From Meiothermus sp. (lineage in GTDB: Bacteria; Deinococcota; Deinococci; Deinococcales; Thermaceae): a DNA stretch of 63,165 nucleotides. Of the stretch, positions 1 through 63,165 are shown piece after piece. The stretch is taken from the NCBI RefSeq assembly GCF_025056915.1, contig NZ_JANWVH010000004.1, forward strand, positions 1 to 63,165, written 5' to 3'. Positions within the stretch are counted from its first letter, which is position 1, and every line of letters begins with the position of its first letter. Position numbers and translations under genes: made by a program. Below the pieces are notes generated by a model, which saw nothing but the letters and a program-made list of their open reading frames with translations, made no database searches and was not told the origin of the DNA.

Positions 1-121
1 CAAGTTTCTGCGTTGCGTCTGGGCCAAGACGCATGTTTTCGAGTTTCCAGGCCGCCACTGTTCTGTTCAGAACCAGGTTTTCTCGAACTCGAGTGGCGCA
101 CAATCTGTGAAGAGCGCCCTA
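1..121 (-). repeat. MITE-like interspersed repeat, copy 1 (cut by window edge)
   Basis: Reverse-orientation copy of the element found seven more times in this window. It ends with the conserved terminal motif TGTGAAGAGCGC (one change) followed by TA. It contains the internal palindrome around GTTCTGAACAGAAC and the hairpin GCGTCT/AGACGC. The other end lies outside the window. No reading frame is conserved among the copies, so it is treated as non-coding. The stretch from 122 to 327 holds no gene, only a possible hairpin (GAGCTGG / CCAGCTC) near 167-188. Confidence 0.9.
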
Positions 122-327
122 AATAAGCCATTGACTGCGCCGATGTCGAAAACATTGAGGTATTCGGAGCTGGTTCTGGAGCCAGCTCTGGTCGGCGTGC
201 ATCCCGAATAAGCGTCTCCACGATTGGAATGTCAGCACAAAGGATGCCAACTCCTGTGGGAATTGCACTCCTTCAATCCCCCCGAGCATCCCCCATGCGC
301 TGGATGACCAGCTGACCCTGGCGCAGC

Positions 328-2781
328 TCAGGCCCTGGCCACAGGCTGCACCTTGCTTCGGCGAACCTTCTTGGGTGGGGCGGCAACGGTTCGGCGCTCG
401 AGGGCCGCCATGCCCCCGACCAGCGCCCAGTCCAGGGCCTCGTCCAGGGTCTCGGCAAAGTGGAAGGAAAGGTTCTGGCGCAAGTAGGCTGGAATGTCCG
501 AGAGGTCGGGTTGGTTCTGCTTCGGCAGAATCACCTCGCGGATGCCCGCCCGGCGCGCCCCCAACACCTTTTCCTTGACCCCTCCAATGGGCAGCACCCG
601 CCCGGTGAGGGTAATTTCGCCGGTCATGGAAACGTCGTTCCGCACCGGCACCTCGGCCAGAGCCGAGACCAGGGCGGCGGTGATGGCAATCCCCGCCGAG
701 GGGCCTTCCTTGGGCACCGCGCCCGCCGGCACGTGGATGTGCACATCGGAGTTATCGAACTTTTCGAGGGCAATCCCAAAGCGCTGGGCGTTCTTCTTGG
801 CATACGAAAGCGCCGCCCGCGCCGACTCTTTCATCACTTCACCGAGCTGCCCGGTCAGGATCAGGTTGCCCTTGCCCGGCATGGCCGAGACTTCAATGAA
901 CATGATGTCGCCCCCCACCGGGGTGTAGAACATGCCGGTTGCGACCCCTACCTGCGGGGTTCGGGCCTCGGACTCGGGCTGGAAGCGGGCCGGGCCCAGG
1001 TATTTTTCCAGGTCGCTATCGGTGATGCGAACACGCTTTTTGCCATGTTCCAGGATGGCCCGGGCCGACTTGCGCAACAAAGCCCCAATCTCCCGCTCGA
1101 GGTTGCGCACCCCGGCCTCGCGGGTGTAGTGGGTAATCAGGCGCATCAAGGCCGCTTCGCTGACCACCACCTGCTTCTCCTTCAGGCCGTTTTCCGCAAG
1201 CTGGCGGGGCAACAGGTAGCGCTTGGCAATCTCGAGCTTTTCCTGCTCGATGTAGCTGGTAAACTCAATCAGCTCCATGCGGTCAAACAGCGGCCCCGGA
1301 ATGTTCTCGGGGAAATTGGCCGTGCAGATGAAGAGCACCTCGCTCATGTCGAAGGGCACACCCAGGTAGTGGTCGGTGAACTCCTTGTTCTGCGCGGGGT
1401 CGAGAAGCTCGAGCAAGGCCGCGGCGGGGTCGCCCTGGTAGGAGGCACCCAGCTTGTCTACTTCGTCCAGCAAAATGACGGGGTTCTTACTGCCGGCCTG
1501 GCGCATCCCCTGGATGATGCGGCCCGGCATGGCCCCAATGTAGGTGCGGCGGTGTCCGCGGATGTCGGACTCGTCGCGGGCCCCTCCCAGCGAGATGCGG
1601 TGGTACTTGCGGCCCAGGCTCTTGGCGATGGACTTGGCAATGGAGGTCTTGCCCACCCCCGGCGGCCCTACAAAAAGCAGGATGGGCCCCTTGGAGACCT
1701 CCTCGAGGGGAATCTCGCCATTTTTCTGTCGCTCCAGCTTGAGCTTGCGAACCGCCAGGTACTCCAGCACCCGATCCTTGACCTTTTCCAGGCCGTAGTG
1801 ATCCTCATCCAGGATTCGCTTGGCCTCCTTGAGGTCAATCTGGTCTTCGGTGCGGGTATTCCAGGGAAGGTTGGTAATCCAGTCCAGGTAGGTGCGCACC
1901 ACGCTGGCCTCGGCGGAGTCGGGGTGCATCCGGGCAAAGCGCGATAGTTCCCGCTCCACCTCGCTCAACACGGCCTGGGGGAGCTTGAGGGCCGCAATTT
2001 TCTCGCGGAACTCCTCCACCTCCATCTCGCCCTCTTCACCGTGCAGCTCGCGCTGGATGGCCTTCATCTGCTCGCGCAGGTAGAACTCCCGCTGGTTCTT
2101 GTCGATTTCCTCCTTGACCTGCTGCTGGATGCGGCGCTGGGTCTCGATCAGGTCGAGCTCCGCGTCCAGCAGGATGGCGATGCGCTTGAGGCGATCCACC
2201 ACCGAGGGGGTCGCCAGGATTTGCTGCTTGTCCTCCAGTTTGAACTCGAGGTGGAAGGCGATGTAGTCGGCCAGCTGGGAGGGGTCCTCGAGGTTCATTA
2301 CGAACTGGGCCGCCTCCGGCGAGAGGTATTTGCCCTCCTTCAGCAGGTTCTCAAAACGTTCCTTAACCTCGCGGAACAGGGCCCGCACCTCGGTGGGCTT
2401 GCCCTCCACCTCGGGCAACCGCACCACGCGGGCCTCGAGGTAGCCATCGGCCCGACGGTACGCCTGAACCTGTACCCGGGCAAAGGCCTGCACCAGCATC
2501 TGCACCGAGCCGTCGGCGTTTTTGCGCATACGCAGGACATTGCAGGCCGTGCCCACCTCATACAGGTCGTCGGCGCCGGGCTCCTCGACTTCCTTGTCGC
2601 GCTGGCTCACAATCAGGATGACCCGCTCCTGGGCCACCGCGGCATCAATGGCCCGAATCGAGATCGGACGGCCTGCATCAATCGGCATGACCATACTCGG
2701 ATAAATCACCGAGCCCCGCACCGGGCAAACCGGCAGGGTATCGGGAAGGTGAGTATTGGGCTTATCGGTTCGTTCGCTCAT
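328..2781 (-). CDS. lon: ATP-dependent protease Lon (LonA type)
   Basis: Cytoplasmic AAA+ serine protease that unfolds and degrades damaged and regulatory proteins. The protein is 817 aa, the usual bacterial Lon length. Visible parts are an N-terminal substrate-binding LON domain (about 15-205), a coiled-coil linker (about 210-250), Walker A GPPGVGKT at 372-379, Walker B VILLDE at 435-440, and a C-terminal protease domain with catalytic Ser695 (EGPSAG) and Lys738. The spacing of 43 residues matches the known Ser-Lys dyad. An upstream in-frame extension exists but lacks Lon homology. The ATG at 2781 is preferred because it follows GGGGAA and starts the conserved N-terminus. The gene is divergent from the DUF1517 gene. 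Confidence 0.97.
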
Positions 2782-2930
2782 CGGGATTCCCCATCTGTTA
2801 GGCAAGTTTACAACCTGGAACTCTTCTAGCCGGAGGTGTGGTTGAGAAGCACAACGTGCCTGAATGAGTCTATCATTATCAAGTTTAGTGATTCTAGAAA
2901 TAGCAATGAGAACCTTCGACACAATAACGT

Positions 2931-3932
2931 ATGCTGATACTGATGAGATTTGCCGGGCTTTGGGTATTGCTGCTGCTGTGGGCGCTGGCCCCCTTGCCTG
3001 CCGAGACCGCGGGGATGCGCACGGCCTGGCCGGGTTTGAATTCCGCCCTGGCCCAGCGCAGCGGCGGCGGCGTGGGAGGCCGGGGTGGATTCTCGGCACC
3101 CCGCTCCCCCTCCATTCCCAGGGTCAATCCCTCGCCCTCGCCTTCCCTGCCCCTCCCAACCCCCCGGAGCTACCCCTCCTACCCCACCTACCCCCGCGAC
3201 TACTTTCCACCGGGTTATCCCACCTACCCCAGCACCCGCCCGCCCATCTACATCAATCCGGGCACCGGCTATGGGTTCGACCTGGTGGCCCTGCTCTTTA
3301 TTGGAGGCATCCTTCTGGTGAGCTTTTCCATGATTCGGGGACTGCAAAGGGCCGGAACCGACGGCGCTTTGGCCGGGGAGCCCGAGAGCACGGTAGCCCG
3401 GCTCCGGCTGGCCACCCTGTTCACCCCAGCGATGCAGGCCAGCCTGCGCCACATCGCCGAGGCCGCCGATACCGAGAGCGTGCGGGGTCTGGCCGACCTG
3501 ATGGACAACGCCGCAGTGCTGTTGTTGCGGGATCAGGCGGGCTGGCGGTTTGGGATGTATGAGGTGTGGACCGGCAGCCTCCAGAAAGCCGAGGGGCAGT
3601 TCGATGCCTGGATGACCGAGACCCGCTCGGAGTTTGTGGAGACCTACCGGCACTTTGAGGGCAGGGAGGTTGTGCAGGCCGGCTACCAGCCCAAAGCCGA
3701 GCCCGATGGTCGCTACATTCTGGTCACGCTGCTGCTGGCGGTGAGCGGAAGCCTGCCGCCTGTGCCCACCCCTCTGCGGCGTGAGGGAGCACGGCAGGCC
3801 CTGATGGCCCTGGCCTCCTCGAGTGCAACCAACACCCTGGCCGCCTACATCGCCTGGACGCCGGAAGCCGAAGGCGAAGCCCTCACCGAGCAGGACTTGC
3901 TGCTGGGGTGGCCCAGGCTCGAGCTCCTGTAA
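2931..3932 (+). CDS. DUF1517-like membrane protein
   Basis: Protein of 333 aa of unknown function, resembling the DUF1517 family known from cyanobacteria and plastids. It begins with a signal-anchor (about 5-25), followed by a Gly/Arg/Ser stretch ([16 protein letters not shown]) typical of that family and a long Pro/Tyr/Ser-rich low-complexity segment. A transmembrane helix lies near 120-140, followed by a globular C-terminal domain of about 190 residues. A second ATG five codons downstream (2946) is an equally good start, since neither has a clear Shine-Dalgarno sequence. It is transcribed away from lon. Family assignment is from overall architecture; function is not known. Confidence 0.75.
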
Positions 3933-4108
3933 CTAAAGCTGGGGGTGCGCCCACCATGGCCGAATACCAGACCGCGCCTGGGGTGTATGGCAGGTGGGCT
4001 ACCGTAAGTCTGGATGGGCTGTGAAGCCGCCGAACGAACGCCTGAAAAGCCGCGGGGTTTTTGCGGAAGCCGCACCAGCAAAGCGTGCTCTGGACGGCCA
4101 CGTACCGC

Positions 4109-4128
4109 AAAAACCTGGCCCCCCAGGT
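4109..4128 (-). terminator. Rho-independent terminator of the peroxiredoxin gene
   Basis: On the minus strand a 6-bp stem ACCTGG/CCAGGT with a GGGG loop is followed by TTTTTG. It starts at the peroxiredoxin stop codon. Confidence 0.7.
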
Positions 4129-4598
4129 CACACGGACAACGCCTTGACCGCAGCGACCACCTCTTCGTACGGGGGTTCCTGGGCCGGCACCTCGGCCACC
4201 CAGGCCCAGGCAATGCGGCCCGTAGCGTCCACCACGTAGGCGGCCCGTTGCGAAAAGCCCGGCAGGCCGCGCAGGCTGATCTCGAGCCCAAAAGCGCGGG
4301 TGGCTTCCCGGTTGTAGTCGGATAGCAGCGGAAACGCCAGCCCAAGCGCCCTGGCGTAGGCCCCCAGGGTCCAGGGGGTGTCCACGCTGAGGCCATAAAC
4401 CTCTACCCCCAGTTGGTTATACTCGGCCAGGCCGTCGCGAAAGGTACACAGCTCCTTCTCGCAAACACGGGTGTGGGCCGCCGGGAAGAACAACAGCACA
4501 GCAGGCTTGTTCTGCACCAGTTGTGCCAGCGAGACGGCTTCCGCCGAGGTGTTGTAAACGGTGACATTGGGCAGTGAGTCTCCAAGCTGAATCGCCAT
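4128..4598 (-). CDS. Peroxiredoxin (AhpC/TSA family, BCP-like)
   Basis: Thiol peroxidase of 156 aa that should reduce hydrogen peroxide or organic peroxides in the cytoplasm. The thioredoxin-fold motif PxxxTxxC is present as P39-A-A-H-T43-R-V-C46, with C46 as peroxidatic cysteine. C51, five residues later, is spaced like the resolving cysteine of atypical 2-Cys BCP enzymes. The conserved active-site Arg is probably R110-118 region (not resolved by eye). The ATG at 4598 follows GGGGTG. A long upstream in-frame extension was rejected because it has no homology. It is a single-gene unit with its own terminator. BCP versus AhpE-like subfamily is not settled. Confidence 0.88.
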   Translation of the reverse strand: MAIQLGDSLPNVTVYNTSAEAVSLAQLVQNKPAVLLFFPAAHTRVCEKELCTFRDGLAEYNQLGVEVYGLSVDTPWTLGAYARALGLAFPLLSDYNREATRAFGLEISLRGLPGFSQRAAYVVDATGRIAWAWVAEVPAQEPPYEEVVAAVKALSV

Positions 4599-4930
4599 AA
4601 CACCCCAAAGATAAACCAACGCGCCGGGTTGTGCGTCCAAAAATCGGGCAGGCAGGAGAAGGACACTCTTGCAGGGTGTCTTGCAAGAGCACTGGCCCAC
4701 ACGAGCGGTCGGGATGATGCAAGGCTGGGAATGCCCGGCTCCGCACCGGCGTATCGGGCGACATGGAAGGGTGCTGATGGCCCAGTGGGGGGGGTGAGTC
4801 TGGAACCAAGCGAAGCCGTTGGTTGGAGCCGATGCACGAACAGGAAGGCCAGGGGGCAGTGGCATATGGGCGAAAGCGGTGTCATCCCAAAGTCATGGCC
4901 GCCGAAAGTGCTGGATGCTAGGCTGGTCTC
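4599..4930. other. Divergent intergenic region, prx / CHAD gene
   Basis: No gene is supported in these 332 bases. A perfect 8-bp inverted repeat CTCTTGCA/TGCAAGAG lies at 4666-4689. It overlaps a competing stem GACAC/GTGTC, so two mutually exclusive hairpins can be drawn. A TAGGCT -10 box sits six bases before the CHAD start codon. Confidence 0.5.
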
Positions 4931-5641
4931 ATGTCGGCCATCGGTCTGAAACCCTGGCTCCAGCACCTGCTCGACCATCTGCCCATGGCCCGAGCAGGCC
5001 ACGACCCCGAGGGTGTGCATCAGGTGCGGGTGGCGGTACGCCGCTTGCGGGTGTGGCTGCGGCTGGCCGGAATGCGCGTGCTCGAGGACGACCTGGCCTG
5101 GTTGGTGCGAGCAGCGGGCCAGGTGCGCGATTTGGAAGTCTTGCTGCAACACCCCCACCTGCCCAGGGCTTTTCAAACCTGGGGTGAGCTTCGACTCAAA
5201 GAGGCCCGCCAGGCCTTCGTTCCCCTGCTGGAATCCCCCCGGCTGGCCGGTCTTTTGCAGGGCCTCTCCGTTTTGCCCCCGCTCGACCCAAAAGAGGCCG
5301 AGTCCCGGCTTCCACGCTTTGTGCAACAGGTCGAGCGCCGGGCCCAGGCGTGGCGTAACGAAGACAGCCTCGAGCACCTGCACGCTCTGCGTCGGGCGCT
5401 GCGGCGGTTGCGCTATGCGCTGGAGTGGCTCGAGCGAGACAGCGACCCCGTGAAGGCCCTTCAGGAGATTTTTGGACAGGTTGGCGATCTGAGTTTTACC
5501 CTGAATTACCTGTCAGCCTTCGAGGCCGAAGGAGGCCGGGCACCTGCCCGCTACCGCAAGCACCTCGAGGCCCAGCTTACCGAGGCCCTCGAGGCCGCCA
5601 AGCAGGCCTGGAACCACCATCAAGGCCGTCTGCGGCCCTGA
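4931..5641 (+). CDS. CHAD domain protein
   Basis: Protein of 236 aa made almost entirely of one CHAD (conserved histidine alpha-helical) domain. CHAD domains bind inorganic polyphosphate through conserved His and basic residues. The signature HQVRVAVRRLRVW lies near residues 29-41, and a second basic helical repeat (LHALRRALRRLRYALEWL) lies near 150-167, matching the internal two-fold repeat of the family. No CYTH or polyphosphate kinase gene adjoins it. The ATG is preceded by TAGGCT with a 6-base gap, so initiation is likely leaderless. Polyphosphate binding is inferred from the family. Confidence 0.88.
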   Translation: MSAIGLKPWLQHLLDHLPMARAGHDPEGVHQVRVAVRRLRVWLRLAGMRVLEDDLAWLVRAAGQVRDLEVLLQHPHLPRAFQTWGELRLKEARQAFVPLLESPRLAGLLQGLSVLPPLDPKEAESRLPRFVQQVERRAQAWRNEDSLEHLHALRRALRRLRYALEWLERDSDPVKALQEIFGQVGDLSFTLNYLSAFEAEGGRAPARYRKHLEAQLTEALEAAKQAWNHHQGRLRP

Positions 5642-5715
5642 GTTGGGCGCGCACCATTCCAAGAGCAAGCCAGGTCCAATGGCACAGGCTTCCCCGCGCT
5701 TCTGTTTTCCAACCC

Positions 5716-5854
5716 AGAGCGCTCTTCACATATGATGAGCCACTCGAGTTCGAGAAAGCCTGGTTCTGAACAGAACAGGGGCCGCGAAAACATGCGCCTC
5801 GGCCCAGGCGCATTCTCGTTTTGGTGGGCGGCCACGTCTGTAAAGAGCGCGATA
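5716..5854 (+). repeat. MITE-like interspersed repeat, copy 2
   Basis: 139-bp copy starting 75 bp after the CHAD gene. The left end is AGAGCGCTCTTCACA and the right end TGTAAAGAGCGCGATA, so one base differs within the 12-bp terminal repeat. It belongs to the medium-length form that lacks the segment around CAGACACTTGTCC. The left TA flank is CA here. Confidence 0.92.
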
Positions 5855-6006
5855 AGCGGTCGCTGGAATAGACCTCCACCCCACCGCGACCAAGCGAGGG
5901 CATGTCCTCCCTGCGCACAAAGCAAAACCCAGCCCCCTTCAAGATGGCGAGCAGAGCGAATCTCGCTGGGGTTGGCCGAACCAAGTCCAAACGGGCCAGG
6001 AGGCGC

Positions 6007-6035
6007 AAAAAAAGCCGGGGGGATTCCTCCGGCTT
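6007..6035 (-). terminator. Terminator of the rpsT-thx operon
   Basis: On the minus strand a GC-rich stem (AGCCGGAGG / CCCCCCGGCT with a short AAT-containing loop) is followed by seven T residues. It lies 16 bases after the thx stop codon. Confidence 0.85.
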
Positions 6036-6050
6036 GCCCTGAAGCGGTGC

Positions 6051-6131
6051 TTACTTCTTGCGGGGACGGTATTTGCCGTGGGTTCCGCGGAAAATTTTTC
6101 CACGGCGGGTGCGACGATCACCTTTTCCCAT
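6051..6131 (-). CDS. thx: 30S ribosomal protein Thx (bTHX)
   Basis: Tiny 26-aa basic peptide beginning MGKGDRRTRRGKIFRG and ending in HGKYRPRKK. It is nearly identical to the Thx protein of Thermus 30S subunits, which lies in a cavity at the top of the 30S head and stabilises the RNA there. The start codon lies nine bases after the rpsT stop, and an AGGAG Shine-Dalgarno sequence overlaps that stop codon, so the two genes are translated from one mRNA. A strong terminator follows. Too short for many gene finders, but the match is unmistakable. It is also called rpsU in some Thermus annotations. Confidence 0.96.
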   Translation of the reverse strand: MGKGDRRTRRGKIFRGTHGKYRPRKK

Positions 6132-6140
6132 GCTCGACTC

Positions 6141-6434
6141 CTAGGCTTTGGCTCCAGCCAGAAGCTGGTGAACCTTGCTCATCAGGCGCGACTTCCGGCG
6201 GCTGGCCGCATTCTTGTGTAGGGTTGAGCCTTTGGCCGCTTTGTCAATCAGGCTTTCGGCGTAGCGCATAACCCGGGTGGCCTCGGTCGCGTTGCCTTCC
6301 TTGGCCAGGGCTACGGCCTTCTTGCTGATGGTCTTGATGGTGGACATCTTGGCTTTGTTGCGGGCGCGACGCTTGAGCGACTGACGGTGGCGCTTGATGG
6401 CCGAGGGGTTGCGAGCGGTTTTTTTCTGTGCCAT
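6141..6434 (-). CDS. rpsT: 30S ribosomal protein S20 (bS20)
   Basis: Primary 16S rRNA-binding protein of 97 aa, rich in Lys, Arg and Ala and predicted to be all helical, as is usual for S20. It starts [19 protein letters not shown], with the conserved basic N-terminus. The ATG at 6434 has a GGAG Shine-Dalgarno eight bases upstream. The ATG four codons earlier lacks one and would add non-conserved residues. It is the first gene of a two-gene operon with thx. Confidence 0.97.
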
Positions 6435-6535
6435 AGTTCTCCACAATTGCCATGGATGGGCTGCGACGAAAAAAGGCAGCCTCGAGGCAAACCGCTCACA
6501 AGTCTAGCATATGTGCGGCGGCTATGCCTAGACCC

Positions 6536-6919
6536 TCAGAATTCGTTGCGAGCCGCTACCCAGTCCATACGCACCTGACCCCGCGCATCCTTGAAACGGA
6601 ACACCACATCGTACAGGTTGGCATCGGCGGGGTAGCGAATTTCCTCGGCAAAGCGCCCCTGGTAGCGCTTGATCAGGCCGGGGCTGCTCTGGCCCGTGCG
6701 CCGAACCTCGACCTCGAAATGCCCCTGGCGCAAATCGCCGCTTACGGTCACCTTAATGAAAGCCCGAATGCCGGTGGCCCGAATCTGGTTGCGGGTTTCG
6801 CCGGTGTAGTTCCAGTAGTAAACCGGCGTAAAAGGCGCGTAGCCGATGGCCAGACCAAATCGCTCGGCGTAAAAGTACACCCCACCTGCAATCAGGGCCA
6901 GGAATAAAAGGGTTCGCAC
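6536..6919 (-). CDS. Membrane-anchored protein of unknown function
   Basis: About 127 aa. It has an N-terminal signal-anchor (RTLLFLALIAGGVYFYAERF) followed by a roughly 95-residue domain with alternating hydrophobic beta-strand-like segments (for example KVTVSGDLRQGHFEVEV, LYDVVFRF). I do not recognise the family. The GTG at 6919 is chosen because a TATACT -10 box lies six bases upstream. The longer in-frame extension runs into the tyrS promoter region and has no protein-like character. It is divergent from tyrS. Confidence 0.65.
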   Translation of the reverse strand: MRTLLFLALIAGGVYFYAERFGLAIGYAPFTPVYYWNYTGETRNQIRATGIRAFIKVTVSGDLRQGHFEVEVRRTGQSSPGLIKRYQGRFAEEIRYPADANLYDVVFRFKDARGQVRMDWVAARNEF

Positions 6920-6925
6920 CCCCCA

Positions 6926-6931
6926 AGTATA
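6926..6931 (-). promoter_or_regulatory. -10 box TATACT, leaderless promoter
   Basis: TATACT on the minus strand, six bases (TGGGGG) before the GTG start at 6919. Nearly the same string precedes tyrS on the other strand. Confidence 0.55.
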
Positions 6932-7100
6932 AAGCAAGTCCGGTTCGGTGACGGGGGCCACCCTGTCGTATCTACTGCGCCTTTTCCCCTCCTGGTTGCG
7001 AAGCCCGGTGCAGGGAACAAAAGCCGTTCTGAGGGATGGAAGATTGAGCAAACTGCATTTTGGGTTGCCCAGCCACCTGGATAAGTGTTGCAGGCCCTGA

Positions 7101-9022
<1,922 letters not shown>

Positions 9023-9026
9023 GCCC

Positions 9027-10019
9027 CTACAACCCCCCCAGGTATGGCAGCAAAGCCTGCAAATCGGCCTCGCTGAGGGGAATCGCCGGCATCTGACCCC
9101 GGCCCTTGAGGATGATTTCCCGCAGAGCCTCCGGCACTTTTCGGATGGGGTTGCCCTGCAAGCGGGGGCCGGTGCCTCCCTGGGCCTGGGCGCCGTGACA
9201 GGCCGCGCAGTGGGCCAGGTACACCTGCCGACCTCTGGAGGTAGCGGTCTGCTGCTCTTTGGCGGTCTGAATCAGGTTCAGCACCTGCTGCCGGGCCTCG
9301 CCTCCGGCCTTCAGGTAGCCCTCCCAGGCCACAATGGCCTCGGCAGGGCGGCCCAGTTGAAAGTAGGCGTTGCCCAGGAACAACCAGCCCTCTGCTACAT
9401 CGGGCTCGGCCCGCACGGCCAGCTCGAGGGCCTGCACCCCTTCCTGGGGCCGCCCGCTCATGAAGAGCAGCACGCCAATGCGCCGCACCGCACGGGGGTT
9501 GCGGGGCTCGAGCTCAACCACCTTCAGGTAACCCTGCACCGCCCGCTCAAAGTCTTGCAGCTCGTAGGCCTTGTCGGCGTAGGCCAGCCAGTCGGCAGCC
9601 TGGCCGCTCTGCTCGGCCCGGCGCTGTAGGTTGCCCAGCTCGCGGGCCTCGTTGCGGCTGGTGATGATGGTCTCGCCGGGCAGCCTGGGCACCGTGTAGG
9701 CCCAAAGCCCCACCCCCAGGGCGACCAGGCTCAGCGCGACAGCCCCCAGCGTGACCGGGCTCAGGCGGCGGGGTGGGGGTACGGGGTTTTCCCCCAGCTC
9801 GGCCAGCTGACGCTCGAGCCGCACCGCCTGGGCCAAGAGGCGCTTGCGCTCCTCCCCTTCGGCTTCCTGGGCCAGCGATTTGAGCACCCCCAGCTCGGCC
9901 CGCAGCTCCTCCGGGCGCGGGCTTTCGGGAAAGGGCTGGGCCTGGCGAAAGAAGGGCAGGAGGGCATAGGCCAGGGCCAGCAGCAGAAGCAGGGCAAGAA
10001 AAAGGTAAGCCAGTATCAT
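9027..10019 (-). CDS. CcmI-like TPR protein fused to a class I cytochrome c domain
   Basis: 330 aa. Residues 1-23 form a membrane helix and a coiled-coil region (about 35-78) follows. A second membrane helix lies at about 88-108, as in CcmI, then two to three TPR repeats (about 140-245). The C-terminus is a small monohaem cytochrome c domain with C271-A-A-C274-H275 and likely axial Met310. The N-terminal part resembles CcmI/NrfG apocytochrome chaperones, and the cytochrome domain is an unusual addition. The ATG overlaps the ccmH stop by four bases (ATGA), so translation is coupled. Role in presenting apocytochromes to CcmF/CcmH is inferred. Confidence 0.88.
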   Translation of the reverse strand: MILAYLFLALLLLLALAYALLPFFRQAQPFPESPRPEELRAELGVLKSLAQEAEGEERKRLLAQAVRLERQLAELGENPVPPPRRLSPVTLGAVALSLVALGVGLWAYTVPRLPGETIITSRNEARELGNLQRRAEQSGQAADWLAYADKAYELQDFERAVQGYLKVVELEPRNPRAVRRIGVLLFMSGRPQEGVQALELAVRAEPDVAEGWLFLGNAYFQLGRPAEAIVAWEGYLKAGGEARQQVLNLIQTAKEQQTATSRGRQVYLAHCAACHGAQAQGGTGPRLQGNPIRKVPEALREIILKGRGQMPAIPLSEADLQALLPYLGGL

Positions 10020-10483
10020 GGTTTTCTCGAAAGCTCGGCCTCGAGGCGGGCGATTTCCTCCTCGGAGACCTCGGCCATGGCGGTCTGGGCGCGGGCTCGA
10101 GTCCGTGCCAGGTAGCGCCAGAGGCCATAGCCCAGCAAGCCCAGGCCCAGCAGGGGCGAGAGCCAGACCCACAGGGTCAGGCCCCGGGCGGGCGGTTCGT
10201 ACAGAATCCAGTCGCCGTAGCGCTCCACAAAAAACTGCCGAATCTCGGCCTCGCTTCTGCCCTGGGCCAGCTGCTCGGCGATAATCCGCCGCATCTCTAC
10301 CGCAATGCCCGCATTGGACTCCGCCGCCGACTCCCCCTGGCAGACCGGGCAGCGCAGCTCACGGGCAATTTCAAAGACCCTGGGGGAGAAGTCGGGGGGC
10401 GGGGTGTTGGGGGTGGGCTGGGCCAGGGAGATAGCCCAAAGCCAGAGGCCCAAAACCAGAACCAGCCACCTGCTGCCCCTCAC
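10016..10483 (-). CDS. ccmH: Cytochrome c maturation protein CcmH
   Basis: 155-aa periplasmic thiol-disulfide protein that reduces the CXXCH motif of apocytochromes before haem ligation. It has an N-terminal signal helix (about 5-21), the diagnostic LRCPVCQ motif with C45 and C48, a three-helix bundle, and a C-terminal membrane anchor (about 103-122). It overlaps the downstream TPR-cytochrome gene and the upstream ccmG by four bases each. Confidence 0.95.
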   Translation of the reverse strand: MRGSRWLVLVLGLWLWAISLAQPTPNTPPPDFSPRVFEIARELRCPVCQGESAAESNAGIAVEMRRIIAEQLAQGRSEAEIRQFFVERYGDWILYEPPARGLTLWVWLSPLLGLGLLGYGLWRYLARTRARAQTAMAEVSEEEIARLEAELSRKP

Positions 10484-11004
10484 TGCAACACCTGCCTCAG
10501 ATACCCCTGCAACTGAGCCTCGCTCAGCTCGCCGGCGTGGCGGGCCAGCACGGTGCCGTTGCGGTCAATCACGAAGGTCTCGGGTACGCCGTAGTAGCCG
10601 TACTCGATGCCGATGCGGCCCCGGCCATCGTAAACGCTGGGAAAGGTCAGGCCGTACTGCCGCACAAACTTCAAAGCCTCGCTCTCCCTGTCCTGCACGT
10701 TGACCCCCAGAATCAGCACCTGGTCTTGGTACTGCCGGTGAAAGCGCTCCAAGAGCGGGGCCTCGGTGCGGCAGGGAATGCACCAGCTGGCCCAGATGTT
10801 GAGCAAAACGGGCTTGCCCAGGCCCTCCTTGACCCCCATCTCGGGGCCATACCGGGCGCGGTAGGGCTCCAGCAGGGGCAGGCTGAAACTGGGGGCCGGT
10901 TTGCCCACCAGCACCGACTTAAGCTCGTTGGGGTTGGGGCGCTGCATCCCCCAGTAAAAAAGCCCCCCCAACAGCAACACCCAGACTGGCCAGAACCTAA
11001 GCAC
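10480..11004 (-). CDS. ccmG: Thiol-disulfide oxidoreductase CcmG/DsbE/ResA type
   Basis: 174-aa membrane-anchored thioredoxin-fold protein. An N-terminal helix (about 4-20) tethers it to the outer face of the membrane. The active site is W74-C75-I-P-C78, and the cis-proline loop is seen in GVPETFVID. In system I it supplies reductant to CcmH and apocytochrome c. The start overlaps no other gene; ccmF ends ten bases upstream. CcmG and ResA are close relatives, and the ccm context decides for CcmG. Confidence 0.92.
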   Translation of the reverse strand: MLRFWPVWVLLLGGLFYWGMQRPNPNELKSVLVGKPAPSFSLPLLEPYRARYGPEMGVKEGLGKPVLLNIWASWCIPCRTEAPLLERFHRQYQDQVLILGVNVQDRESEALKFVRQYGLTFPSVYDGRGRIGIEYGYYGVPETFVIDRNGTVLARHAGELSEAQLQGYLRQVLQ

Positions 11005-11014
11005 CCGCCACCCC

Positions 11015-13006
<1,992 letters not shown>

Positions 13007-13022
13007 GCAAACCTCCGCGCCG

Positions 13023-13454
13023 TCACTGGGTCTCCTCGATGAGCTTGCGCACCTGTTCGGGCGTCCAGCCCTCTTTGGGGGCCTGGTAGGTTTCGGAGTG
13101 CTTGACCAGCAGGTTCTGGCTTACAAAGGTCTCGCCCTGGAAGCGGCCTTCCACCACCACCCCCCGGTTTTCACCGAAGAGGGCCGGAGGGGTCGTGCCC
13201 GAGGAGCGGACGGGAATCTCCTTGACCCCATCGGTGACCACAAAGCGCAGCTCCAGGGTTTGGGGGTTGTAGTCCAGCGACCCCTGCTTGACCAGCCCCC
13301 CCAGGCGCACCGGACGGTTCTGGTAGCGGTCTATCTGCTGAAAGTATTCGCTGGGGGTGATGAAGTAAACCAGGTTCTGGCCCAGGCCGCCAAAAATCAG
13401 GTAGGCCAGGGCCCCTGCCACCACCAGCAGTCCAACGATGTATTTGGGTTTCAT
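13023..13454 (-). CDS. ccmE: Haem chaperone CcmE
   Basis: 143-aa periplasmic OB-fold protein with one N-terminal membrane helix (about 5-22). The covalent haem-binding histidine is H119 in LVKHSETY, with Tyr123 at the usual HxxxY spacing. CcmE receives haem from the CcmABCD complex and passes it to CcmF. It lies between ccmD and ccmF in the same orientation. Confidence 0.95.
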   Translation of the reverse strand: MKPKYIVGLLVVAGALAYLIFGGLGQNLVYFITPSEYFQQIDRYQNRPVRLGGLVKQGSLDYNPQTLELRFVVTDGVKEIPVRSSGTTPPALFGENRGVVVEGRFQGETFVSQNLLVKHSETYQAPKEGWTPEQVRKLIEETQ

Positions 13455-13469
13455 GTGTACCTCGAGGCT

Positions 13470-13592
13470 CTATTTAGTGCGTCGGTAGCGCCAGATGAGA
13501 TAACCCAGATAGCCAAACACCGATGCATAAACGGCCACAAAAGTCCAGACCACAAACGGGTTGGCCGGGTTCCACAAGGGGTTCTCGGGCAT
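13470..13592 (-). CDS. ccmD: CcmD-like small membrane protein
   Basis: 40-aa peptide with an N-terminal polar stretch (MPENPLWNPANP), one membrane helix (FVVWTFVAVYASVFGYLGYL) and a short basic tail (WRYRRTK). Size, topology and its place exactly between ccmC and ccmE match CcmD, which helps release holo-CcmE from the CcmABC complex. Sequence conservation in CcmD is poor in all bacteria, so the call rests on position and topology. Confidence 0.82.
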   Translation of the reverse strand: MPENPLWNPANPFVVWTFVAVYASVFGYLGYLIWRYRRTK

Positions 13593-13593
13593 C

Positions 13594-14286
13594 TTACACC
13601 TCTTCTCGGGCCGCCTCGCGGGCCGCAATGATGCTCCGCAGCCGCACCAAACCGATAAAAAGCAGCGTGAAGGCCGCCAGATTGACCAGCATGGGAATCA
13701 GGATGGCCGCATCCACGTTGATTTTTCCGGTGGTGAGGTCAATGGACTGGGTCTGGTGCAGGCTGCGCCACCACCGCACGGACATATAGCTGATGGGCAC
13801 ATTAATAGAGCCCAGAATGGCCACCCCTGCGGCAGCTTTGGCCCGCAGCTCGGGGTCTTCGATGGCCCCCCGCACCACCACGTACCCCACATAGATGGCA
13901 AACAGAATGGCGGTGGTGGTCAGGCGGGGCTCCCAGTCCCAGTACACCCCCCAGGTAGGCCGGGCCCAGAGCATCCCGGTCAGCAGGGCCAGGGCCATGA
14001 AGATAAGCCCCACTTCCACAGTAGCGGCGGCTACCCGGTCGTGGTGGGGTTTGCGGCGCACCAGGTAGGCCACCGAGTAGCCCAGCGCCGCAAAGCTGGC
14101 CAGATAGGCCATCCAGGCCATGGGCACGTGCAGGTGAAAAATCCGCGCCACAAAACCCTGGCTCTGGTCTGGCGGCGCGGTCATGGCCATGAAAAACCCC
14201 ACCCCTGCGCCCACCACGCCCAGGCTCAAAATGCCCAGGGTCAGCCCATCGAGACGGCTGGTTTGATTGGAGCTTGCAAGTTGCAT
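13594..14286 (-). CDS. ccmC: Haem handling protein CcmC
   Basis: 230-aa membrane protein with six predicted helices. It carries the tryptophan-rich motif WGVYWDWEPRLT and a conserved His in FHLHVPMAW, which together bind haem during its transfer to CcmE. The ATG follows AAGGAG with an 8-base gap. It is the first gene of the continuous leftward run ccmC-D-E-F-G-H. The DNA just upstream (14287-14514) is AT-rich and holds no other gene. Confidence 0.95.
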   Translation of the reverse strand: MQLASSNQTSRLDGLTLGILSLGVVGAGVGFFMAMTAPPDQSQGFVARIFHLHVPMAWMAYLASFAALGYSVAYLVRRKPHHDRVAAATVEVGLIFMALALLTGMLWARPTWGVYWDWEPRLTTTAILFAIYVGYVVVRGAIEDPELRAKAAAGVAILGSINVPISYMSVRWWRSLHQTQSIDLTTGKINVDAAILIPMLVNLAAFTLLFIGLVRLRSIIAAREAAREEV

Positions 14287-14514
14287 TTAGCGTCTCTCCT
14301 TCTTCTCTCTTATTCTTAACCGATGCGGGATGATGCGTCGTATTTCAGATTACATCCGAACCTTACCCGCTTTGAGACAACTCTATTTTTTTACTTTTAA
14401 GTCGTGACGCCTTGAATTTTTGTTATGGGGTCTATTACTTATCAGACTACTCCGCACTGCCAGGAAGAGTCTGGCGCCAAGTGGTTTGGTTCTAGGTCAG
14501 ACGGTTTTTTTGGT

Positions 14515-15663
14515 CTAGAAACCGTAGATCATATAATCGGAGGGATTCTCAGAAAGCTTGCGCTTCTCATGCTCTACTCTTTGCCGAAGTTCTATTGCAT
14601 TTATGTTGTTATCGATGAATTTCGATACTGTTTCACGCCAGGAGAGAATTCGATTGATTTCTTCAAAAGTAGTTTGAGCGATGGTTAAGTAATCTTTTGC
14701 AGTGCGTTTGAATCTAATATAGCCCGGCTTCAGTCTGCTTACGGGATTGCTATTGAATATCACCATTCGATTCCGATCTATGAACAACCGAATATCAAAG
14801 TTGTGGCCATCCTCCAAGCAGCCAAGTAGAGCTGCTTGACTGTAAACCTCCTCAAGTTGTGTCAGCGGCGCCGAGGAAACCAGTTCCGGGGCCAAATATT
14901 CGTCCAAACGATCCCTTAGCGTTAGGTCGTAAATCAAATGCGCTAAATGTTTGAGTGTGTGTTCTTCAGAATCGATACGAACTCGCGCATCAGCAAGCTC
15001 ATTATTGTTGATCAGTCCTGAGATTTCTACAAATAACGCCAGGAAATATTTTCGCGCATAAAATTGCAAAAGCACTGGATTTTGCTCATGTATTGAGGCA
15101 TCTAACGCCAAAGCGCTATAAAAGTGACCAACATCTCTTGCTCGACGAATCGCTTCCCAAAAATATTCAACGCGCCTGGAACCTTGCGCAGCTTCGGCTT
15201 GCCTTAGGTAATCTAAGGCCGCCTTTAGTTTCGATTCTTGCAAGTTGTCAATTTTGATTTGGATCTTTCTCAGCTCCTTTTGGATTGCATTCAGGCGCTG
15301 CGCCTGTGCTAGAAACTGTGCCACTAGCATGCTTGCTGAGATACCCGTAAACCCAAGGGCAACGATTGAAAGGGATTGAGAAAAGTCTGGTGAGGCACGC
15401 AAATCTTCCAAGTTGCCCAGAACCTTTTTGCCTGACGAGCTGAACCATATCAAAGACTGACCGATTCTTCGGATCACTTTGTGAATTGAGCCTCCCTCTT
15501 CGAGAATCGAGACTATCAGGTTGCTCAACTTTCCTGAGAGCTCTACCAGCTCATCCTGATTCTCAATGACCCAGAAAAAAACTTCGCTCAAGTTGCTCAA
15601 GGTTTTTGGTGCTACTATCACACTTACTATGATACGTTTCAAAGCTGTGTTTTTGTTGGGCAT
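14515..15663 (-). CDS. AT-rich accessory gene of unknown function between ccmB and ccmC
   Basis: 382-aa protein I do not recognise. A hydrophobic helix near residues 96-118 (SIVALGFTGISASMLVAQFL) is followed by a long coiled coil (about 120-150, LNAIQKELRKIQIKIDNLQE), then a mostly helical soluble domain to the C-terminus. Its DNA is much richer in A and T than all neighbours and it lacks the usual CTCGAG strings, which points to recent acquisition. It is in the ccm orientation and sits between ccmB and ccmC, genes that are normally adjacent. A coiled-coil protein with a membrane segment in an islet could be a stress or defence effector, but that is a guess. Confidence 0.7.
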   Translation of the reverse strand: MPNKNTALKRIIVSVIVAPKTLSNLSEVFFWVIENQDELVELSGKLSNLIVSILEEGGSIHKVIRRIGQSLIWFSSSGKKVLGNLEDLRASPDFSQSLSIVALGFTGISASMLVAQFLAQAQRLNAIQKELRKIQIKIDNLQESKLKAALDYLRQAEAAQGSRRVEYFWEAIRRARDVGHFYSALALDASIHEQNPVLLQFYARKYFLALFVEISGLINNNELADARVRIDSEEHTLKHLAHLIYDLTLRDRLDEYLAPELVSSAPLTQLEEVYSQAALLGCLEDGHNFDIRLFIDRNRMVIFNSNPVSRLKPGYIRFKRTAKDYLTIAQTTFEEINRILSWRETVSKFIDNNINAIELRQRVEHEKRKLSENPSDYMIYGF

Positions 15664-15739
15664 TTACCCTAGTTGATTGTCGTCTTGACGTTCAAGCGAG
15701 GGACCAAAAGCCATAAACACACAGAAAGGTAGACTCTTT

Positions 15740-16405
15740 CTAGCCTTCTAACATATACGGAAAGACCATCGCACAAACGGTCACATAAATGATGTCGAAA
15801 ACCAAAAGCAACCGCAACCAGTCCGAAAGCTCGGCCACCGGAACGCCCTCGGCCAGGCCCTGGGTGAACCGCACCGCAGCCAGCACTACGGGGATTACCA
15901 GAGGAAAGAGCAGAAGGGGCAAGAGCACCTCCCGCCCCCGCAGGCGGGCCAGCATTCCGGCGTAAAAGGTGGAGATGGCGGCATACCCCAGCGAACCCAG
16001 AAGCAAGACCAAAAGATACCAGCCCGCATTTTGCACGGGCAGGTAGAAGAGGCCCGCGGTGAGGAACAGCAGGGCCAGCCCCACCACCAGCAAGAGGGCA
16101 AACTGAAAGAGCAGCTTGCCGAAGTAGATCCACTCGCGGCTGCCCGGAGTCAGAAGCAGGTCGTCGAGGGTGCCATCCTCAACCTCGAGGCCAAAAGCCC
16201 GTCCGGCCAGCAAGCTGCCCGCAAAGGCCAGGGCGACCCACAGCACTCCCGGCGCCGCCTTTTGCAGGTCCTGGGGGTTGGGGCCAAAGGCCATGGCCAG
16301 GATAAAGAGCATCACCGCCAGGAAAAACACCGCCGACAAGATGCCGGTGCGACCCCGAAACTCCAGTATCAGATCGCGCCAGGCCAGCCAGAAAATCCGC
16401 TGCAC
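15740..16405 (-). CDS. ccmB: Haem exporter permease CcmB
   Basis: 221-aa integral membrane protein with six helices, the permease of the CcmAB ABC transporter. It starts VQRIFWLAWRDLILEFRGR and contains the family stretch LEVEDGTLDDLLLTPGSREWIYFGK. The GTG at 16405 gives the usual CcmB length and has TACCCT seven bases upstream. A longer start at 16471 would add 22 non-conserved residues. The partner ATPase ccmA lies 3 kb away across the nrf genes. Confidence 0.9.
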   Translation of the reverse strand: MQRIFWLAWRDLILEFRGRTGILSAVFFLAVMLFILAMAFGPNPQDLQKAAPGVLWVALAFAGSLLAGRAFGLEVEDGTLDDLLLTPGSREWIYFGKLLFQFALLLVVGLALLFLTAGLFYLPVQNAGWYLLVLLLGSLGYAAISTFYAGMLARLRGREVLLPLLLFPLVIPVVLAAVRFTQGLAEGVPVAELSDWLRLLLVFDIIYVTVCAMVFPYMLEG

Positions 16406-16506
16406 AGGGCTCAGGGTATCGGTTTGGGTGCAGGACGTAAAGGGTGGGGTGGGCGGGTCAGACGGGGACAAATGCCGCCCTTGATAAACGCTACCCTACA
16501 GAAACC

Positions 16507-17193
16507 ATGCAGCTATCCGAACTCAAGCCTATAGAGGTGCTGGCCCGGTGCCCCCTGTTTCAGGGCGTTTCGCCCGACAGGCTGGCATCGCTGACCCCAG
16601 CGTCCGAGTGGCTCGAGCTTACCAGGGGCCAGACGCTTTTCTTGCAAGGCGACCCAGTGGAGCGGCTTTATCTGGTGGCTCAGGGTCTCATCAAAGTCTT
16701 TCGCCATGACCCCAGGGGTCGTAAGCAGGTGGTGATGAACCTGGCGGGGCCGGGTCAGTGCGTGGCTGCCGTGGCGCTTTTTCTGGGAAACCCTCGGTAT
16801 CCGGCCTCTGCGGAGGCTGGCGAGCCCAGCCGCATTCTGGCCGTGTCCGGGGCCTCATTTTTCCGCTTAGTGCAACAAGACCACACCCTGTGCTACAACC
16901 TCTTGCGAGCAACCGCCCAGCACACCGGCCAGATTGTGCAGGTGCTGGACCGCATGGTGTTCCGCGAGGTGGACTCGAGGCTGGCCGAGTATCTGCTCTC
17001 CATGGCACGGATCTATGGCCACAGCTTCAAGCTGCCCACCAACCCGGAAATAGCCGCCATAGTAGGCACCACCCCTGAGCCGGTAAGCCGCAAACTGGGC
17101 CACTTCTCCCAGCAGGGCTGGGTTGAAATGAATAAGCGCCGCATCCGCATTACCAATCCAATGGCGTTGCAGAAGCTAGCCCAGGCTACGTGA
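16507..17193 (+). CDS. Crp/Fnr family transcription regulator
   Basis: 228-aa regulator with an N-terminal cyclic-nucleotide-like sensor domain (about 15-130), a long dimerisation helix, and a C-terminal winged helix (PTNPEIAAIVGTTPEPVSRKLGHF, near 172-195). There is no N-terminal cluster of four cysteines, so it is not a classical iron-sulfur Fnr. It may sense nitric oxide, redox state or another ligand. It is divergent from ccmB and directly upstream of nrfH, and a Crp/Fnr-type palindrome precedes nrfH. Control of nrfHA is inferred from this arrangement. Confidence 0.88.
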   Translation: MQLSELKPIEVLARCPLFQGVSPDRLASLTPASEWLELTRGQTLFLQGDPVERLYLVAQGLIKVFRHDPRGRKQVVMNLAGPGQCVAAVALFLGNPRYPASAEAGEPSRILAVSGASFFRLVQQDHTLCYNLLRATAQHTGQIVQVLDRMVFREVDSRLAEYLLSMARIYGHSFKLPTNPEIAAIVGTTPEPVSRKLGHFSQQGWVEMNKRRIRITNPMALQKLAQAT

Positions 17194-17257
17194 AATCGCC
17201 GCTGCGGAGTTGTGATTCACCATGACTAAACCTGCTTCTATTGCCCATCCGTGCAGT

Positions 17258-17271
17258 TTGACTTAAGTCAT
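17258..17271 (+). promoter_or_regulatory. Crp/Fnr-type operator upstream of nrfH
   Basis: TTGACTTAAGTCAT contains the perfect 12-bp palindrome TGACTTAAGTCA, close to the Fnr consensus TTGAT-N4-ATCAA. A -10-like TGCAAT lies at 17295-17300. That predicts a start near 17307, which places the operator centre at about -42, the class II activator position. Confidence 0.65.
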
Positions 17272-17348
17272 GGATTTTGAGTATGTAGGGATGTTGCAAT
17301 TCTTTTAGTTCTGGGCGAGAAGGTGGCCATGAGCGTGGAGGGCCCACT

Positions 17349-17846
17349 ATGCGAAACTGGCTAACCGGTGGTGGCATGGTACTGCTGAACGCACTCCTGC
17401 TGGGGGTGATGGCCGGGGCCGGAAGCTACACTGCCAACCATGCCCAAGCCCTTTCCTATCTCTCCAACGATCCCAAAGTCTGTGTGAACTGCCACATCAT
17501 GCGCGAGGTCTACGACAGCTGGCAGAAGGCCAGCCACCACCACGTAGCGGTGTGTGTGGATTGCCACGTGCCCCACGACTTTGTGGGCAAATACCTGACC
17601 AAGATCGAGCACGGCTGGAACCACTCGAGGGCCTTCACCCTGCAAGATTTCCACGAGCCCATTCGCATTAGCGCACGCAGCGCAGCCGTGTTGGAACACA
17701 ACTGCGTAGGCTGCCACCGCAATCTGATTGGGGGCGTGTTGGAAGCCCAGACCGCTTTCCAGGACGCACACGCCAACCTTCAAAGAGACGCTGAAGGCAA
17801 GTACGGCTGTGTGCATTGCCACCGTGGGGTAGGACACGGCCACTAG
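17349..17846 (+). CDS. nrfH: Tetrahaem cytochrome c quinol dehydrogenase NrfH
   Basis: 165-aa NapC/NirT-family protein that takes electrons from menaquinol and hands them to NrfA. It has one N-terminal membrane helix (about 8-26) and four CXXCH haem motifs: C45-C48-H49, C69-C72-H73, C119-C122-H123 and C154-C157-H158. The residue following the first motif by two is Met51, as in the NrfH haem-1 ligand arrangement. The ATG follows GGAGG. The nrfA start lies eight bases after its stop. Confidence 0.94.
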   Translation: MRNWLTGGGMVLLNALLLGVMAGAGSYTANHAQALSYLSNDPKVCVNCHIMREVYDSWQKASHHHVAVCVDCHVPHDFVGKYLTKIEHGWNHSRAFTLQDFHEPIRISARSAAVLEHNCVGCHRNLIGGVLEAQTAFQDAHANLQRDAEGKYGCVHCHRGVGHGH

Positions 17847-17854
17847 GGGGAAAC

Positions 17855-19285
17855 ATGAATAGACGATGGTTATGGATCAGCGTTGCAGTGGCCATCATCG
17901 CTGCGCTGGGCACCTTTGGCATTCTGACCCTGCTGGGGAACATCAACACCCGCCAGGCCGAGGCCAGGCAAACCTCCTTCCGGGTGGTGGAAATTACCAA
18001 CAAAACCGAGGACTCGGCCCTTTGGGGTAAAAACTTCCCGCATCAGTACGACACCTGGCTCAAAACCGCCGACAACGAGCGCACCCGCTACGGGGGCTCG
18101 GAGGACTTCCCTACCTCGAAGCTCGAGGAAAACCCCCGCCTGAAAATTCTCTTCAACGGGATGCCCTTTGGCACCGATTACCGTGAGCGGCGTGGCCATG
18201 CCTACATGCTGATTGACCAGCGCAACACCGAGCGGGTCAAGCAGTTCAAGCAGCCCGGTGCCTGCCTCAATTGCCACGCCAGCGTGGCCACCGTCTTCCA
18301 GGCTGCAGGGGTAAAGGCCGGGGTGCCCGACGACGAAAATCACCGCATGGAGGCCATCTTCAAGGGCTTTGAAGTGATTAATCCCATGCCCTATGCCGAG
18401 GCCACCCAGCTCGTACAGCACCCGGTGGGCTGCGTGGACTGCCACGACGCCAAGACCATGGCCGTCACCATCACCCGCCCGGCCTTCATCACCGGGATTC
18501 AAAACCTGGCCAGGTCCAAAGAACCCGTCCCCTTCCTGCCCAGCATCGAACGCTGGCGCAAGGGCAACCAGGCCAAGCCCTATGACCCCAATACCGAGGC
18601 CACCCGCCAGGAAATGCGCTCGATGATCTGCGCCCAGTGCCATGTCGAGTACCATTTCGCCCCGCCCAACAAGACCCTTACCTACCCCTGGCACAACGGT
18701 CTAAAGGTCGAGCAGATCGAACAGCACTACGACCAGGTGAACTGGAAAGACTGGGAGCACAAGCTCACAGGCACCCAAATGCTCAAGGCCCAACACCCCG
18801 AATTTGAGCTGTGGGCCCAGGGTATCCACGCCCGGGCCGGAGTGGCCTGCGCCGACTGCCATATGCCCTATACCCGGGTGGGGGCGGTCAAGGTTTCCGA
18901 CCACCAGGTGCGCAGTCCCCTGCTGAACGTGGCCAGGGCCTGCCAGACCTGCCACAACGCCTCTGAGGAGGAGATGAAAGCCCGGGTGGACATCATCCAG
19001 GATCGCACCAAGAAGCTTCTGGACGAGGCCGAGATTGCCACCGTAGACTTGATCCAGGCCATCGAAGCCGCCAAAGCTGCCGGCGCGAGCGATGAGGCCC
19101 TGGCCCAAGCTCGTCAGCTACACCGCAAAGCCCAGTGGCGCACCGACTACATCAACGCCGAGAACTCCATGGGCTTCCATGCACCCGCCGAAACAGCCCG
19201 AATCCTGGGCGAGGCCATCAACTTTGCCCGTCAGGGGCAGCTTCTGGCCTACAAAGCTGAAATTGCCAGCAAACCCAAACAGTAG
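17855..19285 (+). CDS. nrfA: Pentahaem ammonia-forming nitrite reductase NrfA (CXXCH active-site haem)
   Basis: 476-aa periplasmic cytochrome that reduces nitrite to ammonium with six electrons. It has an N-terminal signal-anchor (about 5-27) and five haem motifs: C137-L-N-C140-H141, C193-H197, C259-H263, C332-H336 and C363-H367. The first is the catalytic haem and reads CXXCH instead of the usual CXXCK. Other active-site residues fit: R113 (RGHAY), Y266 and E265 (CHVEY; catalytic Tyr and calcium ligand), Q313 and H314 (KAQHPE). The ATG follows GGGG. The upstream in-frame ATG at 17816 lies inside nrfH and is rejected. Confidence 0.94.
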   Translation: MNRRWLWISVAVAIIAALGTFGILTLLGNINTRQAEARQTSFRVVEITNKTEDSALWGKNFPHQYDTWLKTADNERTRYGGSEDFPTSKLEENPRLKILFNGMPFGTDYRERRGHAYMLIDQRNTERVKQFKQPGACLNCHASVATVFQAAGVKAGVPDDENHRMEAIFKGFEVINPMPYAEATQLVQHPVGCVDCHDAKTMAVTITRPAFITGIQNLARSKEPVPFLPSIERWRKGNQAKPYDPNTEATRQEMRSMICAQCHVEYHFAPPNKTLTYPWHNGLKVEQIEQHYDQVNWKDWEHKLTGTQMLKAQHPEFELWAQGIHARAGVACADCHMPYTRVGAVKVSDHQVRSPLLNVARACQTCHNASEEEMKARVDIIQDRTKKLLDEAEIATVDLIQAIEAAKAAGASDEALAQARQLHRKAQWRTDYINAENSMGFHAPAETARILGEAINFARQGQLLAYKAEIASKPKQ

Positions 19286-19302
19286 CCCTGCCCTGCCCCA
19301 TT

Positions 19303-19327
19303 AAGCCCCACCATACAGCGGGGTTTT
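19303..19327 (+). terminator. Possible terminator after nrfA
   Basis: A short stem CCCC/GGGG with a ten-base loop is followed by TTTT, 18 bases after the nrfA stop. It is weak, but lies between two convergent genes. Confidence 0.45.
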
Positions 19328-19342
19328 GTGGCATGAGAGAAA

Positions 19343-19918
19343 TTAAGTGGGCCTGAGCTCAACCACCCGGTCGACCAGGGCAAGCCAGCTTTTGTCGTGG
19401 GTGGCGATTACCACCCCCCCCGAGGCCCTGGCAAAGTTCACCAGGTCTTCCAGCAGGCCCCGACCCTCTGAGTCCAGGGCGGCCTCGGGTTCGTCCAGCA
19501 GCCAGATGTCCGGATTTTGCAGGCGCAACCGGGCCATGGCCAGGCGCTTTTTCATGCCGCTGCTGTAGCTCAGCACGGGCTTGTCGTGGGGCAGCCCAAC
19601 CTGTTCCAGGGCCTGCCGAACCAGGGCCCGGCTGGCTGCCTGCCCATCCAGCCGCAGGGCATAATGTAGATTTTCAGCTCCGCTGAAATGCCGGTGAAAA
19701 GCGGGGGGGTTGGCCAGAAAGCCCACCCTGCCATCCCGCCTGAGGGAGCCCTGGGTCGGTCGAACCAGCCCGGCCAGCACCCGCAGCAAGGTGGTCTTGC
19801 CCGCACCATTGGGCCCAACCAGGGCCACCGTTTCGCGCGGGGCCAGTCGGAAATCCAGGTCGCGCAGCACCCAGTCGCGCCCGTAGCGTTTGGAAATGGC
19901 CTGGGCCTCAATCAGCAT
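19343..19918 (-). CDS. ccmA: Haem exporter ATPase CcmA
   Basis: 191-aa ABC ATPase of the small CcmA size class. Walker A is GPNGAGKTT, the signature is YSSGMKKRLAMARL (a CcmA-like variant of LSGGQ), Walker B is IWLLDEPEAALD, and the switch His is in ATHDKS. It should energise haem delivery with CcmB. TATGAT lies seven bases before the ATG at 19918. An ATG four codons earlier lies inside that box and is rejected. It is separated from ccmB by the crp-nrfHA block on the other strand. Assignment to CcmA rather than another small ABC ATPase relies on size, signature and context. Confidence 0.82.
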   Translation of the reverse strand: MLIEAQAISKRYGRDWVLRDLDFRLAPRETVALVGPNGAGKTTLLRVLAGLVRPTQGSLRRDGRVGFLANPPAFHRHFSGAENLHYALRLDGQAASRALVRQALEQVGLPHDKPVLSYSSGMKKRLAMARLRLQNPDIWLLDEPEAALDSEGRGLLEDLVNFARASGGVVIATHDKSWLALVDRVVELRPT

Positions 19919-20088
19919 CGAATCCATCATACGTGTTCACAGGCAACACCGGCCCAGCAGCCTACCGGGAGCGATGTAGGGCAAAGGCCTGCCGAGCTTT
20001 GGGGCCGGGCAACGGCCACACGTGCACCAATGCTGTACACCCGCACGGTGAGCGAATCAAGGCAACCCTGACCTGGACTCACTCCGTT

Positions 20089-20197
20089 CCTCCCCTACCG
20101 CGTAGGGGAGGCCAGGGGGGGTGCTGACCTGGCCCTTCATGCAATCGTGTGGCCTTGGCATAAACCCTCCCCAACCCTCCCTACGCGGTAGGGAGGG
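20089..20197. repeat. Pair of inverted REP-like palindromes (BIME-like)
   Basis: Two near-perfect hairpins: CCTCCCCTAC-CGC-GTAGGGGAGG at 20089-20111 and CCCTCCCTAC-GCG-GTAGGGAGGG at 20175-20197. Each is followed outward by a G-rich or C-rich tail in opposite directions, so they form an inverted pair like a bacterial interspersed mosaic element. The rest of 19919-20430 holds no gene. Confidence 0.75.
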
Positions 20198-20430
20198 ACT
20201 TGAGGGCTATCCCTCTTTGGAATCTGTGGGCGTGTATGGGTATTTTCACGACCGTGTATTGTTCGCCTCTCACGACCAATGCCTTTCTTTATTGGTGATA
20301 GCCGCTCCCTTGCAGGGCCTTTGAAACAAAAATAGCGATGTGATTTATAGTCAAGTAAAGGTTTGGCGGCCTCAGGATGGGAAGTACACCTTCGTAATTC
20401 TTTCAAGGGTTGCTGGGTATGATGTCAGCA

Positions 20431-21459
20431 ATGCAAGAAAGCATTCTGGAGTATCGGCGAGAACAACGTATTCGCACCATTCTGGAAGCAATTCCCGACG
20501 ACTTGATGCTCGTCGATACGGAAGGCAACATCCGGGAGTACAAAGCGGGGAGCAGCCACCACCACCTGCCCATGGATCGCTTCCTGGGAACCACGCTGGG
20601 TGAGCTGTTTACCCCCGCCGTAACCCGCCAGCTTCAAGAGGCAATTCAAGCGGTACTCAACGGCGAGCCAACCTGCGTCATGGAGCTCAACCTGGAGGGC
20701 CGGGACTTTGAGGCCCGCATTGTCCCGATGCAGTCAGATACGGCACTGATTCTTTTTCGGGATGTGACCACCGAGCGGGAAGCCGAGCGCCTCAAATCGG
20801 AGTTTATCGCAGCGGTCTCCCACGAGCTCAAAACCCCTTTGGCCTCTATTCTGGGTTTTTGCGAGTTGCTGCTGGACGACAATTACAGTCCTTCAGAGTT
20901 CAGGGAGTATTTAGAAAACATCCAGCACAGCAGTCTTCGGTTGAAGGACATGGTCAACAACCTGCTCGACACCTCCCGCCTGGAAGCCGGTCGGTTTAGC
21001 ATCAGCCGACAGCCCATCGATTTACAGACGACCCTGGCCCAGACCGCCCGTAGCTTTGCCGGGGTGGCCAAGCTCAGCCAGATTCACTTCGTGTGCGAGT
21101 TCGACCCCCTACCCATCCTCGAGGCCGATCCGGAGCGCATCGAGCAGGTGGTGGGCAACCTGCTCTCCAACGCCTTCAAGTTCTGCCCCAGGCGAGGCAC
21201 TGTCTGGCTGCGGGCCAGGCCCCATGGGGGGGTGTTGCTCGAGGTCGAGGACACCGGCCCCGGCATCCCGCTGGAGGAACAGGGCCTGCTCTTCAGCCGG
21301 TATGGCCGCACCCGGAGCGCCATCTCGAGGGGCATTGTGGGTACGGGTCTGGGGCTTTACATCTCCAAGGCCATCGTAGAGGCCCACCAGGGGCGCATCT
21401 GGGTGGAGTCGCAGGAGGGACGTGGCGCAAAGTTCAGCGTGTGGCTGCCGCTTCAATAG
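20431..21459 (+). CDS. Soluble PAS-domain sensor histidine kinase
   Basis: 342-aa kinase with no membrane helix, so it senses a cytoplasmic signal. A PAS domain (about 15-112) is followed by a HisKA dimerisation domain with phospho-acceptor H131 (AVSHELKTPLASI) and a HATPase domain with N box (NLLSNAFKF), G1 (DTGPGI) and G2 (GTGLGLYI). No response regulator gene is adjacent. The ATG at 20431 has TATGAT seven bases upstream. Earlier ATG codons overlap that box. The TAG stop at 21457-21459 is formed by the first bases of a MITE-like repeat. Confidence 0.92.
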   Translation: MQESILEYRREQRIRTILEAIPDDLMLVDTEGNIREYKAGSSHHHLPMDRFLGTTLGELFTPAVTRQLQEAIQAVLNGEPTCVMELNLEGRDFEARIVPMQSDTALILFRDVTTEREAERLKSEFIAAVSHELKTPLASILGFCELLLDDNYSPSEFREYLENIQHSSLRLKDMVNNLLDTSRLEAGRFSISRQPIDLQTTLAQTARSFAGVAKLSQIHFVCEFDPLPILEADPERIEQVVGNLLSNAFKFCPRRGTVWLRARPHGGVLLEVEDTGPGIPLEEQGLLFSRYGRTRSAISRGIVGTGLGLYISKAIVEAHQGRIWVESQEGRGAKFSVWLPLQ

Positions 21460-21623
21460 AGCGCTCTTCACATATTGCGAGCCATTCGAGTTCAAGAAAG
21501 CCTGGTTCTCAAGAGAACAGTGGCGGCCTGGAAACTCGAAAACATGCCTCTCGGCCCAGACGCAACGCAGACACTTGTCCCTTCTCGTGTTTGTGGGCGG
21601 CCACGTCTGTGAAGCGCGCGATA
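21457..21623 (+). repeat. MITE-like interspersed repeat, copy 3 (full length)
   Basis: 167-bp copy, the longest seen, flanked by TA on both sides. The left terminal sequence GAGCGCTCTTCACA starts inside the stop codon of the histidine kinase gene. The right end reads TGTGAAGCGCGCGATA. Internal features are TTCGAGTT/AACTCGAA arms and the CTCGGCCCAG hairpin region. Confidence 0.93.
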
Positions 21624-21727
21624 GACCAAAGGCTCGAGGCGCACATTCGCCGAGTCTTCCGGTCAGGTCTTCGGCTTTGCGCTTTGAATGACTGCTGGTG
21701 CTTCGGGGAGTGCTGTAGGCTAAGGCC

Positions 21728-22738
21728 ATGCTGCGCCTGTGCGGTCTGCGCAAGACCTATCCTGGTTTTTCACTTTCGGTCTCGCTCGAGGTTCGACCCG
21801 GGCAAACCCTGGCGCTGCTGGGCCCCTCGGGCAGCGGCAAGAGCACCCTGCTGCGGCTGGTGGCGGGCCTGGAAGTGCCGGAGGCCGGTCAGGTCTGGCT
21901 GCACGAGACCGAACTCACCCCCCTCGCGCCCGAGGCCCGCCGGATCGGGTTTGTATTTCAGGACTACGCTCTATTCCCCCACCTTTCGGTTTCCGAGAAC
22001 ATCGCCTTTGGCCTGCGCGAAGCCCGGTGGAACGAGGTCGGAATCCGGGAGCGGGTGGCCGAGTTGCTGGACCTGACCCACCTGACCCCGCACGCCCGCA
22101 AGCGCCCCGAGCTGCTCTCGGGCGGCGAGCGCCAGCGGGTCGCCCTGGCCCGGGCCCTGGCGCACCGGCCTCGAGCGCTGCTGCTGGACGAGCCTCTGGG
22201 TGCGCTGGATCTGAAGCTGCGCCAGGAGTTGCTGCTGGAGCTGCGAGCCATTTTGCGTCAGACAGCCGTGCCCTCCATCGTGGTCACGCATGACCAGTCC
22301 GAAGCCTTTGTGCTTGCCCAACAGGTGACCATTCTGCGCGAGGGCGCCATCGTGCAGCAGGGCGCACCCGAAGAGCTTTTCAACCGCCCCAAGAATCCCT
22401 GGGTGGCCACCTTTCTGGGCCACCACAACATCCTCAGCGCTGAGCAGAGCCGACAGATGGGCCTGCCCGCCCGCCCCCACCTGCTGCCCCAGGAGGCCCT
22501 CACGCTGGGGGAGGGAGAGGAGGCCAGGGTACAGGAGCGCATTTTCAAGGGCTTTACGGTAGCCCTGGAACTGCTCTGGCGGGGCCAGAAGCTCTACCTC
22601 GAGGGGCCGGAGCCGGGGCTCTATCCCGGCGACACCACCCATGTGAGGGTAGACTGGTCCAGGGTGGTGCCGTTGGAAGATGGCCCCAAGGCCGAAGCCC
22701 GGCCTCCGGTGGACGCCTCCTCGAGCATCCAAACTTAG
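21728..22738 (+). CDS. ABC transporter ATPase with TOBE domain (thiamine or iron importer type)
   Basis: 336-aa ATPase of the importer class that includes ThiQ, FbpC and PotA. Walker A is GPSGSGKST (32-40), signature LLSGGERQ (129-136), Walker B LLLDEPLGALD (152-162), switch VVTHDQSEA. A C-terminal TOBE-like domain follows (about 240-325). No permease or binding protein is nearby. The next gene, 18 bases downstream, is thiamine pyrophosphokinase, which suggests a thiamine substrate. TAGGCT lies six bases before the ATG. The substrate remains an inference. Confidence 0.85.
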   Translation: MLRLCGLRKTYPGFSLSVSLEVRPGQTLALLGPSGSGKSTLLRLVAGLEVPEAGQVWLHETELTPLAPEARRIGFVFQDYALFPHLSVSENIAFGLREARWNEVGIRERVAELLDLTHLTPHARKRPELLSGGERQRVALARALAHRPRALLLDEPLGALDLKLRQELLLELRAILRQTAVPSIVVTHDQSEAFVLAQQVTILREGAIVQQGAPEELFNRPKNPWVATFLGHHNILSAEQSRQMGLPARPHLLPQEALTLGEGEEARVQERIFKGFTVALELLWRGQKLYLEGPEPGLYPGDTTHVRVDWSRVVPLEDGPKAEARPPVDASSSIQT

Positions 22739-22756
22739 AACGCACCCCCTCCCCCG

Positions 22757-23389
22757 ATGCACCCCTTCACCATTCTGCTCAGCGGTTCGGCCCTCCCCAC
22801 AGGGCGGCTTCTGGCTCAGGTCGCCGGAAGCCGGGTTATCGCGGCGGATGGCGGCATGCGACACGCTGCATTGCTGGGGCTGCAGGCCGAGCTCTGGGTG
22901 GGAGACTTCGACTCGGCCTCGGCGGAGCTCCAGCAAGCCTATGCCCACGTGCCGCGCGAAGAACATCCGGTGGGCAAGGACTATACCGATGGAGAGCTGG
23001 CCGTTCAGGCGGCCCTGGCCCGGGGGGCCGACCGGCTGATTCTGGTGGGGGCCATGGGCGGCCAGACCGACCAAACCCTGGCCCACCTGTTGCTGGGCAT
23101 CCGGCTGGTGCGGCAGGGCATTCCCACCCTGCTCAGCTCGGGGCTCGAGGAGGCCTACCCCCTGCTGCCGGGCAGCCTGCAACTGGAGCTGCCGCGCGGC
23201 AGCAAGCTGAGTTTGTTGCCGCTGGGCGGTTTTGGGGGCCTGAGCCTGCGCGGCGTTCGCTGGCCCCTCGAGGGCGCCGAGGTGCCCCTGGGCAGCACCC
23301 GCACCCTTTCCAATGTGGCTTTGGGGTTGGTGGAGGTGGAGCTCCAAAGCGGCTACGGGGTGGTGATTGCCTACCCCGCCACCTTGTGA
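22757..23389 (+). CDS. thiN: Thiamine pyrophosphokinase
   Basis: 210-aa enzyme that converts thiamine and ATP to thiamine diphosphate. It shows the family motifs AADGGMRHA (near 30-38), VGDFDSAS (near 53-60) and GKDYTDGELA (near 76-85), followed by a C-terminal beta-sandwich thiamine-binding domain. It probably forms an operon with the upstream ABC ATPase. Its 3' end overlaps the convergent gene at 23371 by 19 bases. Confidence 0.88.
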   Translation: MHPFTILLSGSALPTGRLLAQVAGSRVIAADGGMRHAALLGLQAELWVGDFDSASAELQQAYAHVPREEHPVGKDYTDGELAVQAALARGADRLILVGAMGGQTDQTLAHLLLGIRLVRQGIPTLLSSGLEEAYPLLPGSLQLELPRGSKLSLLPLGGFGGLSLRGVRWPLEGAEVPLGSTRTLSNVALGLVEVELQSGYGVVIAYPATL

Positions 23390-23862
23390 AACTCATCCAA
23401 AAACAGCCCCAGCTGCTCGGCCAGGTGCTCCTGCTCGAGCATGGCCTGCTCAAACTGCACGGGATCATCGAGCAGGTCCGGCAAGCGAAGCCACCCCAGG
23501 TAATACCGCCCGGCCAGCCCCGGCTTTTTAAGGCGGAGGCGCTCGGTGCTGGAGAGCAGGGTTTCGAACCCCTCGGGGCTACAGAGCACCGGATACTGCA
23601 CGGGCGAAAGCCGCCGCAGGAAAGCCCTGAGCAAACCCGGATTCGACCAGAACCCATAGTTGAGGTCGTCGGTGATCTGTTCGATGCGGGAAAGCAGGGC
23701 CGGGTCGCCCTGACGGCCCACCAGCCTGCGCACCAGCTCACTGCGCCGCAGGCGCAGGGTGGCATAATCGCTCAGCGAGTAGAGTTTACCGGGATAAAAG
23801 TCCAGGGCTGCGCGCAGCCGGTGCGCCATGACATAGTCCTGGTATTCCCGGAAGGGGTCCAC
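23371..23862 (-). CDS. Protein of unknown function, convergent with thiN
   Basis: 163-aa soluble protein rich in Leu, Arg and Tyr, predicted mostly helical. I do not recognise a family. The GTG at 23862 starts VDPFREYQDYVMAHRLRAAL, which has protein-like composition. The upstream extension to 23910 does not. Its coding end runs 19 bases into thiN on the other strand. Confidence 0.7.
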   Translation of the reverse strand: MDPFREYQDYVMAHRLRAALDFYPGKLYSLSDYATLRLRRSELVRRLVGRQGDPALLSRIEQITDDLNYGFWSNPGLLRAFLRRLSPVQYPVLCSPEGFETLLSSTERLRLKKPGLAGRYYLGWLRLPDLLDDPVQFEQAMLEQEHLAEQLGLFLDEFHKVAG

Positions 23863-23960
23863 GCTTCTATTGTGCGACAAGGGGGTGGACAAATGGAAGA
23901 TTAACCCCATCCAAGAGATTGATTCTCATGATTTCGCCCGTGCACACGGTATATTCAGGT

Positions 23961-24191
23961 ATGGACACCCGGGGCTGGGTTCTCAAGGCCATCGAGAGTT
24001 TGCGTTTTGCCAGCGAGAAAGACATTGTGCGCTGGCTGGACGAGGAGGGTGAAAGCCTTTCCAAAGCCGAGCTCCAGCGCACCCTCGAGGCGCTGCTGAA
24101 GGAGGGCCAGCTCGAGCTCAAAAACGACCTCTTCCGCCTGAAGCGCAAGGATGGCAGCCCGCAGGCCTTCGACAATCTGTTCAAGGATTAG
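23961..24191 (+). CDS. Small winged-helix-like protein
   Basis: 76-aa acidic protein starting MDTRGWVLKAIESLRFASEK. The pattern of three helices followed by LLKEGQLELKNDLFRLKR (a beta-hairpin wing) suggests a winged-helix fold. Whether it binds DNA is not known. TATATT lies five bases before the ATG, arguing for this start rather than the ATG 14 codons earlier. A MITE-like repeat follows 71 bases downstream. Confidence 0.65.
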   Translation: MDTRGWVLKAIESLRFASEKDIVRWLDEEGESLSKAELQRTLEALLKEGQLELKNDLFRLKRKDGSPQAFDNLFKD

Positions 24192-24262
24192 GCGGTGCTT
24201 TTCACAGCGTTTGCCAAAACCACAACCGAGCGCTTTTTGCCACGAGCCTACCGGCATCCTGC

Positions 24263-24413
24263 TAGAGCGCTCTTCACAATATTAGGAACCATTCGAGTTC
24301 AAGAAAGCCTGGTTCTGAACCGAACAGTGGCGGCCTGGAAACTCGAAAACATGCGTCTCGGCCCAGATGCATTCTCGTTTTCGTGGGCGGCCACGTCTGT
24401 GAAACGCGCGATA
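24263..24413 (+). repeat. MITE-like interspersed repeat, copy 4
   Basis: 151-bp copy with TA on both sides. The left end is GAGCGCTCTTCACA and the right end TGTGAAACGCGCGATA. It is the medium form, lacking the segment with CAGACACTTGTCC, as in copy 2. It ends 19 bases before the arsN2-like gene. Confidence 0.93.
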
Positions 24414-24432
24414 AGGGTAAGCTGGAGGAATC

Positions 24433-24867
24433 ATGATTACGTACTGCACCGCTACTTCGGGCGATATACCGGACATCACAACCCTTCTGGACGAGGCCCA
24501 TCTGCCCAAAGCAGGCCTCGAGGCCCACGTCCTGAACTTTATTCTGGCCCTCGATGGCGAACAGGTGGTGGGGTGTGCGGGCCTGGAAGTGCATCAGGAT
24601 TGCGGTCTGCTGCGCTCCGTGGTGGTGGCACCGGGCTATCGCACCCACGGCATTGGTGCCAAGCTGACCGAAGGCATCATTGAACTGGCCCAGCAGAAAA
24701 ACCTGACCTCGCTTTCGCTTCTGACCGAGACCGCCCAGAATTATTTCCCCCGCTTTGGCTTTGTGCCGGTGCCGCGCTCGGAACTGCCTGCGGCCCTCGA
24801 GGCCTCCGAGGAACTCCGGGGCGCCTGTCCCGATACCGCCACAGCCATGATGCTCAGGCTCGAGTAG
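24433..24867 (+). CDS. GNAT acetyltransferase, ArsN2-like
   Basis: 144-aa single-domain N-acetyltransferase. The acetyl-CoA loop is seen as SVVVAPGYRTHGIGAKL (near 59-75), and FPRFGFVPVPRSELP near the C-terminus resembles ArsN2, a family tied to resistance to arsenicals such as the glutamate mimic arsinothricin. The ATG follows GGAGG. Downstream are an MFS transporter and two ArsC-type reductases, which supports an arsenic role. Substrate is inferred from context and resemblance. Confidence 0.78.
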   Translation: MITYCTATSGDIPDITTLLDEAHLPKAGLEAHVLNFILALDGEQVVGCAGLEVHQDCGLLRSVVVAPGYRTHGIGAKLTEGIIELAQQKNLTSLSLLTETAQNYFPRFGFVPVPRSELPAALEASEELRGACPDTATAMMLRLE

Positions 24868-24990
24868 CCAAAAGCTCTGCGACCCGGCCAGCATCCGCGC
24901 TTGTGGTCTGAGAGGGAACTCGAGCCGCTTCCGCCAAACAACCTTCCCTCGCAAATCCTCACCCTGAAAACTCCTGGCCCTCGAGCCCCT

Positions 24991-26232
24991 ATGGCCCACC
25001 CCTCCCCTACTGCCTCCTACTATGGCTGGCGCATCGCCTGGGCCTTGGCCATCACCCAGACCGTTGGTTTTGGTGTCCTGTACTACACCTTTGGGGTTTT
25101 TGTGGGGCCCATGGAGGCCGAGCTGGGCTGGAGCCGCACCGAAACCTCGGCGGCCTTCTCGCTGGCCCTGCTGGTCTCAGGTCTGGCGGCCATTCCGGTG
25201 GGGCGCTGGTTCGACCGGCACGGGGCCCGCGCCCTCATGACCGCAGGTTCCATCTGGGGAGCCCTGCTGGTCTGGGGCTGGGCCCAGGTGCAAAGCCTGA
25301 CCGCGTTTTACCTGCTCTGGGCGGGGCTGGGGTTGGCCATGGCAATGGTGCTTTACGAGGTGGCCTTTGCCGTGCTGGCGGTCTGGTTTCGCCGCTACCG
25401 CCCCAGGGCCATGCTGGTCGTGACCCTGACGGCGGGGTTGGCCAGCACCATTTTTGTACCGCTCAGTACCTGGCTGGTGCAGCTTGCAGGCTGGCGCGGG
25501 GCACTGGAGATTCTGGCCCTCATCCTGGCCGTGAGCACCATTCCTCTGCATGCCCTGGTTCTGCGCCGTCGCCCAGAAGACATCGGGCAGGTACCGGACG
25601 GCGAGGAATCTGCAATACCTTTTCGCAACCCGGCCCAAGAACCCAGCACCCGTGCCAAAGAAGCCCTGCGCCAACCCACGTTCTGGTGGCTTTCGCTCGG
25701 GTTTGCCCTCTCCAGGGCCACCAGCATTGCCCTCACGGCCCACCTGGTGCCCCTGCTGACCGAAAAAGGCTACAGCCCGGCCCTGGTAGCCCTGGCTGCC
25801 GGGGGGGTAGGGGTGGTGCAGCTAGCAGGCCGAATCCTGTACACCCCGCTCAGCGAGCGGGTCTCGCTCTTTCACCTGAGCGGCGCTTTTCTGGGGGGCT
25901 ACGCCCTGGGCTTGCTCAGCCTGCTTTTTTTGCCGCCGGGCCTGGGCCTCGGGGCCTTCGTGCTGTTTTTTGGTCTGGCCAATGGTTCCATCTCCCTGGC
26001 CAAACCCGCCCTGCTGGCCGAAATTTATGGGGCCAAGCACTACGGCACCATCAACGGCAGCATGACCTCTATTGTGGCCGTGGCCCAGACCATTGCTCCG
26101 TTTGCCACGGGCGCCCTGCACGGCCTCTCGGGCAACTACAATCCGGCGCTCTGGCTTTTGGCCGCACTGGCCACGATTTCAGCGCTGGCCATATGGCAGG
26201 CCCGGCCCAGTGCAGCTCTGGCCGAGCCTTAA
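24991..26232 (+). CDS. Major facilitator superfamily transporter
   Basis: 413-aa membrane protein with 12 predicted helices. The MFS loop motif is GRWFDRHGARALMTAG (near 71-86). The N-terminal stretch YYGWRIAWALAITQTVGFGVLYYTFG resembles the monocarboxylate / oxalate-formate transporter branch. The ATG at 24991 gives a short cytoplasmic N-terminus. A 30-codon extension has no membrane or family character. It lies between arsN2-like and arsC genes, so export of an arsenical is possible, but the sequence alone does not show the substrate. Confidence 0.83.
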   Translation: MAHPSPTASYYGWRIAWALAITQTVGFGVLYYTFGVFVGPMEAELGWSRTETSAAFSLALLVSGLAAIPVGRWFDRHGARALMTAGSIWGALLVWGWAQVQSLTAFYLLWAGLGLAMAMVLYEVAFAVLAVWFRRYRPRAMLVVTLTAGLASTIFVPLSTWLVQLAGWRGALEILALILAVSTIPLHALVLRRRPEDIGQVPDGEESAIPFRNPAQEPSTRAKEALRQPTFWWLSLGFALSRATSIALTAHLVPLLTEKGYSPALVALAAGGVGVVQLAGRILYTPLSERVSLFHLSGAFLGGYALGLLSLLFLPPGLGLGAFVLFFGLANGSISLAKPALLAEIYGAKHYGTINGSMTSIVAVAQTIAPFATGALHGLSGNYNPALWLLAALATISALAIWQARPSAALAEP

Positions 26233-26469
26233 GAGTTACACCGTGCGGCAAAACGTTGCGCAAAAAAGCCTTCAGGGCTTCCCAAGCCCGGCGAGGGTTC
26301 GGCTGCCCCACCATGCCCAACCTGGGCCAGAGATGATTTCCAGCCAGTAGCTGCGGGGGAACGGTGTACCCGGGTCGGTTCTCGCCGGTTCTTGTGCCCT
26401 CAACACAATCGGCGCCCCAGGTAATTCGGGCCTGACACTTCCATGAAAAAAGGCCGATACTGTGCCTTG

Positions 26470-26937
26470 ATGCGTATTCTGGTACTCTGCACGCACAACT
26501 CCGCCCGCAGCCAGATGGCCGAGGGCTGGCTACGGTACTGGGCCGAGCGGCTATCGTTTCCCGCCGATATCTGGTCGGCAGGCACCGAGAAAACCTTTGT
26601 AAAAACCGATGCCATTCGGGTAATGGAGGAAGTCGGTATAGACCTGAGCACACATACCTCCAAGACCTTCAACGACCTGCCCGACCCCTGGCACTTTGAC
26701 CTGGTGCTCACGGTTTGCGACGCAGCGGCTGAGACCTGCCCGGCCTACCCGGCTAAAACCCACAAGCTGCACGTTTCCTTCCCCGACCCCTCCGGCAAGG
26801 GCCTGGGAGAGTGGCGCCGGGTGCGGGATGCCCTGGGCCGTATGGCGGAGCACCTGATTCGAAGCCTCAAACAAGGCCACCTTCCAACCGAAACGGCCCT
26901 GGCCGAGGCCGCCGGGCTGAATCGAGTTCTTCCATAG
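26470..26937 (+). CDS. arsC: Arsenate reductase ArsC, low-molecular-weight phosphatase type (1)
   Basis: 155-aa enzyme that reduces arsenate to arsenite. The CX5R P-loop is C-T-H-N-S-A-R-S near residue 7, and the second cysteine pair is seen in TVCDAAAETCPAYP (near 80-93), as in thioredoxin-coupled ArsC. FPDPSGKG is also typical. GATACT lies eight bases before the ATG at 26470. An ATG nine codons earlier is rejected. The gap of 237 bp after the MFS gene holds nothing recognisable. Confidence 0.88.
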   Translation: MRILVLCTHNSARSQMAEGWLRYWAERLSFPADIWSAGTEKTFVKTDAIRVMEEVGIDLSTHTSKTFNDLPDPWHFDLVLTVCDAAAETCPAYPAKTHKLHVSFPDPSGKGLGEWRRVRDALGRMAEHLIRSLKQGHLPTETALAEAAGLNRVLP

Positions 26938-26946
26938 GGGGTTCAC

Positions 26947-27423
26947 ATGGGGAAACGCAAGCTCACGGTGCTCTTTTTGTGCAGCCACAACTCGGCCCGC
27001 AGCCAGATGGCCGAAGCCCTGCTGCGTCACTACGCGGGGGATCGCTTCGAGGTTTACAGTGCCGGGCTGCACCCCAGTGAAATCAACCCCCTGACCCGCC
27101 GGGTGCTCTCGGAGATGGGCCTGGACATGCAGGGCCAGTACGCCAAAAGCCTGATGGAGTACTGGGGCGGCAAGTACAACTTCACCTATCTGGTGATTGT
27201 CTGCGACCGGGCCGAGCAGGAGTGCCCCTTGTTTCCCTTCAGCACCTACCGGCTGTACTGGCCCTTCGAGGACCCCAGCGCCGCCCAGGGCAGCGAGGAG
27301 GAGCGCCTCGAGGTCTTCCGCAGGGTGCGTGACCAGATTGCCCACAAGGTGCGGGAGTGGGTGCGGGAAATGGAGCAGAAGGGCCTGATCCCCAAAAGCG
27401 GCGGCCAGACCGCCGAGGTCTGA
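26947..27423 (+). CDS. Arsenate reductase ArsC-like, second paralogue
   Basis: 158-aa paralogue of the gene just upstream, nine bases away. It keeps the P-loop C-S-H-N-S-A-R-S and the cysteine pair in VIVCDRAEQECPLFPF, but the rest has diverged considerably (for example GLHPSEINPLTRRVLSEMGLD). This tandem pair could be two arsenate reductases, or one may act on another substrate. The ATG follows GGGG. Confidence 0.83.
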   Translation: MGKRKLTVLFLCSHNSARSQMAEALLRHYAGDRFEVYSAGLHPSEINPLTRRVLSEMGLDMQGQYAKSLMEYWGGKYNFTYLVIVCDRAEQECPLFPFSTYRLYWPFEDPSAAQGSEEERLEVFRRVRDQIAHKVREWVREMEQKGLIPKSGGQTAEV

Positions 27424-27464
27424 GGCCACAATCGGCCCTCTGGCGCATCTGGCATACTGAAACG

Positions 27465-28496
27465 GTGCGTTTATTGCTGCTGTTCCTGGTTGCATTTGGC
27501 AATGCATGGGCCCTGCCGGGCACCGTTTTTCTGAGTGGGGCTCGCCACGAGTACCAGCGCTACAACAACTGCGGCCCCGTCACGCTGGGCATGGCCCTGA
27601 GCTTCTGGGGCAGCCGCGAGACCCAGTACCAGATTGCCCCCCTGCTCAAGCCCAACAAAAACGATAAAAACGTGAACGCCGACGAGATGGCGGCCTATGC
27701 CCGCGGGCGTGGCTTCGGGGTGCACCTGGGGGTGGCAGGCGATATGAACCTGCTCAAACGCCTGCTGGCCGGGGGCTTTCCGGTGATTATCGAGACCTGG
27801 TTCGTGACCCCCGACCACGGCGGCATGGGCCACTACCGCCTGCTGGTGGGCTACAACGAGGCCCTGGGCCTCTTCAACGCCTTCGACAGCTACTACGGCC
27901 CCAAGGTCACACTGCGCTATAGCGATGTGGACAGGCTCTGGCAGGTTTTCAACCGCACCTATCTGGTGGTGTATGCCAGGGGCCAGCAAGACAAACTAGC
28001 CGCCATTCTGGGGAACCGGATGCAAGAGGGGTTTGAATGGCAGCTGGCCCTGGAGCAGGCCCGGCGCGAAACCCAGCAAAACCCCCAGAATGCCTTCGCC
28101 TGGTTCAACCTGGGCACCACCCTGCTGCGCCTGGGCAATGCCCCGGAAGCGGCCCGGGCCTACGACCGCTCGCGGCGAATCGCCCCCAGCCCTACCCTTG
28201 ACCCCCGCCGCCCAAGCAACGCCGTTGCCAACTGGCCCTGGCGGATGCTCTGGTACCAGTTTGGCCCCTACGAGGCCTATTACCAGACCGGGCGCTACCA
28301 GGAGGTCATCGCCCTGGCCAACGATGTGCTGGGCCGGGTAGACGACCACGAGGAAAGCTACTACTGGCGCGGTCTGGCCCGCAAAGCGCTGGGCAGCCTG
28401 GAGGCTGCTCGAGCCGACTTTCAGGCCGCTTTGCGCTACAAGCCCGGCTACCGGGAGGCAGCAGTCGCCTTGCAGCGGGCGCAGGGCTCGAGGTGA
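27465..28496 (+). CDS. Secreted C39-like papain-fold peptidase with TPR repeats
   Basis: 343 aa. A signal peptide (VRLLLLFLVAFGNAWA, cleavage after about 16) is followed by a C39-type cysteine peptidase domain. The likely catalytic residues are C36 (NNCGPVTLGM), H123 (GMGHYRLLVGYN) and D141 (NAFDSYYG). Three TPR repeats fill about 195-340. It is not attached to an ABC transporter, so it is not a bacteriocin leader peptidase of the usual kind. The GTG start has CATACT six bases upstream. Substrate unknown. Convergent with guaB, one base apart. Confidence 0.85.
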   Translation: MRLLLLFLVAFGNAWALPGTVFLSGARHEYQRYNNCGPVTLGMALSFWGSRETQYQIAPLLKPNKNDKNVNADEMAAYARGRGFGVHLGVAGDMNLLKRLLAGGFPVIIETWFVTPDHGGMGHYRLLVGYNEALGLFNAFDSYYGPKVTLRYSDVDRLWQVFNRTYLVVYARGQQDKLAAILGNRMQEGFEWQLALEQARRETQQNPQNAFAWFNLGTTLLRLGNAPEAARAYDRSRRIAPSPTLDPRRPSNAVANWPWRMLWYQFGPYEAYYQTGRYQEVIALANDVLGRVDDHEESYYWRGLARKALGSLEAARADFQAALRYKPGYREAAVALQRAQGSR

Positions 28497-28497
28497 G

Positions 28498-31330
<2,833 letters not shown>

Positions 31331-31494
31331 GGGGAACCTCGAGGGCAATTCTACAGCCTGTGCGCCCACGAAAACAGGCGAGTCCATGCTGTTTGAGGTC
31401 TGTCGCAGGTCAAACCCAGTGAGGAGACCGGGCCACCGCCGGAGCCAGGCCAGCGGCCATAATCCTTCGGCTATCGGCTATTGACCATAGACCC

Positions 31495-31896
31495 CTAGGG
31501 CAGGTACATCTGCTTGAGCTCCAGAATCTCCCGCCGGGCCTCGTCCACCTTGATGTAAAAAGGGGTGTCCCGGTCAAAAGACCAGCCGAAGTTGCGGCCC
31601 CCCAGGCCCTGGATGAGCTGCTGGGGGGTGGCCTGGAAGTATTCCCCGGCATTTTTCAGCAACAGGATTTTGGTGCTGCGGGTGAAGCGAAAGGTGCGAA
31701 TCAGGGGGTTCTGGTTGGAAATCTCGATACCCGCCGGGCAGTCGTCGCGGTGGCAGTCCTTCACCTCGACATAATCGAGCTTGACCGTCCAGACCCCCTG
31801 CACCTGCCGGAAATCGGTGATGCGGGCCACCCGGTTTTGCAGTTGGGCCAGACCTATCCCCAGGGCCAGGATGAGCAGAGCGACCAGTACACGCAT
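31495..31896 (-). CDS. Secreted protein of unknown function, partner of the permease gene
   Basis: 133 aa with a signal peptide (MRVLVALLILALGIGLAQ). Two cysteines occur in KDCHRDDCPAGIEI and may form a disulfide. The rest alternates short beta-like segments. The ATG follows GGGAGG. It starts three bases after the stop of the permease gene and probably shares its mRNA. Family not recognised. Confidence 0.72.
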   Translation of the reverse strand: MRVLVALLILALGIGLAQLQNRVARITDFRQVQGVWTVKLDYVEVKDCHRDDCPAGIEISNQNPLIRTFRFTRSTKILLLKNAGEYFQATPQQLIQGLGGRNFGWSFDRDTPFYIKVDEARREILELKQMYLP

Positions 31897-31899
31897 ATC

Positions 31900-33558
31900 T
31901 TATTTCCCTCCCATTCTGCGGTAGCCAAACCCCAGGGCCAGCCCAGCCGGAACCAGGGTGGTGGCGACCACGATTAACAACCACAGGGGGCCTTCCGAGC
32001 TACCCAGGTAATTGGTCTGGCGCTCGGTAATGGCCAGGTACACCGGACGGCTGGCCAGCACCACCAGCAGCCCCGAGTGCAACAACGTGAGGCCCATATA
32101 CAAAAACCCACCTATGCCCATGGGCACCTCGGCGGGGTTGGCGGCGTCGAACTTGGGGAAGGCCGCCCCCAGACCCACCCCCAGGCCCGCCGCCGTGATG
32201 GCCGAGGCCAGCCCCAGAATGAGGGAGATTTGGGTGAGGTTGTCGTCCAGGCCGATCACCCTGGGCGAGTAATAGCCCAGGGCCAGCCCCAGCGGCAGCA
32301 AAAAGAACAGGGCCAGCCCAAAGCGGGTCAGAAGGAGGGTTTGGCTGGAGACCGGGCCGGTCTGGAGCATCCAGTAACCGGGGCCCTCGAGGCTATAGAG
32401 CGGATACGCGAGCCGCACCCCCACCCCTCCAATCACAAATCCCTGGAAAGCCAGGTGCATGAAACCCGCTACCAACTGGAAGCGGGCATCCCCCAGCGGC
32501 AGGTACTGCAGGCTGGTGGTGTACAAAAGCACCAGCACCCCCACCAGAATCAGCTGGGAGGCCTGGTTGGCATCGCGGAAGAACAGGCGCAGGTCGCGGG
32601 CCCAGAGGGCCAGGGCCACGCTCTTGCTCGACCAGCGATCCAGAAGCCCCGCTCGCAGGATGCCGCGCTCCCGCACGGTGCCCTCGAGGGCCCGCACCCA
32701 GCCCTGCTGGTAGGCATAGCCCGCCACCAGGCCCGCCAGCACCAGCAGCCCCCCCGAGAGGCAGAGGAGCCACCAGAAGGCAGGCTCCACGTTGCCCCGA
32801 GAAAGCCCCTCGAGGGCCTGCTGGGCCAGGGCCGAGGGCAGGAAGGGGGCGCTGGGGTCGCGGAAGGTTTGCAGGAAGCGGTCGAGCTCCTCCGGGTTGG
32901 CAAAGTCGGTCTGGAGCAGCACCTCGGGACGCAGCGCCCGCAGCAAAAAAATGAGCAGCCCGCCCAGCACCGCCCCCAGCGCGGCGGCCCACTCCCGCGC
33001 CCGGCCTGCGGGGGCATAGCGCACCAGGGGCAGGGCCAGCCCCACCCCCAGCACCACCGGAAAGGCGAACAAAGCCAGCGCGACCAGGGTAGCCCCCACA
33101 AAAAACAGCGGGGGTGCGCCGTAGTGGGCCCCGTACGCAAACAACACCGGCAGCACCAGCAAGGTGGGGAGCAGGGCGGTGGTCACAAACACCTCGCCCA
33201 CCTTGAACATGAAAACCCGGCTGGCCTTTTGCGGAAGGGCCAGGTGCAGGGGGAGGTCTTCGGAGGTGTAGAGCACCGCCACCGCGTTGGGTAGGGCGGA
33301 GAGCACCACCGAACTCGAGAGCACCAGCAGCAGGCTGCCCAGGATGCGCTCCACCAGCACATCGCGGGTGAAGGCCGCGGCCAGACGATTGACAAAAGCA
33401 TTGCTGCCAAAAAGTTCGTTGGAGATGAAGTTCAAAAACCAGCTTGTACCGGCCCAGGCCCCATACGCCAGCCCGGCCCCCAGCAAAAGCCCCACCAGGG
33501 CCGAGGCCGGAGCCTGACGAAATCCGTTCCACAAGAGCTGTAAGCGCAGGGTCAGCAT
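31900..33558 (-). CDS. Large ABC-2-like membrane permease without adjacent ATPase
   Basis: 552-aa membrane protein with roughly 14 predicted helices in two halves. A soluble middle part (about 205-300) separates them. The overall pattern resembles ABC-2 type exporter permeases, with the segment LYTSEDLPLHLALPQKASRVFMFKVGEV matching the elbow region of such proteins. No ATPase gene is next to it. TAGACT lies nine bases before the ATG. Transported substrate unknown. Confidence 0.72.
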   Translation of the reverse strand: MLTLRLQLLWNGFRQAPASALVGLLLGAGLAYGAWAGTSWFLNFISNELFGSNAFVNRLAAAFTRDVLVERILGSLLLVLSSSVVLSALPNAVAVLYTSEDLPLHLALPQKASRVFMFKVGEVFVTTALLPTLLVLPVLFAYGAHYGAPPLFFVGATLVALALFAFPVVLGVGLALPLVRYAPAGRAREWAAALGAVLGGLLIFLLRALRPEVLLQTDFANPEELDRFLQTFRDPSAPFLPSALAQQALEGLSRGNVEPAFWWLLCLSGGLLVLAGLVAGYAYQQGWVRALEGTVRERGILRAGLLDRWSSKSVALALWARDLRLFFRDANQASQLILVGVLVLLYTTSLQYLPLGDARFQLVAGFMHLAFQGFVIGGVGVRLAYPLYSLEGPGYWMLQTGPVSSQTLLLTRFGLALFFLLPLGLALGYYSPRVIGLDDNLTQISLILGLASAITAAGLGVGLGAAFPKFDAANPAEVPMGIGGFLYMGLTLLHSGLLVVLASRPVYLAITERQTNYLGSSEGPLWLLIVVATTLVPAGLALGFGYRRMGGK

Positions 33559-33808
33559 CCGACCTCGAGTCTAGCCCACCCGCTCCAAAGCATTGGTGCG
33601 TTTGCGCCGTTTTGTTGCGAAGTACCTCCTCGGGAAGCTTCGCATCTTGGCCTGGCTCCAGATTTTTTTCCTCACCCAGCAACGCTTCCCCTCCTTGAGG
33701 GAAGGCAAGCTATACAATACGCACCTGGCTTTTGGCCTTGGGCGCCCGACTTTCCCTGACAAATGCCCCTAGCCGCCGGGTCTCTCTTGTGCCTTAGACT
33801 AAGAACAA

Positions 33809-34444
33809 ATGCTAGTCAAAGACGTAATGCACAGCCCGGTGCTGACGGTGGATGCCTCGGTGACGCTCGAGGCCGCCTACCACATCATGCTTCAGCGCAA
33901 CATCCGGCACATTCCGGTCACGCGGGAGGGCCGCGTGGTGGGGATGATTACCGACCGCGATATCCGGCTGGCCACCAGTCCCTTTGCCGCCGGAGGGGCC
34001 AGACCCATCGAGACCCCGGTGGAACAGGTGATGGCCCAGCCGGTGGTTACGGGCGACCCCCTCGACCCGGTGGAGGAGGCCGCGCGGGTTATGCGGCAGC
34101 GCAAAATTGGGGCCCTGCCCATCCTGGACGGCAACGAGCTGGTGGGCATCGTGACCGGCATTGACCTGCTGGATGCGCTCCTGCGCCTGACCGGGGTGCA
34201 GAAGCCCAGCGGGCGGCTCGAGGTCTGCCTCGACGACCGGCCTGGCGAGCTGGCCCGTCTGAGCAGCGAGCTGGCCCAGAACAACATCAACATCCATTCC
34301 TTGCTGACCTATCCCTGCGGCGAGAACACCGTGACCACCGTGGTACGAATCGGCACCCTGGACGTGCGCAAGCTAGCCCGCGACCTGCGCCAGAAGGGGT
34401 ACGAGGTGCGCTGGCCCCCCGAAATTCCCGGCAAGAGCTTATGA
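33809..34444 (+). CDS. acuB: AcuB-like protein: two CBS domains and an ACT domain
   Basis: 211 aa. Two CBS domains (about 1-60 and 75-132), which bind adenine nucleotides, are followed by an ACT domain (about 138-205, LEVCLDDRPGELARLSSEL). This is the AcuB layout. AcuB is linked genetically to acetoin use and acetyl-CoA synthetase control in Bacillus. The stop overlaps the acuC start by four bases (ATGA). TAGACT lies eight bases before the ATG. Confidence 0.86.
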   Translation: MLVKDVMHSPVLTVDASVTLEAAYHIMLQRNIRHIPVTREGRVVGMITDRDIRLATSPFAAGGARPIETPVEQVMAQPVVTGDPLDPVEEAARVMRQRKIGALPILDGNELVGIVTGIDLLDALLRLTGVQKPSGRLEVCLDDRPGELARLSSELAQNNINIHSLLTYPCGENTVTTVVRIGTLDVRKLARDLRQKGYEVRWPPEIPGKSL

Positions 34445-35577
34445 GCGTCCCGGTGATTTACAGCCCCCAGTACAAGCTCTACAACTTTGGGCCGCAGCAT
34501 CCCTTCAGTCCGGTACGGCTCGAGATGCTGCTGGACTTGCTGGAGCACCTGGGCCACCCCCTGCATTTTGTCGAACCCGCTCAGGCCACCCGCGAGGACG
34601 TGCGCAGCGTGCACCTGGAGTCGTTTGTCCGGCGGGTGGAGGCCGCCGGGCGGGGGGAGCGCTCGCCCGATTTTGACCACTACGGCATCGGAACCGCCGA
34701 CACCCCCATCTTCCCCGGAATGGACGAGGCCGCCCGCTGGCTGGTGGGGGGCACCCTTACGGCGGCCCGAATGATCTCGAGCGGCCAGGCCAGGGAGGTC
34801 TTGCAACTGGGGGGCGGCCTGCACCATGCCCAGAAAGACCTGGCCTCAGGGTTTTGCGTGTACAACGACCTCTCGGTGGCCATTCGCCACCTGACCGGCC
34901 AGGGCTTGAGGGTCGCCTACATAGATATTGACGTGCACCACGGCGACGGGGTGCAGTGGATCCACTACGACGAGCCGGGCGTCCTCACCTTCTCGATCCA
35001 CGAGTCGGGCCGCTACCTCTACCCCGGCACCGGCCACACCCACGAAATCGGCAAGGCCGAAGGCACCGGGCGCAAGCTGAATATTCCGCTGGAACCCTTC
35101 ACCGAAGACGATTCCTATCTGGAGGTCTTGCAGATGGGCCTCGAGCCCGCCCTGCGCTGGTTCCGCCCCGATGCCCTGGTCATCCAGTGCGGCGCCGACG
35201 CCCACTACCAAGACCCCCTGGCCGAAATCCTGCTCACCACCCGGGCCTACGCCAAGGTCTTTCCGCTCTTGCGCCAGTACGCTGCCGATTTCGCCGGCGG
35301 ACGGGCCGTTTACACGCTGGGTGGTGGCTACAGCCTGGATGCCACCAGCCGCATCTGGGCCATGCTCTACCTGACCCTCCAAGGCCTGCCCCTGCCCGAC
35401 CACCTCCCCGAGCCCTGGCTGAGGCGCTGGGGCACCCAGCTCGGCCACTTTCTGACCCACACCCTGCACGACCTCGAGGCCGCCTACCCCGAAATCCCCC
35501 GTAAACCCGAAATTGAGCGACGCAACCGCCAGGTGACCGAGCGGATGCTCGAGTCGGTACGGCCCTACTGGAACTGA
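34441..35577 (+). CDS. acuC: AcuC-type protein deacetylase (class I HDAC-like)
   Basis: 378-aa zinc-dependent deacetylase. Motifs are GGGLHHAQKD (general acid-base His pair, near 121-130), YIDIDVHHGDGVQ (zinc-binding Asp and His, near 160-172), and LGGGYS with the catalytic Tyr (near 296-301). AcuC removes acetyl groups from acetyl-CoA synthetase in Bacillus, keeping it active. Here it is translationally coupled to acuB, but no acs gene lies in the window. Confidence 0.9.
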   Translation: MSVPVIYSPQYKLYNFGPQHPFSPVRLEMLLDLLEHLGHPLHFVEPAQATREDVRSVHLESFVRRVEAAGRGERSPDFDHYGIGTADTPIFPGMDEAARWLVGGTLTAARMISSGQAREVLQLGGGLHHAQKDLASGFCVYNDLSVAIRHLTGQGLRVAYIDIDVHHGDGVQWIHYDEPGVLTFSIHESGRYLYPGTGHTHEIGKAEGTGRKLNIPLEPFTEDDSYLEVLQMGLEPALRWFRPDALVIQCGADAHYQDPLAEILLTTRAYAKVFPLLRQYAADFAGGRAVYTLGGGYSLDATSRIWAMLYLTLQGLPLPDHLPEPWLRRWGTQLGHFLTHTLHDLEAAYPEIPRKPEIERRNRQVTERMLESVRPYWN

Positions 35578-35650
35578 CCGTAGCACTGGTCGTAAGCCAA
35601 CGGTTTGTGTAAAGTTGGTATAAGGCAGATTTAGCGAAGCGAGGCCCAGG

Positions 35651-35890
35651 ATGCAGCTCAAACCCGGCCTGTACCAGCACTACAAGGGCAAGCTTTACTG
35701 GGTGCATGGCCTGGCCCGGCATTCCGAAACCGAGGAGTGGTATGTGGTCTACGAAACCCGCTACGGCACCGAGCCCGAAACCCTGTGGGTGCGCCCGCTC
35801 AGCATGTTTTTAGAGGATGTGGAAGTGGACGGCAAACCCGTACCGCGCTTTCGCTACGTGGGGGAAAACCAAAGCCCCAAAGAACAATAA
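35651..35890 (+). CDS. DUF1653 protein
   Basis: 79-aa small protein with the family pattern LKPGLYQHYKGKLYWVHGLARHSET, then VVYETRYG and WVRPLSMFLEDV. DUF1653 is widespread, but its function is unknown. A weak AGG lies close to the ATG. A MITE-like repeat begins 26 bases after the stop. Confidence 0.87.
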   Translation: MQLKPGLYQHYKGKLYWVHGLARHSETEEWYVVYETRYGTEPETLWVRPLSMFLEDVEVDGKPVPRFRYVGENQSPKEQ

Positions 35891-35916
35891 CGGACTTGCA
35901 TCTTTGCCATCATTTA

Positions 35917-36072
35917 TATCGCGCTCTTCACAGACCTCCGCACACGAAAACGAGAAGGGACAAGTGTCTGCGTTGCGTCTGGGCCGAGACGCATGTTTTC
36001 GAGTTTCCAGGCGGCCACTGTTCGGTTCAGAACCAGGCTTTCTTGAACTCGAATGGCTTGAAGAGCGCTCTA
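35917..36072 (-). repeat. MITE-like interspersed repeat, copy 5
   Basis: 156-bp copy in reverse orientation with TA at both ends. It carries the segment with CAGACACTTGTCC in reverse but lacks the GGCGGCCAC arm, which is present in most other copies. Confidence 0.92.
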
Positions 36073-36084
36073 AATCCCCAAAAT

Positions 36085-36184
36085 GGCCATTCCGAGCGCA
36101 GCGAGGAGTCCGGCGTGCTGCGAATGCCCCGCACAGGTCATGCGCTGAGCAGACTCCTCGTCGGCTATGCCTCCCTGGAATGGC
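36085..36184. repeat. Imperfect 100-bp inverted repeat next to copy 5
   Basis: Outer arms GCCATTCC/GGAATGGC and inner arms CGAGGAGTC/GACTCCTCG can pair across a loop of about 45 bases. It contains CATTCCGAGCGCAGCGAGGA, which reappears with one or two changes at 38190-38216 on the other strand. It begins 13 bases after the MITE-like copy. Confidence 0.6.
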
Positions 36185-36278
36185 TGGGTGATTTTTTGGA
36201 GCGAAAACTTTGCCAGACGAAACGGAAAGCGATTCCTGTCCTGCTTCCAGCATCCGCAATTTGCCCGGGCCCATGCCA

Positions 36279-37064
36279 TCACACAAGCCCACGAATGGCC
36301 CCACCCTCCACCATAATGGCCTGACCGGTCAAATAGCTGGCCCGGGCCGATAGCAAGAATGCCGCCACATCGGCAATCTCCTGCGGCGAGGCCATCCGAC
36401 CTGCCGGAATTTGCGCGGTCTGCTGGGCGTAGGCCGCTTCCAGGGGGATGCCCTGGCTCTGGGCACGAAAAGCGAACACCTCCTCGACCCGCTCGGTCAG
36501 GGTATAGCCGGGCCCCAGGGTATTGACCGTGATGCCCTGGGCGGCAACCTCCCGAGCAAGGGTTTTGGCATAGCCGGTCAGGGCCGCACGAAGGGTGTTG
36601 GACAGGGCCAGGTTTTCGATGGGTTCCCTGACAGCCAGTGAGGTGATGAACAGGATTCGGCCAAAACGCCGCGACTGCATCCCCGGCAGCAGGGCACCGA
36701 CCAGACCCACCATCGGGTACAGCAACAGCTCGGCGGCAGCCTGGACATCCTGAACCTTCATGTGCTGGGCCGCGCCGGGCCGGGGGCCGCCTGTGTTACC
36801 CAGCAGAAGTTCAATCGGCCCCAGGCTCTGGGCCTCCATCACCAGGCGCTCGAGGTCGTGCGGCCTGGTTAAATCGGCCACAATCGCATGGGCTTCTCCC
36901 CCATCCTGCTCAATCTGGCGCACCAGCTCGTGCAGTTTCTCCGCGCTGCGCGCTGCAACCACCACTTTGGCGCCTTCCCTCGCCAGGGTGGTGGCAATGG
37001 CCCGTCCTATCCCCTGCGAAGCCCCTGTGACCAGCGCAAGTTTGCCAGCGATTCCCAGGTCCAT
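36279..37064 (-). CDS. Atypical short-chain dehydrogenase/reductase lacking the Tyr-Lys pair
   Basis: 261-aa Rossmann-fold protein. The nucleotide-binding motif TGASQGIG is intact, but NNAG reads NTGG. The catalytic YxxxK is replaced by S-N-T-L-R in NLALSNTLRAAL. The rest (GITVNTLGPGYTLTERV, YLTGQAIMVEGG) follows the FabG pattern. This matches a known FabG-like subgroup without the full catalytic tetrad. GATAAT lies seven bases before the ATG. An upstream ATG is rejected for lack of homology. Activity is uncertain. Confidence 0.85.
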   Translation of the reverse strand: MDLGIAGKLALVTGASQGIGRAIATTLAREGAKVVVAARSAEKLHELVRQIEQDGGEAHAIVADLTRPHDLERLVMEAQSLGPIELLLGNTGGPRPGAAQHMKVQDVQAAAELLLYPMVGLVGALLPGMQSRRFGRILFITSLAVREPIENLALSNTLRAALTGYAKTLAREVAAQGITVNTLGPGYTLTERVEEVFAFRAQSQGIPLEAAYAQQTAQIPAGRMASPQEIADVAAFLLSARASYLTGQAIMVEGGAIRGLV

Positions 37065-37128
37065 AGCCCCTATTATCGGACGATGTCTCAGATTTGGCGC
37101 CCGCAGCAACGAACAGGGTTTGTTCGGG

Positions 37129-37602
37129 CTACTTCAAGGGCTTCAGGTACCAGCTCAGGGTGGGGCCGCTGTCGCGCAGGTGCTCAAAGCCCACCCGCTC
37201 CCAGAAGCGCTTGGCCTGTTCGTTGTGGCCGTACACCACCGCATAAAGCCGCTCCATCCGGCCCCGGAGCAGGGCCTCGAGCTGCTCCACAGCGGCCTTG
37301 CCCAGGCCCCGCCCCTGCAAGCTTTCGTCAATGAGCAACAGGCTGATGGTGGCCGAGTGCAAATCGGGGTAGGCCACCTTGTAGTCGAGAAACCCCACCA
37401 CATGACCTTCGTGCTGCAACAGCACGGCCTGCCGCCGGGTATCGTGGCGCAGGGTCTCGAGCTCGCGTTGAATATCGTTGAGGCTGGGCGTGTCACCCCC
37501 AATCAGAGCGATGTAAGTGGGACAGTTCAGGTACAGGCCGTGCACAACAGGGGCCGATTCGGCTGTAACAGGCAGGAAGTCGAGATGCACAGAAACTTTC
37601 AT
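37129..37602 (-). CDS. GNAT family N-acetyltransferase
   Basis: 157-aa single-domain acetyltransferase. The acetyl-CoA-binding loop is LLLIDESLQGRGLGKAAVEQL (near 88-108; Q-G-R-G-L-G), followed by NEQAKRFWERVGFEHL, which is typical of the family. Substrate unknown. The ATG at 37602 starts MKVSVHLDFLPV. The extension by eight residues is not preferred. Confidence 0.85.
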   Translation of the reverse strand: MKVSVHLDFLPVTAESAPVVHGLYLNCPTYIALIGGDTPSLNDIQRELETLRHDTRRQAVLLQHEGHVVGFLDYKVAYPDLHSATISLLLIDESLQGRGLGKAAVEQLEALLRGRMERLYAVVYGHNEQAKRFWERVGFEHLRDSGPTLSWYLKPLK

Positions 37603-37706
37603 AGTTTGCCCTGATTGTATTCGCACTCATGGGATTGGGGTGTAATTTGCAACCCAACTCTTGTGTATATAATCACATATAGACACCGCTCTGGGGGCCT
37701 ATGTAA

Positions 37707-37748
37707 GCATAAAGTAGCATCGTTTATGCACATTGTGCACATTTATGC
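37707..37748. promoter_or_regulatory. Cluster of inverted repeats in an AT-rich gap
   Basis: GCATAAA (37707-37713) pairs with TTTATGC at 37723-37729, and again with TTTATGC at 37742-37748. Between the last two lies the perfect palindrome TGCACA-T-TGTGCA (37727-37739). This looks like a protein-binding site or remnant. No gene begins within 600 bases in the rightward direction. Confidence 0.4.
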
Positions 37749-38067
37749 AGGCAGGCAGCGGTTCGGATTGTAAATTTGCCCCAAGCAAGCATCACCACCG
37801 GCTTCGGTCGGACAATTTCAGGCGTGAAGGCGTCTTTCGTTCGTGCACAACTTGGGCCTGGGTGATGGGAAAAAGGTAGCGGGTCTGATACCAAATTTAC
37901 GACGAGGTAACATAAAGCCTCCTGAATCCAAGACCAGAACCAAAGCTATCTGACCCTGGCAAGCTGGACGAGATGCCACTCGGCAGCCAGGCGTTGGGGC
38001 TCCAGCCAAGGGTACCCATTGCCTTTAGTGTTCTGCCTGCCCCTTGGAGGTCGTATCGCCCAATTGT

Positions 38068-38267
38068 GGCTTTAGGCCTCTCTTTCAGGGAGATTTTGGT
38101 ACTTGTGCTGTCGTTCCGAGGAGCACGCAGTGTGGCGAGAATCTGATACTGCACAGGGGTGGTGAAGGCGGGGGGACGGTAGCGCATACGGATTCCTCGC
38201 TGCGCTCAGAATGACACCTTACATAGCTCATTCTGGCTTTAGGTGTCGCTATGAGGGAGACTTGGTA
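38068..38267. repeat. Imperfect direct repeats in gene-free region
   Basis: Two 33-34-bp copies (38068-38101 and 38235-38267) share GGCTTTAGG, AGGGAGA and TTGGTA with variable bases between. Between them lies ATTCTGAGCGCAGCGAGGAA on the minus strand, related to the sequence at 36088. The whole gap 37603-38364 holds no supported gene. Confidence 0.5.
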
Positions 38268-38320
38268 TTAGTAGTTCGCAAAGCCTGCCAGCTAAGATGC
38301 TGTGCGAATGGGGCAGAGTA

Positions 38321-38348
38321 AAAAACCCCCGGGTTCCCGGGGGTTTTT
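38321..38348 (-). terminator. Bidirectional Rho-independent terminator of the cold shock gene
   Basis: An uninterrupted palindrome, CCCCCGGGTTCCCGGGGG flanked by five A and five T, works as a terminator on either strand. It lies 16 bases after the csp stop. Confidence 0.92.
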
Positions 38349-38364
38349 GGGTGCAAAGCCCCTG

Positions 38365-38592
38365 CTAAAAACGCTTGGCTGCTTCGACCACGCTCACATT
38401 GGCGGCCTGGGGGCCTTTACCGTTCTTGCCCGGCTCAATCTCGAAGGTGACCACATCGCCCTCGTTCAGGGTGCGGAAGCCACGGGACTGGATGGCGCTG
38501 TAGTGTACAAATACGTCCGGCTCTCCTTCTTCACGCTGAATAAAACCATAGCCCTTTTCCGCATTGAACCACTTCACTTTGCCTTTTTGCAT
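38365..38592 (-). CDS. Cold shock domain protein (CspA family)
   Basis: 75-aa single OB-fold nucleic-acid chaperone. RNP1 is KGYGFIQ and RNP2 is VFVHYSA, preceded by GKVKWFN, the standard CspA sequence. It binds single-stranded RNA and DNA and melts RNA secondary structure. The ATG at 38592 follows AAGGAG with a 4-base gap. The leader is short, without room for a long cold-shock 5' UTR unless transcription starts far upstream. Confidence 0.95.
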
Positions 38593-38904
38593 ACTGCTCC
38601 TTACCACGGGCAACCCCTGCTACAGTGTGTAACCCGGCCCAGGACCAAGGCGCTGAACTACCCTACAAATTCCCGCCTGCTCTTCCGGCCACGAAAAAGA
38701 CAAAATAGCCGTACCTGCAGGCGAGACATCATGGGCCACCTCAGAAAACTCCCAGACGCCTCAAGATAGCACCCCACAGCACTTTGTGTCTACCACACCC
38801 GGCCAGAGGGCCCTTTTGATTGGCCCAAGCCCCTATCGCAACCACTTCTGCCTGGCCTGCCTCCCGCCGCATTGGCTCGAGGAGCAACCTCTGGTGGACG
38901 ATCA
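38593..38904. other. Intergenic region csp / acpP
   Basis: No gene is supported. On the minus strand a possible -10 TACACA near 38624 could serve csp. Nothing else stands out. Confidence 0.4.
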
Positions 38905-38928
38905 AAAACCGGGAGCATGCGCTCCCGG
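38905..38928 (-). terminator. Terminator after acpP
   Basis: On the minus strand CCGGGAGC-GCAT-GCTCCCGG forms an 8-bp stem followed by TTTTTG. It ends the fab operon. Confidence 0.9.
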
Positions 38929-38962
38929 GGTCAGGCGGTGGTTCTTGTGGCTTTTAGGTGCA

Positions 38963-39196
38963 TCAGGCTTGCTTGCTCTGGATGAAGTTGATTGCATCCT
39001 GCACGGTGCGAATCTTTTCTGCGTCCTCGTCGGAGATTTCTAGACCGAACTTGTCCTCCAGGCCCATGATGAGCTCAACCGTATCGAGGCTATCAGCGCC
39101 CAGGTCTTCGATAAAGCGAGCTTCAGGAACCACCTTGTCTGCATCTACGCCGAGCTTGTCTACGATTACTTCTTTTACGTCGTCCAGGATAGCCAT
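38963..39196 (-). CDS. acpP: Acyl carrier protein
   Basis: 77-aa acidic four-helix protein that carries growing acyl chains on a 4'-phosphopantetheine arm. The modified serine is in [19 protein letters not shown] (near residue 36). The ATG follows GGAGG with a 7-base gap. It is the last gene of fabH-fabD-fabG-acpP and is followed by a strong terminator. Confidence 0.97.
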
Positions 39197-39289
39197 GCTT
39201 CAACCTCCATCGGTCAGGGTGGGTACTACCGTGCGGGATTCTACCACATCAAAACCTGCGTCGGGGCTTTGTGCCGTTGGGCTCGAGGT

Positions 39290-40027
39290 TTAGTGCGGGG
39301 TCATCCCGCCGTCCACACACAGGGTCTGGCCGTTTATGTAGGCGGCATCGTCCGAGGCCAGGAAGGCCACCGCCTTGGCGACCTCCTCGGGCCGGCCCAG
39401 CCGCCCTGCGGGAATCTGCTTCAGGTACTCGGCCACCACGTTTTCGGGCAGCCCGGCGGTCATGTCCGACTCGATGAACCCAGGCGCCACCGCGTTGACG
39501 GTAATGCCCCGGGTAGCATATTCCTTGGCCACCGACCTGGTAAAGCCAATCAGGCCCGCCTTGGCCGCCACATAGTTGGCCTGGCCGGGGTTGCCCAGAA
39601 TGCCCACCACGCTGCTGATGTTAATCACCCGGCCCCACTTGGCCCGCATCATGAGTTTGATGGCCTCGCGGGTGGTGTGAAAAATGGCGCTCAGGTTGGT
39701 GGCAATCACCGTGTCCCAGTCCTCGTCTTTCATGCGGATAAGCAAGGTGTCGCGGGTGATGCCCGCATTGTTGACCAGGACCTCGAGGCCCCCCAGGGCG
39801 GCATGGGCATCGGCCACCAGCTTCTGGGCCGCCTGTGGGCTTTTGAGGTCGGCCCCCAGAACCACCACCAAGCTCGCCCCCAGTTCCCTGGCCTCCGCGG
39901 CAGTGGCCTCAGCCGCCGCCTGGTTGCCGGCGTAGTGCACGGCCAGGGCGTAACCCCGACGGGCCAGTTCCAGTGCAATCGCTCGCCCTATACCCCTCGA
40001 TGAACCGGTTACCAGCGCTTTTCGCAT
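39290..40027 (-). CDS. fabG: 3-oxoacyl-ACP reductase FabG
   Basis: 245-aa NADPH-dependent SDR that reduces 3-ketoacyl-ACP in the elongation cycle. All catalytic motifs are intact: TGSSRGIG, NNAG, Ser in NISSVVG and ANYVAAKAG (Y-x-x-x-K). The ATG at 40027 follows GGAGG; a 32-codon extension has no homology. It lies between fabD and acpP in the same orientation. Confidence 0.96.
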   Translation of the reverse strand: MRKALVTGSSRGIGRAIALELARRGYALAVHYAGNQAAAEATAAEARELGASLVVVLGADLKSPQAAQKLVADAHAALGGLEVLVNNAGITRDTLLIRMKDEDWDTVIATNLSAIFHTTREAIKLMMRAKWGRVINISSVVGILGNPGQANYVAAKAGLIGFTRSVAKEYATRGITVNAVAPGFIESDMTAGLPENVVAEYLKQIPAGRLGRPEEVAKAVAFLASDDAAYINGQTLCVDGGMTPH

Positions 40028-40109
40028 CGTTCCTCCAATTCTCAAATCAAGCCCAGGCGGTCGCTGCTCAGGGGCTCGATGTTCCCGCTTCGACCCGGAC
40101 AGACCTGCC

Positions 40110-41030
40110 CTAAGCCCGTCCAATCAGGGCCAGGTACTCGGCAATCTCGCCAGGGTTGGTGAGGCTGCGGGCTTCCACCCCTTGCAGGGTGCGCCCGACC
40201 AGGCCGGTGAGCACCTTGCCCGAACCAAACTCGAGGTAAACCCTGACCCCTTTCTCCTTCAGATGCTGCAAAATTTCAACCCAGCGCACCGAATGGGTAA
40301 TCTGCTCCAGCAGCAGCTCCCGAATCATGGCAGGCCGGGCTTCGGGCTGGGCCAGCACATTCGAATAGACCGGAAACCGGGGTGGGTGCAGCTCTACTTG
40401 AGAAAGGTCGGCGTGTAAGCGTTCCCGTGCAGGCCGCATCAGCGAGGAGTGAAAGGGGGCCGAAACCGGCAGCGGAATCACCCTGGCTTTGTGGGCCTTC
40501 AGTGCCTCGGTGGCCTGGGCCACGCCCTCGGCGGTGCCAGAGATAACGGTCTGCTCGGGGGAGTTGTAGTTGGCAACCTCCACGCCGCTAATGCCGGCGG
40601 TTAGCTCCAAAATGGTTTGGGCTGGCACCTTGAGCACCGCCGCCATCGCCCCCACCCCCACCGGCACAGCCTCCTGCATGTACTCGCCGCGCTTGCGCAC
40701 CAGGCGCAGGCCATCTTCCAGGCTCAGGGTTCCGGCAGCCACGTGGGCCGTCCACTCGCCCAGGCTGTGGCCCGCTGCAAAATCGGGGGGGCTTCCGCCT
40801 GCTTCCAGATAGGCTTGAAAAGCCGCATAGCCCACGGCCAGCAGGGCGGGCTGCTGGTTGGCGGTCAGCCTGAGCTGGTCTTCGGGGCCTTCCCACATCA
40901 GCCGGAGCAGCCCCGGTAAGGCGGTCTCGGCCCGATCCAGGGCTTCCCGTGCGCTCCGGGAACCTTCATACAAAGCCCTGCCCATGCCCACTTCCTGCGA
41001 CCCCTGGCCGGGAAACAACGCTGCAATCAT
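40110..41030 (-). CDS. fabD: Malonyl-CoA:ACP transacylase FabD
   Basis: 306-aa enzyme that loads malonate onto ACP. It starts MIAALFPGQGSQEVGMG, with the oxyanion-hole Gln, and has the nucleophile in GHSLGEW (near residue 93) and the catalytic His in APFHSSLM (near 203). The ATG follows GGAGGT. Confidence 0.96.
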   Translation of the reverse strand: MIAALFPGQGSQEVGMGRALYEGSRSAREALDRAETALPGLLRLMWEGPEDQLRLTANQQPALLAVGYAAFQAYLEAGGSPPDFAAGHSLGEWTAHVAAGTLSLEDGLRLVRKRGEYMQEAVPVGVGAMAAVLKVPAQTILELTAGISGVEVANYNSPEQTVISGTAEGVAQATEALKAHKARVIPLPVSAPFHSSLMRPARERLHADLSQVELHPPRFPVYSNVLAQPEARPAMIRELLLEQITHSVRWVEILQHLKEKGVRVYLEFGSGKVLTGLVGRTLQGVEARSLTNPGEIAEYLALIGRA

Positions 41031-41111
41031 GGGTTACCTCCAGCACTCCAGTGCCGTGCGTATCGTACAGGTCTGCTCTGGTGTTTTTTCATTGGCTTTG
41101 GGCTTTCCGCT

Positions 41112-42089
41112 TCAATCCGGCTGCCACCAGGTCAGCACGCTGGCCGCCCAGGTCAGGCCTGCCCCAAAGGTCACGAACAGGATGTGGTCGCCATCGTGGA
41201 TTTTACCCGCATCCAGGGCCTCCTGAAGCGCGATGGGCATGGAGGCGGTTGACGTATTGCCGTAGCGGTCTACGTTAACCCACACCTGCTCTGGGGGTAA
41301 CTGCAAGCGCTCGCGGGCCGCCTCGATGATGCGGGCGTTGGCCTGGTGGGGGATCAGGTACTTGATGTCCTCGGGCCGGAGCCCCGCTTTTTCGATGGCC
41401 TCGAGGGTTGCGGTGTTCATCACCCGCACCGCGAACTTGAAGACCTCACGCCCGTTCATGTAGGCGTACTGCCCCATGGGGCTGCCGTCGGGTAGTTTGT
41501 CGGCAATGCAGCGGAGCATAAGCTCTTTGCCCCCCGAACCATCGGCCCCCAGCACAAACGACTTGAAGCCATAGCCTTCGGGTACCGGGCCTATCACGGC
41601 AGCCCCCGCCCCATCCCCAAAGAGCACAGCGGTCGAGCGGTCGGTGTAGTCGAGGATTTTGGAGAGGGTCTCGGAGCCGATGGTCAGCACCTTGCGGGCC
41701 AGGCCGCTTTGCACCATGGCGTGGGCCTGGGCAATGGCATAGCCCCAGCCGGGGCAACCCGCCAGGAGATCGTAGGCGCCCGCATTGAGGCCAAAGTGAT
41801 TTTGCACCAACGCTGCGGTGGCCGGGAACAGGGCATCGGGGGTGTTGGTGGCCACAATGACCAGGTCAACCCCCTCGAGCGCATGCCGCCCGTGTCGGCG
41901 GATCAGGTCTTCCACGGCCCGAAACGCCAGGTGCGAGGTGAACTCTCCTTCGGCAGCCAGCCTCCGCTCACGGATACCGGTGCGACTCACAATCCACTCG
42001 TCGGAGGTATCCAGAATCTTCTCGAAGTCGTGGTTGGTCATGACCCGCTCGGGGGCATAGGTGCCAAGGGCTAGGATACCGGCGTTCAA
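41112..42089 (-). CDS. fabH: 3-oxoacyl-ACP synthase III FabH
   Basis: 325-aa condensing enzyme that starts fatty acid synthesis from acyl-CoA and malonyl-ACP. The Cys-His-Asn triad is seen in LLAGCPGWGYA (near 112), IPHQANARII (near 246) and GNTSTASMP (near 276). The start is TTG at 42089, eight bases... behind an excellent GGAGGT Shine-Dalgarno sequence; no ATG or GTG fits. It heads the fabH-D-G-acpP run. The region 42090-42293 upstream holds no gene and should contain the promoter. Confidence 0.95.
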   Translation of the reverse strand: MNAGILALGTYAPERVMTNHDFEKILDTSDEWIVSRTGIRERRLAAEGEFTSHLAFRAVEDLIRRHGRHALEGVDLVIVATNTPDALFPATAALVQNHFGLNAGAYDLLAGCPGWGYAIAQAHAMVQSGLARKVLTIGSETLSKILDYTDRSTAVLFGDGAGAAVIGPVPEGYGFKSFVLGADGSGGKELMLRCIADKLPDGSPMGQYAYMNGREVFKFAVRVMNTATLEAIEKAGLRPEDIKYLIPHQANARIIEAARERLQLPPEQVWVNVDRYGNTSTASMPIALQEALDAGKIHDGDHILFVTFGAGLTWAASVLTWWQPD

Positions 42090-42293
42090 CGTAACCTCCT
42101 AAAACTGCCCGCAACAGGTGGGGCACTCCAACAAAGATAACACCCCCGCCCACTTTGGCGCCGGGAAGTGGCTTGAACCAAGTCCAGATGTTGGTCCACA
42201 GGGGCCGTTTCGAGCCGTTCGTCGGATATAGAGTCCGAGAAATGTCGCAAGACGCTTCAGCCTTTGGCCTGGGGCCCTGAGCTCCAGTAGAAC

Positions 42294-42330
42294 AAAAAAA
42301 ACCCAGACGGAGGCTTTTGCCCATCTGGGT
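42294..42330 (-). terminator. Terminator after rpmF
   Basis: On the minus strand ACCCAGATGGG and the opposing TCTGGGT form a stem followed by eight T. It separates rpmF from the fab genes, which in many bacteria are co-transcribed with it. Confidence 0.85.
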
Positions 42331-42347
42331 TGCATCAGGGTCAGGGG

Positions 42348-42539
42348 CTAGGCCTGGACTTCCAGAACCTTTTTCCCGGCGTAATAGCCACAGCTATCGC
42401 AAACGGTGTGGGGAGGCACCAGGGCTCCGCAGTTGGCGCACTTGATGAGCGTGGGGGCCGTCAGGGTGGAGACCGCCGCCCGGCGGATGTCCCGGCGGGA
42501 CTTGGATACTTTCTTCTTGGGTACTGGGTGCTTGGCCAT
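42348..42539 (-). CDS. rpmF: 50S ribosomal protein L32 (bL32)
   Basis: 63-aa basic protein starting MAKHPVPKKKVSKSRRDIRR. Two CXXC pairs (CANC and CDSC) form a zinc ribbon, so this is the zinc-binding form. It has its own terminator 18 bases downstream. plsX, which often follows rpmF, is absent here. Confidence 0.96.
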   Translation of the reverse strand: MAKHPVPKKKVSKSRRDIRRAAVSTLTAPTLIKCANCGALVPPHTVCDSCGYYAGKKVLEVQA

Positions 42540-42625
42540 CTCAGGTCACTTCCTTTGGGAATACCAACCCGCAAGGGTTGCTTCCGGCAAACCGCTCTCC
42601 AATCTACAGGCTGAAGCGCAAAAGG

Positions 42626-43387
42626 TCAACCCAGAAGCTCCACCCGGTCTCCCTGCTTGAGGCCGAGCTGTTCTTGGGCATTGCCCAGGTGAACCGCCAC
42701 CTCGAGCAACCCGGCGCTCCCCACATAGGCCAGGGCGCTGCCAACCGGCACCTCGGCATAATGGGAGGCCGCCGGAATGTGGTGGTAGCGGATTCGTACC
42801 GCCTTGCCCCGAATTTGAGCGGGCGTGGCCAACAAGGTGGTGATGGCATTGCCAAAACGGTCAAAGGTGAGAATTTCGCCCAGGGTGCCAAAGTTCAGCT
42901 GGATGGGCAGGCGCACGAGCGCCTGTACCGGAAGTTCGGGGCCAAACCGGGGTGGCTCCACCCCCGCCGCCAGATGGGCGGCCACCGGCCCAAACACATC
43001 CCGCCCGTGAAAGGTGGCCGACTTGCGGGGCAGGTGGTAGGCCGGGTTCTCGAGCAGGTAGGCTTTCCGCGGGGGGTCTTGCAGGTAGGCCAGGGTCAGA
43101 AGCCCGTTGTCTGGGGCCACATAGCAAAGCCGCTCCCCAACGACCAGCACCGCCTTTCGGCTCGAGCCCACCCCAGGGTCCACCACCGCCAGCACCACCG
43201 AGTGCCGGGGCAGATAGGGCACCGACTCGTACAGGATGTAGCTGGCCCGGTTCAGGTCGCCGGGGGGCAGGTTGTGGGCCAGGTCGTGCACAACGACACC
43301 AGGAGCCGTTTGCCGCATGACCACCTTGACCACCGCAGCGTAGGGGTCGGCCAGACCAAAATCGGAGAGAAAGAAAATTTCCCGCAT
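42626..43387 (-). CDS. S-adenosyl-L-methionine hydroxide adenosyltransferase (DUF62 family)
   Basis: 253-aa enzyme of the family that hydrolyses SAM to adenosine and methionine using a conserved Asp/Arg/His set. Visible motifs are LSDFGLADPYAAVVK at the N-terminus, VVDPGVGSSRKAV (near 68-80), YVAPDNGLL (near 89-97) and FHGRDVFGPVAAHLA (near 126-140). A C-terminal beta domain follows from about 160. Length and motif order are normal. Confidence 0.9.
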   Translation of the reverse strand: MREIFFLSDFGLADPYAAVVKVVMRQTAPGVVVHDLAHNLPPGDLNRASYILYESVPYLPRHSVVLAVVDPGVGSSRKAVLVVGERLCYVAPDNGLLTLAYLQDPPRKAYLLENPAYHLPRKSATFHGRDVFGPVAAHLAAGVEPPRFGPELPVQALVRLPIQLNFGTLGEILTFDRFGNAITTLLATPAQIRGKAVRIRYHHIPAASHYAEVPVGSALAYVGSAGLLEVAVHLGNAQEQLGLKQGDRVELLG

Positions 43388-43523
43388 CTACCCGCAGTCT
43401 ATCCAAAAAAGCATCGCAGGTCGCGGGCCGGTCGGCCATTGACCATAAACGACCGGCTACAAACCACTCCAAACAGATCTCGCAGATCGCATACCAGAGA
43501 TGCTATGAGCCCTGGGCCCCACC

Positions 43524-45020
43524 TCAACTGCCCAACAGCGTGCGCGTCAGGGGCAATTCGGCAATCAAAGCCAGCACCAGCCCGGCCAGCACCCAGGCCG
43601 TAGCCCCGGCCAAAGCCCCCTTAGTACGCAGATATAGCCAGCCCAAAAACACACTGGCCATCAGGAAAAAGACCGTAGGGCCGGGAATGGCCAGGGCGAA
43701 CAGCACCGGAATCATGAAGGCGCTCAGCTCTTTGTAGCGCTCCTTGAAGACCGGATACCCCACCCCGCGAAGCACCAGTTCCAGCAAGGCCAGCCCGAAA
43801 AAGATGGGATACATGGTGCCCAGTCCGCTCAGTCCCAGGGGTTTGGCAATGTAGGCATACACAGCCAGCAAAGCCAGCAAGACCAGCCCTGCCCAGGTGC
43901 CCTCCACCCAGCTCGAGCGCGGCCCCAAAGCGTTCTGCATTCCTTCACGACCGACATTGTAATAGGCCACCAGCAGCGCAAAAGCCCCCAGCAAGAAGTA
44001 AAACACCGGGCGCACCACCTGGCCCTGAAAGGGGGTGAACAGCGCCAGCAGGTTCTGATAGAGAAGCTGGCCAATGCCCACGGCGGCCAGCCCAGCCAGC
44101 ATCAGCGCCAGCAGCATCCAAAGATGGATGGAACCAGGTCCAAAGCGCCGCTCGTTCCCCATCTCCACCGTACGCATGGGCTCGATCCGGCTCTCCCCAT
44201 AAAGCACCAGCCCCAGGTAGATCAAAAACACCACCAGCCAGGGCCAGACCTTACCCAGCAGGCTGCTGGGCAGACTCATCCTCGAGGACAGCTGCCGCAA
44301 GACCAGCGAGCCCTTGTCGAACTCGCCCAGCCCGTAGTAGACCATTGCGAGCAGGCCCAGGGTGCGGGTGTAATCGCCCTCGAGGGGGCCCAGCCGGGGC
44401 AACACCTCCTCGAGGGCCTCTGCTGCTCGGCGGGTGTCGCCCGATAGCCATATCAAACGGGCCCTGGCCAGCTGCTCCTTGGGGCTGCTCCCCAGCAAAT
44501 CCAGGGCCTCTTGAGGGCGGCCCAACCGTTCCGCCAGCCGGGCTGCGCCCAGCCGGGCTTCCTCAGAAGCAGTCACCCGGCGGAAGGTCGCATAGGCCTC
44601 TTCGTAACGACCCAGGGCTTCGTTGATCTGGGCCCGCAGCAAGACCGCCTCCGTGTTGAGCCCCCCGGGCAAGCGGGCCAGGGCATCCGCCGGACGGCCC
44701 TGCAAAAGCAGAAAACGCGCATCCAGCAGGGCCACCTCGGGGTCTTGCGGACTGAGCCGGGTCATCTGCTGAAGGAAGGGCTGGGCCGCAGCGGGATTGT
44801 TTTCCTCCAGGTATATCCGCCCGAGCAGCTTAATGCTGGGCAGGTGGTTGGGGTCGGCGACCAGCGCAAGCTGGCAGGTGGCCCGGGCGCTGTCCCGTAC
44901 TCCCTGGTCGTAGAGGGCCTTGCACTGCGTATAGTAGCCTTCCGCGCCCAGCTGAGCTGAGGCCGTAAACGCAAACAGGGCGATTCCAACAGCAAAAGGA
45001 ACCGCTCGTAACGTTATCAT
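43524..45020 (-). CDS. TPR protein fused to a degenerate CPBP-like membrane domain
   Basis: 498 aa. A signal peptide (about 1-22) is followed by several TPR repeats (about 25-240) and about eight membrane helices. The last part (about 400-490) resembles CPBP/Abi intramembrane proteases in helix pattern, but the motif EExxxR reads L-E-L-V-L-R and the two catalytic histidine motifs are missing. TACACT lies six bases before the ATG at 45020. Divergent from another secreted TPR protein. The CPBP relationship is an inference from pattern. Confidence 0.7.
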   Translation of the reverse strand: MITLRAVPFAVGIALFAFTASAQLGAEGYYTQCKALYDQGVRDSARATCQLALVADPNHLPSIKLLGRIYLEENNPAAAQPFLQQMTRLSPQDPEVALLDARFLLLQGRPADALARLPGGLNTEAVLLRAQINEALGRYEEAYATFRRVTASEEARLGAARLAERLGRPQEALDLLGSSPKEQLARARLIWLSGDTRRAAEALEEVLPRLGPLEGDYTRTLGLLAMVYYGLGEFDKGSLVLRQLSSRMSLPSSLLGKVWPWLVVFLIYLGLVLYGESRIEPMRTVEMGNERRFGPGSIHLWMLLALMLAGLAAVGIGQLLYQNLLALFTPFQGQVVRPVFYFLLGAFALLVAYYNVGREGMQNALGPRSSWVEGTWAGLVLLALLAVYAYIAKPLGLSGLGTMYPIFFGLALLELVLRGVGYPVFKERYKELSAFMIPVLFALAIPGPTVFFLMASVFLGWLYLRTKGALAGATAWVLAGLVLALIAELPLTRTLLGS

Positions 45021-45134
45021 GGGGGTAGTGTAACACGCCAGCTTAAATTTCCTGCCCGTAGATGCACATCCTGTACAATCCATGCCGTACAGAGGTCTGC
45101 TCACAAGCCCCATAGTGACCTCAGGAGGAACGGT

Positions 45135-45824
45135 ATGAAGAGTCTGGTGCTATCGCTCGTACTGCTGCTGCCTCTGGGCCTGGCCCAAAGCGCAACGGCG
45201 GTGGAAAAGCTGGTGGATGAGGGCAAGTTCCAGGAAGCCTACGAAGCAGGCTTGCGCCTGGGCAATGCGGAAGGTTTCATTCTGGCGGCCAAAGCAGCCA
45301 GCTATTTTGCAGGGTATCAGGCCAGGGAAAGCGAAAAAGCCGACTGGTTTGGCCGGGCCGAAGCCGCCGCCCGCCGGGCCATTCAAGCCGATGGCGACAA
45401 CCCCGACGCCTATTTCGAACTGGCCCGCGCCCAGGGCCGCCTTTCCCAGTATCGGGGCATACTGGAAAGCCTGGGGCTGGCCAGCGGAATCAAGGAAAAC
45501 CTGGACAAAACCCTCCGGCTGAACCCCCGGCACGCCGGAGCCAAAGTTGCGCTGGCCCTGTGGCATCACTCGCTCATCTCCAAAAATGTGGGCTGGCTGT
45601 ATGGGGCCAACGGCAACCTGATTATGCCGCTATTCAACGAGGCCATTCAGCTCGAGCCCCAGACCATCATCCACAAGGTCGAGCTGGCCGGGGTACTGGC
45701 CGCCCAGGGCAAAAAAGACGATGCCCGCAAGCAGTACGAGGCCGCTCTGGCCATTGCCCCCAAAACCGCCGCCGACCGCTTTGACCAGGAGCGGGCCCGC
45801 CGCGAAATGGCCGCTCTTCGCTAA
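45135..45824 (+). CDS. Secreted TPR protein
   Basis: 229 aa with a signal peptide (MKSLVLSLVLLLPLGLAQS) followed by TPR-like helical repeats. These include a conserved block with NPDAYFELARAQGRLSQYRG and LNPRHAGAKVALALWHHSLI. The ATG has a perfect AGGAGG nine bases upstream, and a TACAAT -10 box lies at 45074-45079. It is divergent from the TPR/CPBP-like gene. Likely periplasmic; partner proteins unknown. Confidence 0.8.
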   Translation: MKSLVLSLVLLLPLGLAQSATAVEKLVDEGKFQEAYEAGLRLGNAEGFILAAKAASYFAGYQARESEKADWFGRAEAAARRAIQADGDNPDAYFELARAQGRLSQYRGILESLGLASGIKENLDKTLRLNPRHAGAKVALALWHHSLISKNVGWLYGANGNLIMPLFNEAIQLEPQTIIHKVELAGVLAAQGKKDDARKQYEAALAIAPKTAADRFDQERARREMAALR

Positions 45825-45977
45825 GCCAGGCCCCATACCCCCGGCTACCGCAAAAGCGCAGGGGGCCTCACCAAAAGTAAAGAGCCGGGGCGATGCGATT
45901 TCACCGGGGGAAAGGGCTGGCGTCGTCGGTTGGCCGTCTCGAGGCCAAAAGCTTCACCCGCGCAGCAAGGGTCATCT

Positions 45978-46135
45978 TAGAGCGCTCTTCAAGCCATTCG
46001 AGTTCGAGAAAGCCTGGTTCTGAACAGAACAGTGGCCGCCGGGAAACTCGAACACATGCGTCTCGGCCCAGACCCAACGCAGACACTTGTCCCTTCTCGT
46101 TTTCGTGGTCGGCCACGTCTGTGAAGAGCGCGATA
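45978..46135 (+). repeat. MITE-like interspersed repeat, copy 6
   Basis: 158-bp copy with TA on both sides. The left end is GAGCGCTCTTCA and the right end TGTGAAGAGCGCGATA. It is the long form. The rest of the gap 45825-46386 holds no gene apart from a TACAAT -10 box near 46330 ahead of the NYN gene. Confidence 0.93.
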
Positions 46136-46386
46136 ATCCAGAGCGAAACTCCGCCCATCCCAGCGAGGTATTCGCCGACGAAGAACACGAATGCCACACG
46201 CGGCAGGTCAACCATGCCAGCCGGGGCCTTGCTGGGCCCGGAATGCCCGTTTTGAGCGGGTTTATTTGGGCCGCTGGCTGGGTTTGATGCAAGGCGGCCT
46301 GGCCACCTCCCCTGGCATGGCGGTCTGGTACAATTGCAGTGGGCTTGGCCCAGCTTTTGCAGATTCTCTTTTCAAAAGGAGCTTTG

Positions 46387-46962
46387 ATGAACGACCCTTT
46401 TGGCCGTGTACCTGGCTGGAGCCCGAATCAGCGTGTGGGCCTGTTTGTGGACACCCAAAACCTCTACCACTCCGCCCGCGACTACTATGGGCAGAACGTC
46501 AACTTCGAGAGCCTGATGCGTTTTGCCATCGGCAACCGCCAACTGGTGCGGGCTACGGCCTACGTAGTCGAACGCGAAAACGACACCTCGGCCTGGCCCT
46601 TCATCTACAAGCTTTCCACCATCGGCTTTCGGGTGCGCCGCATGAACCTGACCCTCAAGGAAACCACCGACGAGGGCCGGCCCATCTACGAAGGCAACTG
46701 GGATATGGGCATCGCCGCCGACATGGTGCGCCTCATGCACACCCTGGATGTGGTGGTGCTGGGCAGCGGCGACGGCGACTTTGTGGACATTGTGGAAGTG
46801 CTGATGGAGCGGGGCATCCGGGTCGAGGTGATTGCCTTCAAGGAGACCACCTCGCAAAAGCTGATTGATGCGGTAGACCGCTTTATTCACCTGCCCGAAA
46901 TCGAGAACGCCTTTGTGCCCAGCAAGGAGCGGGAGCGAACGTTGATTCCGAAAGCCGAGTAG
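46387..46962 (+). CDS. NYN domain (LabA/DUF88) protein
   Basis: 191-aa protein with a PIN-like nuclease fold. Acidic metal-binding residues are seen in VGLFVDTQNLYHSARDYYG (Asp near 22) and VVVLGSGDGDFVDIVEVL (Asp pair near 127-130). The family includes RNases and LabA. The ATG follows AAGGAG with a 5-base gap. It is followed after 8 bases by a membrane coiled-coil gene and then queA, so it may lie in an operon with tRNA modification. RNase activity is inferred. Confidence 0.87.
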   Translation: MNDPFGRVPGWSPNQRVGLFVDTQNLYHSARDYYGQNVNFESLMRFAIGNRQLVRATAYVVERENDTSAWPFIYKLSTIGFRVRRMNLTLKETTDEGRPIYEGNWDMGIAADMVRLMHTLDVVVLGSGDGDFVDIVEVLMERGIRVEVIAFKETTSQKLIDAVDRFIHLPEIENAFVPSKERERTLIPKAE

Positions 46963-46970
46963 TTTTTTGT

Positions 46971-47453
46971 ATGAACATTGAGCTGGCAGCTCTTCTAATT
47001 TCGGTTCTTGCTCTCCTCTTTTCCCTGTGGAGCTGGCGAAAGGGTTTTGACGCTCAAAATAGTGGGAATCGAATTCAGGAGAAACTCGCTTCGCTTCAAG
47101 CGCGATTGGTTAACCTGGAGGAAACCAAGTATCAACAGCAACGTGCTGAAGCCCTGAAAGCTCGAGTGGTCGTCGAGGTGGTTAGGGAGCCTCCCAATGG
47201 GTACACAATTTTGCTCAGAAACACTGGTTCATCTGCCGCAAGAAACCTCCAAGTGCATTTAGACGATAAGCCTTACAATCAACATCCGCACATAGGGAAT
47301 CAAAATTTGCCGAGCCTGCTTAATGCAAATAGCACAGCATCCATTAAGTATTTTGACGCATTTGACTTCGCTCCGCCCAGGACAATCCGCGTAACCTGGG
47401 TCAATGAAAACGGCGAGCAAGACGTTTACGAAGCCGCACTGCAAATCCCATGA
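46971..47453 (+). CDS. Small membrane coiled-coil protein of unknown function
   Basis: 160 aa. One N-terminal membrane helix (about 3-21) is followed by a coiled coil (about 30-65) and a beta-rich C-terminal domain (about 68-158, with VVVEVVREPPNGYTILLRN). The DNA is clearly more AT-rich than both neighbours. The start follows NYN by 8 bases, and its stop overlaps the queA start (ATGA). I do not recognise the family. Confidence 0.7.
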   Translation: MNIELAALLISVLALLFSLWSWRKGFDAQNSGNRIQEKLASLQARLVNLEETKYQQQRAEALKARVVVEVVREPPNGYTILLRNTGSSAARNLQVHLDDKPYNQHPHIGNQNLPSLLNANSTASIKYFDAFDFAPPRTIRVTWVNENGEQDVYEAALQIP

Positions 47454-48463
47454 CCCTCGAGGACTTCGACTACCACCTACCCCCCGAACTCATCGCCCAG
47501 AGCGGCGCAGAGCCCCGCGACGCCTCGCGTTTGATGGTGGTTCACCGTGGCAGCGGCCAGATAGAGCACCGGGTTTTCCGCGACCTGCCCGACTACCTGC
47601 GGGCAGGTGATGTTCTGGTTCTGAACGAGAGCAAGGTGATTCCGGCCCGAACCTTTGCCACCAACCCCCACGGAACATTGCTCGAGGTCTTGCTGGTGCG
47701 GGAGCTGAAAACAGGGCCCAACCCCTTGTGGGAGGCCATGCTCAAGCCCGCGCGGCGAGCCAAAGTGGGGTCGGTGCTGACCTTTGCCGATGGCCTGCAG
47801 GCCAGGGTGGAAGCCGTGGAAGAAGATGGCACCCGGCTGCTGCGCTTTGGGGGGAGTGTGTGGGAACACCTGGAAAACATCGGCAAGACCCCCCTTCCCC
47901 CTTACATTCACGCCGCAGTAGACCCCGCCCGCTACCAGACCGTTTATGCCAAAACCCCCGGCTCGGTGGCCGCGCCGACCGCCGGGCTGCACTTCACGCC
48001 GGAACTCCTGGAGAGGATTCGAAGCCTGGGGGTGGAAGTCTGCTACATCACGCTGCACGTGGGGCCCGGCACCTTCAAGCCGGTGCAGGGCGACCCCGAA
48101 AGGCACCACATGCACCTGGAACCCTTCGAGGTTTCCCTGCAAACCGCCCAGGCCATCAACAATGCCAAAGCCGAGGGGCGACGTATTGTGGCCGTAGGGA
48201 CGACGGTGGTACGAACCCTCGAGACCGCCTGGAACGGTACGCAAGTTGGCGCCGGCGCAGGCGAGACCCAGCTTTTCATCCGTCCGGGCTTTCAGTACCG
48301 GGTGGTGGATGCCCTCATCACCAACTTCCACCTGCCCAAGTCCACCCTGCTGATGCTGGTCTCGGCCTTTATGGGGCACGAACTCATGCGACGGGCCTAC
48401 CAGACCGCTGTCGCGGAGCGCTACCGGTTTTATAGCCTGGGAGACGCGATGTTGATTCTGTAG
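47450..48463 (+). CDS. queA: tRNA ribosyltransferase-isomerase QueA
   Basis: 337-aa enzyme that transfers the ribosyl part of SAM to preQ1 in tRNA, forming epoxyqueuosine. It starts MTLEDFDYHLPPELIAQ and shows AAPTAGLHFTPELL (near 174-187), THVGPGTF-like HVGPGTFKPV, and TNFHLPKSTLLMLVSAF (near 287-303), all QueA hallmarks. The length is normal. The start overlaps the upstream stop codon. Confidence 0.96.
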   Translation: MTLEDFDYHLPPELIAQSGAEPRDASRLMVVHRGSGQIEHRVFRDLPDYLRAGDVLVLNESKVIPARTFATNPHGTLLEVLLVRELKTGPNPLWEAMLKPARRAKVGSVLTFADGLQARVEAVEEDGTRLLRFGGSVWEHLENIGKTPLPPYIHAAVDPARYQTVYAKTPGSVAAPTAGLHFTPELLERIRSLGVEVCYITLHVGPGTFKPVQGDPERHHMHLEPFEVSLQTAQAINNAKAEGRRIVAVGTTVVRTLETAWNGTQVGAGAGETQLFIRPGFQYRVVDALITNFHLPKSTLLMLVSAFMGHELMRRAYQTAVAERYRFYSLGDAMLIL

Positions 48464-48565
48464 GGGGCCGGGATAAGGGCCCAGGGTTCAGGGTTGCGGG
48501 GATTTACAAACCGTTTACGACGCAGGTCAGTCCAGTTCTCGCAGCCCGCATCCCCCGAGCTCAAA

Positions 48566-49114
48566 CTAGGCTTCGACAGGCTCGAGCTTGGCTTCTCGAA
48601 CAATGATTTGCGCCGGGTTGCCAACAGCGGTAGCGCCCGGAGGTACCGGTTTGGTCACCACCGCCCCGGCCCCCACCTTGGCCCCATCCCCCACCGTGAT
48701 AGGCCCCAAGACCACCGCATGTGCGCCCAGCAAAACCCGGTTGCCAATGGTGGGGTGACGCTTGTCACGGCTGAAGCCGGTGCCCCCCAAGGTCACGCCG
48801 TGGTACATCATCACATCGTCGCCCACCTCGGCGGTCTCGCCGATCACGATCCCCATCCCATGGTCAATCACCACCCGGCGGCCAATCCGGGCGCCGGGGT
48901 GAATCTCGACCCCCGTGAGCATGCGGGTTAGGTGGGCCAGAACGCGGGCTAGAAATTTGAAATTGGCCTTCCAGAGCCGGTGGTTGAGCCGGTGCATCCA
49001 CAAAGCGTGCATGCCGGGGCTAAAGAGAATGGCCTCCAGCGCACCCCGGGCCGCCGGGTCTCGCTCGAGCACCGCCTGCACATCTTCCTTAAACCGTTCG
49101 ACCAGACGTCTCAT
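48566..49114 (-). CDS. cysE: Serine O-acetyltransferase
   Basis: 182-aa enzyme that acetylates serine in the first step of cysteine synthesis. The N-terminal helical part (about 1-60) is short, as in the compact bacterial form. The left-handed beta-helix follows, with hexapeptide repeats and the catalytic loop GVTLGGTGFSRDKRHPTIG. Monocistronic. The regions 48464-48565 and 49115-49288 hold no gene. Confidence 0.95.
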   Translation of the reverse strand: MRRLVERFKEDVQAVLERDPAARGALEAILFSPGMHALWMHRLNHRLWKANFKFLARVLAHLTRMLTGVEIHPGARIGRRVVIDHGMGIVIGETAEVGDDVMMYHGVTLGGTGFSRDKRHPTIGNRVLLGAHAVVLGPITVGDGAKVGAGAVVTKPVPPGATAVGNPAQIIVREAKLEPVEA

Positions 49115-49288
49115 CCCTCAGCCCTGGCTGGGTCAGCCAGCCTGCCCTCCAACGCTACCAGCGTAGCCTGCCGGTTCGGCAGAAGCTGTGAGCGTGCTGC
49201 CTATTGCAGATACCTTCAGGCCCAATAAGCTTCGCACCGGTACACCCCGCATGGTCAGGACGGCTGAAACAGGCGTTCGTGCCCACCG

Positions 49289-50026
49289 CTAAGCGCCAAT
49301 GGACACGTTCTCGAGGTTCAGGTTGGTGTACACGTTCTGTACGTCGTCCAGTTCTTCCAGGGCCTCCACCATCCGCAGCACTTTCTCCGCTTCTTCCTGG
49401 CTCAGGCTAATGGTGTTTTGGGGCACCATGGTGATTTCGGTGTCCTCCGGCTTGAAGCCTTTGGCCTTGAGGGCGTTGGCCACAGCGTACACCTCGTGGG
49501 GGTCGGTGTAAACCTCCAGACCCTCTTCGCTTTCCTGCAAATCCAGCGCCCCGGCCTCGATGGCCGCTTCCTGGGCAGCTTCGGTGTTGGGCTCAATCCA
49601 GATGTAACCCCGGCGGTCGAACTGCCAGGAGACCGACCCCGTAGCCCCCAGGCTGCCCCCGTGTTTGTTGAAGATGTGGCGCACCTCTGAGGCCGTGCGG
49701 TTGCGGTTATCCGAAAGGGCGTTCACGATAATCGCCACCCCCCCCGGCGCATACCCCTCGTAGACCACTTCCTCATACTGGCTGCCCTCGTCGTCGCCCC
49801 CCGACAGGCGTTTCAACAGCCGTTCGATGTTGTCGTTGGGAACGTCGGCATCCCTGGCAGCTTCAATCAGGTTGCGCAGGTTTACGTTGGCGGCGGGGTC
49901 GGCGCTGCCCCCGGCCCGCGCAGCCGCCGCAATGAGGCGCAGGTACTTGCTAACGATTTTGCCTTTTTTGAGGTCGTTGGCAGCTTTTTTTCGCTTAATT
50001 TGTGCCCATTTGCTATGACCGGCCAT
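49289..50026 (-). CDS. yebC: YebC/PmpR family protein
   Basis: 245-aa conserved protein starting MAGHSKWAQIKRKKAANDLKKG, the family signature. YEGYAPGGVAIIV and ALSDNRNRTASEVRHIF follow at normal positions. Members act as transcription regulators or relieve ribosome stalling at proline stretches. TATACT lies 15 bases before the ATG with AAGGA between, so the mRNA has a very short leader with a Shine-Dalgarno sequence. Confidence 0.95.
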   Translation of the reverse strand: MAGHSKWAQIKRKKAANDLKKGKIVSKYLRLIAAAARAGGSADPAANVNLRNLIEAARDADVPNDNIERLLKRLSGGDDEGSQYEEVVYEGYAPGGVAIIVNALSDNRNRTASEVRHIFNKHGGSLGATGSVSWQFDRRGYIWIEPNTEAAQEAAIEAGALDLQESEEGLEVYTDPHEVYAVANALKAKGFKPEDTEITMVPQNTISLSQEEAEKVLRMVEALEELDDVQNVYTNLNLENVSIGA

Positions 50027-50165
50027 AAATCACCGTTCCTTAGTATACGAGAGACAAAGAAAGGCCTTGTTGACCAGCCTCAGTCCCCGGCCCACCCCCG
50101 ATCCAGACAGCTATTTTTTTCGCTTGGACTCAGACCAAGCCCTGCCGTGCACTATAATGGCCCAC

Positions 50166-51395
50166 ATGCGTCGTGTTGTTGTTACGGGCCTGGGCCCTGT
50201 AGCCCCCAACGGCATAGGAGCCGAAGCCTTTCACAAGGCCCAGCTTGCTGGGAAATCGGGCATCCGGCGAATCACCCAGTTCGATGCCTCGAGCTACCCT
50301 GTTCAGATTGCGGGTGAGGTCGAGATTAACCCCGAAGAGTACATTGACAAGCGGGAGCTGCGTCGCCTCGACCGCTTCACCCAGCTGGCCCTGATTGCCG
50401 GGCATCTGGCCTTGCAGGATTCGGGGTTAGAACTCGAAAAAGAAGACCGTACCCGTATCGGCACCCTGATTGGCACCGGCATCGGGGGCATGATTACCTG
50501 GCAGGAGCAGAGCAAGGTGCTCTTCGAGAAGGGCGGCACCCGGCTCTCCCCGTTCTTCATCCCCATGATGATTGCCAACATGGCCTCGGGCCAGCTGGCC
50601 ATGAAGTATGGCCTGATGGGGCCTTCCTCCACGGTCGTCACCGCCTGCGCCACGGGTTCAGATGCGATTGGCAACGCCTTTCGGGTCATTCAACTCGGCG
50701 AGGCCGATGTGATGCTCACCGGCGGCACCGAGGCCGTAGTGACCGAGATGGCCATCGGCAGCTTTGGGGTGATGCGGGCGCTCTCCACCCGCAACCACGA
50801 ACCCGAGAAGGCCAGCCGCCCTTTCAGCAAAAGCCGCGATGGGTTCGTGCTCTCTGAAGGGGCGGCGGTCTTGGTGCTGGAAGAGTACGAGCGGGCCAAA
50901 GCCCGGGGCGCCAAAATCTATGCCGAGCTGGTGGGTTTTGGCCGCAGCGCCGATGCCCACCACATCACCGAACCGCACCCCGAGGGCGCTGGTGCAGCCC
51001 TGGCCATGCGAGCGGCTTTGAAGGACGCCCAAATTAGCCCCGAACAAGTGGGCTACATCAACGCCCACGGCACCTCCACACCGGTAGGCGACAGGGCCGA
51101 GACCCTGGCCATCAAGAAGGTCTTTGGTGAGCATGCCTACAGGCTTTCGGTCTCGTCTACCAAGAGCATGATTGGGCACTTGCTGGGTGCGGCAGGGGCC
51201 ATCGAAGCCATTGCCAGCGTTCAGGCCCTGGTCAGCGGCGTTCTGCCACCGACCATCAACCTCGAGGACCCCGACCCCGAGCTCGACCTGGATTATGTAC
51301 CCAATACCCCGAAGGAAAAACCGGTGGAGTATGCCCTCTCCAACTCTTTTGCCTTTGGGGGCATGAATGCCACGCTGCTGTTCAAGCGGGTTTGA
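50166..51395 (+). CDS. fabF: 3-oxoacyl-ACP synthase II FabF
   Basis: 409-aa elongating condensing enzyme. The Cys-His-His triad is seen in VTACATGSDA (near 163), INAHGTSTPVGD (near 302) and STKSMIGHLLGAAG (near 338). A TATAAT box ends seven bases before the ATG at 50166. Longer starts would include the promoter. It stands apart from the fabH-D-G-acpP cluster. The 270 bp after it hold no gene, but an 8-bp stem GGGGTTGG/CCAACCCC occurs near 51505-51545. Confidence 0.96.
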   Translation: MRRVVVTGLGPVAPNGIGAEAFHKAQLAGKSGIRRITQFDASSYPVQIAGEVEINPEEYIDKRELRRLDRFTQLALIAGHLALQDSGLELEKEDRTRIGTLIGTGIGGMITWQEQSKVLFEKGGTRLSPFFIPMMIANMASGQLAMKYGLMGPSSTVVTACATGSDAIGNAFRVIQLGEADVMLTGGTEAVVTEMAIGSFGVMRALSTRNHEPEKASRPFSKSRDGFVLSEGAAVLVLEEYERAKARGAKIYAELVGFGRSADAHHITEPHPEGAGAALAMRAALKDAQISPEQVGYINAHGTSTPVGDRAETLAIKKVFGEHAYRLSVSSTKSMIGHLLGAAGAIEAIASVQALVSGVLPPTINLEDPDPELDLDYVPNTPKEKPVEYALSNSFAFGGMNATLLFKRV

Positions 51396-51666
51396 CGCTA
51401 TTCTTCAACGCCTTTGAAGGAGTATTGCTTGCAAACCGCCGTTTGGACTCACTTCAGGCGTTCAAAAAACTCCAAAGCATGCACAGGCTGAGCGGGGGGG
51501 TTGGAGGCCGGGAGTGGGCAGGGAGCCCCCCAACCCCTGCACGCTCTGATAGCGCACCTACAGCTTGCGAAGTGTTCGAGCCAATGTGCATTAACCACTT
51601 GATGAGGCGAAGCGGGTTCCACTGGCCTTTTTTGGGGCTGCAAGGCAACACCCGTTAGAATCAGTC

Positions 51667-52854
51667 ATGCCGGTTCAAACCCACTTCCCCGCCCTGGCCA
51701 GCGGCTTCAGCTTCCTCGATAACGCTGCGGGGGCGCAGGTGCCCCGGCAGTGCATCGAGGGCATCGCCGGGTTTCTTTCGACCTCGAGCTGCAATGTGGG
51801 CATGCCCTACCCAGGCTCCCAGGCCGCTACCTGGGTGCGCGAGCAGGCCCGCCAGGAGACCGCCGCCTTTTTCAACTGCAAGCCGGGCGAGGTGGCCATT
51901 GGGCCAAGCGCCACCGCCCTGACCTTCATTCTCTCGAGGGCTTTTGCAAGGCTCTTTGGCGAGGGCGACGAAGTGGTAATTTCGGAGCTCGAGCACGAGG
52001 CCAACGCCTCCCCCTGGCGCAACCTGCAAGAAAAGGGGGTACAGGTCAGGGTCTGGAAAGCCCGCTGGGCCGAAGGTGGCAGGCTGGAACCCGCCGACCT
52101 GCGGGCCCTGGTCTCGCCCAGAACGCGGCTGGTGGCCCTCACTTCGGCGGCCAACTCGCTGGGCACCACCCCGGACGTGGCCGCCGCCGCCGAGATTGCC
52201 CACTCGGTGGGAGCCTGGTGCATTACCGACATGGTGCACTACAGCCCCCACCACCTGCCCGACGTGCAGGCCACCGGGGTGGACATGGCCTTTTTCTCGG
52301 CCTATAAGGTGTTTGGGCCGCACCTGGCCTTCCTCTATGTGCGCGAGGAACTGATTGCCCGGTTGCCCACCGACAAGCTCTGGTTCATCCCCGAGGACAG
52401 CCTGCTCAAATTTGAGCCCGGCACCAACAACCACGAAGGGCTGGCCGGCTGGCTGGGCACCCTGGCCTACCTGCGGGACGAGTTGGGCGGTGGCAAGCCC
52501 GGGCGCGAGGGTTTGCAGGCCGCCTACCGGCGCATTGAGGCGCTCGAGCAACCCCTGGTCGAGCAAGCCCTGCAGCGCCTGCAACAGATTCCGGGCCTGA
52601 AACTCTACGGTATGCCCACCCCCAGGGGCCGGGTTGGGACATTTTGCTTCAACCTGGGGGGCCAACCCCCGCTCAGGGTGGCCGAACGCCTGGCCCAGGT
52701 AGGGGTGGGGGTGGCCGCGGGGCACTACTACGCCACCATGCCCATGCAAGCCCTGGGCCTGTGGCCCGAGGGGGCCATTCGGGCCTCCATTGCCCACTAC
52801 ACCACCCAGACCGACCTGGACAAGCTCGTGGCCGGATTACAGGGCAGCGACTGA
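51667..52854 (+). CDS. Class V aminotransferase, cysteine desulfurase-like without the catalytic Cys
   Basis: 395-aa PLP enzyme. The cofactor lysine is in FFSAYKVFGPH (near 218), with DMVHYSPHHLPD before it. The protein resembles SufS/Csd-like family members, but the active-site loop that should hold the catalytic Cys (RxGHHCAQP) reads AAGHYYATMPM. It therefore probably does not act as a normal cysteine desulfurase. TAGAAT lies five bases before the ATG. No suf or isc genes are adjacent. Confidence 0.85.
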   Translation: MPVQTHFPALASGFSFLDNAAGAQVPRQCIEGIAGFLSTSSCNVGMPYPGSQAATWVREQARQETAAFFNCKPGEVAIGPSATALTFILSRAFARLFGEGDEVVISELEHEANASPWRNLQEKGVQVRVWKARWAEGGRLEPADLRALVSPRTRLVALTSAANSLGTTPDVAAAAEIAHSVGAWCITDMVHYSPHHLPDVQATGVDMAFFSAYKVFGPHLAFLYVREELIARLPTDKLWFIPEDSLLKFEPGTNNHEGLAGWLGTLAYLRDELGGGKPGREGLQAAYRRIEALEQPLVEQALQRLQQIPGLKLYGMPTPRGRVGTFCFNLGGQPPLRVAERLAQVGVGVAAGHYYATMPMQALGLWPEGAIRASIAHYTTQTDLDKLVAGLQGSD

Positions 52855-52946
52855 CCCATTCTGCTGGATAACGGCAAGTGCGTGCCGCAGGAAGCCAAAT
52901 GCTTTACACCGGCCAAGCGATTGGAAAGGCATTTCTGTGGGGTGGC

Positions 52947-53255
52947 TCAGGGGCACAGCGTCCAGACGGTGTCTTTATCCAGCGTCAGCGAGCGGGTGAA
53001 GCGCAGATGCCCCGGCTGGCCGGGCTGGGTGCCCTCGGCGCGGAGTTCGTAGCGGCCTTCGCGCAGGCCGGGGAAGAGCCTCGAGCCTCGCACGGTGGCC
53101 GTAAACTCGCCGTTGATGTAGAGGAATACGGTCTGGTTGGGGCCGGTGCACTGGTTTTGCACGATGAGGTCAAAGCGCCGCGGGCTGTCGGTCTGGCTGG
53201 GTGCACAGGCCCCCAGCACCCACAAAATGGTCGTCCACAATAGAACCCTTTGCAT
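52947..53255 (-). CDS. Small lipoprotein, paralogue A
   Basis: 102-aa lipoprotein with a signal peptide ending in the lipobox LGAC (MQRVLLWTTILWVLGACAPS). The mature domain is beta-rich: FDLIVQNQC, TVFLYINGEF, GRYELRAEGT, and it ends DTVWTLC. It is a diverged paralogue of the next gene, sharing the F-L-V-x-N, T-V-x-x-Y-x-N and C-terminal W-x-L-C patterns. Function unknown. Confidence 0.75.
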   Translation of the reverse strand: MQRVLLWTTILWVLGACAPSQTDSPRRFDLIVQNQCTGPNQTVFLYINGEFTATVRGSRLFPGLREGRYELRAEGTQPGQPGHLRFTRSLTLDKDTVWTLCP

Positions 53256-53309
53256 CGAGCCTCTTGATACCTCGAGCCCGTGCAAAATACATGAAAACGC
53301 ACCACCAAA

Positions 53310-53621
53310 CTACTCGCAAAGCCGCCAGACTTCGTCTTTTTCCAGGCGAATGGTCTTGAAAAGCGAGGGGCTATTGCCCAGCACCGGGGTCGCTTTGAAG
53401 TCGGCGCTGCCGGCAGGAACCGAGAGGAAGGTGCGGGGCTCGCCCTGCACCTGGCCCATAATCACGTTGTTGCGGTAGATGTAAACGGTTCGGTAGGTGC
53501 CCTGGCAGCGGCTGTTGTCCACCGTGAGGTTGAAGCTGCTCGGACGCAGCACTTGGGGGGCGCAGGCCGCGAGAAAAACGGCCAATCCCAGGGGCAGGAT
53601 GCATAGGCTCAGTCTCGTCAT
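53310..53621 (-). CDS. Small lipoprotein, paralogue B
   Basis: 103-aa lipoprotein with lipobox LAAC (MTRLSLCILPLGLAVFLAAC). The mature part (FNLTVDNSRC, TVYIYRNNVI, FLSVPAGSADF, VWRLC) aligns with paralogue A. TATACT lies exactly seven bases before the ATG at 53621, which fixes the start; a 28-codon extension is rejected. The pair may be transcribed together, 54 bases apart. Confidence 0.78.
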   Translation of the reverse strand: MTRLSLCILPLGLAVFLAACAPQVLRPSSFNLTVDNSRCQGTYRTVYIYRNNVIMGQVQGEPRTFLSVPAGSADFKATPVLGNSPSLFKTIRLEKDEVWRLCE

Positions 53622-53763
53622 TGGTTGCAGTATAAAACGCAGCCCGGTTCGTCCCCCCTCCGGCCAAGCCGCATAGTACATCCGGGGGTAGAGCGGCGCG
53701 AACACCGCGCTGAGGCCGCACCCGTGTTTGTCTGACCCTGTGGGCCAAGCGTAGACTTAGCAC

Positions 53764-54915
53764 ATGTTATTTGAACGCGCCCGCCTCGAGGCCCTCGAGG
53801 CCCAGACCCTGGCCCCCTACGCGGTCAAGTCGGGCGAAAGCCGGGGCCGCGAACACCCCGAGCCCGAGTCGCACTACCGCACCCCCTTCCAGAAAGACCG
53901 CGACCGGGTCAACCACACCACCGCTTTCCGGCGGCTCCAGTACAAGACCCAGGTGTTTGTGAACTTCGAGGGCGACTACTACCGCACCCGCCTGACCCAC
54001 ACCCTGGAGGTCGCCCAGGTGGCCCGCTCCATCGCCCGGGCCCTGGGGTTGAACCCGGAACTCGCCGAGACCATCGCCTTTGCCCACGACCTCGGTCACC
54101 CGCCTTTTGGCCACTCCGGCGAAGCGGTGCTGGATGGGCTGATGCAGGGGCACGGGGGCTTCGACCACAACCAGCAGTCCATGCGCATTGTGACCTACCT
54201 CGAGCAGCGCTATCCGGGCTTCAGGGGCCTCAACCTGTGCTGGGAGACCCGCGAGGGCATCATCAAGCACGAGACCCGCTACGACCTGCCCAACGCCGAA
54301 GGCTACGAGCCCCACCTGCGCCCCAGCCTCGAGGCCCAGATTGTGAACCTGGCCGACGAGATTGCCTACAACGCCCACGACCTCGACGACGGCCTGCGCG
54401 CGGGGCTTTTGCAGCCCGGCCAGCTCTGGGAGGTGGAGCTTTTACGCGACCTGATGGGCGAACTCGGACTCCACCCCGACCGCTTCGACGAGATGGGCCG
54501 CCGGGTTTTTGTGCGGGAGCTGCTGGGCCTCATCATCACCGACACCATCCACGCCACCCATGCCCTCTTGCAGCAGCACCAGATTGAAAGCCTCGAGGCT
54601 GTCCGCCGCCACCCCGCGCCCCTGGCCGTCTATTCGGAGGCCCTGAGCCAGCAACTTAACCAACTGCGGAACTTTTTGTACGACAACCTATATCGCCACT
54701 ACTACGTGGTCCGGCAGGTAGGCAAGTCGCGTTTTGTGCTGGAGAAGCTCTTCGAAGCCTACACCCGCGACCCCCATATCCTGCCCCCCCAGGTGCAAAA
54801 AGCCGCCGAGACCGAGGGCATCCACCGTGCGGCCTGCGACTACCTCGCCGGCATGACCGACCGCTTTGCCCTCGACGAGTACGCCCGCCTCTTTGAGCCG
54901 GAGTTTCATCGCTGA
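53764..54915 (+). CDS. dGTPase-like HD-domain nucleotidohydrolase
   Basis: 383-aa enzyme of the deoxyguanosinetriphosphate triphosphohydrolase-like family. The metal-binding HD motif is H-D in FAHDLGHPPFGHSGE (near 102-116), with RLTHTLEVAQVARSIARAL before it and NLADEIAYNAHDLDDGL after it. It cleaves dNTPs to nucleoside and triphosphate. TAGACT lies six bases before the ATG. A MITE-like repeat starts 12 bases after the stop. Confidence 0.93.
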   Translation: MLFERARLEALEAQTLAPYAVKSGESRGREHPEPESHYRTPFQKDRDRVNHTTAFRRLQYKTQVFVNFEGDYYRTRLTHTLEVAQVARSIARALGLNPELAETIAFAHDLGHPPFGHSGEAVLDGLMQGHGGFDHNQQSMRIVTYLEQRYPGFRGLNLCWETREGIIKHETRYDLPNAEGYEPHLRPSLEAQIVNLADEIAYNAHDLDDGLRAGLLQPGQLWEVELLRDLMGELGLHPDRFDEMGRRVFVRELLGLIITDTIHATHALLQQHQIESLEAVRRHPAPLAVYSEALSQQLNQLRNFLYDNLYRHYYVVRQVGKSRFVLEKLFEAYTRDPHILPPQVQKAAETEGIHRAACDYLAGMTDRFALDEYARLFEPEFHR

Positions 54916-54926
54916 AAGCGTGACCC

Positions 54927-55031
54927 AGAGCGCTCTGCCCATATTATGAGCCATTCGAGTTCGAGAAAGCCTGGTTCTGAACACAACAGTGGCCGCCTGG
55001 ATGGGCGGCCACGTCCGTGAAGAGCGCGATA
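54927..55031 (+). repeat. MITE-like interspersed repeat, copy 7 (short form)
   Basis: 105-bp copy. The segment between the two arms GTGGCCGCC and GGCGGCCAC is deleted, leaving only TGGAT-type loop bases. The right end TGTGAAGAGCGC has one-base differences from other copies (CCGTGAAGAGCGCG) and is followed by ATA. The deletion junction matches that of copy 8. Confidence 0.92.
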
Positions 55032-55212
55032 AGGCCAAAAGCCGAGGGCTCAAAGGCTTTCAAAGCACACCGCAAAGCAGTTTTCCCGCCCCTGAAGCTC
55101 GACCTGAAGCAGCTTCACTGGCTCGAGCGATGCAACCTTACACCCGCTTTCATTCAACGCATTTGCGGCAGAAACTATACAAAGCGTCATATTTGCAGGG
55201 TAGACTGGTGGG

Positions 55213-56430
55213 GTGAACAACCTCGAAAGCTATTATCAAAGCCGCTTTGCCGCCCGAACCCAGCGCATCCAGGCCTCGACCATCCGGGAAATCCTGAAGC
55301 TCACCACCCAGCCCGGTTTCATCAGCTTTGCAGGGGGGCTGCCCGCCGCCGACCTGTTCCCCATCGAGCGCATCGCCGAGGCCACCCAGAAGGTGCTGAG
55401 CGAACACGCCGACAAGGCTTTACAGTACAGCACCACCGAAGGCTACCTGCCTTTGCGGGAGTGGATTGCAAGCCGGATGCCCGGCACCAGCGCTGAAAAC
55501 GTGCAGATTGTCTCGGGCTCGCAGCAGGGGCTCGACCTGATGGGCAAGGTCTTCATTGACCCCGGTTCTAAAATCCTGGTTGAGGCCCCCACTTACCTGG
55601 GGGCGCTGAGCGCCTTCAACCCCTATGAGCCTCAGTACATCTCGGTAAGCATGGACGAGGAGGGGCTCCGGCTCGACGAGCTCGAGGCCGCCCTCAAGAC
55701 CCACCGTTTCCGCTTCATGTATGTGCTGCCCACCTTCCAGAACCCCTCGGGCCGCCTGATGGGCCTGGAGCGCCGCAAGGCCATCGTGGAGCTGGCCCGC
55801 CACTACCAGACCCCCATCCTGGAAGACGATGCCTACGCCGAACTCTACTTCAGCGGCGAACCCCTCCCCACCCTCTACGCCCTCGACCAGGCCTTGGGTG
55901 GGGGCAACGTGGTCTACCTCTCCACCACCTCCAAAACCCTGGCCCCAGGGCTCAGAGTGGCCTGGGTGGTGGGGCCCAGGCCGGTCATCCAGAAGATTGT
56001 GTACGCCAAACAAGGGGCCGACCTGCACTCCCCCACCCTCAACCAGATGCTGGTCTACGAGCTGGTGCGCGAGGGCGACTGGTACCGCGCCCAGATTGAA
56101 CAGATTCGCCAGACCTACCAGACCCGGCGCACCTGGATGCTGGAGGCCCTGCAAAAGTACATGCCCGAAGACATTGGCTGGATTGTGCCGCAAGGGGGGA
56201 TGTTCTTCTGGCTCACCGCCCCTCAGGGCCTCGACAGCCTCGAGCTGCTCAAGCAGGCAGTGGAAGAGAAGATGGCCTTCGTGCCGGGCCAGCCCTTCTA
56301 CGCCGATGGCAGCGGCCAGAACACCCTGCGACTTTCGTACTCGAGCGCTACCCACGAGCAGATTGAGGAAGGCATCAAGCGCCTGGGCCGGGCGGTGCAC
56401 AAAAGGCTGGGACGGGAGCCGGTGGTGTAG
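55213..56430 (+). CDS. lysN: LysN-like aminotransferase (2-aminoadipate / multi-substrate)
   Basis: 405-aa fold-type I PLP enzyme closely resembling Thermus LysN, which transaminates 2-oxoadipate in lysine synthesis through aminoadipate. Shared stretches include RIQASTIREILKLT, ISFAGGLPAADLFP, LQYSTTEGYLPLR and KQGADLHSPTLNQMLV. The PLP lysine is in TTSKTLAPGLRVAW. The start is GTG with TAGACT six bases upstream. No other lysine genes are nearby, so it may also serve other amino acids. Confidence 0.87.
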   Translation: MNNLESYYQSRFAARTQRIQASTIREILKLTTQPGFISFAGGLPAADLFPIERIAEATQKVLSEHADKALQYSTTEGYLPLREWIASRMPGTSAENVQIVSGSQQGLDLMGKVFIDPGSKILVEAPTYLGALSAFNPYEPQYISVSMDEEGLRLDELEAALKTHRFRFMYVLPTFQNPSGRLMGLERRKAIVELARHYQTPILEDDAYAELYFSGEPLPTLYALDQALGGGNVVYLSTTSKTLAPGLRVAWVVGPRPVIQKIVYAKQGADLHSPTLNQMLVYELVREGDWYRAQIEQIRQTYQTRRTWMLEALQKYMPEDIGWIVPQGGMFFWLTAPQGLDSLELLKQAVEEKMAFVPGQPFYADGSGQNTLRLSYSSATHEQIEEGIKRLGRAVHKRLGREPVV

Positions 56431-56492
56431 CCTGGGGTTTTTACATCAATTGTCGGGAAGGGAAAGATTTGCCGCCCGATTTGTGCGTGTAA

Positions 56493-56498
56493 TACAAT
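56493..56498 (+). promoter_or_regulatory. -10 box of the mrp operon
   Basis: TACAAT lies 134 bases before mrpA. Unlike most promoters in this window, it leaves a long transcribed leader. Confidence 0.55.
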
Positions 56499-56504
56499 GA
56501 TGTA

Positions 56505-56580
56505 AAGTTTGCTGCTCAGGCAGCAGGAGCGCAGCCTCCGGTAGCTGCAAGGGTGGAGACGGTCAACGGTCTCCGCTCTT
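56505..56580 (+). ncRNA. Structured 5' leader of the mrp operon, candidate riboswitch
   Basis: GCAGC at 56520-56524 can pair either with GCTGC at 56511-56515 or with GCTGC at 56544-56548. The second choice encloses an inner stem GGAG/CTCC (56526-56529 and 56536-56539). A separate 6-bp hairpin GGAGAC/GTCTCC (56555-56560 and 56569-56574) is followed by GCTCTTTGTT. Mutually exclusive pairing before a Na+/H+ antiporter operon suggests a cation-sensing riboswitch, for example the Na+-I (DUF1646) class. I cannot check the consensus. Confidence 0.5.
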
Positions 56581-56631
56581 TGTTATGTCAGGGTAAACTA
56601 TGCGGCGTCGGTTTCGTTCTGGAGCTCGAGG

Positions 56632-58908
56632 ATGATTCTCGCTGTAACATCGGCTTTTTTGGGTGCGCTGCTGGCGCCGTTGGTGTACCGCTGGCTGGGC
56701 CAGCTGGCGGGCTGGGGCCTGGCCCTTTTACCGCTGGGCCTTACGGTGTACTTCGCCAGCCTGCTGCCTACCGTGGTTGCAGGCGAAACGGTGCGGCACA
56801 GCGCGGCCTGGGTGCCCACCCTCTCGGTCAACTTTTCCTTTTACTTAGACGGGCTTTCGCTCCTGTTCGCCCTGCTCATCACGGGCATCGGCACCTTCAT
56901 CGTCATTTATACCGGCGGCTACCTGAAGGGCCACCCCGATCTGGGCCGGTTCTACATGACCATCCTGCTCTTCATGGCCTCCATGCTGGGCCTGGTGCTG
57001 GCCGACAACATCGTGACCCTGTTTGTGATGTGGGAGCTGACCAGCCTGACCTCCTACCTGCTGATCGGCTTCAACCACACCGAGTTCCGCTCCCGCCGCG
57101 CCGCCACCCAGGCCCTGTTTGTCACGGCGGGGGGTGGGCTGGCCCTGCTGGCCGGGCTCGTTTTGCTGGCCGGGATGGGGGGCTCGTGGGAGATTTCCGA
57201 GCTGCTCGCCAAGGGCGAGGTGCTGCGGGCGCATCCGTGGTACCTGGGTGCGCTGGTGCTGGTACTCGTGGGTGCCTTCACCAAATCGGCCCAGTTCCCC
57301 TTCCACTTCTGGCTGCCCAACGCCATGGAGGCGCCCACCCCGGTCTCGGCCTACCTGCACTCGGCCACCATGGTCAAGGCCGGGGTGTATCTGCTGGCCC
57401 GACTCCAGCCCGCTTTAGGCGGCACCGAGGTCTGGAGCAGCACCCTGATGGCCTTCGGGCTGGCCACCCTGCTCACCGGGGCCACCCTCACCTTCCGCCA
57501 CACCGACCTCAAGCGGCTTCTGGCCTATTCCACGGTGGCCGCGCTGGGGGCGCTGGTGTTTGCGATTGGGCTGGTGCCCCTCACCAGCTACTACGGGGCG
57601 GTAGGGTTTGCCACCTTCCTGCTGGCCCACTCGCTCTATAAGGGGGGGCTCTTCATGGCGGCGGGGGCGGTGGACCACGAGGCGGGCACCCGCGACATCA
57701 ACCAGCTCTCGGGCCTCTTTCGGGTGATGCCCATCACAGGGGTGGCGGTGGGGCTCTCGGCCCTGTCGCTGGCCGGGCTGCCGCCGGTGCTGGGCTTCAT
57801 CGGCAAGGAGGTGCTCTACCTGGCCGCCTTGCAGGCCGCGCCAGCCTGGATAATTGGGCTGGCGGTGCTGGGCTTTGCGGTGGGGGCGACCCTGGCCCTG
57901 ATCCTCACGGTGCCCTTTTTCCGCGGCCAGCCCCCCACCGGGGTGCACGAGGGGCCCCCGAGCCTCTGGCTGGGGCCCGTGGTGCTGGCGGGGCTGGGCC
58001 TTTTGGTGGGGCTTTTCCCTGGGCTTTACAACCCCCTGGCCGACGCCGTGGCCAGCGCGGTGAAGGGAGCGCCCACCAGCTACCACCTGAAGCTCTGGCC
58101 GGGCTTCAATCCGGCCCTGCTTCTGAGCCTGCTGACGGTGGCGGTGGGGGTGGGGCTTTACTTCGTCTACCCACGCCTCCAGGCCTGGATGGCCCAAGAC
58201 CCCCTCCCCGGCCCCGAGAACGCCTATGTGGCTTTGCTGCGGGGGCTTTTGCGGCTGGCAGCGCGCCTCGAGCAAACGCTGCAAAGCGGCTCGCTGCGGG
58301 CCTATTTGGTCTGGGTTTTTGCAGGCCTCTCCGGGCTGGTGGGGCTGGCCCTGTGGCGGGGCGGCCCCTTTAGGTGGCCCGGCGAAACCTCCGCTCTGAG
58401 CCCGGCCCAGCTGGTGCTGGTGGCCCTGATGCTTTTGGGAGGGCTGCTGGTGCTGCGGCTGCGCTCGCACCTGGCGATGGTGGTGGTGGCGGGCATTGTG
58501 GGGGCCGGGGTGGCGCTGTTGTTCCTGCTGCAAAACGCCCCCGACCTCTCGATTACCCAGTTTTTGGTCGAGACCCTGACCGCCATCCTGATTGCCCTGG
58601 TGCTGCTGCAAATCCGCAACATCGGCGAGGTGCCCCGGGGCCGCTGGCTGGACAAGCTGGTGGCGCTCTTGTTTGGCGGCCTGGTGACCGTGCTGATGCT
58701 GGGGATGCTCTCAGAGCCCATAGAGCTGCACCTGACCCAGTTTTTCGCCGAGAAGAGTCTGCCCGAGGGATTCGGGCGCAACATCGTGAACGTGATTCTG
58801 GTGGACTTCCGGGGGCTCGACACCTTCGGCGAGATTACCGTGGTGGGGCTGGCCGGCCTGGGGGTCTATGCCCTCTTGAAGCGCCTGCGCCGGGAGGAGA
58901 AACCGTGA
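56632..58908 (+). CDS. mrpA: Na+/H+ antiporter subunit MrpA
   Basis: 758-aa membrane protein related to NuoL of complex I. The proton channel motifs are [17 protein letters not shown] (Glu near 125) and [17 protein letters not shown] (Lys near 248). The C-terminal part (about 590-755) is the MbhD/MbhE-like extension normal in MrpA. The ATG follows GGAG with a 7-base gap. It is the first of seven genes that overlap or nearly touch. Confidence 0.95.
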
Positions 58909-59330
58909 ACACCCTCATTTTGAAAACCACCTCGAGGTTCCTCTTTACCCTGTTGCTCTTGCTTTCGGTCTTCTTGCTGCTGCGCGGCCACAACGAGCCG
59001 GGCGGGGGCTTCATCGGGGCGCTGGTGGCGGTGGGGGCCTATGCGCTCTTTGCCCTGGCCCACGGGCTTACGGCGGCCCGCAAGCTGCTGCCCCTGCCCC
59101 CCTTGCGGCTGGTGGGCTGGGGCCTGCTGGTGGCCCTGCTGAGCGCGCTGGTGGCCTTCTTCCTGAATAAACCCCTCATGACCGGCGTCTGGTTCAGCCT
59201 GTTGGGGGTAAAGGTGGGCACCCCGGTCATCTTCGATATCGGGGTCTATCTGACCGTGTTTGGGGCGCTTCTGTCGGCCATTTTTGGCCTCGAGGAGACC
59301 GCCGACCGCACCCCCGAGGAGGCCCCCTGA
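58905..59330 (+). CDS. mrpB: Na+/H+ antiporter subunit MrpB
   Basis: 141-aa membrane protein with four helices and the family motif [16 protein letters not shown] (near 27-42). The GTG start at 58905 overlaps the mrpA stop (GTGA) and has GGGAGGA upstream. The stop shares one base with the mrpC start. Confidence 0.95.
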
Positions 59331-59722
59331 TGGAAACCTGGATGGCCTTGTTAGTGGGCGGCCTGAGCGCGGTGGGGGTTTACCTGATGCTAAGGCCCCA
59401 CCTGATTCAGTTTTTGATTGGCTTTCTGGTGCTGGGCAACGCGGCCAACCTGCTAATTTTCACCTCCGGTCGGCTGGGCAGCGCGTTCCCGCCGCTGGTG
59501 CAGCCGGACGGCACGGTGCTGGCACCCTATGCCAACCCCCTGCCCCAGGCCCTGATTCTGACCGCCATCGTGATTGGCTTCGCCTTAGCGGCTTTTGGCA
59601 TCGTGCTTTTCTTCCGGGCCGAGCAGGTCTTGAAGACGCTAAACGCCGAGGCCATGCCAGAAAGGCTCGAGGCCGCCCCCGCCCCCTCGCCGGTGGACGA
59701 GGTACGGGAGGAGCGGGCATGA
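59330..59722 (+). CDS. mrpC: Na+/H+ antiporter subunit MrpC
   Basis: 130-aa NuoK-like protein with three helices and the conserved stretch LVLGNAANLLIFTSGR and DPLPQALILTAIVIGFA-type segment (here NPLPQALILTAIVIGFALA). The C-terminal tail is hydrophilic (about 105-130). The stop overlaps the mrpD start by four bases. Confidence 0.95.
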   Translation: METWMALLVGGLSAVGVYLMLRPHLIQFLIGFLVLGNAANLLIFTSGRLGSAFPPLVQPDGTVLAPYANPLPQALILTAIVIGFALAAFGIVLFFRAEQVLKTLNAEAMPERLEAAPAPSPVDEVREERA

Positions 59723-61197
59723 GCTGGCTGATTGTCCTCCCTCTGCTGATTCCCCTCACCACCGGCATTCTGTGCCTGGTGCTGGGGAGCCGCTCCGCTC
59801 AGCGGGTGCTGGGCCTGGTGGGGGCGCTGGGCCTGCTGGCTGCCGCCCTGGCCCTGCTCAGCCAGGTCAACCAGCGGGGCATCCAGGCGGTACAGGTGGG
59901 CAACTGGCCCGCGCCCTTCGGCATCACCTTCGCAGCCGACCACCTCTCGGCGCTGATGGTGCTGGTCAGTGGGGTGGTGGCGGTCGTGGTGGCCCTCTAT
60001 GCCTTAGCCGAGGGCGACACCCCCCGCGAACAACAGGGCTACTACGCCCTGAGCCACCTTTTGCTCTTTGGGGTCAACGGGGCCTTCCTCACCGGCGACC
60101 TCTTCAACCTCTACGTCTGGTTCGAGGTGCTGCTGCTTTCCTCCTTCGTGCTGATGATTCTGGGAGGTAGCAAGGCCCAGCTCGCGGGGGGGGTTAAATA
60201 CTTCGCGGTCTCGCTCCTCTCCTCGATTCTGTTTCTGGTGGCGGTGGGCCTTCTGTACGGGGCTACCGGGGCTTTGAACATGGCCGACCTGGCCACCCGG
60301 GTAGGCTCGCTCGCGCCGGGCCTGCGCGACGGGCTGGCCATGCTCTTCCTGGGGGCTTTCGGCCTCAAGGCGGCAGTGTTTCCCTTCTTCTTCTGGCTGC
60401 CGGCCTCCTACCCCGCCCCGCCCGTCATCATCTCGGCCCTGTTTGCCGGGCTTCTGACCAAGGTGGGGGTGTATGCGCTGCTGCGGGTCTTCACCCTGCT
60501 CTTCACCCAGGACACCGCCTTCACCCATACGGTCATCCTCTGGGTAGCGGGCCTTACCCTGCTTCTGGGGGTGCTGCTGGCCCTGGCCCAGGGGGAGCTA
60601 AGGCGGCTGCTTTCCTTCCAGCTGGTGAGCCACATCGGCTATATGCTGATGGGCCTGGGCATCCTGACCCCACTGGGCCTGACCGGCTCGGTGTTTTATG
60701 CCCTCAACCACATGATTGTGATTGCCGCTTTGTTCCTGCTGGCGGGGCTTTTAGAGCGCCTGCAGGGCACCACCGTGCTGGTGCGGATGGGCGGGCTGTA
60801 CCAGAGCCACCCCTGGCTGGCGGTGCTCTTCTTGCTGCCGGCTTTCTCGCTGGCCGGGCTGCCGCCTTTCTCGGGCTTCTGGGCCAAGTTCACGCTGGTG
60901 GCGGCGGGCCTGCAGGCCGGGCAGTACGCCATTGTGGCGGTGGCCCTGCTGGTGGGCCTCTTGACCCTGCTCTCGATGGGCCTGGTGTTTGCCGAGGCCT
61001 TCTGGAAAAACCCGCCCAGGCCCCTGGCTGGCACCCCAACCCCGCCGGGGCTGGGGGTGCCGGTGGCGCTGTTGGCCCTGCTCGCCCTGGGCCTGGGGCT
61101 GTGGGCCGAGCCGCTTTTAGCCCTCTCGCAAAGGGCGGCGCAGGAGCTGCTCGAGCCCAGCCGCTATATTGAAGCCGTACTGGGGGTGAGCCGATGA
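59719..61197 (+). CDS. mrpD: Na+/H+ antiporter subunit MrpD
   Basis: 492-aa NuoM/NuoN-like membrane protein with about 14 helices. Key residues are Glu in LYVWFEVLLLSSFVLM (near 137) and Lys in LFAGLLTKVGVYALLRV (near 240). The ATG at 59719 (MSWLIVLPLLIPL) overlaps the mrpC stop. The longer in-frame extension lies inside mrpC and is rejected. Confidence 0.95.
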   Translation: MSWLIVLPLLIPLTTGILCLVLGSRSAQRVLGLVGALGLLAAALALLSQVNQRGIQAVQVGNWPAPFGITFAADHLSALMVLVSGVVAVVVALYALAEGDTPREQQGYYALSHLLLFGVNGAFLTGDLFNLYVWFEVLLLSSFVLMILGGSKAQLAGGVKYFAVSLLSSILFLVAVGLLYGATGALNMADLATRVGSLAPGLRDGLAMLFLGAFGLKAAVFPFFFWLPASYPAPPVIISALFAGLLTKVGVYALLRVFTLLFTQDTAFTHTVILWVAGLTLLLGVLLALAQGELRRLLSFQLVSHIGYMLMGLGILTPLGLTGSVFYALNHMIVIAALFLLAGLLERLQGTTVLVRMGGLYQSHPWLAVLFLLPAFSLAGLPPFSGFWAKFTLVAAGLQAGQYAIVAVALLVGLLTLLSMGLVFAEAFWKNPPRPLAGTPTPPGLGVPVALLALLALGLGLWAEPLLALSQRAAQELLEPSRYIEAVLGVSR

Positions 61198-61673
61198 GGG
61201 CCTTCGTCTACAACGTGGTGCTGACGGTGTTCTGGATGCTGGTGACGGAGAGCTTTACCCTCTCCAACTTTCTGGTGGGCTTCGCCCTCTGCTTTTTGAT
61301 TCTGCTCCTGGCCCGCCCCCTCTTCGATGCCCCCTCGAGGCGCTACTTCACCCTGGCCTGGAAGCTGCCCCGCTTTGGGGCCCTGATGCTCTGGGAGATT
61401 GTGCTCTCGAGCCTGCGGGTGGCCCAGGCCGTGCTCTCGCCCCGCCTGTCCATCAAGCCGGGCTTCATCGCCTACCCCCTGACCGTCAAAAGCGACCTGG
61501 AAATCACCCTGCTGGCCAACCTGATCACCCTCACCCCCGGCACCCTGAGCTTAGACGTCTCCACCGACCGCAAGGTGCTCTACGTGCACGGGATGTTTGT
61601 GGACGACCCCCAGGCCGTCATCCAGTCCACCCACGACAGCCTGGAAAAAGCCGTACTGGAGGTGACCCGATGA
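61194..61673 (+). CDS. mrpE: Na+/H+ antiporter subunit MrpE
   Basis: 159-aa membrane protein with two to three N-terminal helices and a cytoplasmic domain containing NLITLTPGTLSLDVSTDRKVLYVHGM, typical of MrpE. The ATG overlaps the mrpD stop by four bases, and its stop overlaps the mrpF start. Confidence 0.95.
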   Translation: MRAFVYNVVLTVFWMLVTESFTLSNFLVGFALCFLILLLARPLFDAPSRRYFTLAWKLPRFGALMLWEIVLSSLRVAQAVLSPRLSIKPGFIAYPLTVKSDLEITLLANLITLTPGTLSLDVSTDRKVLYVHGMFVDDPQAVIQSTHDSLEKAVLEVTR

Positions 61674-61936
61674 GCTTTCTGGAGGGAGCCTTGCTGGCTT
61701 TGACCCTGACCCTGCCCTTCGCGGTGTACCGCCTGGTCAAAGGCCCCACCCTGCCCGACCGGGTGGTGGGCCTCGACCTGATTACCTCGGTGGCGGTGGC
61801 CATGGCCGCGCTGTACGCGCTACTGAGCGGCCAGACCGCCTTTTTAGACGTGGCCATCGCGCTGGCTTTATTCGCCTTTCTGGCCACGCTGGGCCTGGCC
61901 CGCTACATCGAGTACCGGGGCCACAAAGGAGACTGA
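61670..61936 (+). CDS. mrpF: Na+/H+ antiporter subunit MrpF
   Basis: 88-aa protein with three helices and the signature LVKGPTLPDRVVGLDLI (near 21-37). The start overlaps the mrpE stop by four bases. Confidence 0.95.
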   Translation: MSFLEGALLALTLTLPFAVYRLVKGPTLPDRVVGLDLITSVAVAMAALYALLSGQTAFLDVAIALALFAFLATLGLARYIEYRGHKGD

Positions 61937-61938
61937 GC

Positions 61939-62322
61939 ATGATAGAGTTGCTGGTCTATGCGCTGGTTGCCCTGGGAATCTTCTTTCTCCTGGTTGCGGC
62001 CATCGGGGTGGTGCGGATGCCCGACCTCTACAACCGGATGCACGCCACCTCCAAGGCGGGTACGTTGGGGGTGGGCCTGATTCTGGTGGCGGTGGCGGTG
62101 TTCTATCAGGAGCTCTCGGTGGCGGCCCGGGCGCTGTCGGCCCTGGCCTTCATCATCCTGACCGCGCCGGTGGCGGCCCACGCCCTGGGCCGGGCGTCCT
62201 ATCTTTCGGGTGTGAAGCCCTGTGAAGACACCTATATTGACGAGCTGGCCGGGCACTACCAGAAAAACCACAAGCTCGAGTCGGTGGACAAGACCACGCC
62301 CTCGAGCCCCACGGAGTCTTGA
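61939..62322 (+). CDS. mrpG: Na+/H+ antiporter subunit MrpG
   Basis: 127-aa protein with three helices and the signature IGVVRMPDLYNRMHATSKAG (near 20-39). It closes the canonical mrpABCDEFG order. A MITE-like repeat starts 20 bases after the stop, and its hairpins may act as the transcript end, since no separate terminator is seen. Confidence 0.95.
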   Translation: MIELLVYALVALGIFFLLVAAIGVVRMPDLYNRMHATSKAGTLGVGLILVAVAVFYQELSVAARALSALAFIILTAPVAAHALGRASYLSGVKPCEDTYIDELAGHYQKNHKLESVDKTTPSSPTES

Positions 62323-62341
62323 GAACGGCTGTGACTGGGCC

Positions 62342-62446
62342 TGTCGCGCCCGTCACAGACGTGGCCGCCCATCCAGCCGGCCCCTGTTCTTTCAGGACAA
62401 AGCTTTCTCATAGTCGAATGGCTCTAGATATGTGAAGAGCGCTCTA
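62342..62446 (-). repeat. MITE-like interspersed repeat, copy 8 (short form, diverged)
   Basis: 105-bp reverse copy with the same internal deletion junction (CTGGATGGGCGGCCAC on the minus strand) as copy 7. It is more diverged than the others; the TA at one end is TG. The conserved TGTGAAGAGCGCTCTA end is intact. Confidence 0.9.
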
Positions 62447-62783
62447 CAAACAACTTTTTTTGTGGGCAGCTGGGTCAGCGGGGAGTGCGATGAAGCGTCA
62501 GCACTCCTGACTGGAGGTGTTCTTGTTGAGCATGGCCTCGACCCCGGTCTAGGCGGTGCTGCAACCCCATCCGACAATGGCACATCGAGGAGGAATGGCT
62601 CCCCCTGGGCATCCTGCATCCTGCAGGACAGCTCCGTCAGCAGCAATTGCACTGAAGGCCACCGGCATCCGGCCCATGCGCTGCACATGCACTTCTGCGT
62701 GCATTGAACCCCGCTGGAGGCCCTGGGGGCGAGTGGAGCCCGGGCTGATTCTCATTTGAACCTCAGGGCGTCCATGGAGCACC
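62447..62783. other. Gene-free stretch before the DUF1385-like gene
   Basis: No reading frame here has protein-like character or a usable start signal. No strong hairpin or repeat was seen. Confidence 0.5.
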
Positions 62784-62789
62784 TACAAT
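62784..62789 (+). promoter_or_regulatory. -10 box TACAAT, leaderless promoter
   Basis: TACAAT followed by seven bases (CCTCCTT) and the ATG of the DUF1385-like gene. Confidence 0.55.
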
Positions 62790-62796
62790 CCTCCTT

Positions 62797-63165
62797 ATGC
62801 AGAAGGAGTTGGATGTGCCGACCAATATAAGCCACAACGAAGAAATCTTGCAGGGCGGGGCCGCCCTGTACAACGGGGTCTTCCTGATGACCAACCGGCA
62901 GGTGGCGGTGGGCTACCGCACCGAGGACGGTGGGGTGCGCAGCCTGAGCCACCCCCTACCGAGCTTCCTGCAACGCCTGGGCCCCCTGGCCGGGCTGGCC
63001 ATTATCCCCCTTTCCTGGTGGAGCCTGTACCTGGTGGCGCGCCATCGGCAAGCTACCAGGCGTGAGCGCGAAGACTTGCAAGCCATGCGGTGGGGCATAG
63101 GCGTGGGCCTCCCGTTGGCTTTTGTGGGAGCGCATTTTGACGTTCTGGACGCTATCTTGCTGGCA
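62797..63165 (+). CDS. DUF1385-like membrane protein (3' part outside the window)
   Basis: The first 123 codons are visible and the frame is open to the window edge. The N-terminal stretch LQGGAALYNGVFLMTNRQVAVGYRTEDG corresponds to the GGQAVMEGVMMR-type start of DUF1385 proteins. A membrane helix follows (about 66-83), and another begins near 102. DUF1385 function is unknown. The start is supported by TACAAT seven bases upstream. Confidence 0.7.
   Translation, partial: MQKELDVPTNISHNEEILQGGAALYNGVFLMTNRQVAVGYRTEDGGVRSLSHPLPSFLQRLGPLAGLAIIPLSWWSLYLVARHRQATRREREDLQAMRWGIGVGLPLAFVGAHFDVLDAILLA

Follow-up and report, generated by a model that had tools for sequence, protein, structure and literature searches.

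Eight copies of one element in a Meiothermus contig

What is the short, foldable repeat that stands at eight places in a single contig of Meiothermus sp., and how did it come to be there? The window, i.e. the whole stretch of DNA analysed, is the entire contig C136 with a length of 63,165 nucleotides. A sequence-only reading of it had proposed eight copies of a MITE-like element flanked by TA, and all eight were found at their places in the window. Strands are given below in the left-first orientation, that is, with TAGAGCGCTCTTCACA first. Full copies with TA at both ends are located at 21457-21623 (+ strand, 167 bp including both TA), 24263-24413 (+ strand, 151 bp), 35917-36072 (- strand, 156 bp; the relatives G005 and G015 lack both this copy and its spacer) and 45978-46135 (+ strand, 158 bp). 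Hence the statement that TA flanks both sides in four of the seven complete copies holds. The copy at 5716-5854 (+ strand, about 140 bp) has CA on its left and TA on its right. Two short forms of 105 bp carry no inner hairpins: one starts at 54926 or 54927 and ends at 55031 (+ strand; left CA, right TA), and the other lies at 62342-62446 (- strand), with TA only at the left end and CA, seen as TG on the + strand, at the right. The copy at 1-121 (- strand) comprises the left end, the core and part of hairpin H2. As the window starts within it, this copy was cut by the assembly.

The 12-bp inverted-repeat ends described earlier are valid as a consensus, but none of the seven complete window copies has both arms exact. 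When three mismatches were allowed, the 12-mer was not above chance in the window (52 found, 61 expected). With at most one mismatch, the 12-base end occurred 350 times in the 3.02-Mb assembly, compared with 4 times for the reversed control.

Copy number and distribution

A covariance model built from 40 own copies was used to search the own genome at E <= 0.1. The earlier extrapolation to hundreds of copies per genome is plausible, but the count reached is at least 141 matches, 15 of them partial and several at contig ends, with 150 of 2019 candidates scored. Several contigs of the assembly end within element copies. The copies are short (35-282 bp without nested foreign repeats), and the consensus, translated in two frames, revealed no long open frame. 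Many-copied and devoid of a transposase gene as known TA-target MITEs are, the repeat is a short mobile gene-free DNA, now present at well over a hundred sites of this heat-loving bacterium. Over 77 full own copies the mean identity to the consensus was 92%. The closest copy reached 97.5%, and by this measure of identity to the consensus the own genome gave no sign of present activity.

A search of 61 genomes, run with stricter filters than the own-genome search, returned matches in 16: 13 of the 18 genomes of the genus (own included) and 3 of 19 others of the family. Some genus genomes had merely one or two weak matches. None of the 14 genomes (2.1-2.4 Mb) of one other genus of the same family and none of the 24 genomes of order-level relatives gave a match. 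The one named genome matched in a pattern scan was an uncultured Meiothermus MAG. The 26-base core had no match in the named genomes searched. Literature searches within open-licence papers yielded no description of a Meiothermus repeat of this kind.

Ends and modular structure

Beyond the 12 bp the two ends differ, the left reading TA-GA-GCGCTCTTCACA and the right, read inward, TA-TC-GCGCTCTTCACA. TA bordered 81 of the 103 left ends modelled in own copies and 62 of the 81 right ends. Positions outside the TA were near background, so the boundary is sharp. Of the non-TA ends, 25 of 41 were TG or CA, and two copies have one TA in common at C44:9944-9945. As a raw frequency, the base after TA was a purine in 44 of 53 cases. 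The terminal repeats also pair: 92.7% of the end-stem cells were paired in 24 short forms.

The copies fall into length classes of 35-39 bp (the two ends alone), 61-62, 90-107, about 150, 167, 188-198, 238 and up to 282 bp. The 90-107 bp class consists of the ends and a core stem, GTGGCCGCC/GGCGGCCAC; the class of about 150 bp has in addition a hairpin that we named H2 (TGCGTCT/AGACGCA); and the 188-198 bp class has gained a further hairpin, either H3 around GCCTCACC/GGTGAGGC or H1 (H1, H2 and H3 are names coined in this analysis). The inner symmetric parts noticed earlier are therefore real, but they form separable modules rather than one fixed fold, and 105-bp copies do without any inner hairpin. 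Within the listed elements the modules gave 145, 108, 66, 31 and 10 matches, respectively. Modules as separate repeats were considered and dropped: 11 module matches were found outside the listed elements, and by eye these lay in decayed or truncated copies.

Empty sites in relatives

The comparison with relatives covered 15 own copies: all seven complete ones of the window, plus eight from L158 (contig C99) and L177 (contig C127). Both flanks could be mapped in at least one relative for 12 of them, the exceptions being 5716, 62342 and L158 17352. Around these 12 copies, 36 of the 43 relative spacers gave no HMM match even at E 10, and seven held a copy. Most own copies examined are thus absent in relatives, and the copies are not confined to conserved orthologous positions, the pattern that the sequence-only reading had associated with a vertically inherited RNA.

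The single-TA empty allele on which that reading had staked its proposal was present in G013 for the copy at 21457. Here the own sequence is GCTTCAA-TA-element-TA-GACCAAAGGCTCGA, and that of G013 is GCTCCAG-TA-GGCTAAAGGCTCGA. The left TA of the element and its first G form the TAG stop (21457-21459, + strand) of the ORF at 20410-21459; in G013, which lacks the element, this codon is TAG as well. At the 54927 site, the own sequence CGTGACC-CA-element-TA-AGGCCAAAAGC corresponds to TGCGGCC-CA-AGGCCAAAAGC in G013, and G003, G015 and G005 are likewise empty with CA and similar flanks, making four relatives in total. This insertion was precise to two bases, but CA in the relatives means that the element entered a CA site or that a base mutated afterwards. 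In sum, one clean empty site (21457) documents duplication of TA; the second precise empty site (54927) has CA, and the other mapped sites had diverged spacers. Duplication of TA would probably be the general rule.

Among the seven occupied spacers, the relatives' copies at L158 12639 (G015, G013) and 14689 (G015, G005) are oppositely oriented and hence represent different insertions. Near 24263, G005 has a remnant about 72 bp away, and HMM matches were obtained in G013 near 24263 and near L177 16959. G013 and G005 have no element at L177 13136, and their stop there is the same GAT TAG; for L177 16959 the stop of G005 and G015 is TGA, neither TAA nor TAG. A G003 copy (L167 12346) starts at a TAG that is common to G013, G015 and the window, which have no copy there, and its right spacer of about 65 bp differs. 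Common insertions were observed as well. That of G013 and G015 (L142, L143) is a short form in G015 and carries an inner hairpin in G013; its right flank is identical over the first 20 bases, and the left flank in G013 is interrupted by another repeat. That of G002 and G003 (L200, L070) has 12 bp of identical flank on each side, with another repeat nested in G002. G015 and G005 have in common a decayed copy whose core stem is broken.

Placement at stop codons

Genes were called by our own codon-usage script in 24 own stretches (511,070 bases, 442 genes, window included), which were partly picked for richness in copies. They contain 83 copies, 8 of which are at stretch edges. None of the other 75 lies within a called gene, which is weak evidence since a gene cut by an insertion loses its frame and the gene caller sees two pieces. 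The contexts of these 75 copies were convergent in 25, tandem in 40 and divergent in 10 cases, compared with 187, 1507 and 689 for non-coding TAs.

Where a left end faces the 3' end of a gene, it forms the TAG stop of that gene in 22 of 51 cases, as opposed to 0 of 30 for right ends. The remaining ends facing a 3' end were balanced, with 28 left and 30 right ends beyond the stop and one left end overlapping. In a larger locus set, a long GC3-rich frame was closed by 26 of 97 left ends, against 1 and 3 when the two alternative frames were counted; for right ends the number was 1 of 81. Entering the consensus right-first from a stop codon would lengthen the reading frame by 51 codons. Stop-codon TAs were occupied in 23 of 240 cases and other downstream-of-gene TAs in 53 of 1304, giving an odds ratio of 2.5. 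Part of this excess may stem from a bias towards TA-purine sites in general; the base after the right TA was a purine in 12 of 16 stop-codon copies and in 32 of 38 others, so that it did not separate the two groups. We interpret the stop-codon bias as the outcome of selection among insertion sites, with a contribution from the purine tendency after TA.

Covariation of the core stem

Base pairing was examined in 24 short forms from 10 genomes. They comprise 22 members of the 90-107 bp class, which numbers 28, and two other copies; six members of the class were omitted without a fixed rule. In the core stem 93.9% of the cells were paired, compared with 84.2% after shuffling, and 15 cells with a change on both sides were counted against 3.9 in shuffled alignments; none of 500 shuffles reached 15. 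Slid controls gave 0-4 such cells. As 12 of the 15 cells came from two column pairs, few independent events are involved, and related sequences may exceed shuffles in this test even without structure. The end stem showed no covariation beyond shuffles in the same short forms. In 40 own copies, 7 pairs had changes on both sides (2.7 on shuffling; 4 of 500 shuffled sets reached 7), whereas slid controls gave 3-8, equal to the structure itself. One-sided changes in the 77 own copies were G-U versus A-C in ratios of 10:23 for the core stem and 14:21 for H2; the end stem gave 45:17, but two positions supplied 26 of the 45. Compensatory changes, which had been named in advance as favouring an RNA, were therefore seen between species in one stem, but the own genome gave a slight excess with no consistent G-U bias.

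Such covariation might have been produced by hairpin-templated (quasi-palindrome) correction, or by a need for the folded strand in transposition. The combination of a core stem that covaries between species with no consistent RNA-type bias within the genome agrees with this, whereas the origin of 12 of the 15 cells in two column pairs and the ease with which related sequences beat shuffles weigh against it. We regard this explanation, which is compatible with the MITE reading, as a tentative one with somewhat less than an even chance.

Transposase and mechanism

Empty sites and absent copies support the sequence-only proposal of a non-autonomous TA-targeting MITE, but its assignment to IS630 is putative. 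The PF13358 profile had matches in 14 of the 18 genus genomes and none in the own assembly (completeness 94%). Among 30 fetched IS630-type loci, several of them cut by contig ends, no transposase with matching ends was found: the best single-end matches had 4-7 mismatches in 16, and there was no symmetric pair of element sequence. As assemblies are incomplete, the absence of an autonomous IS630 element is not proof. End pairs in the fetched own stretches revealed no autonomous partner, nor did the end matches listed for 17 other genomes or the end sites listed for G013 (188 sites in total). Viral contigs contained two exact left-end matches, neither followed by the element core, and plasmids and phages contained no match. 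One copy, L284, holds transposase sequence; this fragment belongs to a different IS, whose ends approximate CCAAATCTCCC and GAGGTGACAC, and was therefore rejected as a partner.

A transposase of another type, for example an IS5-like enzyme using TA, could have moved the MITE, in which case the IS630 label would be wrong. The lack of PF13358 in the own assembly and of matching ends at all 30 fetched loci fits this idea. Against it, a 2-bp TA duplication and short inverted ends are typical of IS630/Tc1-mariner elements, and the source may be lost or unassembled, given the contigs that end in copies and the completeness of 94%. We therefore consider a non-IS630 enzyme unlikely. The repeat is very probably a family of non-autonomous cut-and-paste MITEs that insert at TA through a transposase supplied in trans, which is most likely an IS630/Tc1-mariner enzyme, with a placement shaped by selection. 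In Thermus, ISTth6 is listed as an IS630 element with 2-bp repeats in a table of PMC6352166.

By the proposed mechanism, a transposase in trans would recognise the ends TA-GAGCGCTCTTCACA and TGTGAAGAGCGCGA-TA, and the element would insert at a TA, often followed by A or G, and duplicate it. Insertions into genes or promoters would mostly be removed by selection. Surviving copies would be intergenic, chiefly in gaps towards which one or both adjacent genes are transcribed. Stop codons TAA and TAG would often offer a safe TA, entered in the left-first orientation, with TAG restored by the element itself. Within the ends, the core stem and optional nested hairpins would vary between copies as units. 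It seems quite improbable that the element goes further and is a modular folding transposon adapted to gene ends, whose hairpin modules are exchanged whole and nest in each other's loops, whose core stem co-evolves as the folded DNA on which the transposase acts, and which is guided into stop codons by a preference for TA plus purine.

That the repeat is a structured RNA inherited vertically and maintained by selection on pairing, for instance one that stabilises or regulates transcripts from the 3'-UTR, can be given hardly any credence: three copies have stable predicted folds (z of -1.93, -3.67 and -2.66), the core stem covaries between species and many copies lie just downstream of genes, but relatives lack most of the mapped copies, the window has no match to curated Rfam families at gathering scores, no selection on the pairing of resident copies was detected in the 77 own copies or in the end stem of the 24 short forms, and the core stem is broken in the decayed copy common to G015 and G005. 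The core stem does covary between species, but own copies show no consistent RNA-strand bias, which disfavours a conserved RNA.

Comparison with known repeats

Correia, RUP and BOX are close precedents for the Meiothermus element. Correia/NEMIS of Neisseria resembles it in its TA ends, in having two forms, of about 107 and 155 bp, set apart by 50 bp of internal sequence, and in transcripts with long stem-loops (PMC2229807); it differs in its 24-bp terminal repeats, which are those of another element, and the part of the account concerned with it gives no nested hairpin series. RUP of Streptococcus pneumoniae is likewise similar, being 107 bp long, present in 108 copies and targeted to TA, and IS630-Spn1 is proposed to move it in trans (PMC2229807). 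RUP has a known IS partner with matching ends, whereas none was found for the Meiothermus element. BOX of Streptococcus is also modular with a variable inner part and supplies the stop codon to 36 of 58 overlapping genes (PMC3049150). Its boxB modules are tandem copies of one unit and not different single-copy hairpins.

The ends of GTAG REPs often supply a TAG stop to flanking genes, according to the pertinent part of PMC3733652. Unlike the Meiothermus element, these are palindromes of 20-40 bp. To our knowledge, no TA duplication has been reported for them. ERIC/IRU/RU-1 is not known to be related to the Meiothermus element in host or sequence. It is similar in being intergenic, 127 bp long and bounded by TA, as given in the part of PMC2229807 that covers it.

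For the genus, this high-copy, species-variable repeat offers a typing tool; it also breaks assemblies and records in nature which insertion sites are tolerated. With the orientation bias at stop codons (22 of 51 left versus 0 of 30 right), one can quantify how selection acts on insertion sites, and the module series provides a test of hairpin gain and loss in bacterial MITEs.

Enlarged composites in G013

The three contigs of G013 contain 188 end sites with at most one mismatch (control, 0). Among the ends listed, at least 13 pairs were 448-809 bp apart at different sites. Twelve of these 13 enlarged copies harbour another TA-flanked repeat, always nested at one and the same inner position; it points one way in five of them and the opposite way in seven, and 4 of the 12 contain a third repeat as well. 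The 14 longest pair alignments of composites were 97.1-98.8% identical over 382-616 bp. As they are so alike at different sites, the composites were apparently mobilised whole, although gene conversion may be an alternative.

Nested, diverged and possibly related repeats

Twelve of the 13 large copies of the main TA-flanked repeat in the related genome G013 (loci L282-L294) were found to contain a second TA-flanked repeat with GTGGTCTGGTAAC ends, which is nested at one inner TA and occurs in both orientations. In the unoccupied copies at L295 and L298, a single TA is present where this second repeat would sit. The same genome also harbors an IS630-type element, 1107 bp long and containing two reading frames, whose sequence is identical in L092 and L103 (741-1847 in both). 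Its ends read approximately CCAAATCTCCC and GAGGTGACAC, and the insertion is at TA.

A diverged subfamily of the main repeat was observed at L065 and L077 of the relative G017, where both ends have changed together (TAGAGCGGTCTTCAT / ATGAAGACTGCGATA). This paired change suggests co-evolution with the subfamily's transposase. In another G017 copy, at L187, the right end differs and reads GAGTTATTATGAAAACTGCGATA, and the similar sequence GAGTTATTATGAAAAC adjoins the copy at L199; the two perhaps represent a related repeat family.

Relatives also contain a third repeat, likewise small and bounded by TACCRGATTC...GAATCYGGTA (L142, L200, L284, L289 and others). A search of 24 stretches of the own genome gave no exact match to either end.

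Contigs of our assembly, e.g. C2, C10, C12, C32, C34 and C136 (the window), terminate within a main-repeat copy. Because contig ends fall within copies, the main repeat fragments short-read assemblies. At L062 of the relative G022, the inner hairpin H2 is inverted compared with other main-repeat copies.
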